The notes beneath the pieces are model-generated. The model saw nothing but the letters and a program-made list of their open reading frames with translations. It ran no database searches and had not been told where the DNA came from. A program made the translations under genes and the position numbers. A DNA stretch of 64,000 nt from Heterotrichella gracilis (Eukaryota > Sar > Xanthophyceae > Tribonematales > Xanthonemataceae): assembly GCA_032358255.1 (NCBI GenBank), contig JAULBX010016860.1:25711-89710 (forward strand). The letters run 5' to 3'. Shown piece by piece: positions 1-64,000 of this stretch; within the stretch, counting starts at the first letter, position 1, and every line of letters starts with the position of its first letter.

Positions 1-12
1 TGGGAACCGTAC

Positions 13-2404
13 CTTAGGGTCCACACCCCTTCCCCCACGCCACGTCTGCCCCACGATGCCGTGCATGTCCTCCAGGTCAGTGGTCTTCAGGTCGATGCCA
101 ATGTCAAGCCATGGCTCACCGGCAGCTACAGGCAGAGATAGGGGTACATTAGGTACCATGTATATATTAATAAATCTAGTTAGAAACTACAAGAATTAGT
201 TTGCAAGGTAATATCAGATCATGTATGCTCCGTGTGTACAGTAAAACTGTGTGCAACACAGATTTCCTACATGCATACCTTGTCAACAGTTCATATAGTT
301 CATCAAGGCACAGTGCAAGGAAAACTAGTGCAACCGGATGCAGAGTATGAAAGATGCAGCAACCCATCAAACTTGTCACAAAGCAATCTTTTGCAATCAC
401 CCATATGTAATCCATTGACTCCATGGCTGTGTACTCAATGCAAGAGGAGTGCACTAAGACCTAAACCCTTTGCCCTAAACACAGCGCCTTACAACGAGGT
501 TATGGGCAAAGACTTATATGTAACACCAGCGGATACCCTCTTTCAATACATTTTATGTATGGGCAACATAATTTTCGCACAAAACCACTGCAACTGGCCT
601 GACAACTGGGTCTATACCACTGTAGACACTGGCACTGTCTCCCTGCCACCCACCTGTGAACACTGTCAGCGATATGTCTTTGGATTCCAACTTGATGCTG
701 GCGCCTGCCCTGCCACTGGGGTGGGCTGTGGTCAGCACGGCAATGACGTCAGGCGCCAGGCTGTACGCAATGCCAGGCTGCATTGTGGCGACCAGGTCAA
801 CGCCCTCGCTCCCCACCAGCCATGCAGCCAGGGTGCCGTTGCCCTCACCTACCTCCACCACCACGGCTGTCGTCGGGGTGAGCATGCCGACCTTGGTCAT
901 ATAATTGTTAATGACCCTCTCATTGCCCAGGTTGGAAAACAGCGCATTGACCTGTTTGGGTATCGAGGATCAGAAAACAATGAGATAAGAATGCGGTGGT
1001 AAACTTATTTTGGATGGCATTGGGGATGGTGCTCTTGCTACATAAAGAATGCACCAAATATAGATCCATGCGGTACAGGATTTGGCACCGGTGGCGAGAT
1101 TAAACCCTGTGCCAGAGCAGTATGGGTTCACAAGCACTTGACAAACTCTGGACTATGGCTGGGGCTCCTAGATATGGTAAAGCCTGGATAGGCTCTGGTC
1201 AATATCCTGGTACATGCCGTCTATGCTACAAAATTGCGCCAATATTTGGATGTCTAGGTTGTCAAGCGACTGAACAATTTAATTACTGTGCGCACCTGGT
1301 AGTTGGTTGCTGACAGCACATTGAACACGGCGTCGGGGTATCCGAGGAAGTCATACCATGCAGAGCCAAATCCGCGGAAGTGGGGGTCGCCTTGGCCAGC
1401 CGCAGCTGCACAGGGAGGTGGCGGTGGCGGTGATGGTGCCAAATGGTAGTACTAGTGCTCCGGTGACACTAAGGCTATGTTGCTGTGCGGGATATGGAGA
1501 CTTACAAAAGTGTTACAGGCATGAGCTACACGATGTACACTGATGCCCTAACAAATATTAGGTCTGTGCAAATGTGCATTTCAAATGCCACCACATGCCA
1601 AGTCTCAACCCACCTGCACATATGGTGGTGGGCAGGGTGGGCACTTGAGTGGGCGCCACGCCGCAAGACCCAACATAGTTTGTCAACCACTGCGCGTCAG
1701 TAGTGTGTTCCGACCGATACCATGTGCACTGGCCCACACTCAGGCCTGTCTTGGGCACCAGCACAGTCGCGCCCAACCACAGGATAGAGGTGCCGTCTCC
1801 ACAGGGTGTGCCTGTGTAGTAGATGTAGCCGTCCGCGCCTGGGCCTTGGCACTGAGCTGGGTCGGTGGTGGTGGCTTTGTAGTTGCCGAGGGACGCTGCC
1901 GGCACACAAGCAGCAGCTGCGCACGCACACAATAGGGTGAACAAATGATGGCATACATTAACAAGCCTTTCGGTATACACATATTCCCTTAGTGGCTACG
2001 GGAAGGAGTGCAATAAAAATAGTGACGCAAGCACTTGAGGAGAGGGATAAAAGGCAACAATATTACTATTATCATCTACATAATCAGATTGCAGTAGATG
2101 ATAATAGTAATATGCAAGATTGGGGATCCCGCCCAGCACACTTATTGCCCTGGTGATTTTAGTTCATCGCAAGGAAACCTGTTTGGCACCATGCCTGCCT
2201 GCTTATCTTGACTGCTTACAAGTGTTGCTGTATGGCGGGAGTGCAAATGCTGAAGCTGCCAAGAGCGCTAGGTGAGTGTGGCACACTGCCTGTCAAGAAA
2301 AAAACCTTTAAACCCTGACCTGCTAGTGCCGGCGCCAGGCAAAGCCCAATCACCATGGTAGCCACGGTCAAAGGCCAGCCAGGGTGGGTTGCCGGGGTAG
2401 CCAT
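13..2404 (-). CDS. Secreted GDPHF / von Willebrand factor D-like (root-cap-like) protein, 3' end cut by window edge
   Basis: The gene runs on the minus strand and is incomplete at the left edge. Supported exons in transcript order are 2320-2404, 1614-1916, 1296-1405, 654-951 and 13-125; phases agree throughout and give 303 residues. Exon 1 starts MATPATHPGW and encodes a hydrophobic signal peptide ending near APALAG, so the product should enter the secretory pathway. Exon 3 carries GDPHFRGFG followed by a YDF..G..DAVFNVLSA pattern, and exon 5 carries GEPWLDIGIDLK and MHGIVGQTWRG. GDPHF...YDF.G and the later GxxGQT motif are hallmarks of von Willebrand type D-like domains, including plant root-cap proteins. 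The final donor (AAG/GTACGG) shows that at least one further exon lies outside the window. The family assignment rests on motif recognition, and the function is probably extracellular or cell-wall related. The start was chosen because it gives the signal peptide and an in-phase splice. Confidence 0.8.
2060..2113. repeat. Perfect 20-bp inverted repeat with 14-nt loop (intronic hairpin)
   Basis: Positions 2060-2079 and 2094-2113 are exact reverse complements, separated by a 14-nt loop. The structure lies in the first intron of the GDPHF-like gene (1917-2319). The arms are AT-rich. It could be a small MITE-like relic or an RNA hairpin; no function is shown by the sequence. Confidence 0.9.
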
Positions 2405-5400
2405 CTTTGTGTCAATCCTGGGCAGTCGTCGTTACCTGGACCGAAGACGCAGCGTGCACGTTAGTTTTCAGTGGCGTCACGATAGTCGCACCTCGTAAGA
2501 CCTTCCCAAAGAGTGGAGTTTACAAATGCGCGGTGTGGACAGTCTTAGGAAAGCTAATATAACTTTATTTGTAGAGGGGGGTGCGCGGCCCTGAGACTAG
2601 GTTTCAGTAGTTCAAAGAGATTAACAAGTGGTGAGCAGGTGCTGAACCGCACTAAGCGAGAGTGAGCCGAACGAGATGAAGCGGGTAACAACTAGCTAGG
2701 TGGGCGGACCTGCGAGGCGAAGCGGACGTTGCCTGGAAAATCTTGACAAACGCGAGGTGAAGACCCTCCTCACACACATACGTGCCCTACTGTCTGGGTA
2801 GGCCAAAGACGTGAACTACACCAAGAGACGAGGACGGTCACACCTGTACGCATGCCTTGTGCAGGGCATGGCATGGCTGGCAATGGCCTGGTGCAACGGT
2901 GAAACACCTAACAGACGGACCCGAAAGCGACCAATTCGCTGCCAAATTTGCAGCAATAATAGCACGAACAATTCCTGCGGGCAATACCCGCTGCATGCAC
3001 TCGTTTTTTCATGGGTGCGTGTTTCGGCTAATTTGGCGCGCTGGAATACGAAAACCATGCCAGAACGGCCAGTGGCCAGATCGCCTACGAGGTGACAGAA
3101 CGTACAGTGGAAGGAGCGTGCATAGGTGTGCAGCTAGAACCCTTCATACCATCCGTGCAGGGCTCCCATTGCGCAGGCCTGGCATGTGTGGGTTTCGATG
3201 CTTACCTGGTGCACTCCAATGCTTGACGAAGTCGGCGTAGTTCAGACTCCCTGTCTCGTGTGTTCGGAAAAACGGCAGCAATAAATAAAGACTTGTTTGC
3301 TGCTGCAGATTGGCTGATACGTGCAATAATAAACAGCCTTGAAACGTCGTGACGCTGTTGAAAGTTGCTCCGACACCGAAATTATTGCCCTGGTTTTTGA
3401 AAATTTCTGCAAAAAGTATTTCTGGGCTCTTTGGGGGGATATAATATTACATGAACAGATTGTACGTGCACAATTTTATTAAACACAATTGTTGTGCCGT
3501 TCTCCCAGTTCAAGTTGCAGCCTTGCCATTACTGGTGCCTGCTGCATACCGTAACATGGGAGTGTATTACTAATAAACCGACGGACTTCATGACAAGGGG
3601 GGAATGCAATTAACCAAGCTTGTGGGTCCTAGTGTATCTGCTTAAGCACTTCAGTACGTAGCTTACCCCTGGTGTAAAATTGATTTCCATTTCAAGATCA
3701 GTTGTGTGCAGTGTCAAGCCTGAACACTTTATTGTAAACCCTGAACATCAACAAAAATATTGTAAACCCTGAACCAAACAAAGAACACCTGCTAATTAAA
3801 ATGAATAGCAAGCAATGTTTAAAATTATCAAGTAGGCAATGTCATAAAATGCTATCACAAATAACAATGCTATTACAAATAAACTAGTACTGAAATGGTC
3901 ACAGAAAAATGTTGTTTGTTTAAACAACAAACAATTGTTTAAACAACTAGGATACAAACACGCAATGAAACGACTCAGGATAATCTAATAACAGTACCTT
4001 AAAATATGCGAGAATGCACATCCATTGTCCGTATTTAGGTTCAATATGCATATATTATAGCTCCTACTTGTGACAGTTGGAGGCATGTCGCATGTCATCT
4101 TTGGTGCTCTTATGTCATGCATGATTATTAGGGTCATAGGCATATAGGGAAATATACATGTCAAATACATGCAAGCAAAACCCATGGGATTTATCGCACG
4201 CCAGCTGTGGCTAGCCGCTGGAAGCTGGCACGGCCTTGCGTCGATCCGTGTTCCTGAATTTGATCAAATTTTCCTTACAAAATACATGTTAAGATACATA
4301 CAGGATTTCCTAGGATTCCAGACTATCACTTATATATTATCTAGATTAGGTATGTAGATTTCCTTTGTATCATTATTATATTGTTCGTAATATTCCGGAA
4401 TATCATTATATTGTCTGTATTATTAATTACAGGAGTCCTAGGAGTCCCTGCAGGTAATAATGTTGATAATGCAATGACATATACCATAGACTCTGGACTA
4501 TTATACCAAACATATCTGTCAAAAAAGCCTTACTAAGCCTCACTTTCGGAAACAATGGCTGTGCTCCTTTGATAGTTGTCTCTAATAGCTCTGACTACTT
4601 TGACGCCGCTGCTGAGAGTTCAACAACACACGTCTTTGCCCCGCCTGAAGCAGTTTAGGCCTACCCAAAGGCAAAAAAGGTTAGCCAAGGGTTAGCTGTA
4701 TTAGCCTGTCTCCTAGGCCTCCGTGTATTTCATGGTACAACAGTTGTATTTACAGTGCGGCTATGTCGTATAGTGCCATAATTTATACTATAAATCATTC
4801 ATGGGTGATACATAGAGATATCATTCTTAGGTGATACATGAGATGCATAGAACAGCAGGCACAGCGGCTGGCATAGCTGGCATAGCGGGCAACTGTGTTC
4901 AATGCGTGTAGATACAAAATACGCTAATTAGTAAGAAGTATGTAAGGAGAACCCAACATGGAGGCGTGTGAAGCCCGCATTCATCCACCTGGACTACATT
5001 CAAAATGCACAATATTATGCCAAATGCTCAAGGTTTCAGACGGTGGGTCCCTGATGCAATGATTGAGGTAAAGGAGGCAATGAGCCTTCACGCAACATTC
5101 TAAACACTGATCCTGCATGGCTAAATCAGTTTAAGAATGTGTGTACATGGACCATGCGTGGGAAAGTGGGTTAGCTACCATACATTACTACTTTACGCAT
5201 TATTATTGTGCAGCTGATTATTATAAGGTGATACAAAATGTTGCACAGCAACACTGTGTCTTAATGTGTCAAATAATGTGTCTGTCACAACCAATCGCTG
5301 GATGTAAGGCTTTATATTAATATTTCTGGCTTATAGCCAACCCGCAATCGCGCAGCTGAAAATACCTACCTGGCAGTAAGTGGCCTCTGTATGCTTCATG

Positions 5401-6169
5401 TCTGGTCAAATAGAGTCTGGAAAAAAAAACAAAGAGGAGCTTTATACACCACAGCTAACCCTACTACCGTGTCCACTGTTCAATCTTTCTGCCCACACTC
5501 AGCCCCAACGGCGTTCCTAGCAGCACGCCTCGCGCCGCAGATTGATCATTTCCCCTTCAGGACGCATTTCACATCAAACGTTTTTTCTTGACGAGGCTAT
5601 GCTTTAGGCTGTGCCTTGTGATCCACGTCTGGTGTCTGGCCAGGTGTACACGCTCTGCTGAGCGGGTTGTGCCTGGCTGTCACCTGGGCGTTTTTCCGTC
5701 TTTCTCTAATTGGGGATAGTAAGTCCATGTGAAAACCCTGAAATAAGTACACACTGACAGTACACACTGCGCTGCGAGGTCAAGGCAGTTTAAGTTGAAC
5801 AACTTTGTGCAAGCTATAAGGACTTCACAGCCGCCCCTCGTCGCTCAATCGGCTGTGCTGCTCGCTCTTGGCAGTGGTCGTGGCTGGGATTCTTCCTTTT
5901 GAGCTAGGGCTTTCAGCACCTGCTGTGGGCAGCCATCGGAGCACTGCTGGGCCAGGGCCAGCCCGCCACTTGTATCCCAATATCGTATTTCCAAGGGGCG
6001 CGCGTACTGTTTTGCTCCTGGCCTTTGGATCGAACCGGCGACCGCTGCGGCGGTGTGGGCCTTGCACCTAGCGAGGGCCTAGAGTTGTTCAAGCACGGCA
6101 GGCACAGCGCTGGGGTGCTGAGGCAACTACTGGATACGCAGCGTTGGGCTCTGGGTACCTTGGCGCGCG
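2405..6169. other. Intergenic region between divergent GDPHF-like and DCN1-like genes
   Basis: No ORF here has a recognisable domain or a consistent exon chain. The right part is AT-rich and contains two copies of a 17-bp stretch (tattgtaaaccctgaac) near 3731 and 3759. It also has GTTTAAAC palindromes near 3917-3950 and a local duplication around 4365-4420. It must hold the promoters of both flanking genes, but no core element could be named with confidence. Confidence 0.5.
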
Positions 6170-9100
6170 ATGGTGAGTGGTGGTGCTGGTGGCTCTGCAA
6201 TTAAGTTCTCCCCATGGCCTGAGCATGCACGTTTTTGCATGTAATAGGTGCACGCATCTCCCCGACGTTATACCCAGAGCAGCAGTATTGGTTTGCACTC
6301 TGTGTGACCCCTGTTTATTCCAGGTAGCCTTGTGCCTTGCTCGTTGTCTACTGGGGTCAGGAAGGCACGTTCACCCACCAACATATGCATGCATTGCTGC
6401 GAGGCATGTGCTGACAATAAGGGCGTTTATCCCGGGGGCTGTCTGGGGACTGTCCGTAACCTTGTGGCAACTGTCCGACCTGCACGTTTATGCACGCCAC
6501 CTGCTGCTGCTCTGGGTCACCTTGTGCCCTATGTGGGTGGTGCTTGGTTCCAAGGGGATGAGAAGGAGACATGTGCATATGCATGCATTGTACCAAGGGT
6601 TACCCTTGCTGTGCATACACAATCTCTGCTTGTATTAGCTGCGGGTTTCCGTTTTCGCATCAACACCCTGCACCCCCTACGGCCCCCACCTATACACATG
6701 GTGTGCCGCGAGGTCCTTTTTCCTCCCGGGGGGGGCACCACGTTGCTGATGACCCTTGCGTGGTTACTACCTCGATCACCCCCTTCACATTCTCCTTTCC
6801 CACTCTTTTCAGAACCGCCTCAACCCCAAGCAGAAGGAGAAGGTGGTACAGTTCAGGGGGATCACAGGAGCAAGGTGAGCCGTGGGGGTGAAAGTCCTGG
6901 GTGGCCTACTGGAGGTTTTCTTTGTGAACGTTTGTGGCTGGCGGGTACCCTACTGTAGGGTTATTGTGAGGTTAAGGGTGCAGGTGCACTGCGGTGTGGG
7001 GGACCCTAGCGGAGGGTCGAATGTGGGGTGGGAAACACTTTGCTGGGGGTGGGTGGGTGTTGTGGAGGGGGGTGGGGGAGGCCATCGTGTGGGGAGAGGC
7101 TTGCGGGGGACCACACATGGCGACCTGCGTGTGCGGCATCACGGGACGAAGGACCCGCTGCATGCCATGTACTGCCTGGTAGTTGAGTGTGGACAGTTGT
7201 GTACATGCTTGCACACTCTGGCAGCGCGGTGCATGGCGCCATCACCCCTGACCATGCCGTACCGTACACTGATGTTGGTGGTACACCCTGTGGCAGCGAG
7301 AAGTCGGCCTTGGCATGCCTCAAGGGGGGCGGGTGGGGCATGGAGGCGGCCATCGAGTACTTCTACACAACGGGGGCGATGGCGGAGGGTGCTGGTGGGG
7401 GGGGCCCTCCGGTGGACCTGGCCGCAATCGAGACCCTGTACGAGCGGTATAAAGGTGGGTGAAATACATGATTAACTGGGGGTGTAATTGTGGGCGGCGG
7501 GGGGAGCTTGGTAGTTTTCGCGGCAACAGAATGCTTGGGCGTAATGCTGTCGGCGCATTTTACCATTGGGGTGGATGGATGGTGTCTGTCTGGAAGGTTT
7601 GGAGGTTGTTTGCTGCCAACTTTAAATCTTGGGGGCCCAATTTCAACATAATATTGTACAAGATTAATGCACTGTATTCGTCTTAATATGTAACAATCAA
7701 ATGGGCATAATTCTATCATAGGTGTACGTGCAAATGAGAAAAGATTGTGCAGTATGAAGTTTGTAATCGATTTTTTAGGGGCCGTAGAACAACGCAGCTG
7801 TTGGAAAAGGGATTGGTATTATCGAGACGTGGGGGATGGCTGGGGAACGGGGTGCAGGTGCGTGTGGATGTCACCCCCCAATCTCCCCCTCGCCCTCCTT
7901 CCCGTTTCCCAAAACAACTGGTTTCATGGTTACATTGTCGGTTGCATGTAGCATGACTGTAGACGTATGTAGCATGTATTTCGGGGATCCAGCTGGCTGC
8001 TACGGTCTGCTGCTTGTTTGAACTCCTGGGGGAGAATGCAAAGAGGCGCAGTCACATCATGCCCAGCATTGCCACCACTGCGGCATGCCCCCACAGCGCC
8101 CTCCACCCCCCTCCCCCACCTCCCCACCACTGCTGCGTCACGCACCCCCCCCTTGCAGATCCCGACCAGGACATGATCCGAGCGGATGGTGTGGGGCGGC
8201 TGTGCGAGGACCTGGGGGTAGACCCTGCGGATGTGGTCATGGTGGGCACACACAAACCCTACACCCTAAACCTTGGGGTGGTGCGCACCCATGGTGCACA
8301 TCCACTTAACCCCCAATCCGGACTCCTGGTGCTGGACACACCACCGCGCTAAAGCCTGCCCTAGATGAAGTGGTGCCTGCTGATGTGGTCCTGGTAGTCC
8401 CTCCCTCACCAGGGGTGCTGTCAATGCACCACACCCGCTCCCGCCATGCTTTGACACGTACATTGGGTCGGCGCTCTGTGCAGCACCCGGTGTCTGTCTT
8501 GGATGCATCCCCAGGGACTGTATGCAACCGGGCCTTCATTGCCAGATGCATACATTCCATGCTATAGTAGGGTCTGCCGCACCCACCACTTGGCACAAGT
8601 TCCACCCAAGGGTCTCTGCGCTTGGGTTGTGGGCCACAAACCCTTCTCTAGGTTTCCAAGGTTGCCAGGACCCACCTTTGCTAGCACCTCGATCTGCAAA
8701 CGCACGTCAGCACCACCAGCATGTCCACAAGTTGTTTGTTCGGCTGGATCATGCCACCAGCCCTGCCCTAGGGTTTCCTGCGCACCCCCCTTGCGCCTGC
8801 AGCTGGTCCTCAGCCACAGGCCCTCCCTGAACCCTAAACCCTCCCTAGGGTCTCAGTCGCCCCCCGTGCCTGCAGCTGGTCCTGAGCTACCACTTCAACG
8901 CCGCCACCATGTGCGAGTTCAGTAGAGACGAGTTTGTCAACGGGATGACAGCACTAGGGTGAGCAGATGTGTTGGTCGGCGATGGCTGGTGCTTCAAATG
9001 CGGGTGATCTGGGGTTGTACATGCCAGTATGGCTCCACAGGTTGAATCTGGGTGTCACCAAAGTGTGGCATGTGGTGACTGCGCCAGTCAAGCAAACATC

Positions 9101-10397
9101 CCACCCCCAGAGCATGCGCTTTTATATTATTAAATAAACTGCAGCTGTTTGAGTGCTCTGTTTGCAAACACATGCCAACCATCCTGGCTATTTCCCATCA
9201 TATGCCGGCTCCTGGCGCTTCCCAGCCCAACCACCTCCTGTAGGCGGGGTGCTGTAGTCATACTAGTTGCAGTTGTGTGGAATGAAGTTGTGTATCGCCC
9301 CTTCCCCCCCAGGTGCAACTCCCTTGCAGACGTCAAGAGCGCCCTGGCGGGCCTGAGGGCAGAGCTGGACGATCAAGGCAAATTCACGGAGATCTATAAC
9401 TATGCGTATGGCTTTGCTCGGGAGGTGCGTAGTGCCCTGGGACCTACACCCTGCCTCCGGAGCCCTTTGGGCTTGTAACTCTAAACCCAAGAACCTTACA
9501 TCCTGTCTCTGAAGCCGTGAGCCCATTGCAGTACAGTCTTGGGGATGGCTTTCAGTGAGAGGCGTGCCATTTTCTAAACCCTCAACTCCCACGTCCTGTA
9601 CCACTAGGCATATGGCGTTGCACGGAAGGGACATGCAACTTACAGCCGAAACATATAATAGCTGCATTATACACAGAAGCATGTGCCCCTGCGCTTACCC
9701 GGGGCCGCACCCCACCCCTTCCCACCCCGCAGAACGGCGCCAAGTGCGTGCAGCAGGACGTGGCCATCGCGCTGTGGCAGCTGCTGCTGGGCGGGCGCTG
9801 GGCGCTGGCGGCGGAGTGGTGCGCGTTCCTGGAGGCGCACCACAACCGGGCGGTGTCCAAGGACACATGGATGCAGCTGCTGGACTTTAGCAGGGTGAGG
9901 GCTTGGGTGTAGAGGCATCAAACCCTCGTAGCTTGGAACCCTGGAACCCTCTATGCGCTGAGATCGGTGCTGGTCTCCACCTTGGCACCGTCCTCCCTTG
10001 TAGCAGTTTCCTGTCAGGCATGCACCCTCCTTGTCCACTTTGGCAGGTTGTCGGTTTTGTATGCTCTGTGCAGGTTGAACCATGTTGGCAAAACCACGGG
10101 GCATTTCCCTGGCTGTCTGCATCACTCTTGCCCCTGATTTGTTCACATACCCCTATGTGCTTCCCGCCCGCCCGCTTGGCATTATCGCAAAAAGCTACTG
10201 CGCTGTTCTCCTCCCGACCCTGGCAGTGCAGAAGAATGACAATGTTGGCAAAATGCACCACAGCTGTGTTTTCCTGACCCCCCATCACCCCCATGGTATT
10301 GCAGCAAATACGGCCAGACTTCTCCAATTACGACAAAAATGGTGCCTGGCCCTACCTTATAGACGAGTTTGTGGACCACATGAACCCCCCAGAGTGA
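6170..10397 (+). CDS. DCN1-like protein (defective in cullin neddylation, DCUN1 domain)
   Basis: Eight coding exons: 6170-6172, 6813-6874, 7297-7454, 8159-8241, 8876-8958, 9313-9424, 9733-9894, 10305-10397. They total 756 nt, giving 251 residues, the usual size of DCN1-like proteins. The first coding exon is only ATG, directly followed by GTGAGT. The next exon begins NRLNPKQKEKVVQF, matching the family N-terminus (M-N-K-L...QK-KV-QF). Residues about 5-50 form the UBA-like region. The rest is the DCUN1/PONY domain, with EFSRDEFVNGM, QDVAIALWQLLLGGRWALAAEW, NRAVSKDTWMQLLDF and the C-terminal YLIDEFVDHMNPPE. Family members act as scaffold-type E3 factors that bind the E2 UBC12 and cullins and promote NEDD8 transfer, mainly in nucleus and cytosol. 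The start was chosen from the ATG/donor junction and homology to family N-termini. Confidence 0.93.
8211..8400 (+). repeat. Decayed copy of DCN1-like exon 4 donor end in the following intron
   Basis: The end of the exon around 8211-8241 (…gatgtggtcatg before GTGGGC) is echoed at about 8366-8393 (…gatgtggtcctg before GTAGTC), with flanking similarity. The second copy keeps a GT at the equivalent junction. The match is short and degenerate, so it is less certain than the other junction repeats. Confidence 0.5.
8766..8895 (+). repeat. Duplicated 3' splice site and exon start in DCN1-like gene
   Basis: A stretch running from ccctaggg through a C-rich tract to tgcagctggtcct occurs twice. One acceptor points to 8803, the other, 73 bp downstream, to the functional exon start at 8876. 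Only the downstream copy continues into the coding LVLSYHFNAAT. Use of the first acceptor would shift the frame, because 73 is not a multiple of three. Confidence 0.85.
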
Positions 10398-11890
10398 CGG
10401 GCAAGTTATGAGCACGTGCAGAACGACCGGTTGGTTGTGGGTCATCTCATGACAAGTGATTTGGGGAGGAGGGGGGAGGGGAACGCTAGGGGCGCGCTAC
10501 TTGTGAGTTATTAATGCTTCTAAAGTGTGATGGCATGGCTCAGCTCACAGCACCCATGGTGGACCACCGACAGCAACAAAGTTTGGGGTATTGTATTTTG
10601 TCGACCATTGTGGTGGGTACCTGGTTGGCTGTGCGGCTGATTGGGCTGGCCTTAGTTGCAACCTGGTGCTTACAGCTGACCTGTAGATGAGCAACTGCGC
10701 AGTGCTGGCTCCCACTGAGGTGCCAACAGTGATACTGTCGGATACCTTCATGTACAGTTCAATTTTACCTGGGCTTTGCTAAAGCGACTTTTTCTCACTG
10801 CTCGTCAGAATATTGACATCCGCTCGTCGCTTTTTTGTTTTCTTCCAACTGCTTGCTCTGTGGACCAGCCAGGCTGTCCTGCTTATAAATTTCAACTTTT
10901 CAAATTACCTGGCAGCCCACATGCATGCACTTGGGACTTGTATCGATACAACCGAGCTGTAACAGCCAGACTCCTTTTGTTGGCGTCAGGCAAACCTATT
11001 ACTGTGATAAAGGACTTCGCAACAGAACGCGCCGCTGTAGACATGCGAGGAGGTATCCACGACACGCACAGAGCTTGGGCATGCCCCTTGGTTTCTCGGC
11101 TGATAGGCCCTCACCACACTCTCTGAGTCTCTCTCACACACAAGATACCTTGAGCCAATCTCTGAAACGACGGATAGAACCGAGAGTACTTTTCCTTCAC
11201 ATACAACAGGAACCCTCGACTTGCTGCTTCCAGGTTTTACTCCACTCTCGGTTGGCGGAGCAGTGAGAGGGTAGGCTGCCACTGTCCCCACCTGCATGCA
11301 TGACTGCAGCAAGACTTTATGTAAAGTGCACGCTATTTAAATAAGATTGCCGTGCAGTAGACGTTAATATTGCACTCCATGTTGTGCCATATGCATGCAT
11401 GCCCCAAACCTACACCAACCATGTGCCCATATGATATATAACCTTCACGAGTTGGAGTGAGGAGCTTGCAGCCCCATGCAGGACGTGCAGCCCTGGTTGG
11501 CATGGTCTCAACCGCCATCTTGAGCTGCTCCCACCCCGCACCTGCAGGCCTGTGCATATGCCGCACACTGGTCAGCCTGTCACTGAGCTACGCCTGCTTC
11601 CAGTGGCAGGAAGGTGACACCACAGGGCGCCACAGGGGTAGCCATCAGGCGCGGGCAGTGCAGCCAGCAAACAGAGGCAGTGAGCCACAGGCCAGCAGGC
11701 AGTGTAACACCGCAGTCAGTTCAAACATCAGTGACTCCCTAGCCACCCACAGTGCACATGCGCCCATGGCGTAGCACAAGTCCCTGACATAACGCCTTTC
11801 TCCCGGCAGCGACAAGCACTAGTGCCAACCCCCAGCCAAGCAATAGAGCCCAGCAGACATTGCCCAGGGAACACAGTGTAACCCACAGCT
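10398..11890. other. Intergenic region, DCN1-like to augmin-like gene
   Basis: This contains the DCN1-like 3' untranslated region and the upstream region of the next gene. No exon chain or RNA gene was recognised. Several minus-strand ORFs are short, low in family likeness and unsupported by splice patterns. Confidence 0.5.
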
Positions 11891-13706
11891 ATGGCTTCCC
11901 GCCCCACCACCGCCACAGCCACAGGCACAGCCACAACCACCACCCGACTCCACGCCCTGCTGGACATCGTCAACACAGCGCACACCCTGGGCGTGAGCGA
12001 AGCACCGTGGCACCCCACAAACCCTAGCTTAGGGTCCCATCGTATCACAGACGCATCCGCTCTGGAGCCAGGCACCTTGGCTGACAAGGGGGACGATGAA
12101 AACAGGGGGGTGGATGGTGAAGGGAGGAACATGGATGGCAGAGGAGGGGCAGAATTGGGCAGAGGTGGGAGCGCAGCGGCTGCGGGCTGTGGCGGGCTGG
12201 TGGAGGGTGTGCGGGCTTACAGGGAGGCAATGACCTGCCAGGTGGGTGGGGTGTGGAAGATAGACTTCAGCCAAGCACCCAGCAGGATTGCAGTGCATAA
12301 AGTCACAGTTGGGGTGATGTGACCCTCTCAGTGTTGCAATCGCATGGCGCAGTTGTAACCCTAGGGTTTTACGCAGACCCCATGTGCTTTAACTTCACCC
12401 CCATCCCCCCCGTGCCCCATCACCCTCCCCTCACCCGCTTGCAGGAGCTTGAGGTGGAGCTGGCCAGCCTGCATGGGGTGGGGGACGTGGCGGGGTGGAG
12501 GGGGCTGGAGGCGGTGCGGGGGGAGGTGGCGGCGGCTGGTGGTGCGCTGGCGTTCCTGCTGGCTAACAAGGTGTGGATTATGGGTATGGGGCGCGGGATG
12601 GGCGTTCAGGATGGTGGGGTGGGAGGGTCTGTTTGCCAGCGATTAGGGTAATGTAATTGGTAGCCAGAAGACTATTTGCTGGGGCTTTAGACAGTATAGT
12701 GTCTCATGGGGTTCCCTCCCCGCCCCCTCGCCTACCATGTTTGCCCCCAGTACATGTCGTACAATGTCCGCCCATTCCCCCAAACACACCTCCTTCTCCC
12801 CAGGTCGCACTTGCGGACACCCTCCGCCAGCCATGCTCAGGCCCCACCCTCCCCATTCCCCTGCCCCACCAGCCCCACCTCATGCAACTGCTGCAAGAGG
12901 CTGCTGGGGGGGTGCAAGGTGGTGGGGAGGAGGGGGTGGCGTGGGCGCTGGGGTTTGACCAAGGGGTGAAAACATGGTGGGTTGCTGGGGAGCACTTACA
13001 TTTGAGATCATGGGCGCTGTTACCCTTGAATTGTTGAGGGGTGAAACGCTGTGGCTGGCTAGGGGTGGGAGGGGGAAGGCGGCGGTGTAAGCATGCCTGT
13101 TTGTGATCCTGAGGTGCAGAAGGTGAGGGTGTAGGGACACACACCATAAACCGTAAACCCTCGGTGGAAGCCGGCAACCCCCCACCAACACCCTTACCCG
13201 CCTTGCCCCGCAGGGGCCAGAAGCTTGCACCGCTGCTGGGGGCTGCCAAGGGGTGTGCGGAAGCTGTGGAAGGTGAGAAATAATATCCACATAATTGCAA
13301 GGATTATTCTTTTAATGTCAAAATGCGCCACTCCGCACAGCGTCCAGGGTTGTCCTGTGGCGTTGCAAGGCGAAAGTGCATATGTACATAAGCATAGGTT
13401 TTGTACAACAATGCACACTAAGCCTCTACACTCCACACCACACACAGTGCAACCCGCACTATCGTAGGCCGCGGCCAATGGGTGTTTGAAGGCGCCGCAC
13501 AGGCAAGAGAACCATAAATATGAACACAGTTATGTTCATGCTGTGCTGTCAACAAATTGCAGTACTGCAACCCTTCTGGTCCCTCTACACCCGAAACCCT
13601 ACACCCTGTTCCTTGTGGTCCAGGTGCTGCCCAAGCGCAGGAGGCGTACCATGCCCTGGCGCAGCCGGTGGCAGAGCATGGGGGTGCAAAGGGGCGAGGA
13701 ATGTGA
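11891..13706 (+). CDS. Probable augmin complex subunit 2-like protein (HAUS2/AUG2-like), model incomplete at one junction
   Basis: Clear exons are 11891-12241 (may contain an unresolved intron starting at 11993), 12445-12570, 12804 to about 12918 or beyond, 13214-13272 and 13624-13706, with TGA at 13704. The last two exons agree in phase; the exon 3 to 4 phase could not be closed, so a donor or small exon is missing. The middle exons encode ELEVELASLH, then FLLANKVALADTLRQP, then TLPIPLPHQPHLMQLLQEA. This resembles the HAUS2 order NLEIEL…RLLKP…LPIEAVYHRYMVHLLELA, where a helical segment precedes a conserved LPI box. Augmin binds spindle microtubules and recruits gamma-tubulin complexes for branching nucleation. 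The product is mainly helical and lacks a signal peptide. The similarity is from memory and limited, so an unrelated coiled-coil protein remains possible. Confidence 0.45.
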
Positions 13707-15473
13707 CCCCAACCCCTCGCCAGTCACAATTGCATTCCGGGTTGGGGACTGTGAGACCTGTAATGCCAGCAGACTTGCAGGCAATGGAATGAACAGTTTA
13801 CTTTTTTTTATCTTGGTGCTTTCGTTAGACCTGCGCATGGAAGCGCAGCCGTTGATAATGAAAGCTGGTGCGCCTCTGACCGGCTTTATCCCCACCAGTA
13901 TGGTGGCCATCCAAACATTAAAGTAGAGCCCCAGTACCTTTTAATCCCATTTATGCGTGAAGTCGCAGGGAATAAGCCCATCAGCGTCTCAGACTGCAAA
14001 GGGTTTCACCCAAGCCAACGCAAGGCAAATACCATTCTGCAGCAAGCAATATTTACCATATTTCGGCAAAATTTCAGGAGGGCTTCATGGTGTTACAATT
14101 TTCAATGCTGGCACTATCTAAACGGCCCGCACTGGTGGCAAAGCAGTCCCCTGCGCTGCCACAGGTGTAGAAAGTGCTGGCAGTGCAGTAGGGTCTAGCG
14201 CTGATGCGTTCTCAACATAGCGCATGGTCCTGTACTAGTGCTGCAGGGTTTGCAATTGTATCTGTTGCAATACCCGAGAGTAGCTGGGCCAGACCTGTTA
14301 CAACCCTAGGGGTGAGCAGTCGCATACCTAATCAAGGTGAGGGGTCACTTTGTCCCAAGGCGAGGACACGTGAGGACCACCCACCCGCCAGGTGGCCACA
14401 AGGTGGTGGCTCTCAAGAACCTTAGAGAATAAAGTACGCTTTGCCCAGACCTGTTCGGGTTGTGTGACCTGCCCATGCTTGTGCCACAAGTCGTGGCAAG
14501 TGCACAATATCTGGCGGGCCTTGTCGCAGCTTTTATAACAAAATTTGTCATGAGTAACTTATGAGTAACTCCTGCCACCTGCCAGCTGGATGCCCCCACG
14601 CACCGGGCGTGTGAGCACCGCAGCGGCACGGCTTTGTCCGCCCGCTTGCAGGCTTTGGGATCAGCGATGACTTGCAGTGATAGGGGCGAGGACGCTGCAG
14701 CAGTCCTGAGCCACTGCTAGCCGCCGCAAGCTCCCCGTGGGGCTGTCGGGCAAGGTGTGTGTGCCGGGGGTGGGCAGGCTGTGCAGGCGGCTGCTGGCTG
14801 CTGCCCACAACAGTACTGCCGTCCTAAACGGCAAAAACTGCAAAGTTGGTCGCGAAGTGATCACTAGATACCGCATACGTGTCGCCCTGGGATACCATGC
14901 CCATGCATGCATGTGCATGGTATCCCCTTTGACCAGCGCTTGCACGCTCACTTTCCCGCCCCATACTGTAAAACCCTTGCTGTACTGGTCCGGATAGGTC
15001 TCTATGTGCAGTCGCTTGGTTACCGTGGTGACGTTGCGACTAGTTCCGCATCACCACGTGTCCCCACCCCCTCGTACAGCGGTTTCGTATACGCAACGCC
15101 TCTGAAAGACTGCTTGCCTGGCACTGCCTGCTCAGCCCGCTCTTTTTCCACACCTGCAGTGCTGTGCACAATAACCCACCGCTACACCCACGCCCACACA
15201 CACACCCTTACCTTGTGAGAAACCCGGTTGCACCCACTTTCAAAGGTCAAGATGGCACCCAAACCCCATGCCTGGCCATGCTACCCAGCCCCACCAGTGT
15301 GTCACCCCTAGCGCCGCCGCCGCTCACTGTTGCCTGCACCCTGGGGCAGGGTTCTGGGGCCAGCCCACTGCTTGCACGTCGAAAACAGAAGGTCGAAAGC
15401 ACCTGGTGTGGGGGGGTCAGCCCACAGATGCTGTATCACCCACCTCACACCCTCACCCCGACTGCAGGCAGCC
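13707..15473. other. Intergenic region, augmin-like to mannanase gene
   Basis: No supported exon or RNA gene was found. Short GC-rich stretches near 14570-14820 look exon-like in composition, but every frame with plausible splice sites is interrupted or unrecognisable. The right end is C-rich and leads into the mannanase start. Confidence 0.45.
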
Positions 15474-18400
15474 ATGGCACACATGTTAACCCCCTTGCTG
15501 CTGCTCCTACTGGCAACGTGCCGGCGCCACTCTGCGGCACTGGCCACCCAAGTCCAGCTGGCGCCCGACCCTGGCCCGCCCTCACTTGAGGCCCTGACCC
15601 AGTGGGCGGCGGACAAGCTGGGGGGCGCGGGCTTGGGCCCTGCAGAGGGGTCCAGGAGCACGCAGGTGCGCAGGCGTGAGGGGGTTGCATGCGTGTAAGG
15701 AGGGGACTGCATTGGTGAAATTCTACATAGTCAAATATATATTTTAGTTTGATATTGTTTGTTACAAATATGGTAGAGTAGACTGCAAGCATTCCACCAG
15801 TAGAGCCAGTTTAATGGCCAACCCAATCTGCCTTGCGCCAACTGCGTAGACTGTGGGCGTATATATTATGTGTTCGGGTGAGGCCATGCCTACCCGTACC
15901 TGCTGTGCAGGCCGCGTGCATCATCCCCGACCACGCCAAGTCGCTGGTCAAGGGGATCATCACACGGAAAGGGGCGGACTTTGTGGAAGGCGGGTATCCC
16001 TTTGAATTTGCAGGCACCAACGCATTTTATGCAGCTGCAGTGACCCGCACCCTGGACGACTGCGGGGTGTGGAGGCTGTTCCAGGTGGGGGGGGGGTGGC
16101 AAGCATGGTGTGATCAGAATTCTGCATTGGCAATGTGGATGGACTGCAAACAGTTGGCAACCTGCTGGGAGCATCTGAAGCATGTGCGCATGCGCATTGA
16201 GAATCCAGGTGAAGATGTTGTACTGGAAGCGGCGCTCTTCCAAATTGAAGCAACCCAGAACAAGAGGGACGTTTCATCAAAGTTGTGTTGCAAAGTGTCT
16301 CCTTCCAACCCCTGCCCCATGCACCACGCGCGCAGGTGCACGGCGCACGCGGCATGAAGGTCGTCCGCGTTTTCTCCTTTTCTGACGGGGAAACCCTAAA
16401 CGAGGGTGTGGAGGGCCCCGACCCACCCATCCAGCCCGAGCTGGGCCAGTTTAGCGAGAAGGCCTTGAGGAGGTTGGACCTGGCGCTGTATGCCGCTGCT
16501 GCCGCGGGTGTCCGCCTCATCATGTGCCTCACCGACCCCTACTCTGGCCCGCCCTATGAGCGGGGGCGGTATGGAGGCATGGCGTGGTGCGTGCGCAGGA
16601 GGGGGAAGCAACACTCAGTCTTCCGCTACTGCAGTGTAATTTTAGTTTTATTCTCTTTTAATAATCCTAGGGAAGAATGTGCCTCCAGGGTTTGCTCCCA
16701 CGTGGCTCTGCACTTTTTTTAAATCCTGCCATCAGGCTTATTTGTTAATTCAAGGCTGAATTGCAACCAAACCCCGGTTAAATGTACAATCCCCACCTTT
16801 TTTGCCATAGAAGTCAGCAAAGTGGGCCCCGTTCACTTCCCACGCCGACTAGCTTAGGGCCTGCTGTGATGGGTTACATCACTTTGGTTTCTAAACAGGG
16901 TTAAGTTTCGTCCAACCATTTTGTTCTGATATTACTTTATTGTATTGTAATTTTGTGTAACCTGTAAATCTTCAATATATTTTACGTAATTTTCATATGG
17001 TTTATTTCGGGCAATTACCCAAATTCCATGCCTGTCCCGCTTGCAGGTATGCGTACCAGCTGCGAGGCTACGGCGGCTACGACTTCCTGCCCTTCTTCTA
17101 CACCAGCCCCCTTGCACGGGCCGCCTTCAAAGCCTTCATCGCCGCCCTGGCCACCCGCACAAACACCTACGACGGCATCCCGTACGCCAAGCACCCCGCC
17201 ATTTTTGCGTGGGAGCTGGCCAACGAGCCCATGCTGGCTCCATATGATTACGAGCACGCAAGGGGAGGGGCGCCGGGCACCATTTTCTACAACTGGGCTG
17301 CGGACATCTCAGGCTACATCAAGCAGCTGGATCCCAGCCACATGGTGACCACAGGTGCGGGTGGGAGGGGATGTGGGGGTGGTGGGGTGAGGATGGGCGA
17401 ATATAAAAGATTTGTATACATACAGTATACTGTATACAGGGAGGGTATTCTTCCCAGCAGCCACTGTAAGCAGGGCACGCCAGACCCTCGTCCAACTGTC
17501 CCCACCCCTTGGCCACCGCTACCGAAGTTTTCCAAGTGCATGCGAATGATCCACCAGCCTGCTCACCACTTTCACCATACCCACCAAATATGCACCCTCC
17601 TATGGCCACAGGAGAGGTCGGCTTTCTGGCCAACAATTGGGAGCGGGACACCCCAGACCCAATCTCACTGTGGCCTGACCCCTCCAATCCCGCCACCGCC
17701 ACTTGGACTTTCAACTGGATGTTCACGGGCAAAGCGGGCATGGACTGGGTCCGAAACGGCAACCTGTCCACCATCGACTTCCTGACGGTGCACTTCTACC
17801 CCTTGGCACAGGTGTGGTCGGGGGCTTTTGGTGATGGGCTTACAGGGATCAGCTGCTTCATTCAATGTAATCGTTTCATTTTATTTGTATCATTGTGTAC
17901 ACAGAGTCCATCTGCACCCATTAATGCATTAGATGTGTAGTTAGAATAGCATAGATGCTTTTGAATTACTTTGCATTTGATTTACAATTTAAAATATCAT
18001 TTCAGTTTCATTTGATGCACTGTGATTATTATTATTTTTCATTTATAAATGAGTATAATATATGCACTGTTGTCTATGTGGTCCAGGGTGCGCCGTCGGA
18101 GACCAACGATGCGTACTACCAGTACAGCTTGCAGCTGTATGCAAACCTGGCAAAGCCAATCGGTGCGATGGGTGCTTGAGCACCATTTGCTTCCCCTGCT
18201 ATAAGTGGACATTGTCACGTGTACGCCAGCGTGGTGAAACAGCATTGCCCTGGATTGGTTTATATCAGTTGCATCATCTGGGTCGTGGACATGCCGCCCT
18301 CCTATATCACATTGCTGCTAACATGCATCGTAGGTACTCTGTTCGCAATCTGAATATATATATGATCTGTCCCAGTGTGGTGTAATCCCCCCCATGGTCC

Positions 18401-21400
18401 AAATTGTGATGCATTCGTGCTGGCGCAGGCAAGCCGCTCCTCCTGGAGGAGTTCGGCATCGACGGGCGCCTATGCCGGGACGACTACCTCGGACGCATCG
18501 CCCGCGCCGCCAACGTGGCGGGCTTCAAGGGGGTGATGCTGTGGCAGATGTGGCATGGGTCGGAGGGGACAGCGCCCAGCGGGTATGATGTGGCGTATGA
18601 TGACACGGGTGCAGCCACCATGCTGGGCCAGGTGGCGTATTACAATGCAAGGGTGAGTCGGGGAACGCCAGGTTGGGCAGGATATGGTTCAAGGGAGATT
18701 GCAGGAGAGGGGCATGCATGCGTTTGGGCTGGGTAAAGTATTATGGGTTGCTTTTACTCCACATTGTTGGCAGCATGCCCATGGGTGTCGGACCATCCGA
18801 TCTCTGAGTCACTGGTGGTATTCGCTTGCCTTATTGCAGATTGTAGATGGTATTGTGGGTCAATTGCTGGCAGGTGGTATAGCTGTTGGACCCACGTGAC
18901 GTGCCTGGTGTGTACGCAAGTGAGGAGGCATTTTTCAGTACCTTGGCAGGTATTGCGTGTCTATCTGTATAAAACGGCGTAATTATTATATTTTCCCCTG
19001 TATTTTAAGCTCATCAGGTGACGTGGATTTGCTACCAACCAATTTTGATTCAATCATTTTCAACAAAACTAAAGCAATTCCTCAATGTGTAAATAAGATT
19101 GCACTCATTTGAATAGTGGAGTATGCGAGTGTTCTAGAGTAACCAGGAGGAAGTGAGTGACCCAAGTGCATCTTCTGTACCATTTTAACACAGTGTGTGA
19201 ATGGGAAGGTTATACCTTATATGGGCTTGGTACAACGCATGTGTGCTGCCGCCCCTCAGGTCGCCTACCGCCGCCACCAAGCAGCCAAGCCTCCCATCCC
19301 CGGACCCCTGGGCTGCGCAAAGTGCACCGCCCCCCCCTCCAACTGCGACAAAAGCTGCACCGAGGTGGCCCCGCTGCCAGGCCTGGCCTGCCGGTTCTCG
19401 CTGGGCGACAAGAACGCCAATTGCCGCAACGGGGTGCTGCAAGGTACTACCCTGAGGGATGGACGGGACTGTGTCTGCGTGTTGGGTATCCCTTTTTCAC
19501 CGTGGGTAGTCACATGCTGTCCCATTGGCGATTGCTCTCTGCCTGTTCATTGTTTTTTGAATGCTTTAGTTTTTCATGGACTGACCTATACCATTTTTGG
19601 AAAATGTTTCTAGGCCTCCGCATGCTCTAACAGCACCACTGTCACCGCTGAATCTGTTTCATTCTGCTGCAAGGCACCGCACCTTGGCTGCGCAGCGTGG
19701 TGACCAGAAAGGTACCACGGTACGGGTTCTGCGCCATCAGCTGCGGGAAGTGCACCAACCCCTGCTTCAGTATCAATCCGCAATGCAACAAGTCGCCGCC
19801 GCCATTGCCTCAGCCGCCACCATTCAGGCCAGGCAAGGCGCCTGGGGAGTGTGATGGGTGCAATGACGTGCCGCTGGACCGGTACTCGTGCCAAGACCAG
19901 GTGTGTGCAAAATAAGTATTAACAAATTTCAATAGGTAATAGCTAATAGCCGTAGCCGCAGAGGGATATTAGCGTTGTACGTCAAACTGTTATTAACTCG
20001 AACAGAGTGGTAAACAGTCCCCTATCGATCGCGTTGGCTTCGGATAGGCTTAATTTTGCAAATTCCGCTAATCGGACGTCGAGCGGCAAATTGGCGCAAA
20101 TAACAAAATCATTTAAAAGCTATTTTTTGGCCCGAAAACAGTACTGTGGATACGGCTAATATTAGAAATAAGTTTCAACACTTAGAAAATTTACAAGATT
20201 TATTTGACAGTCAACAATGTTTTACTTGTCTTAAGTAGAAGCAAAAGTGAGCCCAAATAACCATGTTGTACCTTAAGAAACATGACAACCTCGCTCTTTA
20301 GTATAATAGAAGTGGGTTGGGAGTGAAAGACATAGGACCTTTACAATTATGTTTTGGCAATAATTTTCGATTGATCGAAACTGGTCACAATGTCGCAACG
20401 GTCATCTGACAGGATCTGAATACGTTTGGAACGACTTCAAATTTGATCTGAAGTCGTTCCAAAGATTCTTAAGCGCCAACCGTCATGAAACTGAGTTCCA
20501 TCAGTTCGGCGAATATTGGGAAATTATTTTGAAGGAGCCATATCTAAAAGTATTGCAACTTTTTATTGGAATACGTCCAGATATGTCTGATATGTCACGC
20601 ACTTCTGGGGTGTGACGTGTTCACTCAAGGAAGAATGCGATTTCATTGCGATAGAATTCTCAGCTTGAACTCGGCCTGCTTTCCTTTCTCAGGCCAGCTG
20701 GGGCAAGTGCTTTGACGCCATCTTCACATCCACCCTCTCCCACAAGTTTGGCTTCTGTGCCATCAGCTGTGGGAGGTGCCCCAGCCACTGCGCCCGTTAC
20801 CTACCGCCCCCGCCAACCATGCCCATGGTTCCGAGTCCGCCCCCGGCCCCCCGCAGGCCTTCTTTCCCCCCTGGCTTTTGGCCGCAGGAGTGCGGTGGCT
20901 GTGACAATGTGGCACCAGACGGGCGCTGGCGGTGTCCCCAACACGTGAGTCACATTTCACGCATCAGCCAATAGATCAGGGTATAGAATGCAGGGTCAGT
21001 GTAGGGTTAAGGCTACAGGATGTAGTAATGGAGATTTTATGCATCTGCTATTCTATGGAGTGGCATAAGTGGCATTGCGTGGGCTGCCATTTTTTAATGC
21101 CACCAGAAAGGCGGCTGGCAAGCCAGGCGTGGTCTGCATGCTCCCTGAGGTATTGCATTTTGTGGGTCCAAAGGGTGTTTTATGCTAGGGTTTGAGCTCC
21201 AAGCCTATTTTTTTTATTAAATGCGTCCTGTATTGACCTTTGCTGGGCAAGGCAGGCAGGCCGCACACCCTCTCCATGGGGTGCGTTGCTTACCACAGAC
21301 ATCCCCGTGTACTGCGTTGCATTGCTCTACCATGTGGGTTGCTGCGGTAGATTGGTACAGTGTGCCTCCACGCCGGCACAATCATGCAGCCGTGAAATAT

Positions 21401-22924
21401 CATTTTATACTCCACATTAAAAAAATGTATCTATTTAACAGCCATGCATGATGCGGCTTGTCCACTTGGCGCCGTTTATGATTTCTTTTCCCACAACTTT
21501 GCCTATTACGGCACTGGCAAGAAAGGTTTGTACTTTAAAAATATAAAAATACTTGGGTTGAAATCAAGGTGAAAAAAATAATGGTCGAGTGGAGTATGAA
21601 ATCACTAAGAATAAGTCGCCGACGGTCAAATCAGTAGCTTCACAGATAGTCGTGCTTCCAATCGGGCTCAGCCTGCTAAACCTAGGTACATGTCGACGCC
21701 ATGCCATGTCAATCGCGGCCACTTTTTCTTGCATGGCCCATATAACGCATGATAAGTGCTCTTGCCAAGCCCAGAGGGTTTCTTTGGCAGCCAAGTGGTA
21801 TAGAATGTGTGCTACTCGGCTTTGAATCACTGCCAGTGGTCACCAGCACATGCAGTTCTAATCAGCTGCCTAAATATGCAAAATGCATGGGTTGAAACCC
21901 CTAAAGGTCCAGTTTTTGTGAAATGGAAAAACAGTTCAAAAACATTAGTACAAATGGTTGGGTTGAACCTTTCTTACCAGTACGGTATGTCACCACCCCC
22001 CACCACCCCATGCAGGTGCTCTTTGGGAACTGCAGCAGCAGTGCTATCAACAACCCCAAGGCCCACCCACCCCTAGGCTTCTGCGCCATCGACTGCGGCA
22101 GGTGTCCATTCTACTGCCGGCAGTACATCGGGAAGCAGCCCCCGCTGGCCCCGCCAACCACCCCCGCACCGCCCCCGCACCCATCACCACCGCCCCCTGC
22201 ACCCCCGGCACCCCCGCCTATACCGCCGGTGAAGCCCCCTCTCAGCCCACCCCCGCCTGCATGTGGCGGGTGTAGTGACGTGGCTCCAGACAAGCAATTC
22301 ACGTGTGCACAACAGGTGAGGGCCCGTACTGGTATAAGATGTGCCAGTGTGTGGTGCAAGTGCTTCACTGAAAGGCATACTGTTTTGTTGCATGTGTCCT
22401 CATCATGTCATGTGCGTAGCTGTGTTTCAAATTTTTATTATAAAAATCAAACAGAAATTGTTATTTTGCAACCTCGATAACTGCACGGTGTTTTACTGCT
22501 CTCACCGATGTGGCACCTGCTATGCCATCAGGCGGGATGGGGCAAATGTGGAGAAGCATGGATGAAAGAGTACTGCGCGAGGTCCTGCAAGCGTTGCACC
22601 TGCAAGCCCGCCCCCCACCCAACTATGCCACGACCTCCGCCACCCAACAAAAATACTGCGAGCCCTAAGCCAGGAGCCAAGAAACCGCCGGTGAAGAAAC
22701 CCCCGGTCAAGAAACCGCCACCCAAGAAAACGCCTGCAAAGAAACCGCCTTCCCGTGCTCGCAAACCCCCACCTCCCAAGCATAAGCTGCCTGAACCATC
22801 CGTCAAAGTAATGCGCCCCCCACCCAAGGCAACAGTCACCCCAACCAAGCGCAGGCCACCACCGCACAGGGGACCAAACAAACCTAGACCACCCCCGCGC
22901 AAGGGGCCTGTGCGCAAAGGGTGA
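15474..22924 (+). CDS. Secreted GH5 mannan endo-beta-mannosidase with tandem ShKT-like cysteine-rich modules
   Basis: Twelve exons with consistent phases: 15474-15665, 15911-16084, 16336-16586, 17047-17354, 17612-17811, 18087-18162, 18429-18652, 19260-19443, 19674-19900, 20693-20944, 22016-22315, 22532-22924; 926 residues. Residues 1-25 form a signal peptide (MAHMLTPLLLLLLATC). Residues about 65-490 are a plant-type GH5 (subfamily 7-like) barrel. FAWELANEP holds the predicted acid/base Glu266 and LLLEEFG the predicted nucleophile Glu408. The enzyme should hydrolyse internal beta-1,4-mannosidic bonds of mannans outside the cell. Residues about 510-830 hold four ShKT-like modules. They share GFCAI(S/D)CG(R/K)C or CARSCKRC and CxxCxxVAPD…C, and are joined by proline-rich linkers. 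The tail from about 840 is Pro/Lys-rich (KKPPVKKPPVKKPP) and strongly basic, fitting a wall-binding or linker role. The exon 8 to 9 acceptor (19674) is the least certain splice. Confidence 0.9.
20425..20463. repeat. 15-bp perfect inverted repeat in mannanase intron
   Basis: Positions 20425-20439 (tttggaacgacttca) and 20449-20463 are exact reverse complements with a 9-nt loop. They lie inside the 792-bp intron 19901-20692, which is AT-rich and unlike neighbouring introns. The structure could be a short foldback element or a small-RNA type hairpin. Confidence 0.9.
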
Positions 22925-23855
22925 GGTTTTTTGAAGAAAGGCGCCTTGAGCCATTTACTTTAAACGCTGAAAATGTTCTGTACAGCATTTTCTACCTGAA
23001 TCTAATTTCGTGTTAGTCATTATGTATGTGACATAAGCAAATATTTGGGGTGAGTACAAACCATATGACCTTTATCAGTATCATCAGAGTGAAATATTGT
23101 TGTTAATAATTGTGTTGCTGTGTTGACTTGTGGCGTAATTCTTTTACTCGGCTTGTAGCCTTTGTTTTTTGAGGCAGGATAAACATTTGCATATTAGGTT
23201 TTATTTTCGTTAACCTTCGCATTTGTTTTTTTTTGAAAATACTCAAAATACATCATTCAGTGTTATAGACCCGGATTCGCCCACCACCACGAAAGCAAGT
23301 TGGAAGCCACGCGTTCTTCAGCTGTAATATTTATTGTTAACGCTGCTGTGGATCGGTCTAGGATGTGAGCACATTGATTGTTGGGCCTCAAACTGGAATG
23401 TCCCACTACACGTGCCAACAAGCAAACTTTTCCTCGCAAACTGTTGCGAGTCGTACAAACTTTGGAAGAGCGTTTTTACCGTGTGATGTTCGCACTTTCA
23501 AAGCTTGAACTGAACCATCTTGGCAACCAAGTCGCTGTGGCACGGCGGATAGGAGAGCGGGGCGGTCTTCCGAAACAGTTAATGTGACAGGCTCAACCCA
23601 CTTGCCTGAGAGTGAGCTAGACCTATACTGCCCAAAATATCAGTGTTTGCTGGAACCCAACAACAGTCACCTGCCAGCACGCTCGAAGTTGCTCGAGCGT
23701 ATGACAGGGGACACTCGAGATTAAGCCTGGCCCGCAGATAACCAGTTCCCGTCAATTGCAGAGCACCATCTAGATAGTTCCGACGTCTGACAGCTAAAAA
23801 ACTTGCTGGGTGTTTGCAGGTTGACCTTTTCCGAGTATTTTCCGTCCTCCCCAAT
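22925..23855. other. Intergenic region, mannanase to ParA-like gene
   Basis: AT-rich in its first half, with no supported exon. An acceptor-like tttgcag at 23813-23819 just before the ParA-like start suggests an upstream non-coding or coding first exon somewhere here. None could be assigned. Confidence 0.4.
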
Positions 23856-26800
23856 ATGGCTTGTGCACCTGGCCCAGCTGGTGGAGGCCCCCAGCAGGCA
23901 GCAGAGGCACTGTACAGCCTCCCTGGAGCAGCCAGTGACCCTGCTCTGGTTGCCGTGTACAACTTCAAGGGAGGGGTGGCCAAGTCAACCACCACCGTCA
24001 ACCTGGCTGCAGCCCTGGTGCACAAGGGCCACAAGGTGCTCCTAGTGGATGCAGACGCCCAGTGCAACGTCACCAAGTTCTTCCAGCCCCTGCCTGAGGA
24101 CTTGGATACTGTCAGCGAGACCGTACACCCATTAGAGGACAGGTAAAGGTTTGCCTCCCGGTGCCACAGTGACTGCAGTGAAGTGCTGGCTAGGGACATG
24201 AAGTGCCCTTGACACGGTTCCTATTTTGAATTTTCAAGCGCATGGGTTGTGCCTGAAACTGCAGAACTGGCCCAGCAAAGCGGTCCCGGCAGTGCAGTTT
24301 AGCTTGTTTACCCATGGGCTGTCAAGAAGTAAGGAATAGAAAGCGCCAGGCAGGCAAAGAATCCAACCGTTGTTCCTGCCAGGTGTCAAGCCCTTGTGTG
24401 TGCAGGTACCCTCACCTGCGCCCCATCAAATCAGACCGCCTGCCCCGGGGCCTGGACCCCCTGAGCGCGGATTTTGTGGTAAACGACCAGTGGCTGCAGG
24501 GCACCGACTCCCTGCTCACCCTGCTCAGGAAATTTGAATCCGGCATCCCAGCAAGGTGTGGGCTTACTTGGCTGCATAGCCTGCTCCGCATGGCCTGGCT
24601 GGAGGGAACAGGCTCCTTTGAACGCCCTGATGAGCCATTAGTATAATCAGGCACAGAAGCTGGACGCATGGCCCATGCACCCCGGTGTTCCTTTGCCCGT
24701 GTAGTACTGATAAATCACTCAGATTTGCTCTGAGCTGGGCCTGCTCTTACCTTCAATTCCAACCACCCATAGCACCCATTTTATCCCTGGCCCAGCTCCT
24801 CCGATTGGCTGCCCAACCCCACCCCCGTGAATGAGGATGACTACCATGGCCGTCTGCAGCTGCTGCCCGGCCACCCCAAGCTGTTCACGCAGATGGGGCC
24901 CAGCTTCACGCAGTACCTAGACACAGCCATGGAGCTCACCATGCTGGCGTGCTTCAGGTGGGGCGGTGGGGGGCACATGAGGCACATGGATCCAGGAGAG
25001 GAAGGGTGCACATGCAGGCTCCCAGAAGGTGCATAAGAGTGGTCACATGGGCGACATGGAGCCAGCTGGGGTGGGGATGCATGGGGCCACCATGTGGGGA
25101 CGCCATGTGAGGACATGATGGCACAGCTGGGACAGCAAAAATCAAAGGGGGTCAACCTTGGCAATGGAGCGTAGCTGACACCCGCCAAAATGGCTTGCAT
25201 GATGCTGTTTTTTAATGCTTTTCCACATGACATGTAATATGCTTGCTGGTCAAATGATATGATAGCGTCCAGCCATGCTTCATTGCACTACGCGGCACCT
25301 GCGTGCAATGCATGCATTGGCAATCCTTTTAGTTATTTGCTAGTAAGCTTTTAGCTAGTAATGCGCGTCTCAGGTATCTTCATTAGCTGAGCTTACTGAA
25401 CTATGCAAATGCATGAACCATGGACACACATCAAATTATCAAAATGCATGCACACCCTCCCCGCCGCAGGCTGTCCCTGGTGCGCTTGGCCCAGCACCAC
25501 GGCTTCCACTACGTGCTTGTTGACCTTGGCCTCAACGAGCAGTACATGGCCAAGGTGTTCATCACGTCCTGCGACTACATCCTGCCGCCGGTGGACTGCT
25601 CCTTCTTCAGCGCCAGTGCGGTGGACACGCTGCTCAACACGATGCTGCCGGAGTGGATGAGGTGGGGGATCTGTTTGCAAGTATCCACTTCAGAAAATAT
25701 GTACAATAAACAAATGCAAAAAAATAATAATACACTATTGGAGAAAGAGGTAGCAAAGATGGACCTCGTGTGTGTATTGCATGGTTGCAGCTACTTGTAC
25801 ATATTTAACGTGCATGCATGTGCCCCATGGGCTAGCCGATGCTCGGTCATGCCCCTGGAAATACCACCAGCAGCATGCGCGCTCTCGGTACGCATGTGCA
25901 CCCCTGCTCCTATTGTGCTGCTCAGCGCCCTGCGCGATGCCAGGGAGGCTACTACGTATATATTCAGTATTTATTCAGTATTTATTTTGCCAACCCTCCC
26001 TGAACCCATCGTGCAGGTGGCACTCCGCCAAGGTGGCCAGCCTGGCCCAGCGCACCAACGCGGCGCAGCGCGACTTTGGCCTGGCCTTCAACCCCCACTT
26101 CCCGCGCCTGCTGCCTTTCCTTGCGCACATGTTCCCGGAGCACGAGGCGCAGAAGCAGCGGGGCAAGCAGGGGGGCCGCGGCGTGCGCATGGTTGGGTGG
26201 AGCCAGGCGTCCCTCATTGAGACATGCAAGCTGTGTACAGTGCAGCCAAGCGTGCCGCCACAGGTATGAGGGGTAATCTGCAGGCACACAAACCACTGTA
26301 ACAGGCGACGATGCCCAGGTGCATCTGCTAACAGTCGCATAATGTATCCATCGCATTGCTCGTGTGCCAAGACGCTGGTGCATGACATCCACTTACAATG
26401 CCCTCACTGCTTGCTGTACTTACTGCCAACACCTTGCATTCCTTGCATGTCCAACCATGGGTCCCATCTTGATAGACGCTTTCCTCTGCCTGGTTGGCGT
26501 CTCAGCAAGATCGTGCAACACAGTGTACACATTGAATTACCCTGAGTACCCTGATTGCCCAGCATGCTTACCACGCTCTCCCTGGGTGTCAGGTGCAAGC
26601 GCTGTACATCCCCAGCGGGGGGGAGATGGCCATTGCGTTCTGCAAGTACCTGTCCACCATGGCCATCTCGCAGGAGCTGGTGAGGGGGCACACCACAGCA
26701 AAGCATACCACACCACACCACACCACCAACTGCTTGCAAGCTTGACACCCCACGTAGTGCATGCATGTGGTGGATGCGGTGGTCTAGATTGCTGTGCAGT

Positions 26801-29213
26801 GTTAGCATGCATGCATAGTTGACAGTGTGACTGAGGTCACACTGCCTCCGTTACCATCTGTACTGAGCTGGGTACAGATGGTAGCGCTACCTGTCCCAGT
26901 ATGCGGTGCACTTGACAGCACAGAAGTAGGCAATGTGAGCCATGGCCCACCATCTAGGCCATTCACCATGAGGAAAGCGATTGCCATCTCCCTTCCTCCC
27001 CATTTTGCCGTCCTCACACATCCTCTCCTCCCCTGAACCCCACCCCATTCCACCCCCCTCCACCTCAGGGCCGCCCCGTGATCGACCTCCGCCCTGCACA
27101 CCTGGAAGATTACTTTGCTGACAAGCAGGTGCACAGCCAGGAGAGCAGCATCACGCAGGACAGGTACTGGCAGGGGTCATTGAGGGCGATAACAAGCAGT
27201 CACTCATGGCCTCCTAGCAATCCAAGTCCACTCCATGATGTCACCACTGACAGGCAACATTCAAACAAACAAACAAAAGGCATTCCCAGCCGTCATCGCC
27301 TTCTTGCCTTGTGTGCCCCTGAAGAGCACACAATTGAGACACTAAGTCCACAATGTCATGACTAGTAGAGTGAGATAATAAGTCTCGCATGCTGGAAATA
27401 TCAGACAACAATGCAGGAAAATGAGCAACATTCAAAAGGTTTCCTGTGATGTACTCTTTTACGCTAGAATGTCACCTCAAAAGATTGTGCTGCAGGCCAC
27501 AGTGGGGAGGAATCCCTCTTGCGTTTCTCCCTGCGTCCACTACCAAGTGCTGTCTTCAGGGACAGGCCTAGACATGCACTGTGCTTTTTTATTAATCTAT
27601 CCTAACTTGCCGTTGATTTGACATGATTTTCTATACATATAATTTATTTATTAAAATATTAGTACAATCTATAATAGAAGCTGGGATGTTTTGTTTAATG
27701 CATTAAAAAAAAAACATTATCCATCTGCAGGTTCAAAGAGGAGACGCGCTACGCACGTGACAAGTACCTGTCGCTGGCGGACTTTGTGGTGAATGCGCAT
27801 GCAGCAGTGCAGGCGGAGCGGGGAGCGGGGCAGGCAGCTGCCAGCATACCTCCCGTACCCACAGGCCCCAGGCTCCAGCCTATGCACCCCTGCAGGGCGG
27901 TTGCTTGCAAGCAGGTGGCAGCAGGCGGTGGTGGGTGTGGTGCAGGTGGCGGTGGCGGTGGTGGCAGAGCGAGGGGCAAGAAGGCGCCAGTGGCTGCAGC
28001 TGGTGCAGTGCGGTGCGCCCCTGGGCGGGGGCCGGTGACGCGTGGCAGGGCGGCAGCTGAGGTAGCTGATGCGGCTATCGGGGTGGAGGAGCAGGGGGGG
28101 GGGGTGGCGGAGGAGGAGCAGGTGCGGGCTGTGGGGGAGGAGGTGGGAGTTCTGGGGGTGGGAGCGGAGGAGGAAAGGGGGGAGGAGGAAGAGGGGCATG
28201 TGATGGGGAATCCATTGCAGAAGGGCAGCCCTGCAGGCACCACAGGGTATGCAGGTGTGCAGGAAGGGGAGGGGTGGGGTAGCTGGAGCGGGGGGCGTGG
28301 TGGGCTGGCGGGGCGTGCGGGTGAGTCGCAGCCTGATTCCGGAGTTGTGCCAGAGTCGCCAAGCGAGGTGGTTGGTCGTGGAGCAGCGGCGAGGAGCGCA
28401 CAGGTCCCCCTCACGCGCCTGCGCCATGTGCCAGGGCTCAGCATCCAGGACCAACAGGAGGGACTAGAGGGGCACGGGGCAGCCAGCAACCTCCTTGCGG
28501 TGCGCGGTGCAGCCACCACCACCACCGGTGCCCAAACCTGCACCATCCCGCCCCGCGACCCCCGCAGGCATCCGCCACCACCTGCACCCAATGCCCCGCC
28601 CGGCCACCCCGCACCCCGGGCAACTGCACCCCTGGACCCGCGCCTCCTCATGGGGCTGGCGTGGGGGGTGCTGCATGGCCTGGCACACTGCAGCGGGCCA
28701 GGAGCCCAGCCCAGGGCTGGGACATATGATCACGGTGACGGGGAGGATCTGTGCCGGGACCCGCGCTCTGTGGACCACCGCTCCCAGTCCTTGAAGAGGG
28801 GGGGCATCCTGCCTCAGGTGCCGCTAGTGGCGCAGGGGGCGTCAGCAGAGGGGGAGTGCCACCCACCTGCAGGCGCCTCTCCGGCAACTGCTGCGCGTGC
28901 GCAGGCGGGCAACGTCACTACCTCCCTGCCACGACTCAGCTCCCTCAACTTGGGGCCCATTGCGCAGCGCGCGGTAGCACATGTGCTGGCGGGGGCGGAA
29001 GGGGCAGCAGGTGTCAGTCCGGGTGTGGGTGCGCAGCTGGTGCAGGATGAGGTGGTGGTGCGCAGCGTGCAGGTGGCGGGGGATGGCATGGCCGAGGCTC
29101 TGCTCTGCTCTGGCATTGTGGGTGGAGATGGTGATGGTGGTGATGGTGCAGGCAAGAGGAAGCGCACGAGGGGCGGCGTGAAGGGCAATTGGCACTGGTC
29201 ATGTGCGCGGTAG
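23856..29213 (+). CDS. ParA/MinD-like P-loop ATPase with long disordered C-terminal extension
   Basis: Eight exons with consistent phases: 23856-24142, 24406-24555, 24796-24957, 25470-25661, 26017-26263, 26593-26679, 27069-27163, 27731-29213; 900 residues. Residues 38-45 read KGGVAKST, the deviant Walker A of the ParA/MinD/Soj family but with Ala in place of the usual Gly before the catalytic Lys. LLVDADAQCNVTKFF is the switch I (A') region, and HYVLVDLGLNEQYMAKVF with CDYILPPVDCSFFS corresponds to the Walker B region. The ATPase-like part ends around residue 410. The last exon adds roughly 490 residues rich in Gly, Ala, Glu and Pro with no recognised domain, and a basic KRKRTRGG near the C-terminus that could be a nuclear signal. 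In bacteria such ATPases move plasmids or position division proteins; the algal role is unknown. An in-frame upstream ATG at 23814 overlaps an acceptor-like site, so 23856 is preferred. Confidence 0.85.
26824..26883. repeat. Two adjacent perfect hairpins in ParA-like intron
   Basis: The first is an 8-bp stem, agtgtgac…gtcacact (26824-26843), with loop tgag. The second is a 12-bp stem, taccatctgtac (26852-26863) and its complement (26872-26883), with an 8-nt loop that also begins tgag. Both lie in intron 26680-27068. Confidence 0.85.
27266..27424 (-). mobile_element. 5'-truncated LINE-like retrotransposon fragment with 12-bp target-site duplication
   Basis: On the minus strand this 159-bp piece encodes SMRDLLSHSTSHDIVDLV and nearby residues, nearly the same as the C-terminus of the LINE-like ORF at 63662-63946. 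It ends in a TTTG-type tail. It is flanked by the perfect 12-bp direct repeat gcaacattcaaa at 27254-27265 and 27425-27436. Truncation at the 5' side plus a target-site duplication is the signature of target-primed reverse transcription. The insertion lies in the last intron of the ParA-like gene and leaves its splice sites intact. Confidence 0.9.
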
Positions 29214-30944
29214 TACACATGTCACCACATCATTACCTGCAGTGCCTGCACATTGATGCATTATGAAGTACTATACTGGTCTTACCAATAAATCTAATGG
29301 ACTACTTTTGGGGCCGGGTGGTTGCAAAATTTGCAAAGATTTATCACTGTTTCCCATGATAATGGTTTAGAGCTCCTAGTGTTTGGGCTTCTATTCCTCT
29401 GTGAGTGGCATTGCCAATCGTTTGTGGGTACGCATCTCTCGCGTGATACTCGTAACTTTTGGGGCAATGTCCCACTCTATTTCATGATTTCCGTGATTTG
29501 GGGTATTGGAAGTAAAATGCTTTTAAATTAATGAGTATGGATGAGCTCCGCCCGGGCTTGCGTCGGCTGTGTGCCTAACTAGCGAGGATGTTTATAACTA
29601 ATAGGCCATGCCTAACTGGCAGGCAACTTTTTAACTAGTATGCCCTGCTGGCAGTGCCAATGATTATTCCGAATTCATGGCCAGTAATTTAAAGTAATTA
29701 TGTCAGGCGTGCCAGGGGAACAAGTTTAGGCGTTAAGTCCCCAGCCAGGCGTGCGCCGTATTCAATCATCGCGCAATGAAAGGGTGCCATTTATTATTAA
29801 TTTTCAATTGCCATAATTCATGGCAATATAAATGACAATCAATGATTCATCGTGCCAGTGGCACAGCGACTGGCTACTAGCACTGTCACAAAATTTGGAA
29901 TCATTGATTGCATTGTCAATGAGTGGGCTATGTACTACTAGCCTGGCTAGTTACTACCAGCCAGGCTACAGTAACTGCACAGTGGCTACATAGCCACAAT
30001 GATCAATGACATTCAAGTCGACTGGATCCATTAATTGCATACCAAAGATGAACGCTGCGTAGCGCATGCGGCATGCGTGATGAGCGTTGCAAGATTGCAG
30101 TTTTTGCATGATATCGATATGATCATATCGGATTTGCAATTATTGCAACTTTTATTTCAATGACCACCGATTCAGAATTCAACTGATAAGTTTTTTCAAT
30201 GGGGAGCGTCTGATTTGGGCACAGGCTGACTCAGAACCTTAGTTGGACACTCGTCTTTCTGAATCAGTCACCTGGTGGTCCATCCCTTGCCAATGGCATT
30301 GCGTAATAGTTACAAAGGTATATATAACAGCAAATACTATGCAAAAAACACCTGCAAGATTCATTCACAACCCCATTGATAAAATGAGCTTCAAACAAGA
30401 TACAATGGCACACACCATCTCAGTAACCGTTCAGGCTGGCTGGTCTAGAGACTAGACCATTCCCATGATTCGTGGCAGCAAACTTGTTCATCATAATGCC
30501 AGAGTGCGCCTTTCAATTGGCTGCATGAACCATGGCATGGGCCACGTCAGCCGCTGCAATGCCATTGGGGCAATTTAAAGCTGGCAGCACGTGCATCATG
30601 TCAGTATTAGTCCCCATGGCAATGCAGGGCATGGGGAGAGGTGGGCCAAATTCGCATGAACCTGGGAACCCTTTACCTATGTAACAGTGAGGTGAAACCA
30701 TATCCATCGTGATGCCGCAAGCTGGGTCGCCATCCGCAACCTGGGATCCTCCACCGCAGGCACCTCCCAGCTGTTTGCAAAAGGATGAACCCCAGCCAAG
30801 GGGTGTCCTCACATTGCCAGGAGTGCGTGGCCCCAGGGGGGGAATCACACCCACACCCCAGGTAGCTGCGTACCCGTGCTGGCAGCCTTCCCCATGGGTT
30901 TGATCCCCCTCGCAGGATTTTGAGGATTAGGAGGAGAGGGGGCA
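29214..30944. other. Intergenic region between convergent ParA-like and AP-2 mu genes, rich in inverted repeats
   Basis: An AATAAA at 29287-29292 lies just after the ParA-like stop and could be its polyadenylation signal. From about 29570 to 30200 the sequence is AT-rich and full of short inverted and repeated words (catgg, ggctag, caatgatt, gatatcgatat). No coding exon is supported. Confidence 0.5.
29922..29997. repeat. Nested fold-back (cruciform-like) sequence
   Basis: An inner perfect 10-bp inverted repeat (29939-29948 with 29959-29968, tagcctggct and complement) lies inside an outer pair, 29923-29934 and 29987-29997. The outer pair is gtggctatgta-like with a single bulged G. Further weak complementarity (caatgat/atcattg words) extends outward. 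This resembles a foldback or MITE relic. Confidence 0.75.
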
Positions 30945-33900
30945 TCACACGCGCACCAGGTAGTCTCCCGACTTGCATATTTTGCGCACCCACTTGTCCA
31001 CCTTGTAGTTTGACTTCTCCCACACCTTGAGGTACTGCACGCGCAGCCCGCTGGCGCTGTACATAGGTACCTGCAGGGGGGTGGGGGGTGGGGGGTGGGT
31101 GGCCAGGAGGATAAGGGCGGTATGTAGTGCAAGGGGACAATACACCCTCTGATCATAACGCATCCTCCAGGCGGGCTGGTGGCCCTTTCTGGAATTGGCA
31201 ACTACAAGCATCCGCACATGTGGTCCATACAACTACATAAGCCAACGTTGCCCTAGCAATTCTACCCACCACCTGCGCATATTGACCTGCACCAGGACGT
31301 GTGGCCTGGTCCGCAGCCTCGTATCAGGCGAGGTAGCTATGAACCATACACTCCGCCTCCCTCGACGATGCACACATACACACAGCACACACATCCTCCC
31401 CCCACACATACGCACATTGAACTGCATCTGTATGGGCGGCCTGCTCCACGTCTTCTTGTCCCGCGTGGTTGTGATGAGCGTGACGTCGCCAGCCAGCGAC
31501 GCCTCCTGGTTGCCCGGGAAGCGCTTGATCTTCCACACCACGGCCTTGCGCTTGGTATCGTACTTGGCCTTGCCTGGGGGATGGGCAGGGGGGTGCAAGG
31601 TGGGGAAAGCAGGAGAGAATGGCGGTGGTACCCACTTGCAAGAAGCAAACGCATTGCATGTCAACGTGTGCTGGGGGGTCCAAGCCCGCCTCCACACACC
31701 ACCTTCCTAGGATGGGCGGCGCAACATGCAGCGCGTGGGGAGTGGCTACCGGGATATGCAGCACAATTGTGCAGGACATCGGAAAGGTTTTGAGGGGCAT
31801 GTATTGCTTATAATGATTGCTGGGTATGCGGAGCCCCAGATAGATTTTGCAGGGCGTGCATGGTTTTGCCATAGATGCCTGGCAACCCCTCAATTCCCCC
31901 CTATGATTTCTGCACCCTTACCCAGGCTTGTCTGCATGTCTGCGCTTGCTGCGTTCTCCGGCACGGGTATGATGACCAGCACGTTGAGCGCATGCATCTT
32001 GCTGTTGAAGGTGCTCTTGATCTTGATGTTCACCTGGGGGGGCAAACTGGTGCTCAGGGTCTTGTATACGGCTGTCTGAAGTGCTGGCAGAGATGCTCAT
32101 GCAGGTGCTGCAGCGATAATGCAGCGTGCACTTTAATATGAACGCTTGGTTTGGAGAGGGCTGGCGTCACCCCAGCGGAACCCTGCCCTGCACCCGCCTA
32201 CAACCATTCTCCATCATGATGGGTGCAGTGTATCAAAATCACGCCCTCCATGCTCCCGGGCTGTCAACCTAACTAGGGTTTTGGACAAGGATTCACGCAA
32301 AATAACGTGCAGCTGTGTCCTATGTTTTGCACAGTGCTGGTGCCTAGGGTGGTGTCCACGAACCCCTCATCCCTACCAGCGTGCTGCAGTGCTACATCAT
32401 GATGGGGGCGGCCTAATTATTAGTATTATTATTATCCCATGCGGCCTTGGTCAGCAATGCCCCCTGTGCTGTCTGGACCCAGGTGCTCTCAATGAAATTC
32501 CTGCAATGAAAGGGTTTTCACATGCGCAGGGGCACTGCTCCCCTCTTACCTCCACCCGCGTGCGTCCGTGCTCGGTGATGATGGGTGCGATCTTGAAGGG
32601 CACGCTCACCCCCTCCGTGCTGCGGTACTTCATCAGCTCAAACTCGCCGTCTGGGGGCACAAAGGACACCACCTTCTCGGCGTTGAAGCGACCAAGGTTG
32701 ACGCACTGGTGGAAGGTCACGTCCTGCAGGGGGTGGGCGTGGGGGGAGGGGGGCTTCAGGATGTGCATGCACACTTGCATGCGTGTAGCACAGGGTTATG
32801 TCTATGCCATGCATTAAGAGCTTGGGGTTTCTACCCTGGGTGTTGGGGGTTCCAAGGCAGCAATGTTCCCGTTATGCAAAGGGAAGCAGGTTCAAGTGCA
32901 TTGCCCCAGACATGGGTATAATGCCCTTTAGCCCCCCATCTTGTTGTATCAGCACGGTCCCCACACCATGATGGCACAAGTGTCCACATTTCCTCGCCCA
33001 CCACCACACAATGCCCCCAACAATACCGCCAGTAAACACCACCAATGACACTTCTACAGGGTTCCCTTGCCAACCCTGCAAACACCCAAATCCTAACTCC
33101 CAGAGTCTGGGACCTAGACGCGCCTAGGACCCGCTCACCTCCACCTTGTCGTTCAGCCCAATCTTGACATCCGGCATGCCCGACAGGAATGCCTTCATGG
33201 CCACCCGCCCCACCACGTCGCTGCGCAGGGTGGTGCCCTTTGAGCTCAGCAGCAGGTTCACCTGGGGAAGGTGGTGGGGGAGTAGGGATTGAATGCGGGG
33301 ATGGGGATGGTACATGGGGTGGAGTGGGGTTGACGCGCAGGGACACCTGGCTTGCGGGGGCTTGAGAGAGAATGCGGCGGGTATCCATTAACCCTTTACT
33401 AATTAGCATTGTATGGCAGATAGCATAAGAAAGCATAAGCATACAGCCCCGCCTCGATTGCCGACATGACATGACCCATGGGTAGGGTTTTAGGGTTTAG
33501 GGTTTTACCTGCTCGATCACGTCCAAGAACACCTCGTTCTTCTTGTACTTGAGCCCCTCCTTACGCCAACCAACAGCACCAGTCACCTGCGCACGGCGTG
33601 CGGGCTAGAGTCAGGGAACACGGTACAGGTGTGCGCATAAGGCGGGGTGTGCAGGGTGTGCAGGGTGTGCAGGCAGGGTGTGCAGGCAGGCCCACACCAA
33701 GGCAGGCTTCAGGCATTGTGAGCGCATGTTTTGGGGTTTAGGGATTGTGGCCCCACCTGCAGCGTTGACGCCGCCGCCTCCTGCTCCCGCTTGAGCCTCG
33801 CCCGCTCCGTGATGTTGCCCTTCTGGAACACGTACGTCTTCAGGATGGCCGGGTCGCACACCTGGGTAGAGGTGAAAAAAAACAATCAGGCAATTTCAAC

Positions 33901-35357
33901 TATGCATGCCCTTTGCTGTCGTGGGCTGTGTTCCAGCTGGGCACCTGGCGCTCACCAACTATGCAAGTCCACCTCTGGCCGCTTGCTTGGGCGGGGCCAC
34001 TCAGCGCACCTGGTCCACCCCTCACACGCCGCCCACCGCCCACATGGTGTGCCCACCCGCCCCACCCCCGCCTCCCTCACCATTCCTAGCGGGGTTGCCC
34101 CACCCTCCCTGGACATGTGCCACTTGCCCCCAGCGCCCCTACCTGTGGGTATCCAAAGTCCAGAATTTCGTCCAGCAGCTCGTAAATGAGCACGAAGTTG
34201 TTTTTGATGGCCTGCTCGTTGCACTCGCCGCCAAAGTAGGACTGCAGGAGGGCGGTGATCTGCAGGCGGGTGGGGGGGTGGGGTAAGGTGGCGTGTGGGG
34301 TGCGTGCGCGTACAAGGCAGTGGGTGCATGGACGTGGTGCTGCTGGTGCTGAGGTGAGTGCGGGCTGCCTGGAAGGGTGGTGCCACTTCAGAGGTTGGGT
34401 GGCTGTTCCTGTCAGTGGAAATCAGTGCAGCTGGGTTGCTGGAAGGGACCGGCACACTGCTTCCCACCAATTAACAACTGTCAGCGACAGCTGTGCTGTG
34501 CTTGCAAAAGGAAACCAGCACATACCACAACCACCACTTTCCCTTGTACCAATGCAGCGCGCATTTGCAGGAAGGCCCCAGCTGGGTTTTAGCATGTGGG
34601 AGGGTCCTGCTGAGCGCATCCAGTGCAGGTGCTTTTGTTGCAACGCTTGTTGCACACATTGCATAAACAAGGAACTGTATGAGGGCCCCCACCGCAGTTG
34701 AAATGCAAAAGGAAGGAGCTGTTCTCGTACAGTGGGGTTCTCTACTGACCTGTGTCAGGAAGTTCATGGCAAGCATGGAGTTGCAGTTGCTCTTGACGCA
34801 GGCCAGGATGTAGATGTCGTTGTGGCGGAGGTACTGGAAGCTGGTGGTGCCCAGCGTCCGAACAGGGGCTGCGCTGGCTGCGTCGGGGTCCTTGACACGT
34901 AGGATGTGCGTCTTGAAGGCTTGTGCAACGTTTCGCCTAAAACGAAAGTGGCCAGAGAAATGGATGTGAATGACACATGGGATGTGGACCACCACCCTAA
35001 TAGCACTTTCTGTATCGTTCCGCAGCCAAACGTCAACCATACCATCCTATACCTTGGGCAACGTAACCAAGGCTGTGTATACTGAAGGACTGTGCGATAT
35101 GGTTTGCCAGACACGGTTGGCGACCCCGAGTGAAACCACAGGCGATTTTATATGCATCTCACACCCAAAGTTCTACCATCGCGTCCAAGAACCCTTTTAC
35201 GCAACAAGGGCAAGGAACGAGGCTGTCTGTCACGGGATCAAGAGTAAGGATCACTGGTTTCCCCGTCAACTCACTCGACGTCATCGCGGTATCTCCTCTC
35301 GATGAGCACGTCCCCCTTCAGGTTGAGGAAGCACAATGCCCCACAGATGCAGGCCAT
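30945..35357 (-). CDS. AP2M: AP-2 clathrin adaptor complex subunit mu
   Basis: Ten exons in transcript order: 35275-35357, 34750-34936, 34143-34259, 33757-33861, 33509-33586, 33139-33261, 32550-32723, 31922-32033, 31416-31573, 30945-31070. They give 1263 nt and 420 residues, close to the family length. Exon 1 encodes [21 protein letters not shown], the longin-like N-terminus. Exon 3 has [20 protein letters not shown]. The mu homology domain follows from [23 protein letters not shown] to [15 protein letters not shown]. Residues that form the YxxPhi cargo pocket in animal mu2 are present: F and D of NEVFLD, K of SGMPDVKIG, and W and R of [18 protein letters not shown] and [20 protein letters not shown] favour AP-2 mu over AP-1 or AP-4 mu. 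The protein links cargo tails and membrane phosphoinositides to clathrin at the plasma membrane. Confidence 0.95.
32182..32600 (-). repeat. Three spaced copies of the AP-2 mu exon 7 donor end
   Basis: The exon 7 end (about 32550-32600, containing gatgatgggtgcgatctt on the plus strand) is echoed in the next intron around 32369-32413 and 32190-32240. The anchors (catgatggg) are 179 and 183 bp apart. The copies are degenerate and non-coding. They suggest decayed tandem duplication of about 180 bp spanning an exon/intron boundary. Confidence 0.6.
33643..33690. repeat. Short minisatellite (gggtgtgca unit) in AP-2 mu intron
   Basis: Four imperfect units of gggtgtgca with variable caggcag spacers lie in the intron between exons 4 and 5 (33587-33756). 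Confidence 0.85.
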
Positions 35358-36785
35358 TGCGGCCCTGCCAACACCCAAGCCCGTGGGTTCTTCACAAGGA
35401 CCAGGAGGGTTACAGTGGTGGAGGTTGGGTCAAACAATGCCTCAGCTACAGCCCTTCAACGAACCATCGCAAAGATACACGGGCAAGACGTGTCAGCAAG
35501 TGGATATGCAACGCGATGGTGTGCGTTTCGTTGCGGGTTTGTGCCTGAAATTGTTCGTCAAGCCAATGTATTGCTGGCATCCATCTCTGCCCATAAATTA
35601 GTAGTATTTATGAAATAAATTATAGTATAAGAAAATTGAAAATTGTTGTCAATTAGATATTTTTCAACTGAATTGCAATAAGATAATAAAGTGCTTTACT
35701 TCAGGATTTATGAAATAAGTCATATTTTAAGTATGTAACACTACAGTTCATCAGATGTTTTGGGTCTGGTGCTTGGTCATCATTTTGTACAATGCTGTTC
35801 TTCATACCCATATTGCACGTTGAATGCACCAGGAGAGCAGTAAAAGAAGCAAATCAGGCTAGTATTGCTGGGTATGCCTTGCAGTCAAGGTAAGGGTTCA
35901 GACCCACATGATTATATCCATAGTCCTCAGGGCCTGACCAATGCGTAGAACTGACTTTACCCTAGCTGGCCATTACCAAAATCCTGGGTATTCAATGCAC
36001 TGTAGGTTGCATGCGGCGTTACCGCATTGTGGATCTCGAATATCCATATATATTGAGGTGGATTGGGTGACGCCTTATCACGCAGGGTATGATAGTTCAA
36101 GAATGGAGTTAACCTAGCTGAGGCCTTGAGACTTTTATCAAACAGATTACTTACCGGGGCATACATCCCCTACATATACACCACTTACAACCCACAATAT
36201 GTCAAAAATACACTGTATGCTCAGGACCCCTAGGCGACATGCCCTCTCACTCGCACATCCCAGAATGTGCATCCCATGACACCGTGGCACAGCCCGCACC
36301 CTACACTTTTTTTTAAAACTTCAACAGCACACAGTAGGTACATCAGCTTTCGCCATGACTACATATATCGGGCCAGCTGCGGTACAGGCCCCCATGCACC
36401 TTCTCGTGCATGCAGCCTATGTCGCATTCGCATGAGACTGCTTTGCACTCCCTTTTCCAGGCCGCGCCCTTGCTCAAAGATCTCATGCATGTGATGCCAG
36501 ACTGGCATTGCCCATTCCTGGTGTAATCCTGTCTTTCTAATTCATGGCATGCCACCCGCTGCTGGCATGCCAGTGCTAATGGGAATTGACCGGGGGAGCC
36601 ATGGATAAGTAATATAGGGCTATCATAGCTTGTATGGTGGAGAAAAAGGAAGCAATGAAAAGGCAAAAATACTTTTTGCCCATGTGTGGCATGCACACAA
36701 ATTCCACCAGTTCCCTGCCGCTGCCCCTCCTGCAGCAATCTAGCACGTAGTGCGTCAGCCCACACCACTGTGTTTGGCACTTGCC
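35358..36785. other. Intergenic region upstream of AP-2 mu
   Basis: AT-rich from about 35590 to 36250 and without a supported exon. Both flanking genes read leftwards, so this holds the AP-2 mu promoter and the end of the MORN/filamin transcript. No regulatory element could be named. Confidence 0.45.
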
Positions 36786-39700
36786 TCAATCCAGCTGATC
36801 AAACACCTCCCCTGGCCCAGAATCATGGCTTGTGCCCCCACTCAACGCACCCCCACCGCCACCCAGTGCACCGCCCCTGCCGCCCAAAGCACCACCGCCA
36901 CCCAGTGCGCCCCTGCTACGCAAAGCACCCCCTCCCAAGGCGCCACCACCACCACCCAAAGCACCACCGCGGTGGCCGCCCAACGCACCACCACCACCGG
37001 AAGGTGTTCCACCCTCTTTTCCACCCAGGGTAATGCCGCTCCCTTGCTTGACTGTCACGGGCGGAGCGAACACGGGGGTTTGGAGGGGCTCCTGCAACAC
37101 CAGTGCAGCAATTTGTAAACATAGCCAGCATTATATTGAGGAGAGAGAAAAGGCAATCCTTCTAAAGCACCCCCGATCTCAAGTTTTTTGTGCAAAGGTA
37201 AGATCACCAAGTAGTACATGACTCTGCTTTTGTCCATCCCTCCCCCCCTGTATCCACTATATCCACCAATATTGTGAACATGGGCTGACCTGGCGTTGCG
37301 TGATTCAGCTGCATTGACACCGCCAGCACAATGATGGAATAAGCAGTGCAAGGGCAGGGCTGGTTGGCACAAGGCATGTAGGACTGACTGCTAGTCTGGT
37401 TGTATCGCTGGAACCCATGTAAGTAATGAGTAATAAAATTAATGATTGTTCCTGTCACCACCGGCCTCCTGTTGCGCCAAAGGCGACCCCAGACCAATGC
37501 GTACGTTCACATGGATACATGTGTGCGCAAGGCTTGCCCCCACATCATACATATTCACCCCTTAGGTTCTCTACAGTTTATTTCTCCCCTGCAGCCACCC
37601 ACCTCCCTCTGGGCCGCCCGTGCCCCCGCTCCCCCTGGCAGCTCCCCCACGCCCTCCTGGGCTGCATTAGCAGTTGTGGCGTTCCTGGCAGCTTCCTCCT
37701 GGTTACAAATGAACACATAAATCCGTAATTTGTTTAGTACGCAAATGGCGTGAAACAGAGGGTAAAGACATTTAATCTAATCTAGCACTGTACAGAGATA
37801 AATTATGCGTTGCTTATGTTTGATGGTAAAAACACAGGCGGGTTACTGCATTTGTCCATGAGATGCACACCGTCCTCAAAGTACGGAATACAAATCACAG
37901 AGCTGAAGCGTGTTTAGCCATTCCAAACGTGCTAATGTTGCTGGGAATGACCTTCTCCTTGTTCGCAGCCCCGTGTACGCGTAATGCCCACTACCACTAC
38001 CACATGAACACAAAGCAGACAGGAGCGTCTCGCCCCCAGCGCACCTGCTGGAACTTCATCATCTTCTCAAGGTCCTCCTCGCTGGGGATGACCTTGCCCT
38101 CGTACTCAGGGATCATCACGGTGGTCTTGGGGCGGGGGGCGGTGACCACGGGGGGACCGTATGCCTCCGCCAGGGATTGCTGCAGGTGGGGGTTGGGACA
38201 AGTTGCAAACGCATCCATGGTTTCAACATCATCCTGCTATTATCGTGGTGTGTCAGGGTGCACAATTTTATTATGTTGGGACAATGCACCCTGTCACACT
38301 GTCATTTTCTTAATCCGCATAACTGGGGTTTGAACGTTACCATGTTGGGACAGGAAACCTGGTGCAGGATGCAAACAAGGCTTTTGACAGATCCTGCCAA
38401 GGTTGTTGCAAGCCTGAGAAATCAATTGGTTAAATTAGGGAGGCTGATGTGAAAAACATGCGGGTAGTAGAACAGGCAAGCTCATATGAAGAGCCCAGTG
38501 CTGCCTGTTGTTCACATAATTTCATATTAAAATGCCACGATTACCTGCAGGTCCGTCAGCCTCTTCTTCTTCTCCGCCTCCTTCTTTGCCTTGCGCTCGT
38601 TCTGCATCTGGCTGATGCGCCACATGTCCTCAAGGTTCTCAACAACAGGCACATCGGGGTTCTCCTGCGGGAAAGCAAGGGTATTGTTTTGCTTTGATGT
38701 CAAAGGGTGAATTCTGCAATATTTCAGTAGCAAAGATAATCTCACATAAAACGTATTTGCTGTTTTATTCATATTATACTTGGCGTATTTTGACACCTCA
38801 CGGTTGAAATTCTTCTCCCAACAAACAACACATATATGGATTTATTTTATTGCAAATGGCTACCTAATCTATTGTTGAACAACCACTTTAGTTAAGGGCA
38901 ATTCCTGGTCATTATTGGACATTATCTGTCTGGGAGTTTGTTATGCAATTGCTTTTGGTGTTCAGAAGTCCATTTGCTCATGGCAGGCCCTGCAAGGTGT
39001 ATGATACCTACCCGGATGAACTTCTCCTCATCCGTCTCCGGTTTCACCGGCTCATCATCCCACCCCTTGTCATCTCCATCAGCCATGAACTCAACCCTAG
39101 CCAGGGTCTCCCACAGGCTGTTGAAGTTGGGCACGGGAGCCAACTCGGGCGGGGGCCCAGCAGGGGCGGCCGCGGTGGGGGAGGAGGGGGGGTCAGTGAC
39201 CTGAAAGAATTGAAAATGGCCAGGTGGCAGATGCGTCATTTATTTGATATGCGATGAGATTGTGTGAGTGATGGGAAAATGCAACTACAGAATCTGTAAG
39301 TTCACAAATTGTTGGGTTTTCCTGGCGTGTCGAAGGTTGGTGAGAATGAGAATGTAATGCAATTCAGACGAACAGCAGAAAGTAAGATTACATTTCATTT
39401 CATTGGTTCCAGCGCCTGTCCAGTACGCTGGAACATATCAACATGCTTGCATGCGTATTGCGCAAGAAAAGGTCTAGCATACCTGCACAGAAAATGGGCA
39501 TCCCGGTAGCAGCACTTCTCCAGAATACAGCTCCAGGCGATAAAACCCTGCCTTGTCCACCATATACTCGCAAATGTATGTGCCATTGTGCTGCGGGGCA
39601 CATTTCACAGGGACCTCTCCCCCACCGAATCTGAGGGTTCCTGCCAAGGGGAACTGCTGCTCCAGCCCCTCCCCACTGCACTGGTTTCCATGTGCATCCC

Positions 39701-42700
39701 TGGCTTTGACAGTAAATGTGGCTGGTTTCATGGAAATGGCGCATCTGCGGCCTCCGCCCAAGATCAGGGTCTTCTTGGTGCAGGGTGTGTTTGGCGTCAC
39801 TCGCACAGGGTAGGGGGAGTCTGCCACCGGCTCATTGTCGCCTGAAGTAATACAAAAAAGAAAAAAGTTTTTTCAGCTGCCAGAAAATGCTTATGATACA
39901 ATCGAAAGAATGAAAACATGATGCAACTACCAAAAAGAGTAGAAGGTAGAAGAAAATATTGTAAAATTGCAAGTTACCAAGAAGCCTTCAAAGTATCCAT
40001 TAATATACATAACGTCACCCGGTTTTTTAACATTTGCGGGAGGTCTTAACTATTACAGTGAAATTTTAAATTCCAACTGATAAAATGCTGATTTAAACTT
40101 CTGTGGCACCCACCCATGGTGATGTGCAGCTGGTACACCCCCGCCCCCAGCGCCGTGTAGGCCACCGTGTACATCCCGTTGTCAAGGTCCTTCACCGCAG
40201 CATACACGGTGGAGCCATTACCCCCCTTGAGGGTGACGGCGAACTCGTCGCCGCCGTTGAGCCGCCGGTTGCGCTCCTCGTCCCGGGCCTGCGGTGTGTG
40301 TGGGTTGGGGGTGGGGATTAATGTGGATGGGTTGTGCAGGGTCAGCACACAGTGCTCGGTTGGAGTTTTGGGTTTAGGTACACATGTCATACTTGCCAAG
40401 TGGCACTAGAATAACCAAGGGATAGTAGATCAGGTAATCCTGTAGGATAAGATATTTGTCTATTATCATGATATGCCAGTTTATAGACTATTCTGTCATC
40501 TACTGCCAGATGTCTGGTTGTACACTGGTATAGATGCAGGGTGCACCAATTAATTAATCCCTTGGGCCCCACCTGCCCCCCCGGCTCCAACTTAGCACCC
40601 CCCGCACCTCAATCTCAATGGTCGCCTCCACCCCTGCCACAGCCCGCGACGCCCCTGCACCCCCCACCCGGCAGAACTGCGGGTCGGCTGCGCTCTGCAC
40701 CCACCCATCGTCCTCCCACTCGCCACGAAATTTTGTCCCATCTGCAAACTTGCACACCCCATAGCCATGGCGCTTGTCATTCCGCCACTCCCCTGCAACG
40801 ATTTGTATAGAATCTAGTCAATTCTAAATTAGATATCTTTTGCACTGATGTTTTGTTGGAAACTAAATAATTTAATCAAAATAATTTTCAAGAACAAATG
40901 TTCTAGACCTGCTTTTATGATAATAAAGTAAACTACATGAAATGTCAAACCTGCATGTCTATACTCTGAGCGTAGACTCTCGACATTCCAGTCCATTTGC
41001 CACCCCCCACCTGAGTACTTGTCCCCGTTGTCGTACACGCATGTGCCCTTGCCCTCACGCTGCCCCCCAGCCCACTCCCCCTCATACTTGTCCCCGTTGC
41101 CATACACACACTTCCCCTTGCCGTGGCGAGCCCCGTCCTTCCACTCTCCGTGGTACTTGTCGCCATTCTCAAAGATGCCGGTCCCTGTGGAGATGTTACG
41201 TGATTGGTCAGCAATGCCTACTGTACAGCTTGTTTCCATGCACAATTTCCCTTGCTTGGCAGTTCTAGCTTGCCAAATTACAGCCCTGGACTGCATGCAC
41301 CAAAGTTGTAGGGTATTTGCCGCAAGCAACGGTGCCTCCTCATCTTGACAGGCAATGGTGGCGGGCTGTGTATGAACTCACCCTCCCCACAGCGCATGTC
41401 TTGCACCCACTCCCCCTGGTACCACTCCCCACTCCCGCCACCCACCACCAGACGCCCTTGACCATGCCTGCACACAAAGAGGGCGGGTGTTAATGCCTGT
41501 GAGGAAGTGGGTGGGGAACATGGTCAAGATTGTATCGAAGGCCTGTTGCCTCAATGTGATGGATTATGGCGCCCAGCCCACAGGCTACAGGAAAGATAAA
41601 TAAAGTTTGTTTTATTTTGTGCGGTGAATGGAATTGCAGCATGCGCAAGATGTTGTGCCTGGACCAGTAAGAAGTGTGCCAGCAAGTGATAGCATAGCAG
41701 CAGCAAACGTGCATGCGGACGGTAGCGACGTAGGCAATAGGTCTTTTTTGGTTTTCTTTCCGTCAGCATCCTGGAGATATATATAAGCAGCAGAATGCCA
41801 CTAATTGAGTACGACAGCGCATTGATTAATCGCCGCTTTCCCATAATGATATTTAAGCTTAATGGAGGAAATAGCACCTGTGTCCTTTCTACATGCAAGG
41901 CGACACATGTGGCGCATTTGAACCACTGCATTTTCCTCACCGTAGGTCGTCTTTCCACCCCCCCTCATACTTTAGCCCCTCAGCATAGGTGCACACCCCC
42001 TCCCCGTTCTTCTTATCATCCTTCCAATCCCCTGATTTGGAGCACACATGCAAAAATAGGGTAAGCTAACTTGCCTCAAAGCTGACAGCCAGCATGGCGC
42101 CAGTATCCTTTGTTGATACCCCAGCAATGGCGGATAAGATACACATGCACACAAAGGAGGTCCCATGGTTCATAAGCGATATTTGTTTAGTGCACAATGC
42201 AAATACCTGTCAAGAAATAAAAAACCCTGGCGTATGCACGCACACTAAATCAGGCATGAAGTTCTTACAAGCCCCTTGCAAGGCCCTGCGTACCTGAGAA
42301 CTTGTACCTATCCTTCACCCACTGCGTGCCCTTGCCATGGCGCTTGTCGTTCTTGAAGGACCCTGAATACTCCTCCTCCCCGTCGCCAGACACCCATTTA
42401 CCCCTTGCCCGCTGGCTGTTTCCAAATTCGCCCTCGAAATAGGACCCATCTGGGAAAGTGTAACGGCCCCGGCCTGTATGCATTAGAGGGGGGGCGTTGA
42501 CCTTCTCGTAGGAGTATACCCTGGTTGATACAAGCAGCAGGCATAGGTGAAGGTATATGAAGCACAGAGACTGCCATTGGATAGGCAAGAAATCAGATTG
42601 CCCCCCCTCGCTGGATGCCAAAAGCCATCGCTCCCATTGCAACATGATTCCATTAGGGGCAATGCCACTGCACCCCATGCCCGTGGCCTCCTGCCCACAA

Positions 42701-44122
42701 GTGGTATGAAATTGCATGTCCGCGGCCACATCCCCCAGACAGCATGCACTAAAACCCTCAATACTTATCCCTGCCAGTACTCCCGCATGCAGCCCCACCT
42801 TCCATAAGATCATCCATCCACTCGCCCTCGTACAGGCTCCCGTTGAGGAAGGCCATGCTGCCCCACCCCCATCTCTTATCCTCCTTGAAATCCCCCTGGT
42901 ACTGCCCCAGCCCAGGGTATTTGGCGTGGCCGGTGCTGCGAGAGGTGAGGTAGTGTTAGGTCCAGCATTTACTTGATTGGGTAATGACTTGAAACAACTT
43001 TTTTTTTACTGTGATGCCTCTGTGATAGTGTAAAAGCCAAGCAAACAGGAATTCAGCTGCCATGAAGTTTTTTAAAATTGATACTTTTATCATCGATATC
43101 AAATAGGGAAACGCAACGGCGCCAGTGATCTGTGACGGCCACCCACCCTTGCGCCCTGTCCTCGTGCCACTCCCCGTCATACACCAGCCCCGCAGCCAGG
43201 CGCACCAGCCCCCTCCCGTGGCGCTTGTCAAACTGCCAGTTGCCGTCGTAGGTGTCCCCGTTGGAGCACACATGCTTGCCCTTGCCATGGCGCAGGTTGT
43301 CAAAGGTCTCGCCCTGCAGCCAACCAGGGTTTGAGTGCTCAGGGTTTCAAATATTTCTTGCCCGGGAACAGAGGGAAAGCATCATGCCAGGCACTCGACT
43401 TGGGGGTAGTATTGTGAGGGTGCGGGGCGCATGTTCAAATTTTGCCACGCGCTGGGTTGCTTTCAAAAGTTTGGGGTGTCAGCAATGCACATGTCCATTA
43501 CGCCCCCCAAAGGGTGACATGCCCTGCGCTCGAGCCCTTGGACACCATGCTTCGTTCTACTGCACCGGTACTTCAGTTTGTGCCCTCACCTGGTACTCAT
43601 CCCCGTTTTTGTACTTGAGCGTCTGCGTTGCTGCTGCACCAGGCAGGCCCTGGGACTTTGCAAAGTTGTTGAGGTACTCGTACCTGGGGGCAAAGGGGAG
43701 GTGGTGAGGTAGCTTGGTGCATGTAGTTAGCCTGTCCTGTGGTTTCAGCAGGACAGCAGCATTGCAGCCAGGTGAGCAGCTTTTGATGTTGGGATGTGAT
43801 TTTGACACTCCCCTTAGTGACAGGCTTGACAGAGCCCTCCACGGTGCCCCCCAGCCCGATAGGCAAAACCCTTAGGGGACCCTACAACCTCATCACTCGG
43901 CGGGTCTTGTGGACTGCACAAACACCCTTACATAACCTTAGCACGATGATGCCCCTACTCCCCCCCACCCCCTACCAAACACACACACCCTCGCAGATAT
44001 ATGGTGTACCTTGCTTCCGGTGGCAGGCTCTTGAGGTCCCAGTAGGAACCGTCCTCACGTGCCCCCACCTCCTTGCGCATGTTATCCAGAACCGACTGGA
44101 GGTCATTGCTGGTGATAGCCAT
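36786..44122 (-). CDS. MORN-repeat and filamin-type Ig-repeat protein
   Basis: Sixteen exons with consistent phases, transcript order: 43989-44122, 43590-43683, 43147-43313, 42799-42935, 42294-42473, 41941-42031, 41382-41467, 41011-41184, 40608-40792, 40114-40288, 39483-39841, 39012-39200, 38545-38664, 38045-38179, 37603-37698, 36786-37091; 875 residues. Residues about 65-385 carry MORN-type repeats (GDTYDGNW, GSLYEGEW, GSYFEGEF, GLKYEGGW, GDKYHGEW, GDKYEGEW, TKFRGEWEDD). Residues about 405-475 and 478-594 are two filamin/ABP280-type Ig repeats (EIEARDEERNRR…GMYTVAYT…GVYQLHI; TFTVKARDAHGN…GTYICEYMV). Next come an acidic segment, a charged likely coiled coil (NERKAKKEAEKKKR) and a Gly-rich tail of GGALGGGG units. 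MORN repeats bind membranes or scaffold axonemal parts and filamin repeats bind protein partners, so a cytoskeletal or ciliary scaffold is likely. No signal peptide. Confidence 0.9.
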
Positions 44123-46403
44123 GTTGGCCAACCACGCACCTCGCCTAGGGTCTACCAAGGTGGTTTAACCTGTGTAAAAGCTAATCAAGCGCTGGAATGG
44201 GCTACTGTAGCTATCTTGCTGGGTAGCACCCTGGCTTCTCTGCCTAGCTCTAGTATGTGTTGAGTCAGAGCACTGATTTTGCAGTGTGACTGTCGCTGCA
44301 TAAAAAATCACCGGTTAGATTGATCACGCAGGATCACTCAAGATGTACTATCTGGTCTGGGTAGGTACGAGCGTTGGGCTGCAGGACTTGCTACCTGTAC
44401 ATCTGGCAGTGGCTGCATCACCTCTTGCCTGTGGATTACAGCTTGTTGCAAACCCCACACCCCCAACAGAAAGTGGAGTAACGACCACTAGTGCATTGCG
44501 CCTGATCTGTCCTGTGGGTGGGTGGGTGGGTGCGCACCATGTAGGCATACGTTCATTCTGAGTGAGCCCTGCTGGCATTCATAATTGATTTGCCACGTCT
44601 ACTGTCTGGAAACAAGTTTAAGGATGGAAGACTATTAGTAAGCTACCAAGGGAGTGCATGATTGCAGTTTAACAGGACTTAGGTGTGAAGGTGGCCTTGG
44701 CGGCATGCGAGGTGCCATTTAGTGGCATGGGGTGATGCGAGGCCTGCAGGCTCGACCCTGAAGCCTCGCACCAGCGACGAGAGGCTATGCAGCAGGCTCT
44801 ATCCGGTAAACAAACTGACAGTGTTAAAGTTACGGTGAAGTGGTTGAACCAAGAGTGGCATAAGACAGGACGATGGGCAGTCCTGTTACAACTGCGGTTG
44901 CCTCTGTTTCGCGACTTGACAAGTACACACAGGTGACATGCCAGGAGACAAAAACAGTCACCCTATTTGCTGATGCCACCAATCAACAGGCTTTCGCTGG
45001 TATCTTCCCAACACCAGCACAAGCGTCGTGCCGAACGGTCGCCACTGGCATGCATATGCCTCTGTGGTACAGCCCAACCCCAAACCCCTCCTGCCCTCAC
45101 CTGTCACACGCTTCGACGCATACCAGTGACGGACGGTGGTTTCTGCACCTACTTTGAAGGCTGCAGCGATGTAGTTGTAATTGGCGCTTCGAGAACTGTC
45201 GCAGTAGCTGCAGCGGCAGCCAGCTGAGGGGTCGCCGCCGACGGCGGGATCATCACTGTCCCGCCGTTTAGCTGCGCCTGATTACCTCCAAATTCCAGCC
45301 TCTCGCAACTCGCGACACTTCAAACCCCACCAACCATGTCAACAGCCCACTACCCATCTTGTTCCAACCCGCTGTGTTCCCAGCAACGCACCAGGGCTGG
45401 GACTTTGGCACGAAGAGGTACCCCATATGCATGCATATTGGCACTACCTCGTTGACTTGAACCCACCCCCAGCCCTCCAGCCCTCGCTCCCGGGCCTCTG
45501 CCACCGCCGCCAAGGCAGGTCAAACCGCTGACATCCCAGGAGCGCGCCAGGTGAGATGCGGCCCAGTCTAGCGGTGGTGAACAAATGCATGCATAGGACG
45601 GTGGTATCAGTGGTGGGGAAGGCACAGTGCACGCCCCTCGGTAGCTTGCACTGCGCTCCACCAGCCAAGATCAAAGCTTTGAACGCCTAAACCAAGCCTG
45701 GCCACCGAGCTGCCACTGCCATCCAACTCTATACCCAACAGTGTACCTAACTGTTTTCGCTGCCATCCGAGTGTATCTTATTGAGTGCCAACTCAGCCCG
45801 GCATTTAAACCTTCCCTGACTGCGGTGCCCCCCGCGGTAACTTGGTCCTTTCTACTGACCCTAGTTTACACAAGTGCACAGTCGCCCCACCGCACCTTTG
45901 CACTCACCCACCACCCGCTTTGACCTATATCGCTCACCGCCACAACCGACCACAAAACACTGCAAACGTTCGCTCACCCTTGATACGTACGTGTGCAACA
46001 TGCGTTCCAGCCTCATAGCTATGCTGCATTGCATAACGTGCGCAAAACCAGCGGCTTGGCCCCAATTGCACGCCTTGTCAACCCACGGTCAGCAGCAGGA
46101 AAAGGAGGGGGGAACAGCCCTGACTGCCAGACCAAACCCATGGTTGCCAGTCCTTACACCACCGCCAAACCTCAGATGCATGGCAGGCTTGACCATTGCA
46201 CGTGTGGCTGCCACCCACCCACCCACAACCTCACCCCGCTCTTGGCACAGCCGCCCCGCCCCCACGCCTGATTACGCAGCCCTCGCCAGTCCCCACCCTC
46301 CTCATGCGCAGAACCCCACCCCCTCCCCATACCACCGCCCGCCCATCTCACCCCAGCGCACCCATCCAGGGTTTCTCCTTTTGCCTAGGGTTTCCTCTGC
46401 ACC
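44123..46403. other. Intergenic region between divergent MORN/filamin and TPR-Kelch-MYND genes
   Basis: No supported exon. The left half is of mixed composition and the right half (45700-46400) is C-rich and low in complexity. It must contain both promoters; no defined element was recognised. Confidence 0.45.
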
Positions 46404-49400
46404 ATGACCAGCCCCGCCCCCAGCAAGACCGGCCTGGAGGCCCTTGGCAGCGAGGTTGAGGTGATCAAGACCGATGCCAACATCGTGTTCAAGGCCAAGA
46501 GGTGGAGGGAGGCATTCAAGATTTACACACTGGGCATACGGTGGGATGCGCATAGACACACTGGGCATATGGTGGGGACACAAACACAGTGCTGGCATCC
46601 CAACTCCCCAAATGTGGGGGCTTGCGCCTGGCTCCTAACATATTTTGGGGTTTGAAAAGGGCAAGTAGCAAAGCACCTGTATTTGTAGGCTGGCAATGTA
46701 TCCTTGTTATCCTGGATAATTGTGCTGATTTTGTTTAAATACCTGCAGTGCATCTTTTCAAGAACATAATTGCAGGTCGGGCCGTTTGCCCCCATTATGC
46801 AGTCGCAGTCATTTTGTGGTGCCTCAAGGTGTGTTGTCTTGTGGTCCCACAGGAAAGTGGTTGACTCAGGGGCCCTGTCCTTCACATGCGAAAAACCCTA
46901 CGAGGGGTGCCTGCCTGGGGGTTCCCAGGCCGCTGCTGTGGCAGGCGCCCTGTACAGCAACCGAGCGGCAGCGGCCAAGGAGCTGGGGCTCTACGAACAG
47001 GTGTGTATGGTTTAAGGGTTTAATTTGGGATTAAGAATATGACGATGGTCGACCATCTCACCGAAAACACGTGACCCCGCAATATAGGAAAATCGGGTTT
47101 GTCATGATCTTTCAGAATATGTAATTACTAACTTCGGTGAGGTGTCTAATGCGGCCAAATGACATGGATCACAAATTTGGTTAAAATGGCCCTTAGTCTC
47201 CCCAGTATGGCCTTAAACCCTACCACTGATACCCTTCATCTCAAACCCCGCTCCCCACCCGCAGATGCTGAGCGACGCCCACCACGCGCTGCGCACCTTC
47301 ACCACCCGCGGGGGCCCTGACGAGGGCAGGTACACGGCCAAGGCCTACCCACCAGACCGCCTCACCATCGTGCTCAGGGCGCTGCACAGAATGGCCACGG
47401 CGTTCGAGGTGCGCGCCACAAACTCTGAAACCCTAAACCTGAAGACAATGCAGCACATGGCGACGGCGTTCAAGGTGGGCGCCGCAAAATTTAAAATCAC
47501 CAAACTGTAAGGCACTGCAGCGGTTGGCCAGGGTGTTCCATGTGCGCACCACAAACCCTGAAGCCTAGGACTCAAGGCGATGCTGCGCATGACGACTGTG
47601 GTCGAGGTGCGCCCCACAAATCCTAACACCCTGAGGCGCTGCAGGGCATGGCTACTGCGTTCAAAGTGCGAGACGCAAACCCTCAAAAACCTGCACCCTA
47701 AGGCCCAGTGTCTCACCACACACCTTCCACACGAAACCCCAGAGAAAATCATGCTCACACCGTTACTGTGCTGCGTCCCATGGCATGGCCCTGGCTGCAT
47801 TGCATGGCTTGTTGCAACCAGCGCAATCCCTACCTCCAACAGTCGCCACCCTACATGGTGGCGGTTTTGGAGTTGCTCTAATACCATCCCCTTCATGCAC
47901 TGACACAGTAAGGTTAAAAACCAACCTAACGGTACACTACTGACCCGGCAACAAGCACAATACCCTCCCAATGCCCTCCCTTGTCAGAGCAGGGGCAACC
48001 CTCCCCAAGTCCACGCAGCCAACCCTATGAGACCCTAAACCCTACAACCTGGTCTTCACAACCATGAACCCCACACACTAGACCCCCCCCCCCCCCCCTT
48101 TGCAGCGCCTGGACAACTACCCCCAGGCCCTGCACTACACCACCCTACTAACCCTACTACATTTACAAAACCCTCCCCCCTTGCAGCGCCTGGGCAACTA
48201 CCCCCAGGCCCTGCACTACACCACCCTGCAAACCATTCTGGACGCTGTGCCTGTCAAGGAGGATGCTGACAAGCGCAAGAAGCACTCGGGTGACCTCCTG
48301 CTGGCGTTCTCCGGTGCTGACAAGGGGGGCAAAAAGCCTAAATCCGATGGGAAGTCTGAGGGGGGAGTGGCAGAAGGGGCGGAGACCAGCTGCGCGGCTG
48401 CCATCATCCGGTGCAGGTGGGGGTGCAGTGGGGACATGGGTGGGGGTGGGGGCGCGGTGCAGTGCCAACATCTCGTGCTGCCGGAGGATTCTGGGTGTCC
48501 AGGAATTGGTGTGGGACAATTTGTGGTGTCTGGATTGGAAGGGGGAACCAGAGGTGGCATCGATTTGCGTCAGGTAGTTGGGCCGCGCGCAGGATACCTA
48601 GCAGCAACGTTGCCTGTTGAATAGTGAGCCTGGCATACGCCGCGGCCACCAGGTTGTGCCAGCCAGAGTCTGCCTCTGGAGGTTCAACTGTGGTCAGGGG
48701 GGCAAGCACATGCAATTTACTCAGCCACAGCCACGGCCATTTGTCACACGCACCAGCACAGCCACACCACATTGAACAGCTGTGCACCGCGTTCTCACTG
48801 CCACTACCTGTTTGCCTTCACCTGTTCTAACAGACGCACGGGCCTGGGGACAGGCAGCATGGGCGTTGTATCTAGTCTCCAATCCAGTCATGCAAATACC
48901 CAGTGTCCATACTTGTACCCCGTTTTCACTTGTCCCTGGGATGCAGTGTGGAGCGCTGCGCCTCGATTGCCCACCCCCGTGAAGGGGCTGTTGGCAGATG
49001 CAGACACACAGCGGTGACATACCAGGTGAGCAAAACCCCGACAAAACCCTAGTGGTTGTCTGCGCCAGTTGCAAATTGAACCGTTTGCAATTCCTGCAAG
49101 CAGTGGTGTGCATCGCTGGGAGGTTGCCTGCCTGATTGACAGCTGGCGGCCAGGGGGGCTGTGGGCAGGTTCAGACCAACAGCAGTGATGTACAATATCT
49201 AAAAATCCTGGCAAACTCCCTGGCAAACCCCTTCTAAACCCTAGCCAGACTGCCCCATTGGCCTTCCTGCATTTGTACCCATGCAGTGTGGCTGTCAACC
49301 CTAGGGAACCCTAACATGCTGCTTGGCTGTCAACCCTATGGAACCCTGACATGCCTTCTTGCTGCCTGTGCAGAACCGCGTGTACATATTTGCCGGCAAG

Positions 49401-52400
49401 AAGAGCGAATCCACAATGGAGTCAACGGTGCGTGCGGCTTGACCCCAAGCTCCAAACCCTAGCCCTCAACCCTAGCCCATAAACAAGCCGGGCAAGTCCT
49501 GGTCAATCAAGCATTCCTCGATGGAGGCAACTGGGTGTGCGTGTGCGATCGCGTGCGATCTGTGTGCAACGCCAGGAGGACTTCTGATTATATTCAGTGC
49601 TCTTGGCAAAGCCTGCATCTTGACTGTGAAATGCTGCATGTTGCCTCAGCACCTGCCTGCTGTTGAGCATACCAGGCACAAGCCTGCTGTTGATCAGGAT
49701 GCGCACATCACACCCCTGTGACATTGGCCCCACCCTGTCGTGTGCACAGTAACAACCTCCTTAATTTATATAACTTAAAAAATGGTTTTTTATAATGAAA
49801 ATGTCTGTTTTAAATTTTGAGCTCATATTGCCCCCGACTTTGAGCAGATTGCCCCCCCACTTACCCACCATTTTGCCCCCCCCCTCTCCAGGACACGCTT
49901 ACTGTTGTTGATGTTGCCAAGCTTCAGCCAGACATGTACATTTGGGGGGCAAAATGCGCGCTAGGGGTTGGGGGGCGCACCGTGGCAAACAGACAAGGGT
50001 CCGCGCTCCCACCCCCTCTGCACATGTGCACCCTACAATCCCTGGGGATCCCTACATACATTTTGCAATTTTGAACCTAATCCAACATCCAATGCTCCCA
50101 CTGCCACCCTGTATGCACCGACATCAGCCAACCCCGCCCTTGTTGTAGCACATGCATTGGTGTTCATTATACGCCGTTCTTAAAAGACTCCCATCCCAGG
50201 TCTGCATTTGATGTCCATTTCCCTTTCCGTATGGACCACCCACCATCTGCCACCACCCACCGCAGGGACTGGCCCCCCGCCCGCTCCGGCCACACCTGTG
50301 TTGTCAACAAAGACGGGGCCATGTGGGTGTACGGCGGGGTCTTGTACATCCCCAAAAACCCTAAACTACCCGGCAAGAACTCGCCTCACGAGCCTGAAGA
50401 CCCTGCCCTCCTATGGAAACTCGACCTCCATTCCCTCCCCTTGGTGCAAACCCTAGCTAAGGTCTCTGGGGTGGCCAAGGGGGGCGTGTCAAAAAAGCCA
50501 ATTGCAGTTGGGTGGGAGGGGGTGCACAGCGTGGGGCCCGCCCCTCCAGACCGGCAGCGCCACTCCGCAGTGGTGTGGGGCAACACCATGATTGTGTTTG
50601 GTAAGATACGAGCCCCAAATCGCTGCAAGACCCGAGAGCAGGGTACCCCGAAACCTTGCACCCAGCAAAACCCTACTCTAAACCCCAAACCTTGAACTTT
50701 GCAGGGGGTTTTGAGTTTGGCAAAGGAGAGCTTGGGGACACCTGGGGCTTTGATTTCCAGACGTGCAAATGGAGGTTGATCATGGGATGCCCCGCCCAGT
50801 ACCGGCGCAAGTTCACAGATTATGGGAAATCGCCCAAACAGCCGGAAGCCCGCCAGGTGAGGCACTGATGCATTCCTGTCACCATGCACTCAACAATATG
50901 GTTTGCTTGTGGCTGGGGATGTGCGGCGATCACCTTGATGCCTTTTGGACTCGGTATCTTTTCGGTATCTTTTCTGAAAGACCCAATGCAGGCATGAAGC
51001 TTGTTTCGATCCTGACCACAGCCCTGTCGGTGCGCGGCATGCACTCCTGCCACACAGCCATGCATTGCTGGGCCCTGCATACCCCCGCCGGGGAGTGATA
51101 GGACTCTTTCCACCCACGTGAAGTGCAACGTCTGAAACCACAGTTTGCAAGTACGTGACTATGGGTCAATATGGCAGCCCCAGTTGGCGGCTGGGGTAAC
51201 CCCCACAGATCCCTCCTCCACAAACCCACATCCTCCAAACACACCCACAACCTCCACCCACACCCACACCCCCTCACCCCTCACCCCACCACAGGCACAC
51301 TGCTCATGGGTGGCTGGCGATTTCCTGTACATCTGGGGAGGATGTGGGTCCCCGATAAAAGGGGGAAATTTTGCCAGCGGCCACCGCACCGAGGACTACA
51401 CATTTGGCGACATGTGGCGCCTGAATTTGGCTCCTCCAAGGGGCAAAAAGGCTGCTTGGGAGGAGGTGCCCTGCTGGGGCAATGTGCCCGCCCCAAGATT
51501 TGAAGCCAGCTGTGCTGTGAGCAGTACCGGGATGGTGTACGTTGTAGGTGGGTGGGTGGGGGGTGAGGTCGCGTTTGTGGGACTGAGTATACTCGGCCAT
51601 GAATTTAAAAAACAGTGGAGTTCACAATGTGGATGCAACTCCCTTTTTCCCAAGTGGCAGCTCCACCTCAATCTCTCTTGACCCTGCCCTAGCCCACACC
51701 TCGACATGTTCTTGTTCAACACTGAACAGACGATACGAAGTTACAGAAGTATCTGGAAAATGGACCCTGCCCTCGCTGTTAAAAGCATAGGACATTTTGG
51801 TAACTAATAGAAATCTTCATTTATTCTTTATATTCCCAGGCGGCACCTCCACCTCCATCTGTGCTGACGTGGGCCTGGTCCACCTGTCAGACGTGTTTGA
51901 GTTCAACCCCACCACACGCACCTGGCGAGCGCTGCTGGGCCCACCACCACCCCCCTCCGCCCCCACCCCCCTCCTAGGTGCCCCCTCCCTCGGGGGGCGA
52001 TCATCTGCGGCTGCGGTGGTGTGCGGGGATGTGCTTTTGGTGGCGGGGGGTGGTGGGGCGGGGTTTGGTGCGCACACGGATGTGGTTGGGATCAGGTGGG
52101 TGGGTGGGGGGTGGGGGGGTGCAGGGGTTGGGGGTGAGGATTACATGTTACTGTTCAACAGAGTTTGTGCGTGTGTTTGGGAGGAAGGCTGGTTTAAAAG
52201 GTTGGAGGGTTTAGGGTTGGATGAGGGTTTGCATTCTTTGTTTCTTCATGGATTTTACTCGACCGCATGTACTGAACCATAGCAACTTTGGAAAATCCTC
52301 AACCATGAATCTCTATGCTGTTCAAACTCTGCACGCTGCAACTCTCAACATTTCCCTGCAGATTTCAGCGTCCATCCTCAAGACTCCCAGCCAATTAACC

Positions 52401-52765
52401 CCAAATCAACCCCTGCTAGATAACACTACCCTGGACCCTACACCCTGTCCACCCTGAATTGTCAAACCGTGTGCCCTAAACCCCCACCCACCCATAGCGG
52501 AACCCACCCGCGCACCCACAGCTCTCCTCCCGACAACCTCCATGTGCACACCCCAATGGCTCCACACACCCATCTCACCCCCCGCAGGTTCAAGTGCTGT
52601 CAGCACTGCGGCCACTCCCGAGCGCAGCTCCCCAAGCTGTTCAAGTGCGGAGACTGCTTTGACACCCGGTGTGAGGCCACGTGGTACTGCGGCCCACAGT
52701 GCATGGCCTCTGACTGGGGCAGGCACAGGCGGTGGTGTGTGAAGACGCAGGGGTTACGGCTGTGA
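46404..52765 (+). CDS. TPR-Kelch-MYND zinc-finger protein
   Basis: Exons: 46404-46540, 46853-47000, 47265-47408, 48187-48416, 49374-49427, 49892-49935, 50266-50600, 50705-50856, 51295-51547, 51840-52095, 52588-52765 (TGA). Phases agree except between 48416 (phase 2) and 49374 (phase 0), so a small exon or different donor is missing; about 645 residues. The N-terminal ~215 residues form TPR-like helices (NIVFKAKRWREAFKIYT; ALYSNRAAAAKELGLYEQ; ALHRMATAFERLGNYPQAL). The middle is a Kelch propeller with at least five blades (RSGHTCVV…WVYGG; RQRHSAVVWGNTMIVFGG; SWVAGDFLYIWGG; SSTGMVYVVGG; GDVLLVAGG). The C-terminus is a MYND zinc finger (CCQHCG…CGDC…CEATWYCGPQCMASDWGRHRRWC). All three modules mediate protein contacts; MYND fingers bind proline-rich partners. 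The order TPR, Kelch, MYND is unusual. The donor 'gacat/gtacat' at 49935 is weak but gives the only clean frame. Confidence 0.85.
47371..47700 (+). repeat. Five degenerate tandem copies of a TPR-Kelch-MYND exon end with its 5' splice site
   Basis: The exon end gcgctgcacagaatggccac…gttcgag before GTGCGC (donor 47409) recurs with donor-like GT at 47475, 47542, 47607 and 47666, spaced 66, 67, 65 and 59 bp. Each copy keeps a version of atggc(c/g)ac(g)gcgttc(g/a)a and a following gcc-acaaa-cctga block. Using the second donor would extend the exon by 66 nt in frame without a stop (22 residues). Later copies are out of frame or carry stops. Confidence 0.88.
48083..48235 (+). repeat. Duplicated 3' splice site and exon start, 81 bp apart, TPR-Kelch-MYND gene
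   Basis: The block ttgcagcgcctg(g)(a/g)caactaccccc…accaccct occurs with exon starts at 48106 and 48187. The spacing of 81 bp keeps the frame, and the stretch between them has no stop. The upstream acceptor would therefore insert 27 residues containing a second LDNYPQALHYTTL. A run of 16 C precedes the first acceptor. The downstream copy continues into the coding sequence. Confidence 0.9.
49290..49360 (+). repeat. Two tandem copies of a 35-36 bp intronic unit
   Basis: The unit ggctgtcaaccctagggaa…catgctgctt at 49290-49324 is repeated at 49325-49360 with few changes, just before the acceptor of the exon at 49374. The units contain aaccct telomere-like words. Confidence 0.85.
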
Positions 52766-53836
52766 CAGGATAGCAGAGGAAAAGGGGGAAAACAGGAAAA
52801 CAATCGCAAACATGGTTTACTAGAAGTGCTAGCGTGCGTGCCACCATGCTTGATGGCAGGCATATATGATAGCAAGCATAATATAATCCTGCGTGGTCTT
52901 GCGGGCAGTGCAAGAGGACTGGCACCACATCTGCAGAGATGGAAATCCAAACTAAGTCTGAAAGCGTACAGTAACTGTTCTTCTCGTGATCCAGACTTCG
53001 AAATTTATTCACAACTAAATTGCCTGTTACAGTAAATTTTAAAGCCAAAGGCCTGTCACAGTTGCCGCATGTGTGCCATTGATGCTGCAGTGTTCAACTT
53101 GAAGTTCTTTTGTGCCATGGCCCGCCAAGCGGGGTGCCCTGTGACTCATCCCCAACCGACTTGTTGGGGAGTGTCCCGGTCATGATGGAATCTCATGTAT
53201 GGCGCCTAGCTCAGACTGGCACTGAATTCGGGGTCAGACTCTGCAGTGGCTTCTATACTATACTCCTACTAGGCCCCATATATGCTAGCAGCTGCCAGCA
53301 TAATGCTTGGCATGACATGGCCCCAAGGGTGGCCAGTGGTGCATGCATGGGATGGCTCCTGGAGCAGCTTGTGAAGGCATCATGGTCAATGAAGCCTGCC
53401 AGCAAGTATTGTTTACAATGCATTATTCCGCGGAATAAGGACTAAAATTATTCCAACTTCTAAAAAACAAAGCCACTGCTCCAAAAGGCTTATTAACCTC
53501 GTAGTCCCTTCCAGGACCTGGGTAGATCATCAACCACACCTCCACATGCACCCAAACGGCGGGGGAGGTAGGCATCATCTACATGGGTTGTAAATTCAAA
53601 TAAAAAATAATACCACCCTCCTACAGGTGGATCACCACCATCCCGTACAAAAGGTATTGATAAAAAGGCCGGCACAGTTTATACAATCCATAGACAACTC
53701 CCAATTTGAGCGGTTCCCAGCCCCGGGGAGGTGTGCAAATTGAAAGGGCAACTGGCAGTCTACCAGGCTGGATGTTCCCCTCCCCTCCTGGGCTACCCCC
53801 CTGCCTTGCAACGGAACCGCCCTTGTGAGCAGATTG
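52766..53836. other. Intergenic region between convergent TPR-Kelch-MYND and IFRD genes
   Basis: About 1.07 kb holding both 3' ends. No supported exon, RNA gene or repeat was seen. Confidence 0.5.
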
Positions 53837-56800
53837 TCACCAGTCCCCCTCCATAAACCCCCCCTTGTGCGCCGCTGCCTTGCCCCTGCTGGCACGGCGG
53901 TCGCGTGTGCGAGCCTTGGAGTCGGCAGAGGCGGGCGACCTGCGGGGTTGGGGTAGGGTTGAGATTGGGGTTGGGAGTTAGGGTTAAGCAGGGTTTGCGC
54001 ATTGGAGTCGGCAGACCTGCGGGTGGGATGGTGTTAGAGAATGTGGCATTGTCATGGCGTAGGTTTTGTGGGTTGGTTTACCAATGGATTTGGGGAAGAG
54101 CTGGCTTCAGTAGGGCGAAGCATAGAAAGCGATGCCAGGCTGGCTACAAGGTGGCTGAACACATGTAAGCCCCCAACATCCCATGTTCACAACCCAGTAC
54201 ACAGCCACTCCTCCAGTGCACAAGGCCAACCCTACCCCCGCTGTCCTCACCTGTAGAGCCGCTTCTCTCTTGCGCTCAGCCTGTCCAGCGCCTCCCCTCG
54301 CGGCTCAAAACCAAACACCTGCGGCCAGGGGTGGGTCAGCAGCGATACCAAATAGCCGTCTATACATATGAGGTGCTGCAAGCTATGGTCATTGTTAGTT
54401 TAGTTCCAGCGGAGCAGCCCGGAAGGCGGCCACCCCTCCAGGATGTGCCATCAAACTCTAGGTTGTCTTGCCTTGCACCATGTGATGGCCCACCCGCAGT
54501 CATGCCCTAAGCCAAGCCTCGTCCAGACATGAGAGCTCCTGGCCAGGTCTAACCCCACCCCCCTCTTGTATGCTTGGCCGCAGGGCATGCAAGCGCACTG
54601 GTTCAGCTGCTACGGTGCCCACAAGTGCCATTTTGTATCCATGCACACGATGTACTCACACCAGAAAGGCAAGATGGCTGCCACATGTACAGCTTGCTTA
54701 CAATAGCACCCTCCCTGCATTCCATTCCACTACCCCCCCTCTGCAACCCCCCACCTGGTGCAGCAGCGGGTTGCACTGCAGGTGCTCCTGCAGTCCCGTG
54801 CCCAGCAGGCGCCTGAATGCCGCAAGCTGCACCGACGCGGGCAGGGTGTCGACCACTAGGGTGTCGCCGTGGCGCAGGCGCAGTTTGGTGGCGGGCACGC
54901 TGCCGTCCTGAAAAGAAGGACATAGAGGTTAAGGTTTGGCATAGGGTTTTGGCATGCGTGCAGTGCACAGGCACGGCTTGGTGGCGGGCACGCTGCCGTC
55001 CTGAAAAGAATGACATAGAGGTGAGGGTTTGGCATAGGGTTTTGGCGTGCGTGCGGCCCACAGGCGCAGCTGGGTGGCGGGCACGCTGCCGTCCTGGGGG
55101 TGAGGGGCAATGGCACAGGGTTTAGGGCTTGGCGTAGGGTTTTGGGATGAGGGGTTTCAGCAGGAAGTTGGGGATGCCAGGGCAAGGCTGAGGTCAAGGC
55201 GGCTAAGGGCGCACAGGGGATGATACTGTGAGGGGGTGGGAGGAGTTTGACAGGCATGAGGTCACTCCACACAAGACTCTATCTGTGCAGGTGACTGAAT
55301 TGTGGATTTCCCAGAATATTTTAATCGATAGGGCCTTTCAAAAATTCCATCGAATTTTTCGGATTGTCCCTTGATGAGAAAATTTATGGATTTGTTTTTT
55401 ATTTTACGGAATTTCATTTTGCAGAAAACCCCGATCCCCGCACCCCACCTCCATCACATTGCAGTATCCCCTGAAGGACGACCTCAGGCTGGCGCGCTCC
55501 CTCCTCGCCTTTCGTAGCCTGTCCCCCCTGTTCTTTGCCAGGTCACGCATGCGCGCCACCACGTCATCAAAGTGGGAGGTGGTGGAGGCAAGGGAGTCGA
55601 GGGAGGGAGAGGTGTCGGAGGCGGAGTCATCGGACTCGGCGCTGTCCTGTGGGGTGGGGGGGATTGGGGATTTTTCGTGGGGCTTGTGGAAAGAGGCAGG
55701 GTAGATGGTTGTTGCTGTGGGTTCTAAGGGTCTTTGGGATGGTTGAAGCGGCATCTGAAGACAAGGGATTCCCCTAGGGTGTTTGGGTGGTTGTATGGGG
55801 GTAGTGCGCACAAAACGTTCCCATGAACCCCCACAAAATGTCCCCCTAATCCCCGCAGCAAGTCAGTCACAAGGCGCCAGCTGTACGTTCAGAGAACCAC
55901 CCATTGTACCGATACACCACCGCCACCACCCCCACATCCCACCCACCTCTTCCTCCCCCGGCCCCGCCCCCACACACAGCAGCGCCGCCGCCTCCCCCGC
56001 CGCCAGCCTCACATCCACATTTGGGTCGTGTAGCCGCGCCGCCAGTGTTGCCATGTGGGTGTCCACGAATGCGGGGGGCAGGAGGGGCGGGGGGAGGGTG
56101 GACAGCAAGAGGGACCAGCCGCGCAGGGCGGTGGCTTGGACAGGGGGGTTGGCTGCAGGAGGGAGAGGTGGTGGGTAGCTGGGAGACGGTGGGGTTGGTA
56201 CGAAATACACATACGAGTATTTCTTCCATGATGCATGTATACCGGGGTCTCAGCGCGAACCACCCCAACCCCAACCAACCCACCCAGCACCTCACGCAAT
56301 ATGCATGCACACCAGGGTGCTTGTTCTTCAAGGGAAATTCTGCAAAGGCTTCTGACCTGTGCCCATGCATGCAGGCCAGCCCCCCCCACCCACCTGCCCC
56401 GAAGCCCCTCTCCAGTCGCCCCATGACCGCCAGCGCCTCCCCCCCCTCCCCAGCCGCAACAAAGGCAGCCACCGCAAGCGCATCCATGGCCGCCTCGCGC
56501 AGTGCGGGGGAGGAGTGGGGGCCAGCAGAGGCCTCAAGCGGGCGACGCATCTCGCCAAATATCCTGCGGGGTCACGAGGGCGTTGAATCACCCAGAATAG
56601 CGTGCCATGTACACAGCGTTTTTTTGACGATATTCTCTATGGGGCGGAAACAGTGCGTTCTTGGATTCCATGGCGTGTTCTTTGAACCACCCTGTTGGGA
56701 CAACAAGCTTTCTTCCAGGGTGTACACCAGTGCACATTCCGTCCCCAACATCCCCCACCCCCACCACCACCCGCACCTCTCCGCGTCCTCCCCCGCCCCC

Positions 56801-57657
56801 AGCGTCACCACCAGCAGCGCCAGCACCCTGCACGCAGCAGCACCCTCCGCACCGCCCCCCTTGCGCAGGCAGCCCAGGCACAGGCGAAGCAGCGTGTCTT
56901 TCCTCCCCTCTGCCTCCTCGTAATTGTACCCCCCTTGGAGGAGGGCGGCCAGCCCAGCCAGGCCCCTGTCGCGCGTGCTGCCCCTGCGGAAAAGAGTTTT
57001 TTTGTTTTAAAAATGGATTTGACTAGGATTTAACCTAGGGTTTCTTTAGTCTGGCTGCGCACTTTACCCCACGTGGCCTCCCGGTCACCCCCACAGCCAA
57101 ACACCCAGCAGCAGCAGCAGCAGCCCACGTCCACACACCCCATTTCATGCAGGCAATGCCACCATCCCCCAAGACACCATCACCGCCAAGCAACCCACCC
57201 ACCACTACCATCACAACCACTACCATCAGCACCACTACCACCCACCACCACTGCCACCACCAACAGCACCACCCATCTGGTCGCGTTTCATGCAGGCAGT
57301 GCGTGAGGAGTCGTGCCCTGCACCTCGCACCTCGCACCAACCAACTACCACCACTGCTGCCACGCCACCTACCTCTTCTCATACAGGCAGTCGGTGTAGG
57401 CATCAAAGGGGTTGTCGACTATCACCTCCCCCCCGTGCCCATCCTGGCCTGCCAGGGACCCCTCACCCCCCGCTGTTGATTCCCCATCGTCCCAATCATC
57501 TTGCTGGGAGCGGCGAGAGCCCTTTTCTGCAAATGAATAGGCGAAGAATAGGTCAGATGCCCTAGCCCCATGTAAGGGTTTGGAAGGTAGGGCACAGGGC
57601 ACCCAACTTGAGGGCCAGGGTTCTAGAGTATCCAGGTTTCCACCTACTTTTAGCCAT
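53837..57657 (-). CDS. Interferon-related developmental regulator (IFRD) family protein
   Basis: Nine exons in transcript order: 57648-57657, 57373-57526, 56777-56983, 56394-56563, 55947-56152, 55449-55646, 54755-54907, 54251-54318, 53837-53939; 1269 nt, 422 residues, near the family length. The first coding exon is only 10 nt and yields MAKKKGSRRSQQDDW after splicing. VDNPFDAYTDCLYEKRGSTRDRGLAGL is the typical start of the IFRD armadillo-like domain. HDPNVDVRLAAGEAAALL lies in its middle. The C-terminal part has RASLRSSFRGYCNVME, LRLRHGDTLVVDTL, GLQEHLQCNPLLHQVF and RLSAREKRLYRSP, matching the IFRD C-terminal domain, then a basic tail. Family members act in transcription co-regulation and in ribosome reuse or translation; the role here is inferred by family only. 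The microexon start was chosen because it alone gives a phase-1 donor (GTAGGT) fitting exon 2. Confidence 0.9.
53916..54025 (-). repeat. Duplicated last-exon 3' splice site in IFRD gene
   Basis: On the minus strand the functional acceptor CCCGCAG/GTCGCC (exon start 53939) is preceded 77 bp upstream by CCCGCAG/GTCTGCCGACTCCAA (pseudo-start 54016). That copy matches the exon apart from a 10-bp gap. Between them lies a G-rich TTAGGG-like stretch. The copy would shift the frame. Confidence 0.85.
54876..55154 (-). repeat. Three tandem 93-bp units each with a 3' splice site, IFRD gene
   Basis: Homologous blocks begin at 54876, 54969 and 55062, exactly 93 bp apart. Each carries the exon start gacggcagcgtgcccgccac (minus strand) behind an acceptor. 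The first two acceptors are TTTTCAG, the third CCCCCAG. The functional exon uses 54907; copies point to 55000 and 55093. The spacing preserves frame, but reading from the second copy meets a TAA before the functional exon. Only the proximal acceptor therefore gives a full protein. Confidence 0.92.
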
Positions 57658-60608
57658 TGTGACCTCCCCTCTGTAGCTCACGAGAGCCACTCCCCTTGGT
57701 GTGGCGTATCACACCACTCCCCCTCTGGAACACCTCCAAACCCAAGGTTTTTTCTGCTGCGCCCCCTTCCACAAACCCTAGAGTTTCCTCCCCTTGATAA
57801 CCCGGGAGTGATATCACCGCCCCCCAAAGCCCCTCCCCTGCCTGCTTGCCCAGCCCAAAGAGATCCTAGGGTTCTGCCACGAAACAAGTGTGGGTCCCAG
57901 GTGCGGTGTGCTGCGCGGATGGTGTCACCCCAAAAGCCCTGAAGGATTTCCTGGCCCCAGGTGCTGGCCAGTGGAATGCGGTGCCCAACAGCACACTTGC
58001 TCCTTGCCCAGCTGCTGTGTGTCAGATGGGACCTGCGCTGACTGCACGCTAGGCCTTTCCTGCTGCTTTGTTGATTGTTGCGGTGTCGTTCGGCCTGCGC
58101 GAGGCGGAACAGCCAGGTTACAGCAGACAGCCAACAGGAAGAAAATACTTTTTCAACCCTACGCGCTCCCACAGTGTGGAACATCCTCCATCATCAAGAC
58201 AGGTTGCGAGAGACAAAAGTGGGCATGCTAGTCCATGGAAGGGGCACGTGCACGTGGTACGATGCATGTGAAAACCCTTGTGAACCCTAAACCCTACACG
58301 GGCTCGGTCGTATATGCATGTGGACGGCAAATCTAGGTTTCACCCATGAAACCAGGATAGCGGCAAGTAATTGCAGTAGCAAAAGGCCCGGCAGACAGCA
58401 AAAAGCTGGCATTACAGACTTTGCAGCTGGGGACACTTGTTCACACGCCCAAAACGCATCAAGATGATATGCGGTGACCGTACGTAAAGGCGTGGCACAG
58501 ACCATACCCTTGTCTATTTTTTAAGTGCATGCATATAGCCCGCAAAGGAGTTGGGCACGTATGCACCCTGGCAACCGTCTATGCATGCATATGGAAACTG
58601 TCCGAGAGAGAGGCACTCACACAACAAGGCGATTTGAACACGGCGACTGCGTGAAAATACGTGGCCGATGTCACAATACAATGCAGCCTTCTAGCCTAGA
58701 GTTTGGTTCCACAAGCTAGCGCAGCCTTACAACCAGGCAAAGCGGACGGTGGCGGGAAACGCCACACAGCCGTCACATGTGGCAACAGTGCGACCCCAAA
58801 CGCGACGCTGACAACAACCTAATCAAGGCAAAAGACATGTACGGTTAGGGACTAGCGGCAGAAGTAGCCGGAGCTGGTTCACACGGCTGTGGCGTGGCCG
58901 AAACAACCCGGCCACGGGACTGTTTTTTGAACGAATATGCTGCCTGCTTCGTTACGAAACCCGGCTCGAACCACGGACCGCCCACCTGCCTGACCACGCA
59001 ATTCTTGATGCTAGCCAGTCCAGCCGCTCAGCACCGAAGGATAGGTTCGAGCCGAGGCGGCTATCGCCCAAGAATCGAGGTGGTGGCACACTGGAAGGTG
59101 CACGTCACCTGCCCACCGTTACCACCAACAAAACACATGCACCAACGATACAGAGGGCCCTTCACAACTACGAATACGCGCAGACTCGAAACTAAACCTC
59201 AGCTGCAACGCGCAACGGGCCAATGCGAGTGGGTGCAAGGTGTCCGTGGCCGCATGTATTGGCGACGTCCGCACCTGGTGTGGAACAGCGGTGGTCAACC
59301 TCGATCCTGCGAGCCTCTTGGCGTGGTGTGAGTGCTGTAGAGCAGGGTGTGCTTGAAAACGTTTTGTGGGCTGAGAAGCAGTGCTTGCAGCCTTGAAAGC
59401 TACAAAGTGTGGCTGCTGAATGCCTCCAGGCAGAGTCTTATCTGCCAAGCCTTGGTGGTGAGAATTCTATTTATTTACGCCTGGTTTATCTGCTGTTAAT
59501 TGTTGCTCAATTTCCGTCGGCCCCTTTCGCCGCCCCTTGTGGATAAACCCAGACAAATTGTAGTTTGGTGCACAACCTGCAGGCCTATTTGCACCTCACT
59601 TCCAAGCCACAGCACAGCCGACGGTACCTACCCACCACCGGTGCACCGACATACCTCCGTGTTTGCCCGTCACACGGTTGCTGGTGGCAAGGTACTGGAC
59701 ATCGAGCAACCCCGCGGGCTGGGGACCCTCTCATCAACCGTCCCTCCATCGCCACACACCCAGGAGACTTATACGGCGCATCGGTAGAGGCCAACCATCT
59801 TGCCACCGCTCAACTACACAGGTGGGAGTCACCCCGCATCCAATGCATGCTGCAGGTCATCACTCGCCCTGGACACCCGCTAGTGCAAACTGACCCTGTT
59901 GGGGATATGCACTATTTTGAAAAGAAGCCAACGCTTGTGGGGACTTTATTAACCTGCTTTGCTGCGTGCCTCCCATCGAGACCATATGCATGCATCCCAT
60001 CTAGTCCACATGCATGCATATCACCATCATCACCACCACCACCTTATACCCATCAATTACACGATTTTCGAGCCCTTACCCTCTCCACCAGTGCTCACCG
60101 TTCTCAGAGCCGCACACTGGTATTACAGCACTGCCAGTCGCAATATGCACTCCGACAGCACACATCAAACTTAGTATGAACGATGGAAACCAGATGGTTC
60201 CTATTTAATGTGTTCACTGACCCTTCAACTGTGGCCTCACTCCCCACTGCTTGTCTAGCCAGCCCTGAGACAACTGGTGGGACAGTTGGTAATAAACTAG
60301 TCATGTGAGCTCTAGCGTAGGTCTATGCCCTTAAAATAGCCAGGGTTCCAAGGCTGCAGGTGCTTCCTGACAGGGCATCCCTTATACCCCTTATTTACCT
60401 TGTGAACTCTAGTGCATCAGGTGCTGAGTTGGTCCTTGTCATGCACAAGCACCTGCGACCTGACCTGCGACCGGAATCCAAGACTCGATGCCTCAGCAAC
60501 ACCCTACCCCTAATCCCTGCTTTCCATTCCTGCAGGCAACAGAGCGGGTGCGGACAGGCTCTACCCAAGGGCATTTTCTAGGGTTGTGCGCAAGGGTTTT
60601 GGGGCAGG
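57658..60608. other. Intergenic region between divergent IFRD and DnaJ-zinc-finger genes
   Basis: Nearly 3 kb without a recognised exon. ORFs around 58894-59331 and 59565-60179 (plus strand) match no family and lack splice support. A 10-bp inverted repeat, ggctcgaacc/ggttcgagcc, occurs at 58963 and 59044. A block upstream of the start (60536-60608) could belong to an upstream exon or transit peptide but contains an in-frame stop. Confidence 0.45.
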
Positions 60609-63163
60609 ATGATGACCCCGGAGCCCATCCTGGATGTGGTGCGAGGGCTGAGCACGGTGCGTGACCCTAGGCTAGGGTATTTTACCTTGGCTGGGGGTTT
60701 TGACCCAAGGGTAGGGTTCCGAGCCCTTGGCCTGGCATGGCGGCCTCACACTTGGGCATGGCTTGCACAAGGTTTGTCCCAGGTAGAGCAGTGGGTGCTG
60801 CAACCCCAACCGCACAAAATCACTGAACCAATCACAATCACCCACCCACGCACTTGTCGCAAACCCACTTATATTTTTACCATCAACAACCCACGTCGCT
60901 CACCCACTGCCCCCTACCCGGCCCAGGTTGCCTCCTTCGGCATTGTGGTGAACCAGCTGAAGAGCATGTGGGAGGACCTGTTCACCAGTGCATGCGAGCA
61001 CTGCAGGGGGGCGGGGAGGGTCATATGCCCACATGTGAGTCGAGCAAACCCTGGTGCAGCCTTGGCAAGATCCCTGATAAACCCTTGCATGTGGTAGGAG
61101 CTGCTCACGTTGGCATGCGAGCGCAGCAGCAGGGCTGGTAGGGTTATCTGCCTAGGAAAATCCTACTGAAACCCCGGCAATATCCTGCCCACACCCTCTA
61201 TGGCACTTGAGCCATATTATTGCATGTATTCTTGCATTTTATCCATTCTTTTCGTTTGTGCACTTTTTTCCTGCACAGTGGCTGGGTAAGAAAGATCATA
61301 GCTTTCGCTGTGTTTCATTATCCATCCCGTATGAAGGTGTAGCAAGGAGTCATGTGTTCCTGCCGGTGCAGTGCACGGCTACAAATAAACCTGCTCTGCT
61401 CTTCAAAGCGCTAAACAGCCTCTGCCTAGTTAATTGCCATCATCCAAGCATTGGCGACTTGGGAGTGTAATTTTCATGTATTCGCTCCCTTTGTCATTCA
61501 ACATGTGTGTGATCATTTATGTCTGCCTCCCCTCCCTTGCAGTGCGCGGGCACCAAGGATTTGCAAAGTGAGATCAGATTATAAGTTATATATACACATG
61601 TTTTATGTTTAATATTTGTAAATATTAACTCTGTGTATACTCTCTCCCTTGCAGTGCGCGGGCACCAAGGACCTGCGGCGTCGCCCCGCCCAAATGCGCC
61701 TGCGCGACCTGGACCTGGTGGACTCCCCGGGGGACCACTACGCGTGCATATACTGCGGGCCAACCTCGAAATACGACTTCAATTTTGACCAGCAGGTGCG
61801 CATTTGAGGCGATGGGGGTGCTGAGTGGTGATGGGCCAAAATCAGCACCATTTGGCTTCAGCTTGTCAATGAGGTTAAAAATAGCGGGAATTTGCACAGC
61901 AGGCCCACTTCTGTATTTTAGGAATGTCCTGGCGATATGTGCTTGCCTGGCTGTCCTGCACGCCGCCGGGTGTCCAAATCAACAAAAAGAAGGAAAAAGT
62001 CACCTTCCTATTCACAGACAAATCTAATGTGCCAAAACGCCACCAAACACCCTGGTCGCAGGACCGACATCCTCATCGATATAAGAAATTTATGAACCCC
62101 CCACATGCCTGGCATTTACACTAGTCCACATCCCTGCAGGACGACGAGCCCGAGGCATACCGCATCCTTGACAACCTGCGTGCGGCTGCCAGCGGCAAGC
62201 TTCGCCCCCACCGCATGCCCATGCTTGCGGGTGTGGTGCCATGCCCAGAGTGCCACGGGGACCCGGTGGTGCGCCGCCACACGCCAAACCTGGCAAAGGT
62301 GAGAGGCGGGACACTTTAGACCCTCGCCTTTTGCATAAGCACGGGGTTTGAAGTGGTTCTTTGGGTTCAGAGAGTTTAGGGTTTAGGGTCTAGGGTTTAG
62401 GGTTCTATCTAAACCCTAGAAAGAAGCATGCGCACAGGTTCTCTTTTCGCTGTTTGGCGGTGAATTCAGATTCTTTTCCCCATCCCATCCTGTTCTTCAG
62501 GTGGGCGCACTTACTGTTTACATCAAACTCTGAAGCGTACAAAGAGGGAATGCACTTGGGCCAGGGCCCTACACCACCATTCACCACCCACCACCCACCC
62601 ACCCTCGCATCCCCTCCCCTGCAGGTGCTCAACCTTGAGGACCCCCCTTGGTACGCCATCGCGCACCGCCAGGCGCACTACCACATGGGGCGGTCGCGCA
62701 GGCCCAACGGGAGGCAGCGCCTGTTCCTGGAGTATCCAAACAAGCCGCCGGTGCCACCTGAGGAGAAGCGGGAAACAACAAAGGTGAGATAGGAATGGCT
62801 TATTTCAAGGGTCAACACATACCTTGCTTTATTATTGACAGTTAAAACAAAAAATTGAACTGTGTCCAAGCCCAATGTCAGGCAACATGTTCCTGGAGAT
62901 CAGCTGGCACTGGACTCACGATACAAATTTATCTATTATGTTAAATTATCGTAATAAGGAAGAATAATAATAATTATTATTATTATGATAAAGGAAAATT
63001 ATGAATTTACACCTTACATCCCCAATCGCAGGCCGAGGACACGCGCGATGGCGGCTTTGCCATGTCCGCCAAGGACCAGCTCACCCTGGACGACTACATC
63101 CTGCCATACATAGACGAGGACGATGAGGAGGAGCCGTCGCCATTCGGGAAGCCAGCAGCCTAG
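60609..63163 (+). CDS. Protein with DnaJ-type zinc-finger (four CxxC pairs), function unknown
   Basis: Six exons: 60609-60656, 60927-61034, 61655-61795, 62140-62298, 62625-62783, 63032-63163; all phase 0, 747 nt, 248 residues. Cysteine pairs are C39EHC42 followed by RGAG, C50PHC53 followed by AG, C83IYC86 followed by G, and C134PEC137 followed by HG. This is the spacing logic of the DnaJ/Hsp40 cysteine-rich domain, which holds two zinc ions, but there is no J domain. After the zinc region comes EDPPWYAIAHRQAHYHMGRSRR, and the C-terminus is acidic (YIDEDDEEEPSPF). Plant proteins with a lone DnaJ zinc finger often act in plastid protein folding or photosystem assembly. No clear transit peptide is visible with the chosen ATG, and an acceptor-like gggcag lies right before it, so an upstream exon is possible. 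A specific function is not claimed. Confidence 0.75.
61533..61690 (+). repeat. Duplicated 3' splice site and exon start in DnaJ-zinc-finger gene
   Basis: The block tcccttgcagtgcgcggg and following caccaagga occurs twice, with exon starts at 61543 and 61655 (112 bp apart). The upstream copy runs tgcgcgggcaccaaggattt and meets a donor-like GTGAGA at 61568. It could therefore be spliced as a 25-nt microexon that would shift the frame. Confidence 0.9.
62380..62417. repeat. Telomere-like TTTAGGG array in intron
   Basis: The stretch gtttagggtttagggtctag, followed by further gtttaggg and then aaaccctag in inverted orientation, lies in intron 62299-62624. It is the densest of many TTTAGGG/CCCTAAA words in the window's introns. 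Confidence 0.85.
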
Positions 63164-63628
63164 GGTTGTTCGGGAGGGATCTGCAACCAAGAGATCTGGG
63201 AGCAGGCTAGGGTCTTGTTCTGGGAGGTTAAAGCTTGTTGCCAATGGTTTTGGGCACGGACTGGGGGCTGATCAATGGCAGTAATTCTGCGCAAGTGACC
63301 CTCTGCCTAGGTTTATAACCCTGTGCCACAGTCAATCTCTCCACCTAGGGTTTGGAACGTTGACCAGGTCTAGAGGTAAAACATCTACCTAGGCGCTGGT
63401 ACCTAGGCGTTGGTACCTAAGGCAAAGGAGCGCCTGAGTTGAGGGTGCATGCCATGTGACATGGCCATTGTGGAAATTCCAACATTCAATGGTATTTCTG
63501 TTTTGGACAGCTTCCTGCATTGTCATCGCATTTATAACATATGCAAGATTTTATTTGACAGTCACATTCAGGGAGCCAACCCGGGCTCGCGAGACTGTTG
63601 GAGGCATTGCGTTGCAGAAGTTCAAGAT
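63164..63628. other. Downstream flank of the DnaJ-zinc-finger gene
   Basis: About 0.46 kb with the 3' untranslated region and the sequence into which the terminal LINE-like element is inserted. Two near copies of cctaggcg(c/t)tggtac occur at 63390-63420. No gene was recognised. Confidence 0.5.
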
Positions 63629-64000
63629 TAAAACAAACATACAAAAGGTATTTATTAGCCGTCATCGTCTTATTGCCTCGTGCCCCTGAAGGGCACACAT
63701 TTGGGACACATTGAGTGTCACTAAGTCCACAATGTCATGACTAGTAGAGTGAGAAAATAAGTCTCGCATACTGGAGACATCAGAAGATAATACAGGAAAA
63801 TGTGCACGTACAGGGCCCATGCGGGAGCAATGCAAGATCCAATGCAATTCATCTTGAACCTGACCTCGACAGTGGGGGCAATGTCGGGAGAGGCGAGGCA
63901 CCACTGTGCGCTGCCAAATAAACAAATAAATAACTACGCTCCTCATCTCAAGAACGAGGGCGTTGGTTGAGGAAGAGACAGAATGAGAGAGAGCCAGCCT
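63629..64000 (-). mobile_element. 3' end of a LINE-like (non-LTR) retrotransposon, cut by right window edge
   Basis: The minus-strand ORF 63662-63946, open further to the right, ends with a cysteine/histidine cluster RHCPHCRGQVQDELHWILHC (C-x2-C-x8-H-x4-C). It then reads SSMRDLFSHSTSHDIVDLV and stops. A C-x2-C…H…C finger is typical of the extreme C-terminus of LINE ORF2 proteins, behind reverse transcriptase. A short non-coding 3' tail ending TTTTGTATGTTTG follows leftwards to about 63629. The fragment at 27266-27424 is a shorter relative. The reverse transcriptase itself, if intact, lies outside the window. Confidence 0.75.

What the first reader, a model, noticed from the sequence alone, without database searches (positions are those of the whole stretch)
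8159..61795. Introns repeatedly contain tandem copies of the adjacent exon end plus its splice site
At least five independent genes in this window show the same pattern: DCN1-like (8766-8895, 8211-8400), AP-2 mu (32182-32600), TPR-Kelch-MYND (47371-47700, 48083-48235), IFRD (53916-54025, 54876-55154) and DnaJ-zinc-finger (61533-61690). An exon boundary, with its GT or AG, is duplicated one to four times into the intron and decays outward. Both donor and acceptor sides are affected. This is not expected of random tandem repeats, because the repeat phase is centred on the splice junction. It suggests a genome-wide process in which local duplication across exon/intron borders builds introns and spare splice sites. 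Duplication of AGGT-containing exon segments is a known proposed route to intron gain; here the copies sit next to existing introns.
Basis: partly seen in the sequence, partly recalled or inferred. Interest (0 to 1): 0.88.

Follow-up and report, generated by a model that had tools for sequence, protein, structure and literature searches.

The report
Exon-edge copies inside neighbouring introns
In this stretch of what looks like green-algal DNA, about one intron in five carries a decayed copy of the edge of the neighbouring exon, most simply left by small local duplications that the cell can tolerate because splicing still uses the original site.

Summary
In 71 modelled introns, 18 of 142 exon/intron junctions have a copy of themselves in their own intron that at most 4 of 1000 random introns match (0.7 expected; inverted orientation 1 of 142). 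They lie in 15 introns of 7 genes.

Best explanation: ordinary local direct (mostly tandem) duplications that straddle a junction. Selection removes duplications inside exons; straddling ones survive because the exon-proximal splice site keeps being used, so the intron grows and the second copy decays. A tandem duplication that puts exon sequence into an intron must straddle the junction, so a junction-centred phase needs no special mechanism.

A junction bias remains: 14 junction to 3 intron-only clusters, where 47-57% is expected (12 of 3000 rotations; binomial 0.003-0.03, or 0.10 under a harsher assumption). It is suggestive, not proven. Intron birth by AGGT duplication is not supported. 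Copied sites kept GT/AG in 13 of 18 assessed cases, roughly what neutral decay gives, though eight still score like real sites. No RNA data, relatives or other sequence of this genome were available.

The parts
8224..8243 (+). DCN1-like exon 3' end plus GT (donor at 8242), source
   Evidence: junction VVM|LVLSYHF lies in a gap-free part of the alignment to DCN1-like protein 1
8376..8395 (+). intronic copy of the above, GT kept but a weak site (2.6 bits)
8839..8890 (+). DCN1 acceptor region (exon starts 8876), source
8761..8817 (+). upstream copy of the DCN1 acceptor region, site score 14.3 against 14.4 for the real one
9399..9425 (+). DCN1 exon end at donor 9425, source
9603..9629 (+). decayed copy of the DCN1 exon end, GT lost
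31400..31477 (-). AP-2 mu exon 3' end (exon ends 31416), source
   Evidence: exon end corrected so that the protein reads [16 protein letters not shown]
31265..31342 (-). decayed intronic copy of the AP-2 mu exon end, GT changed to AT
32542..32589 (-). AP-2 mu exon 3' end and donor (exon ends 32550), source
32363..32410 (-). decayed copy 1, GT lost
32187..32226 (-). decayed copy 2
37940..37968 (-). intronic copy of MORN/filamin gene exon segment 38081-38109 (does not reach the junction)
46525..46545 (+). TPR-Kelch exon 1 end plus donor (46541), source
46556..46576 (+). 95% copy after a 10-nt filler; copied donor scores 9.0 against 6.8
47378..47443 (+). TPR-Kelch exon 3 end, donor 47409 and intron start: unit 1 of the array
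47444..47687 (+). four intronic copies of that unit (offsets 59-67 between neighbours), all with GT
48171..48239 (+). TPR-Kelch acceptor and exon 4 start (exon starts 48187), source
48090..48158 (+). 90% upstream copy of the acceptor and exon start, 81 nt away, in frame and open, site score 16.8 against 15.1
48984..49022 (+). Kelch exon (48947-49025) end, source
49155..49193 (+). decayed intronic copy of the Kelch exon end
51833..51883 (+). Kelch acceptor (exon starts 51840), source
51647..51697 (+). upstream copy, AG changed to AA
53928..53970 (-). IFRD last-exon acceptor region (exon starts 53939), source
54005..54046 (-). gapped upstream copy with AG kept
54872..54964 (-). IFRD acceptor unit (exon starts 54907), unit 1 of the 93-bp array
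54965..55149 (-). two upstream copies of that unit (89% and 78% to unit 1), both with AG
60964..61029 (+). DnaJ zinc-finger exon end (exon ends 61034; match stops 5 bases short), source
61087..61152 (+). intronic copy, 77% over 66 bp
61644..61676 (+). DnaJ zinc-finger acceptor and exon start (exon starts 61655), source
61532..61564 (+). copy with 28 of 28 identical bases, followed by a 79-nt AT-rich filler (22% GC); site score 11.8 against 9.9

Best explanation
These are remains of ordinary local direct duplications (units roughly 30-200 bp, mostly tandem, sometimes with a short filler) in the nuclear genome of an intron-rich, alga-like eukaryote. Duplications wholly inside exons are removed by selection. 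Duplications that straddle an exon/intron junction survive because the exon-proximal splice site keeps being used, so the second copy of the exon edge falls inside a longer intron and decays. The exon original is held by selection, so these pairs stay recognisable longer than intron-only pairs. Shown: the copies, their direct orientation, their excess over chance, and that proteins read through with the exon-proximal sites. Inferred: the duplication mechanism, the order of events and which site is used.
For: Direct orientation: 18 of 142 junctions against 1 of 142 inverted. Matches run through the junction, as tandem duplication requires: 14 of 16 (junction-anchored probes, so partly by construction) and, by my reading of the coordinates, 11 of 14 junction clusters of the unanchored scan. 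IFRD is a clean tandem array of period 93; TPR is a tandem array of period about 66. All four young donor/acceptor cases at 90% identity or more keep GT/AG; the five copies that lost it are at 68-81%; 13 of 18 intact is near the identity squared expected without constraint (my rough estimate). Of 30 duplication clusters only 3 are exon-only: the MORN coding repeat (41016), a C-rich repeat (36835) and a G-rich one (12173). DCN1, AP-2 mu and TPR-Kelch read through without stops using the exon-proximal sites. Of 12 alternative uses translated, 6 shift the frame, 4 keep the phase but meet a stop, and 2 (acceptor 48106, donor 47475) stay in frame and open.
Against: Intron-only duplications are fewer than the model predicts: 14 junction to 3 intron-only clusters, against a 47% junction share under rotation of the annotation (12 of 3000 rotations as extreme) and 50-57% in a neutral simulation with slower exon decay. 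Three young copies are separated from their sources by 10, 12 and 79 nt of filler, not pure tandem. In the TPR array the intron-derived part is not less conserved than the exon-derived part. Copying is not confined to edges: exon-interior probes gave 3 of 116 hits against 0.4 expected, and probes against the wrong-side neighbouring intron 3 of 112 against 0.4.
Confidence: 0.72

Rival explanations
1. A junction-directed process: breaks or slippage concentrate at exon/intron borders (for example at the GC step between exons and introns, or during co-transcriptional splicing), so introns grow from their ends by copying exon edges.
For: 14 of 17 intron-associated clusters are at junctions, 12 of 3000 rotations as extreme; 39 and 42 of 3000 at stricter thresholds. 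Exons are 64% GC and introns 52%. Intron-only clusters: 3 in 25.6 kb of intron, against 10 in 26.4 kb outside the models, some of them low-complexity or coding-like.
Against: A neutral model with detection bias expects 50-57%, leaving p 0.027 at 57% and 0.10 at an assumed 65%. A cluster was called junction if any of its pairs was, which favours that class. Gene models were revised after the duplications were seen. One window only.
Confidence: 0.15
2. End-joining repair with templated insertion (polymerase-theta type) copies nearby exon edge into breaks in the intron.
For: Filler of 10, 12 and 79 nt between young copies and their sources; offsets of 100-200 bp in many cases.
Against: Inverted copies, which snap-back templating should also give (recalled, from no call), are at chance level: 1 of 142 at <=4 of 1000, 7 of 142 at <=49 of 1000 against 7.1 expected. 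Most copies run through the junction, which dispersed templating does not require.
Confidence: 0.08
3. The copies are kept by selection as spare or regulated alternative splice sites or duplicate exons.
For: Eight copied sites score above the 10th percentile of real sites (donors 46572, 47475, 47542, 47607; acceptors 8803, 48106, 55093, 61543); 55000 is at it and 47666 below. The 81-nt TPR acceptor copy and the 66-nt TPR donor copy are in frame and open.
Against: 5 of 18 assessed copies lost GT or AG; 10 of 12 alternative uses shift frame or meet a stop; exon-derived parts are not better conserved in the TPR array.
Confidence: 0.04
4. Chance similarity, splice-signal similarity or assembly error.
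For: The weakest cases (GH5 intron 3, IFRD intron 0, MORN intron 10) rest on short or gapped matches.
Against: The null uses real introns with the same signals; 15 of 16 hits tested had 0 of 5000 nulls and one had 4. Nearly all copies are diverged, unlike an assembly repeat.
Confidence: 0.01

Closest known systems
Tandem duplication across an intron/exon boundary in the potato RdRp gene (PMC4974935; passages seen)
   Same: A local tandem duplication takes in the 3' part of an intron and the 5' part of the next exon, copying the acceptor site and pyrimidine tract.
   Different: In potato the event made a new intron. Here, judged by the proteins, the copy lies inside a longer old intron; donor and acceptor sides are both affected and 15 of 71 introns are involved.
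Intron gain by tandem duplication of an AGGT exon segment (Rogers model; described in PMC3443670, PMC2891723 and PMC4974935; passages seen)
   Same: Short tandem duplication of coding sequence near a splice motif; copied splice signals.
   Different: There the intron start equals the exon 2 start and the intron end equals the exon 1 end; tested here in register and not supported.
[quoted passage not shown] seen only as a citation and in the potato paper's passages; not held)
   Same: Small internal duplications in genes, which may include intron parts.
   Different: Could not be compared in detail; the paper is not in the library.
Introners (PMC9860276; start of abstract in search listings)
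   Same: A recurrent process that adds intron sequence.
   Different: Introners share one sequence across many introns; here each copy comes from its own junction, and ten bins of far offsets held no match at score >=20.

Membership tests
Junction-straddling local tandem duplication | Copy is in direct orientation and lies in the intron next to its source | tested here: met
   18 of 142 direct against 1 of 142 inverted; wrong-side neighbouring introns 3 of 112, 0.4 expected, one of them the short DnaJ exon 60927-61034 (earlier 67-intron set)
Junction-straddling local tandem duplication | Matched stretch runs through the splice junction | tested here: met
   14 of 16 matches; exceptions DnaJ exon 2 end and MORN intron 12. 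In the unanchored clusters 11 of 14; the third exception is Kelch 48984
Junction-straddling local tandem duplication | Head-to-tail copies without filler | tested here: inconclusive
   IFRD and TPR arrays yes; 46525, 48090 and 61532 have 10, 12 and 79 nt between copies
Junction-straddling local tandem duplication | A relative without the duplication at the orthologous intron | not testable with these tools
   no genome held; no relative found in viral contigs or genome contigs
Rogers AGGT intron gain | Intron start matches exon 2 start and intron end matches exon 1 end in register | tested here: not met
   67-intron set: start side 0.282 against null 0.283, 0 of 67 above the null 99th percentile; end side 0.310 against 0.282, 3 of 67 above it (0.7 expected); exact repeats 3.36 against 3.36
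Introner | One sequence shared by many introns | tested here: not met
   0 far-offset matches at score >=20 in the ten bins of 601 offsets scanned; other offsets not scanned
Templated-insertion end joining | Inverted as well as direct local copies | tested here: not met
   1 of 142 inverted at <=4 of 1000; 7 of 142 at <=49 of 1000 against 7.1 expected
Alternative splicing by duplicated sites | Transcripts that use the copied site | not testable with these tools
   no RNA data

The most novel reading that the evidence does not exclude
In this lineage introns grow from their ends by a duplication process that is drawn to exon/intron junctions, so that about a fifth of introns carry fossil exon edges with spare splice sites; the junction itself would be a mutational hot spot.
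Probability: 0.15. Interest if true: 0.82.

Novelty: new variant of a known kind. Interest (0 to 1): 0.5.

Why it matters
Where intron sequence comes from is an open question. Here 15 of 71 introns keep a readable trace of one source: copies of their own exon edges. It gives a natural system for watching how splicing chooses between near-identical sites tens of bases apart, and a concrete genome-wide test of whether junctions attract duplications. If the excess over the neutral model vanishes genome-wide, it is a tidy case of selection and detection shaping an apparently targeted pattern.

Tried and rejected
Relatives: AP-2 mu in viral contigs and genome contigs, DCN1 in viral contigs; no confirmed relative. 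Own genome: none held. No Rfam match at gathering score and no tRNA in the window. Organism: not identified; 'green alga' is my inference from gene content, splice signals and plant-type telomere-like motifs, and was not tested.

Rejected: AGGT intron birth; shared introner sequence, in the offsets scanned; inverted templating. Telomere-like motifs as the cause: AAACCCT/AGGGTTT occurs 70 times against about 10 expected and is denser in affected introns (26 tracts in 5.6 kb against 25 in 18.3 kb), but the duplications themselves multiply it, and presence is 7 of 13 against 18 of 54 introns (67-intron set); I do not claim a link.

My counts changed as models improved. With 67 introns it was 16 of 134 junctions and 13 junction to 1 intron-only cluster. 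Separating the 47934 match from 48090 made it 13 to 2, and treating TPR and Kelch as one gene 13 to 4. Adding Kelch exons missed by the second gene-finder run moved 48984 to junction, giving 14 to 3. The three intron-only clusters are 47934 (AC-rich, weak), 49280 (clean 35-bp tandem) and 57207 (CA-rich). HSPs of which either copy was 90% or more two letters were dropped before the cluster counts: 8 of 60. A cluster was called junction if any of its pairs was; rotation used the same rule, the simulation did not. Of the 10 clusters outside the models, 22677, 22841 and 28073 are low-complexity or coding-like.

Slips: one search returned trivial self-matches for 10 of 16 junctions and was redone. 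One search used a length-biased filter that dropped matches 48090, 54872 and 60964; its counts are not used. One search stopped with a script error before its last part, redone. In one search the AP-2 31413 row and the IFRD copy at 54015 are off by one or two bases and are not used. One search had three Kelch exon ends off by one, put right. In some searches the AP-2 exon end was taken as 31406 instead of 31416. That all 71 introns are GT-AG is partly by construction, because the models were fitted to those sites. The simulation took its periods from the observed junction cases and assumed mutation rates.

Paper searches that showed no report of this pattern: (open-licence PMC library, listings only); this does not show that it is unpublished. 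One search looked for telomere-like repeats in algal introns; none of the 20 listed papers held the term 'interstitial telomeric'.
Full report
What was checked. The window is 64,000 bases at 53.9% G+C without N. No host genome is held. I wrote a small gene finder and compared its models with known families: DCN1-like (E 1.7e-66 to DCN1-like protein 1, the junction VVM|LVLSYHF lying in a gap-free stretch), AP-2 mu (E 2.3e-105), Kelch, IFRD, MORN/filamin and ParA-type ATPase above Pfam's cut-offs, DnaJ zinc finger and glycosyl hydrolase 5 below them. The final set is 71 introns, all GT-AG (partly by construction), 25.6 kb, median 330 bp, in 10 models; 132 of 142 junctions are in models with some homology support.

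The observation. An unanchored self-scan (offsets 20-620, ungapped) found 60 local direct matches at score >=15 against 0-5 in each of ten control bins at far offsets, and 29 against 0 at score >=20. Then each junction (60 exon bases plus 10-14 intron bases) was aligned with its own intron and with 1000 random pieces of other genes' introns: 18 of 142 reach <=4 of 1000 (0.7 expected), 17 of them with none; inverted, 1 of 142. With 5000 nulls, 15 of the 16 hits of the earlier set had none and one had 4. The hits lie in 15 introns of 7 genes. So the pattern is real and wider than reported.

Anatomy. Donor side: TPR-Kelch exon 3 end with GTGCGC is followed by four intronic copies, each 71-75% like the exon unit and 60-68% like one another, so star-like and not decaying outward. 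TPR-Kelch exon 1 has a 21-bp copy at 95% after a 10-nt filler. AP-2 mu, DCN1, Kelch, DnaJ and MORN exons have older copies, several without GT. Acceptor side: IFRD has three units of 93 bp, 89% then 78% (outward decay); TPR-Kelch a 90% copy 81 nt upstream; DnaJ a copy identical over 28 bp, 112 nt upstream, followed by a 79-nt stretch of 22% G+C. GT or AG survives in 13 of 18 copies that could be assessed: 6 of 10 donors and 7 of 8 acceptors, the GH5 acceptor being weak. Eight copied sites score above the 10th percentile of real sites (for example 16.8 against 15.1 for TPR, 11.8 against 9.9 for DnaJ); intronic GT and AG have medians of -1.3 and -3.3.

How it most likely works. A local direct duplication that straddles a junction leaves [exon edge, site, intron bit] twice. 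If the exon-proximal site continues to be used, the protein is unchanged and the second copy is intron. Geometry alone then makes such matches run through the junction. Selection removes duplications inside exons, and the exon original decays slowly, so these pairs outlast intron-only pairs. DCN1, AP-2 mu and TPR-Kelch read cleanly with the exon-proximal sites; of 12 alternative uses, 6 shift the frame, 4 meet a stop and 2 stay open. Which site is used is inference: no transcript was available.

Is there more than that? Of 30 duplication clusters, 14 are junction, 3 intron-only, 3 exon and 10 outside the models. Rotating the annotation gives means of 6.8 junction and 7.6 intron-only; the junction share was matched in 12 of 3000 rotations, the junction number in 6, the low intron-only number in 87. 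At thresholds 18 and 20 the counts are 11 to 2 and 9 to 1, and the share was matched in 39 and 42 of 3000. Rotation does not model selection in exons or slow exon decay. A simulation that does gives an expected share of 0.50-0.57; 14 of 17 then has binomial p 0.0064 to 0.027, and 0.10 at an assumed 0.65. The excess is therefore suggestive only, rests on one window, and was measured after the pattern was noticed and the models revised. Exon-interior probes gave 3 of 116 hits and wrong-side neighbouring introns 3 of 112, each against 0.4 expected, so copying is not strictly confined to edges.

Compared with what is known. Tandem duplication as a source of introns is established in print (PMC3443670 and PMC2891723, passages), mostly as AGGT duplication inside exons. 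That signature is not supported here, apart from a slight excess on one side (3 of 67 above the null 99th percentile, 0.7 expected). The nearest case is the potato RdRp gene, where a tandem duplication crosses an intron/exon boundary (PMC4974935, passages). What differs here is the outcome (a longer old intron with a fossil exon edge), the frequency (15 of 71 introns) and the two-sidedness. I saw no report of this in the listings of six searches of the open-licence library, which is not proof of novelty.

Verdict. Observation confirmed and extended; interpretation partly supported. The likely cause is ordinary duplication filtered by selection; a junction-directed process remains possible.

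Noticed in passing
window-wide, mostly introns (e.g. 33483, 58283, 62374, 62391): Plant-type telomere-like heptamer AAACCCT/AGGGTTT occurs 70 times against about 10 expected from dinucleotides; 43 in introns (1.8 per kb), 6 in exons (0.5 per kb), 21 elsewhere, with higher density near intron ends.
   Followed up: partly
61565-61643: 79-nt AT-rich stretch (22% GC) with an inverted repeat of about 20 nt, between an identical copy of the DnaJ acceptor and the real one; no other full copy in the window.
   Followed up: partly
23878-27163: ParA/MinD-type ATPase gene (AAA_31, E 4.7e-20) split by several introns: a bacterial-type family in an intron-rich nuclear setting.
   Followed up: no
49280-49354: Clean intron-only tandem duplication of 35 bp just upstream of the Kelch acceptor at 49374, the best counter-example to a junction-only process.
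   Followed up: partly
15468-19900 and 22016-22920: Glycosyl-hydrolase-5-like gene (below Pfam's cut-off) followed by Cys-rich and Lys-Pro-rich coding-like stretches, possibly a secreted enzyme with small Cys-rich domains.
   Followed up: no
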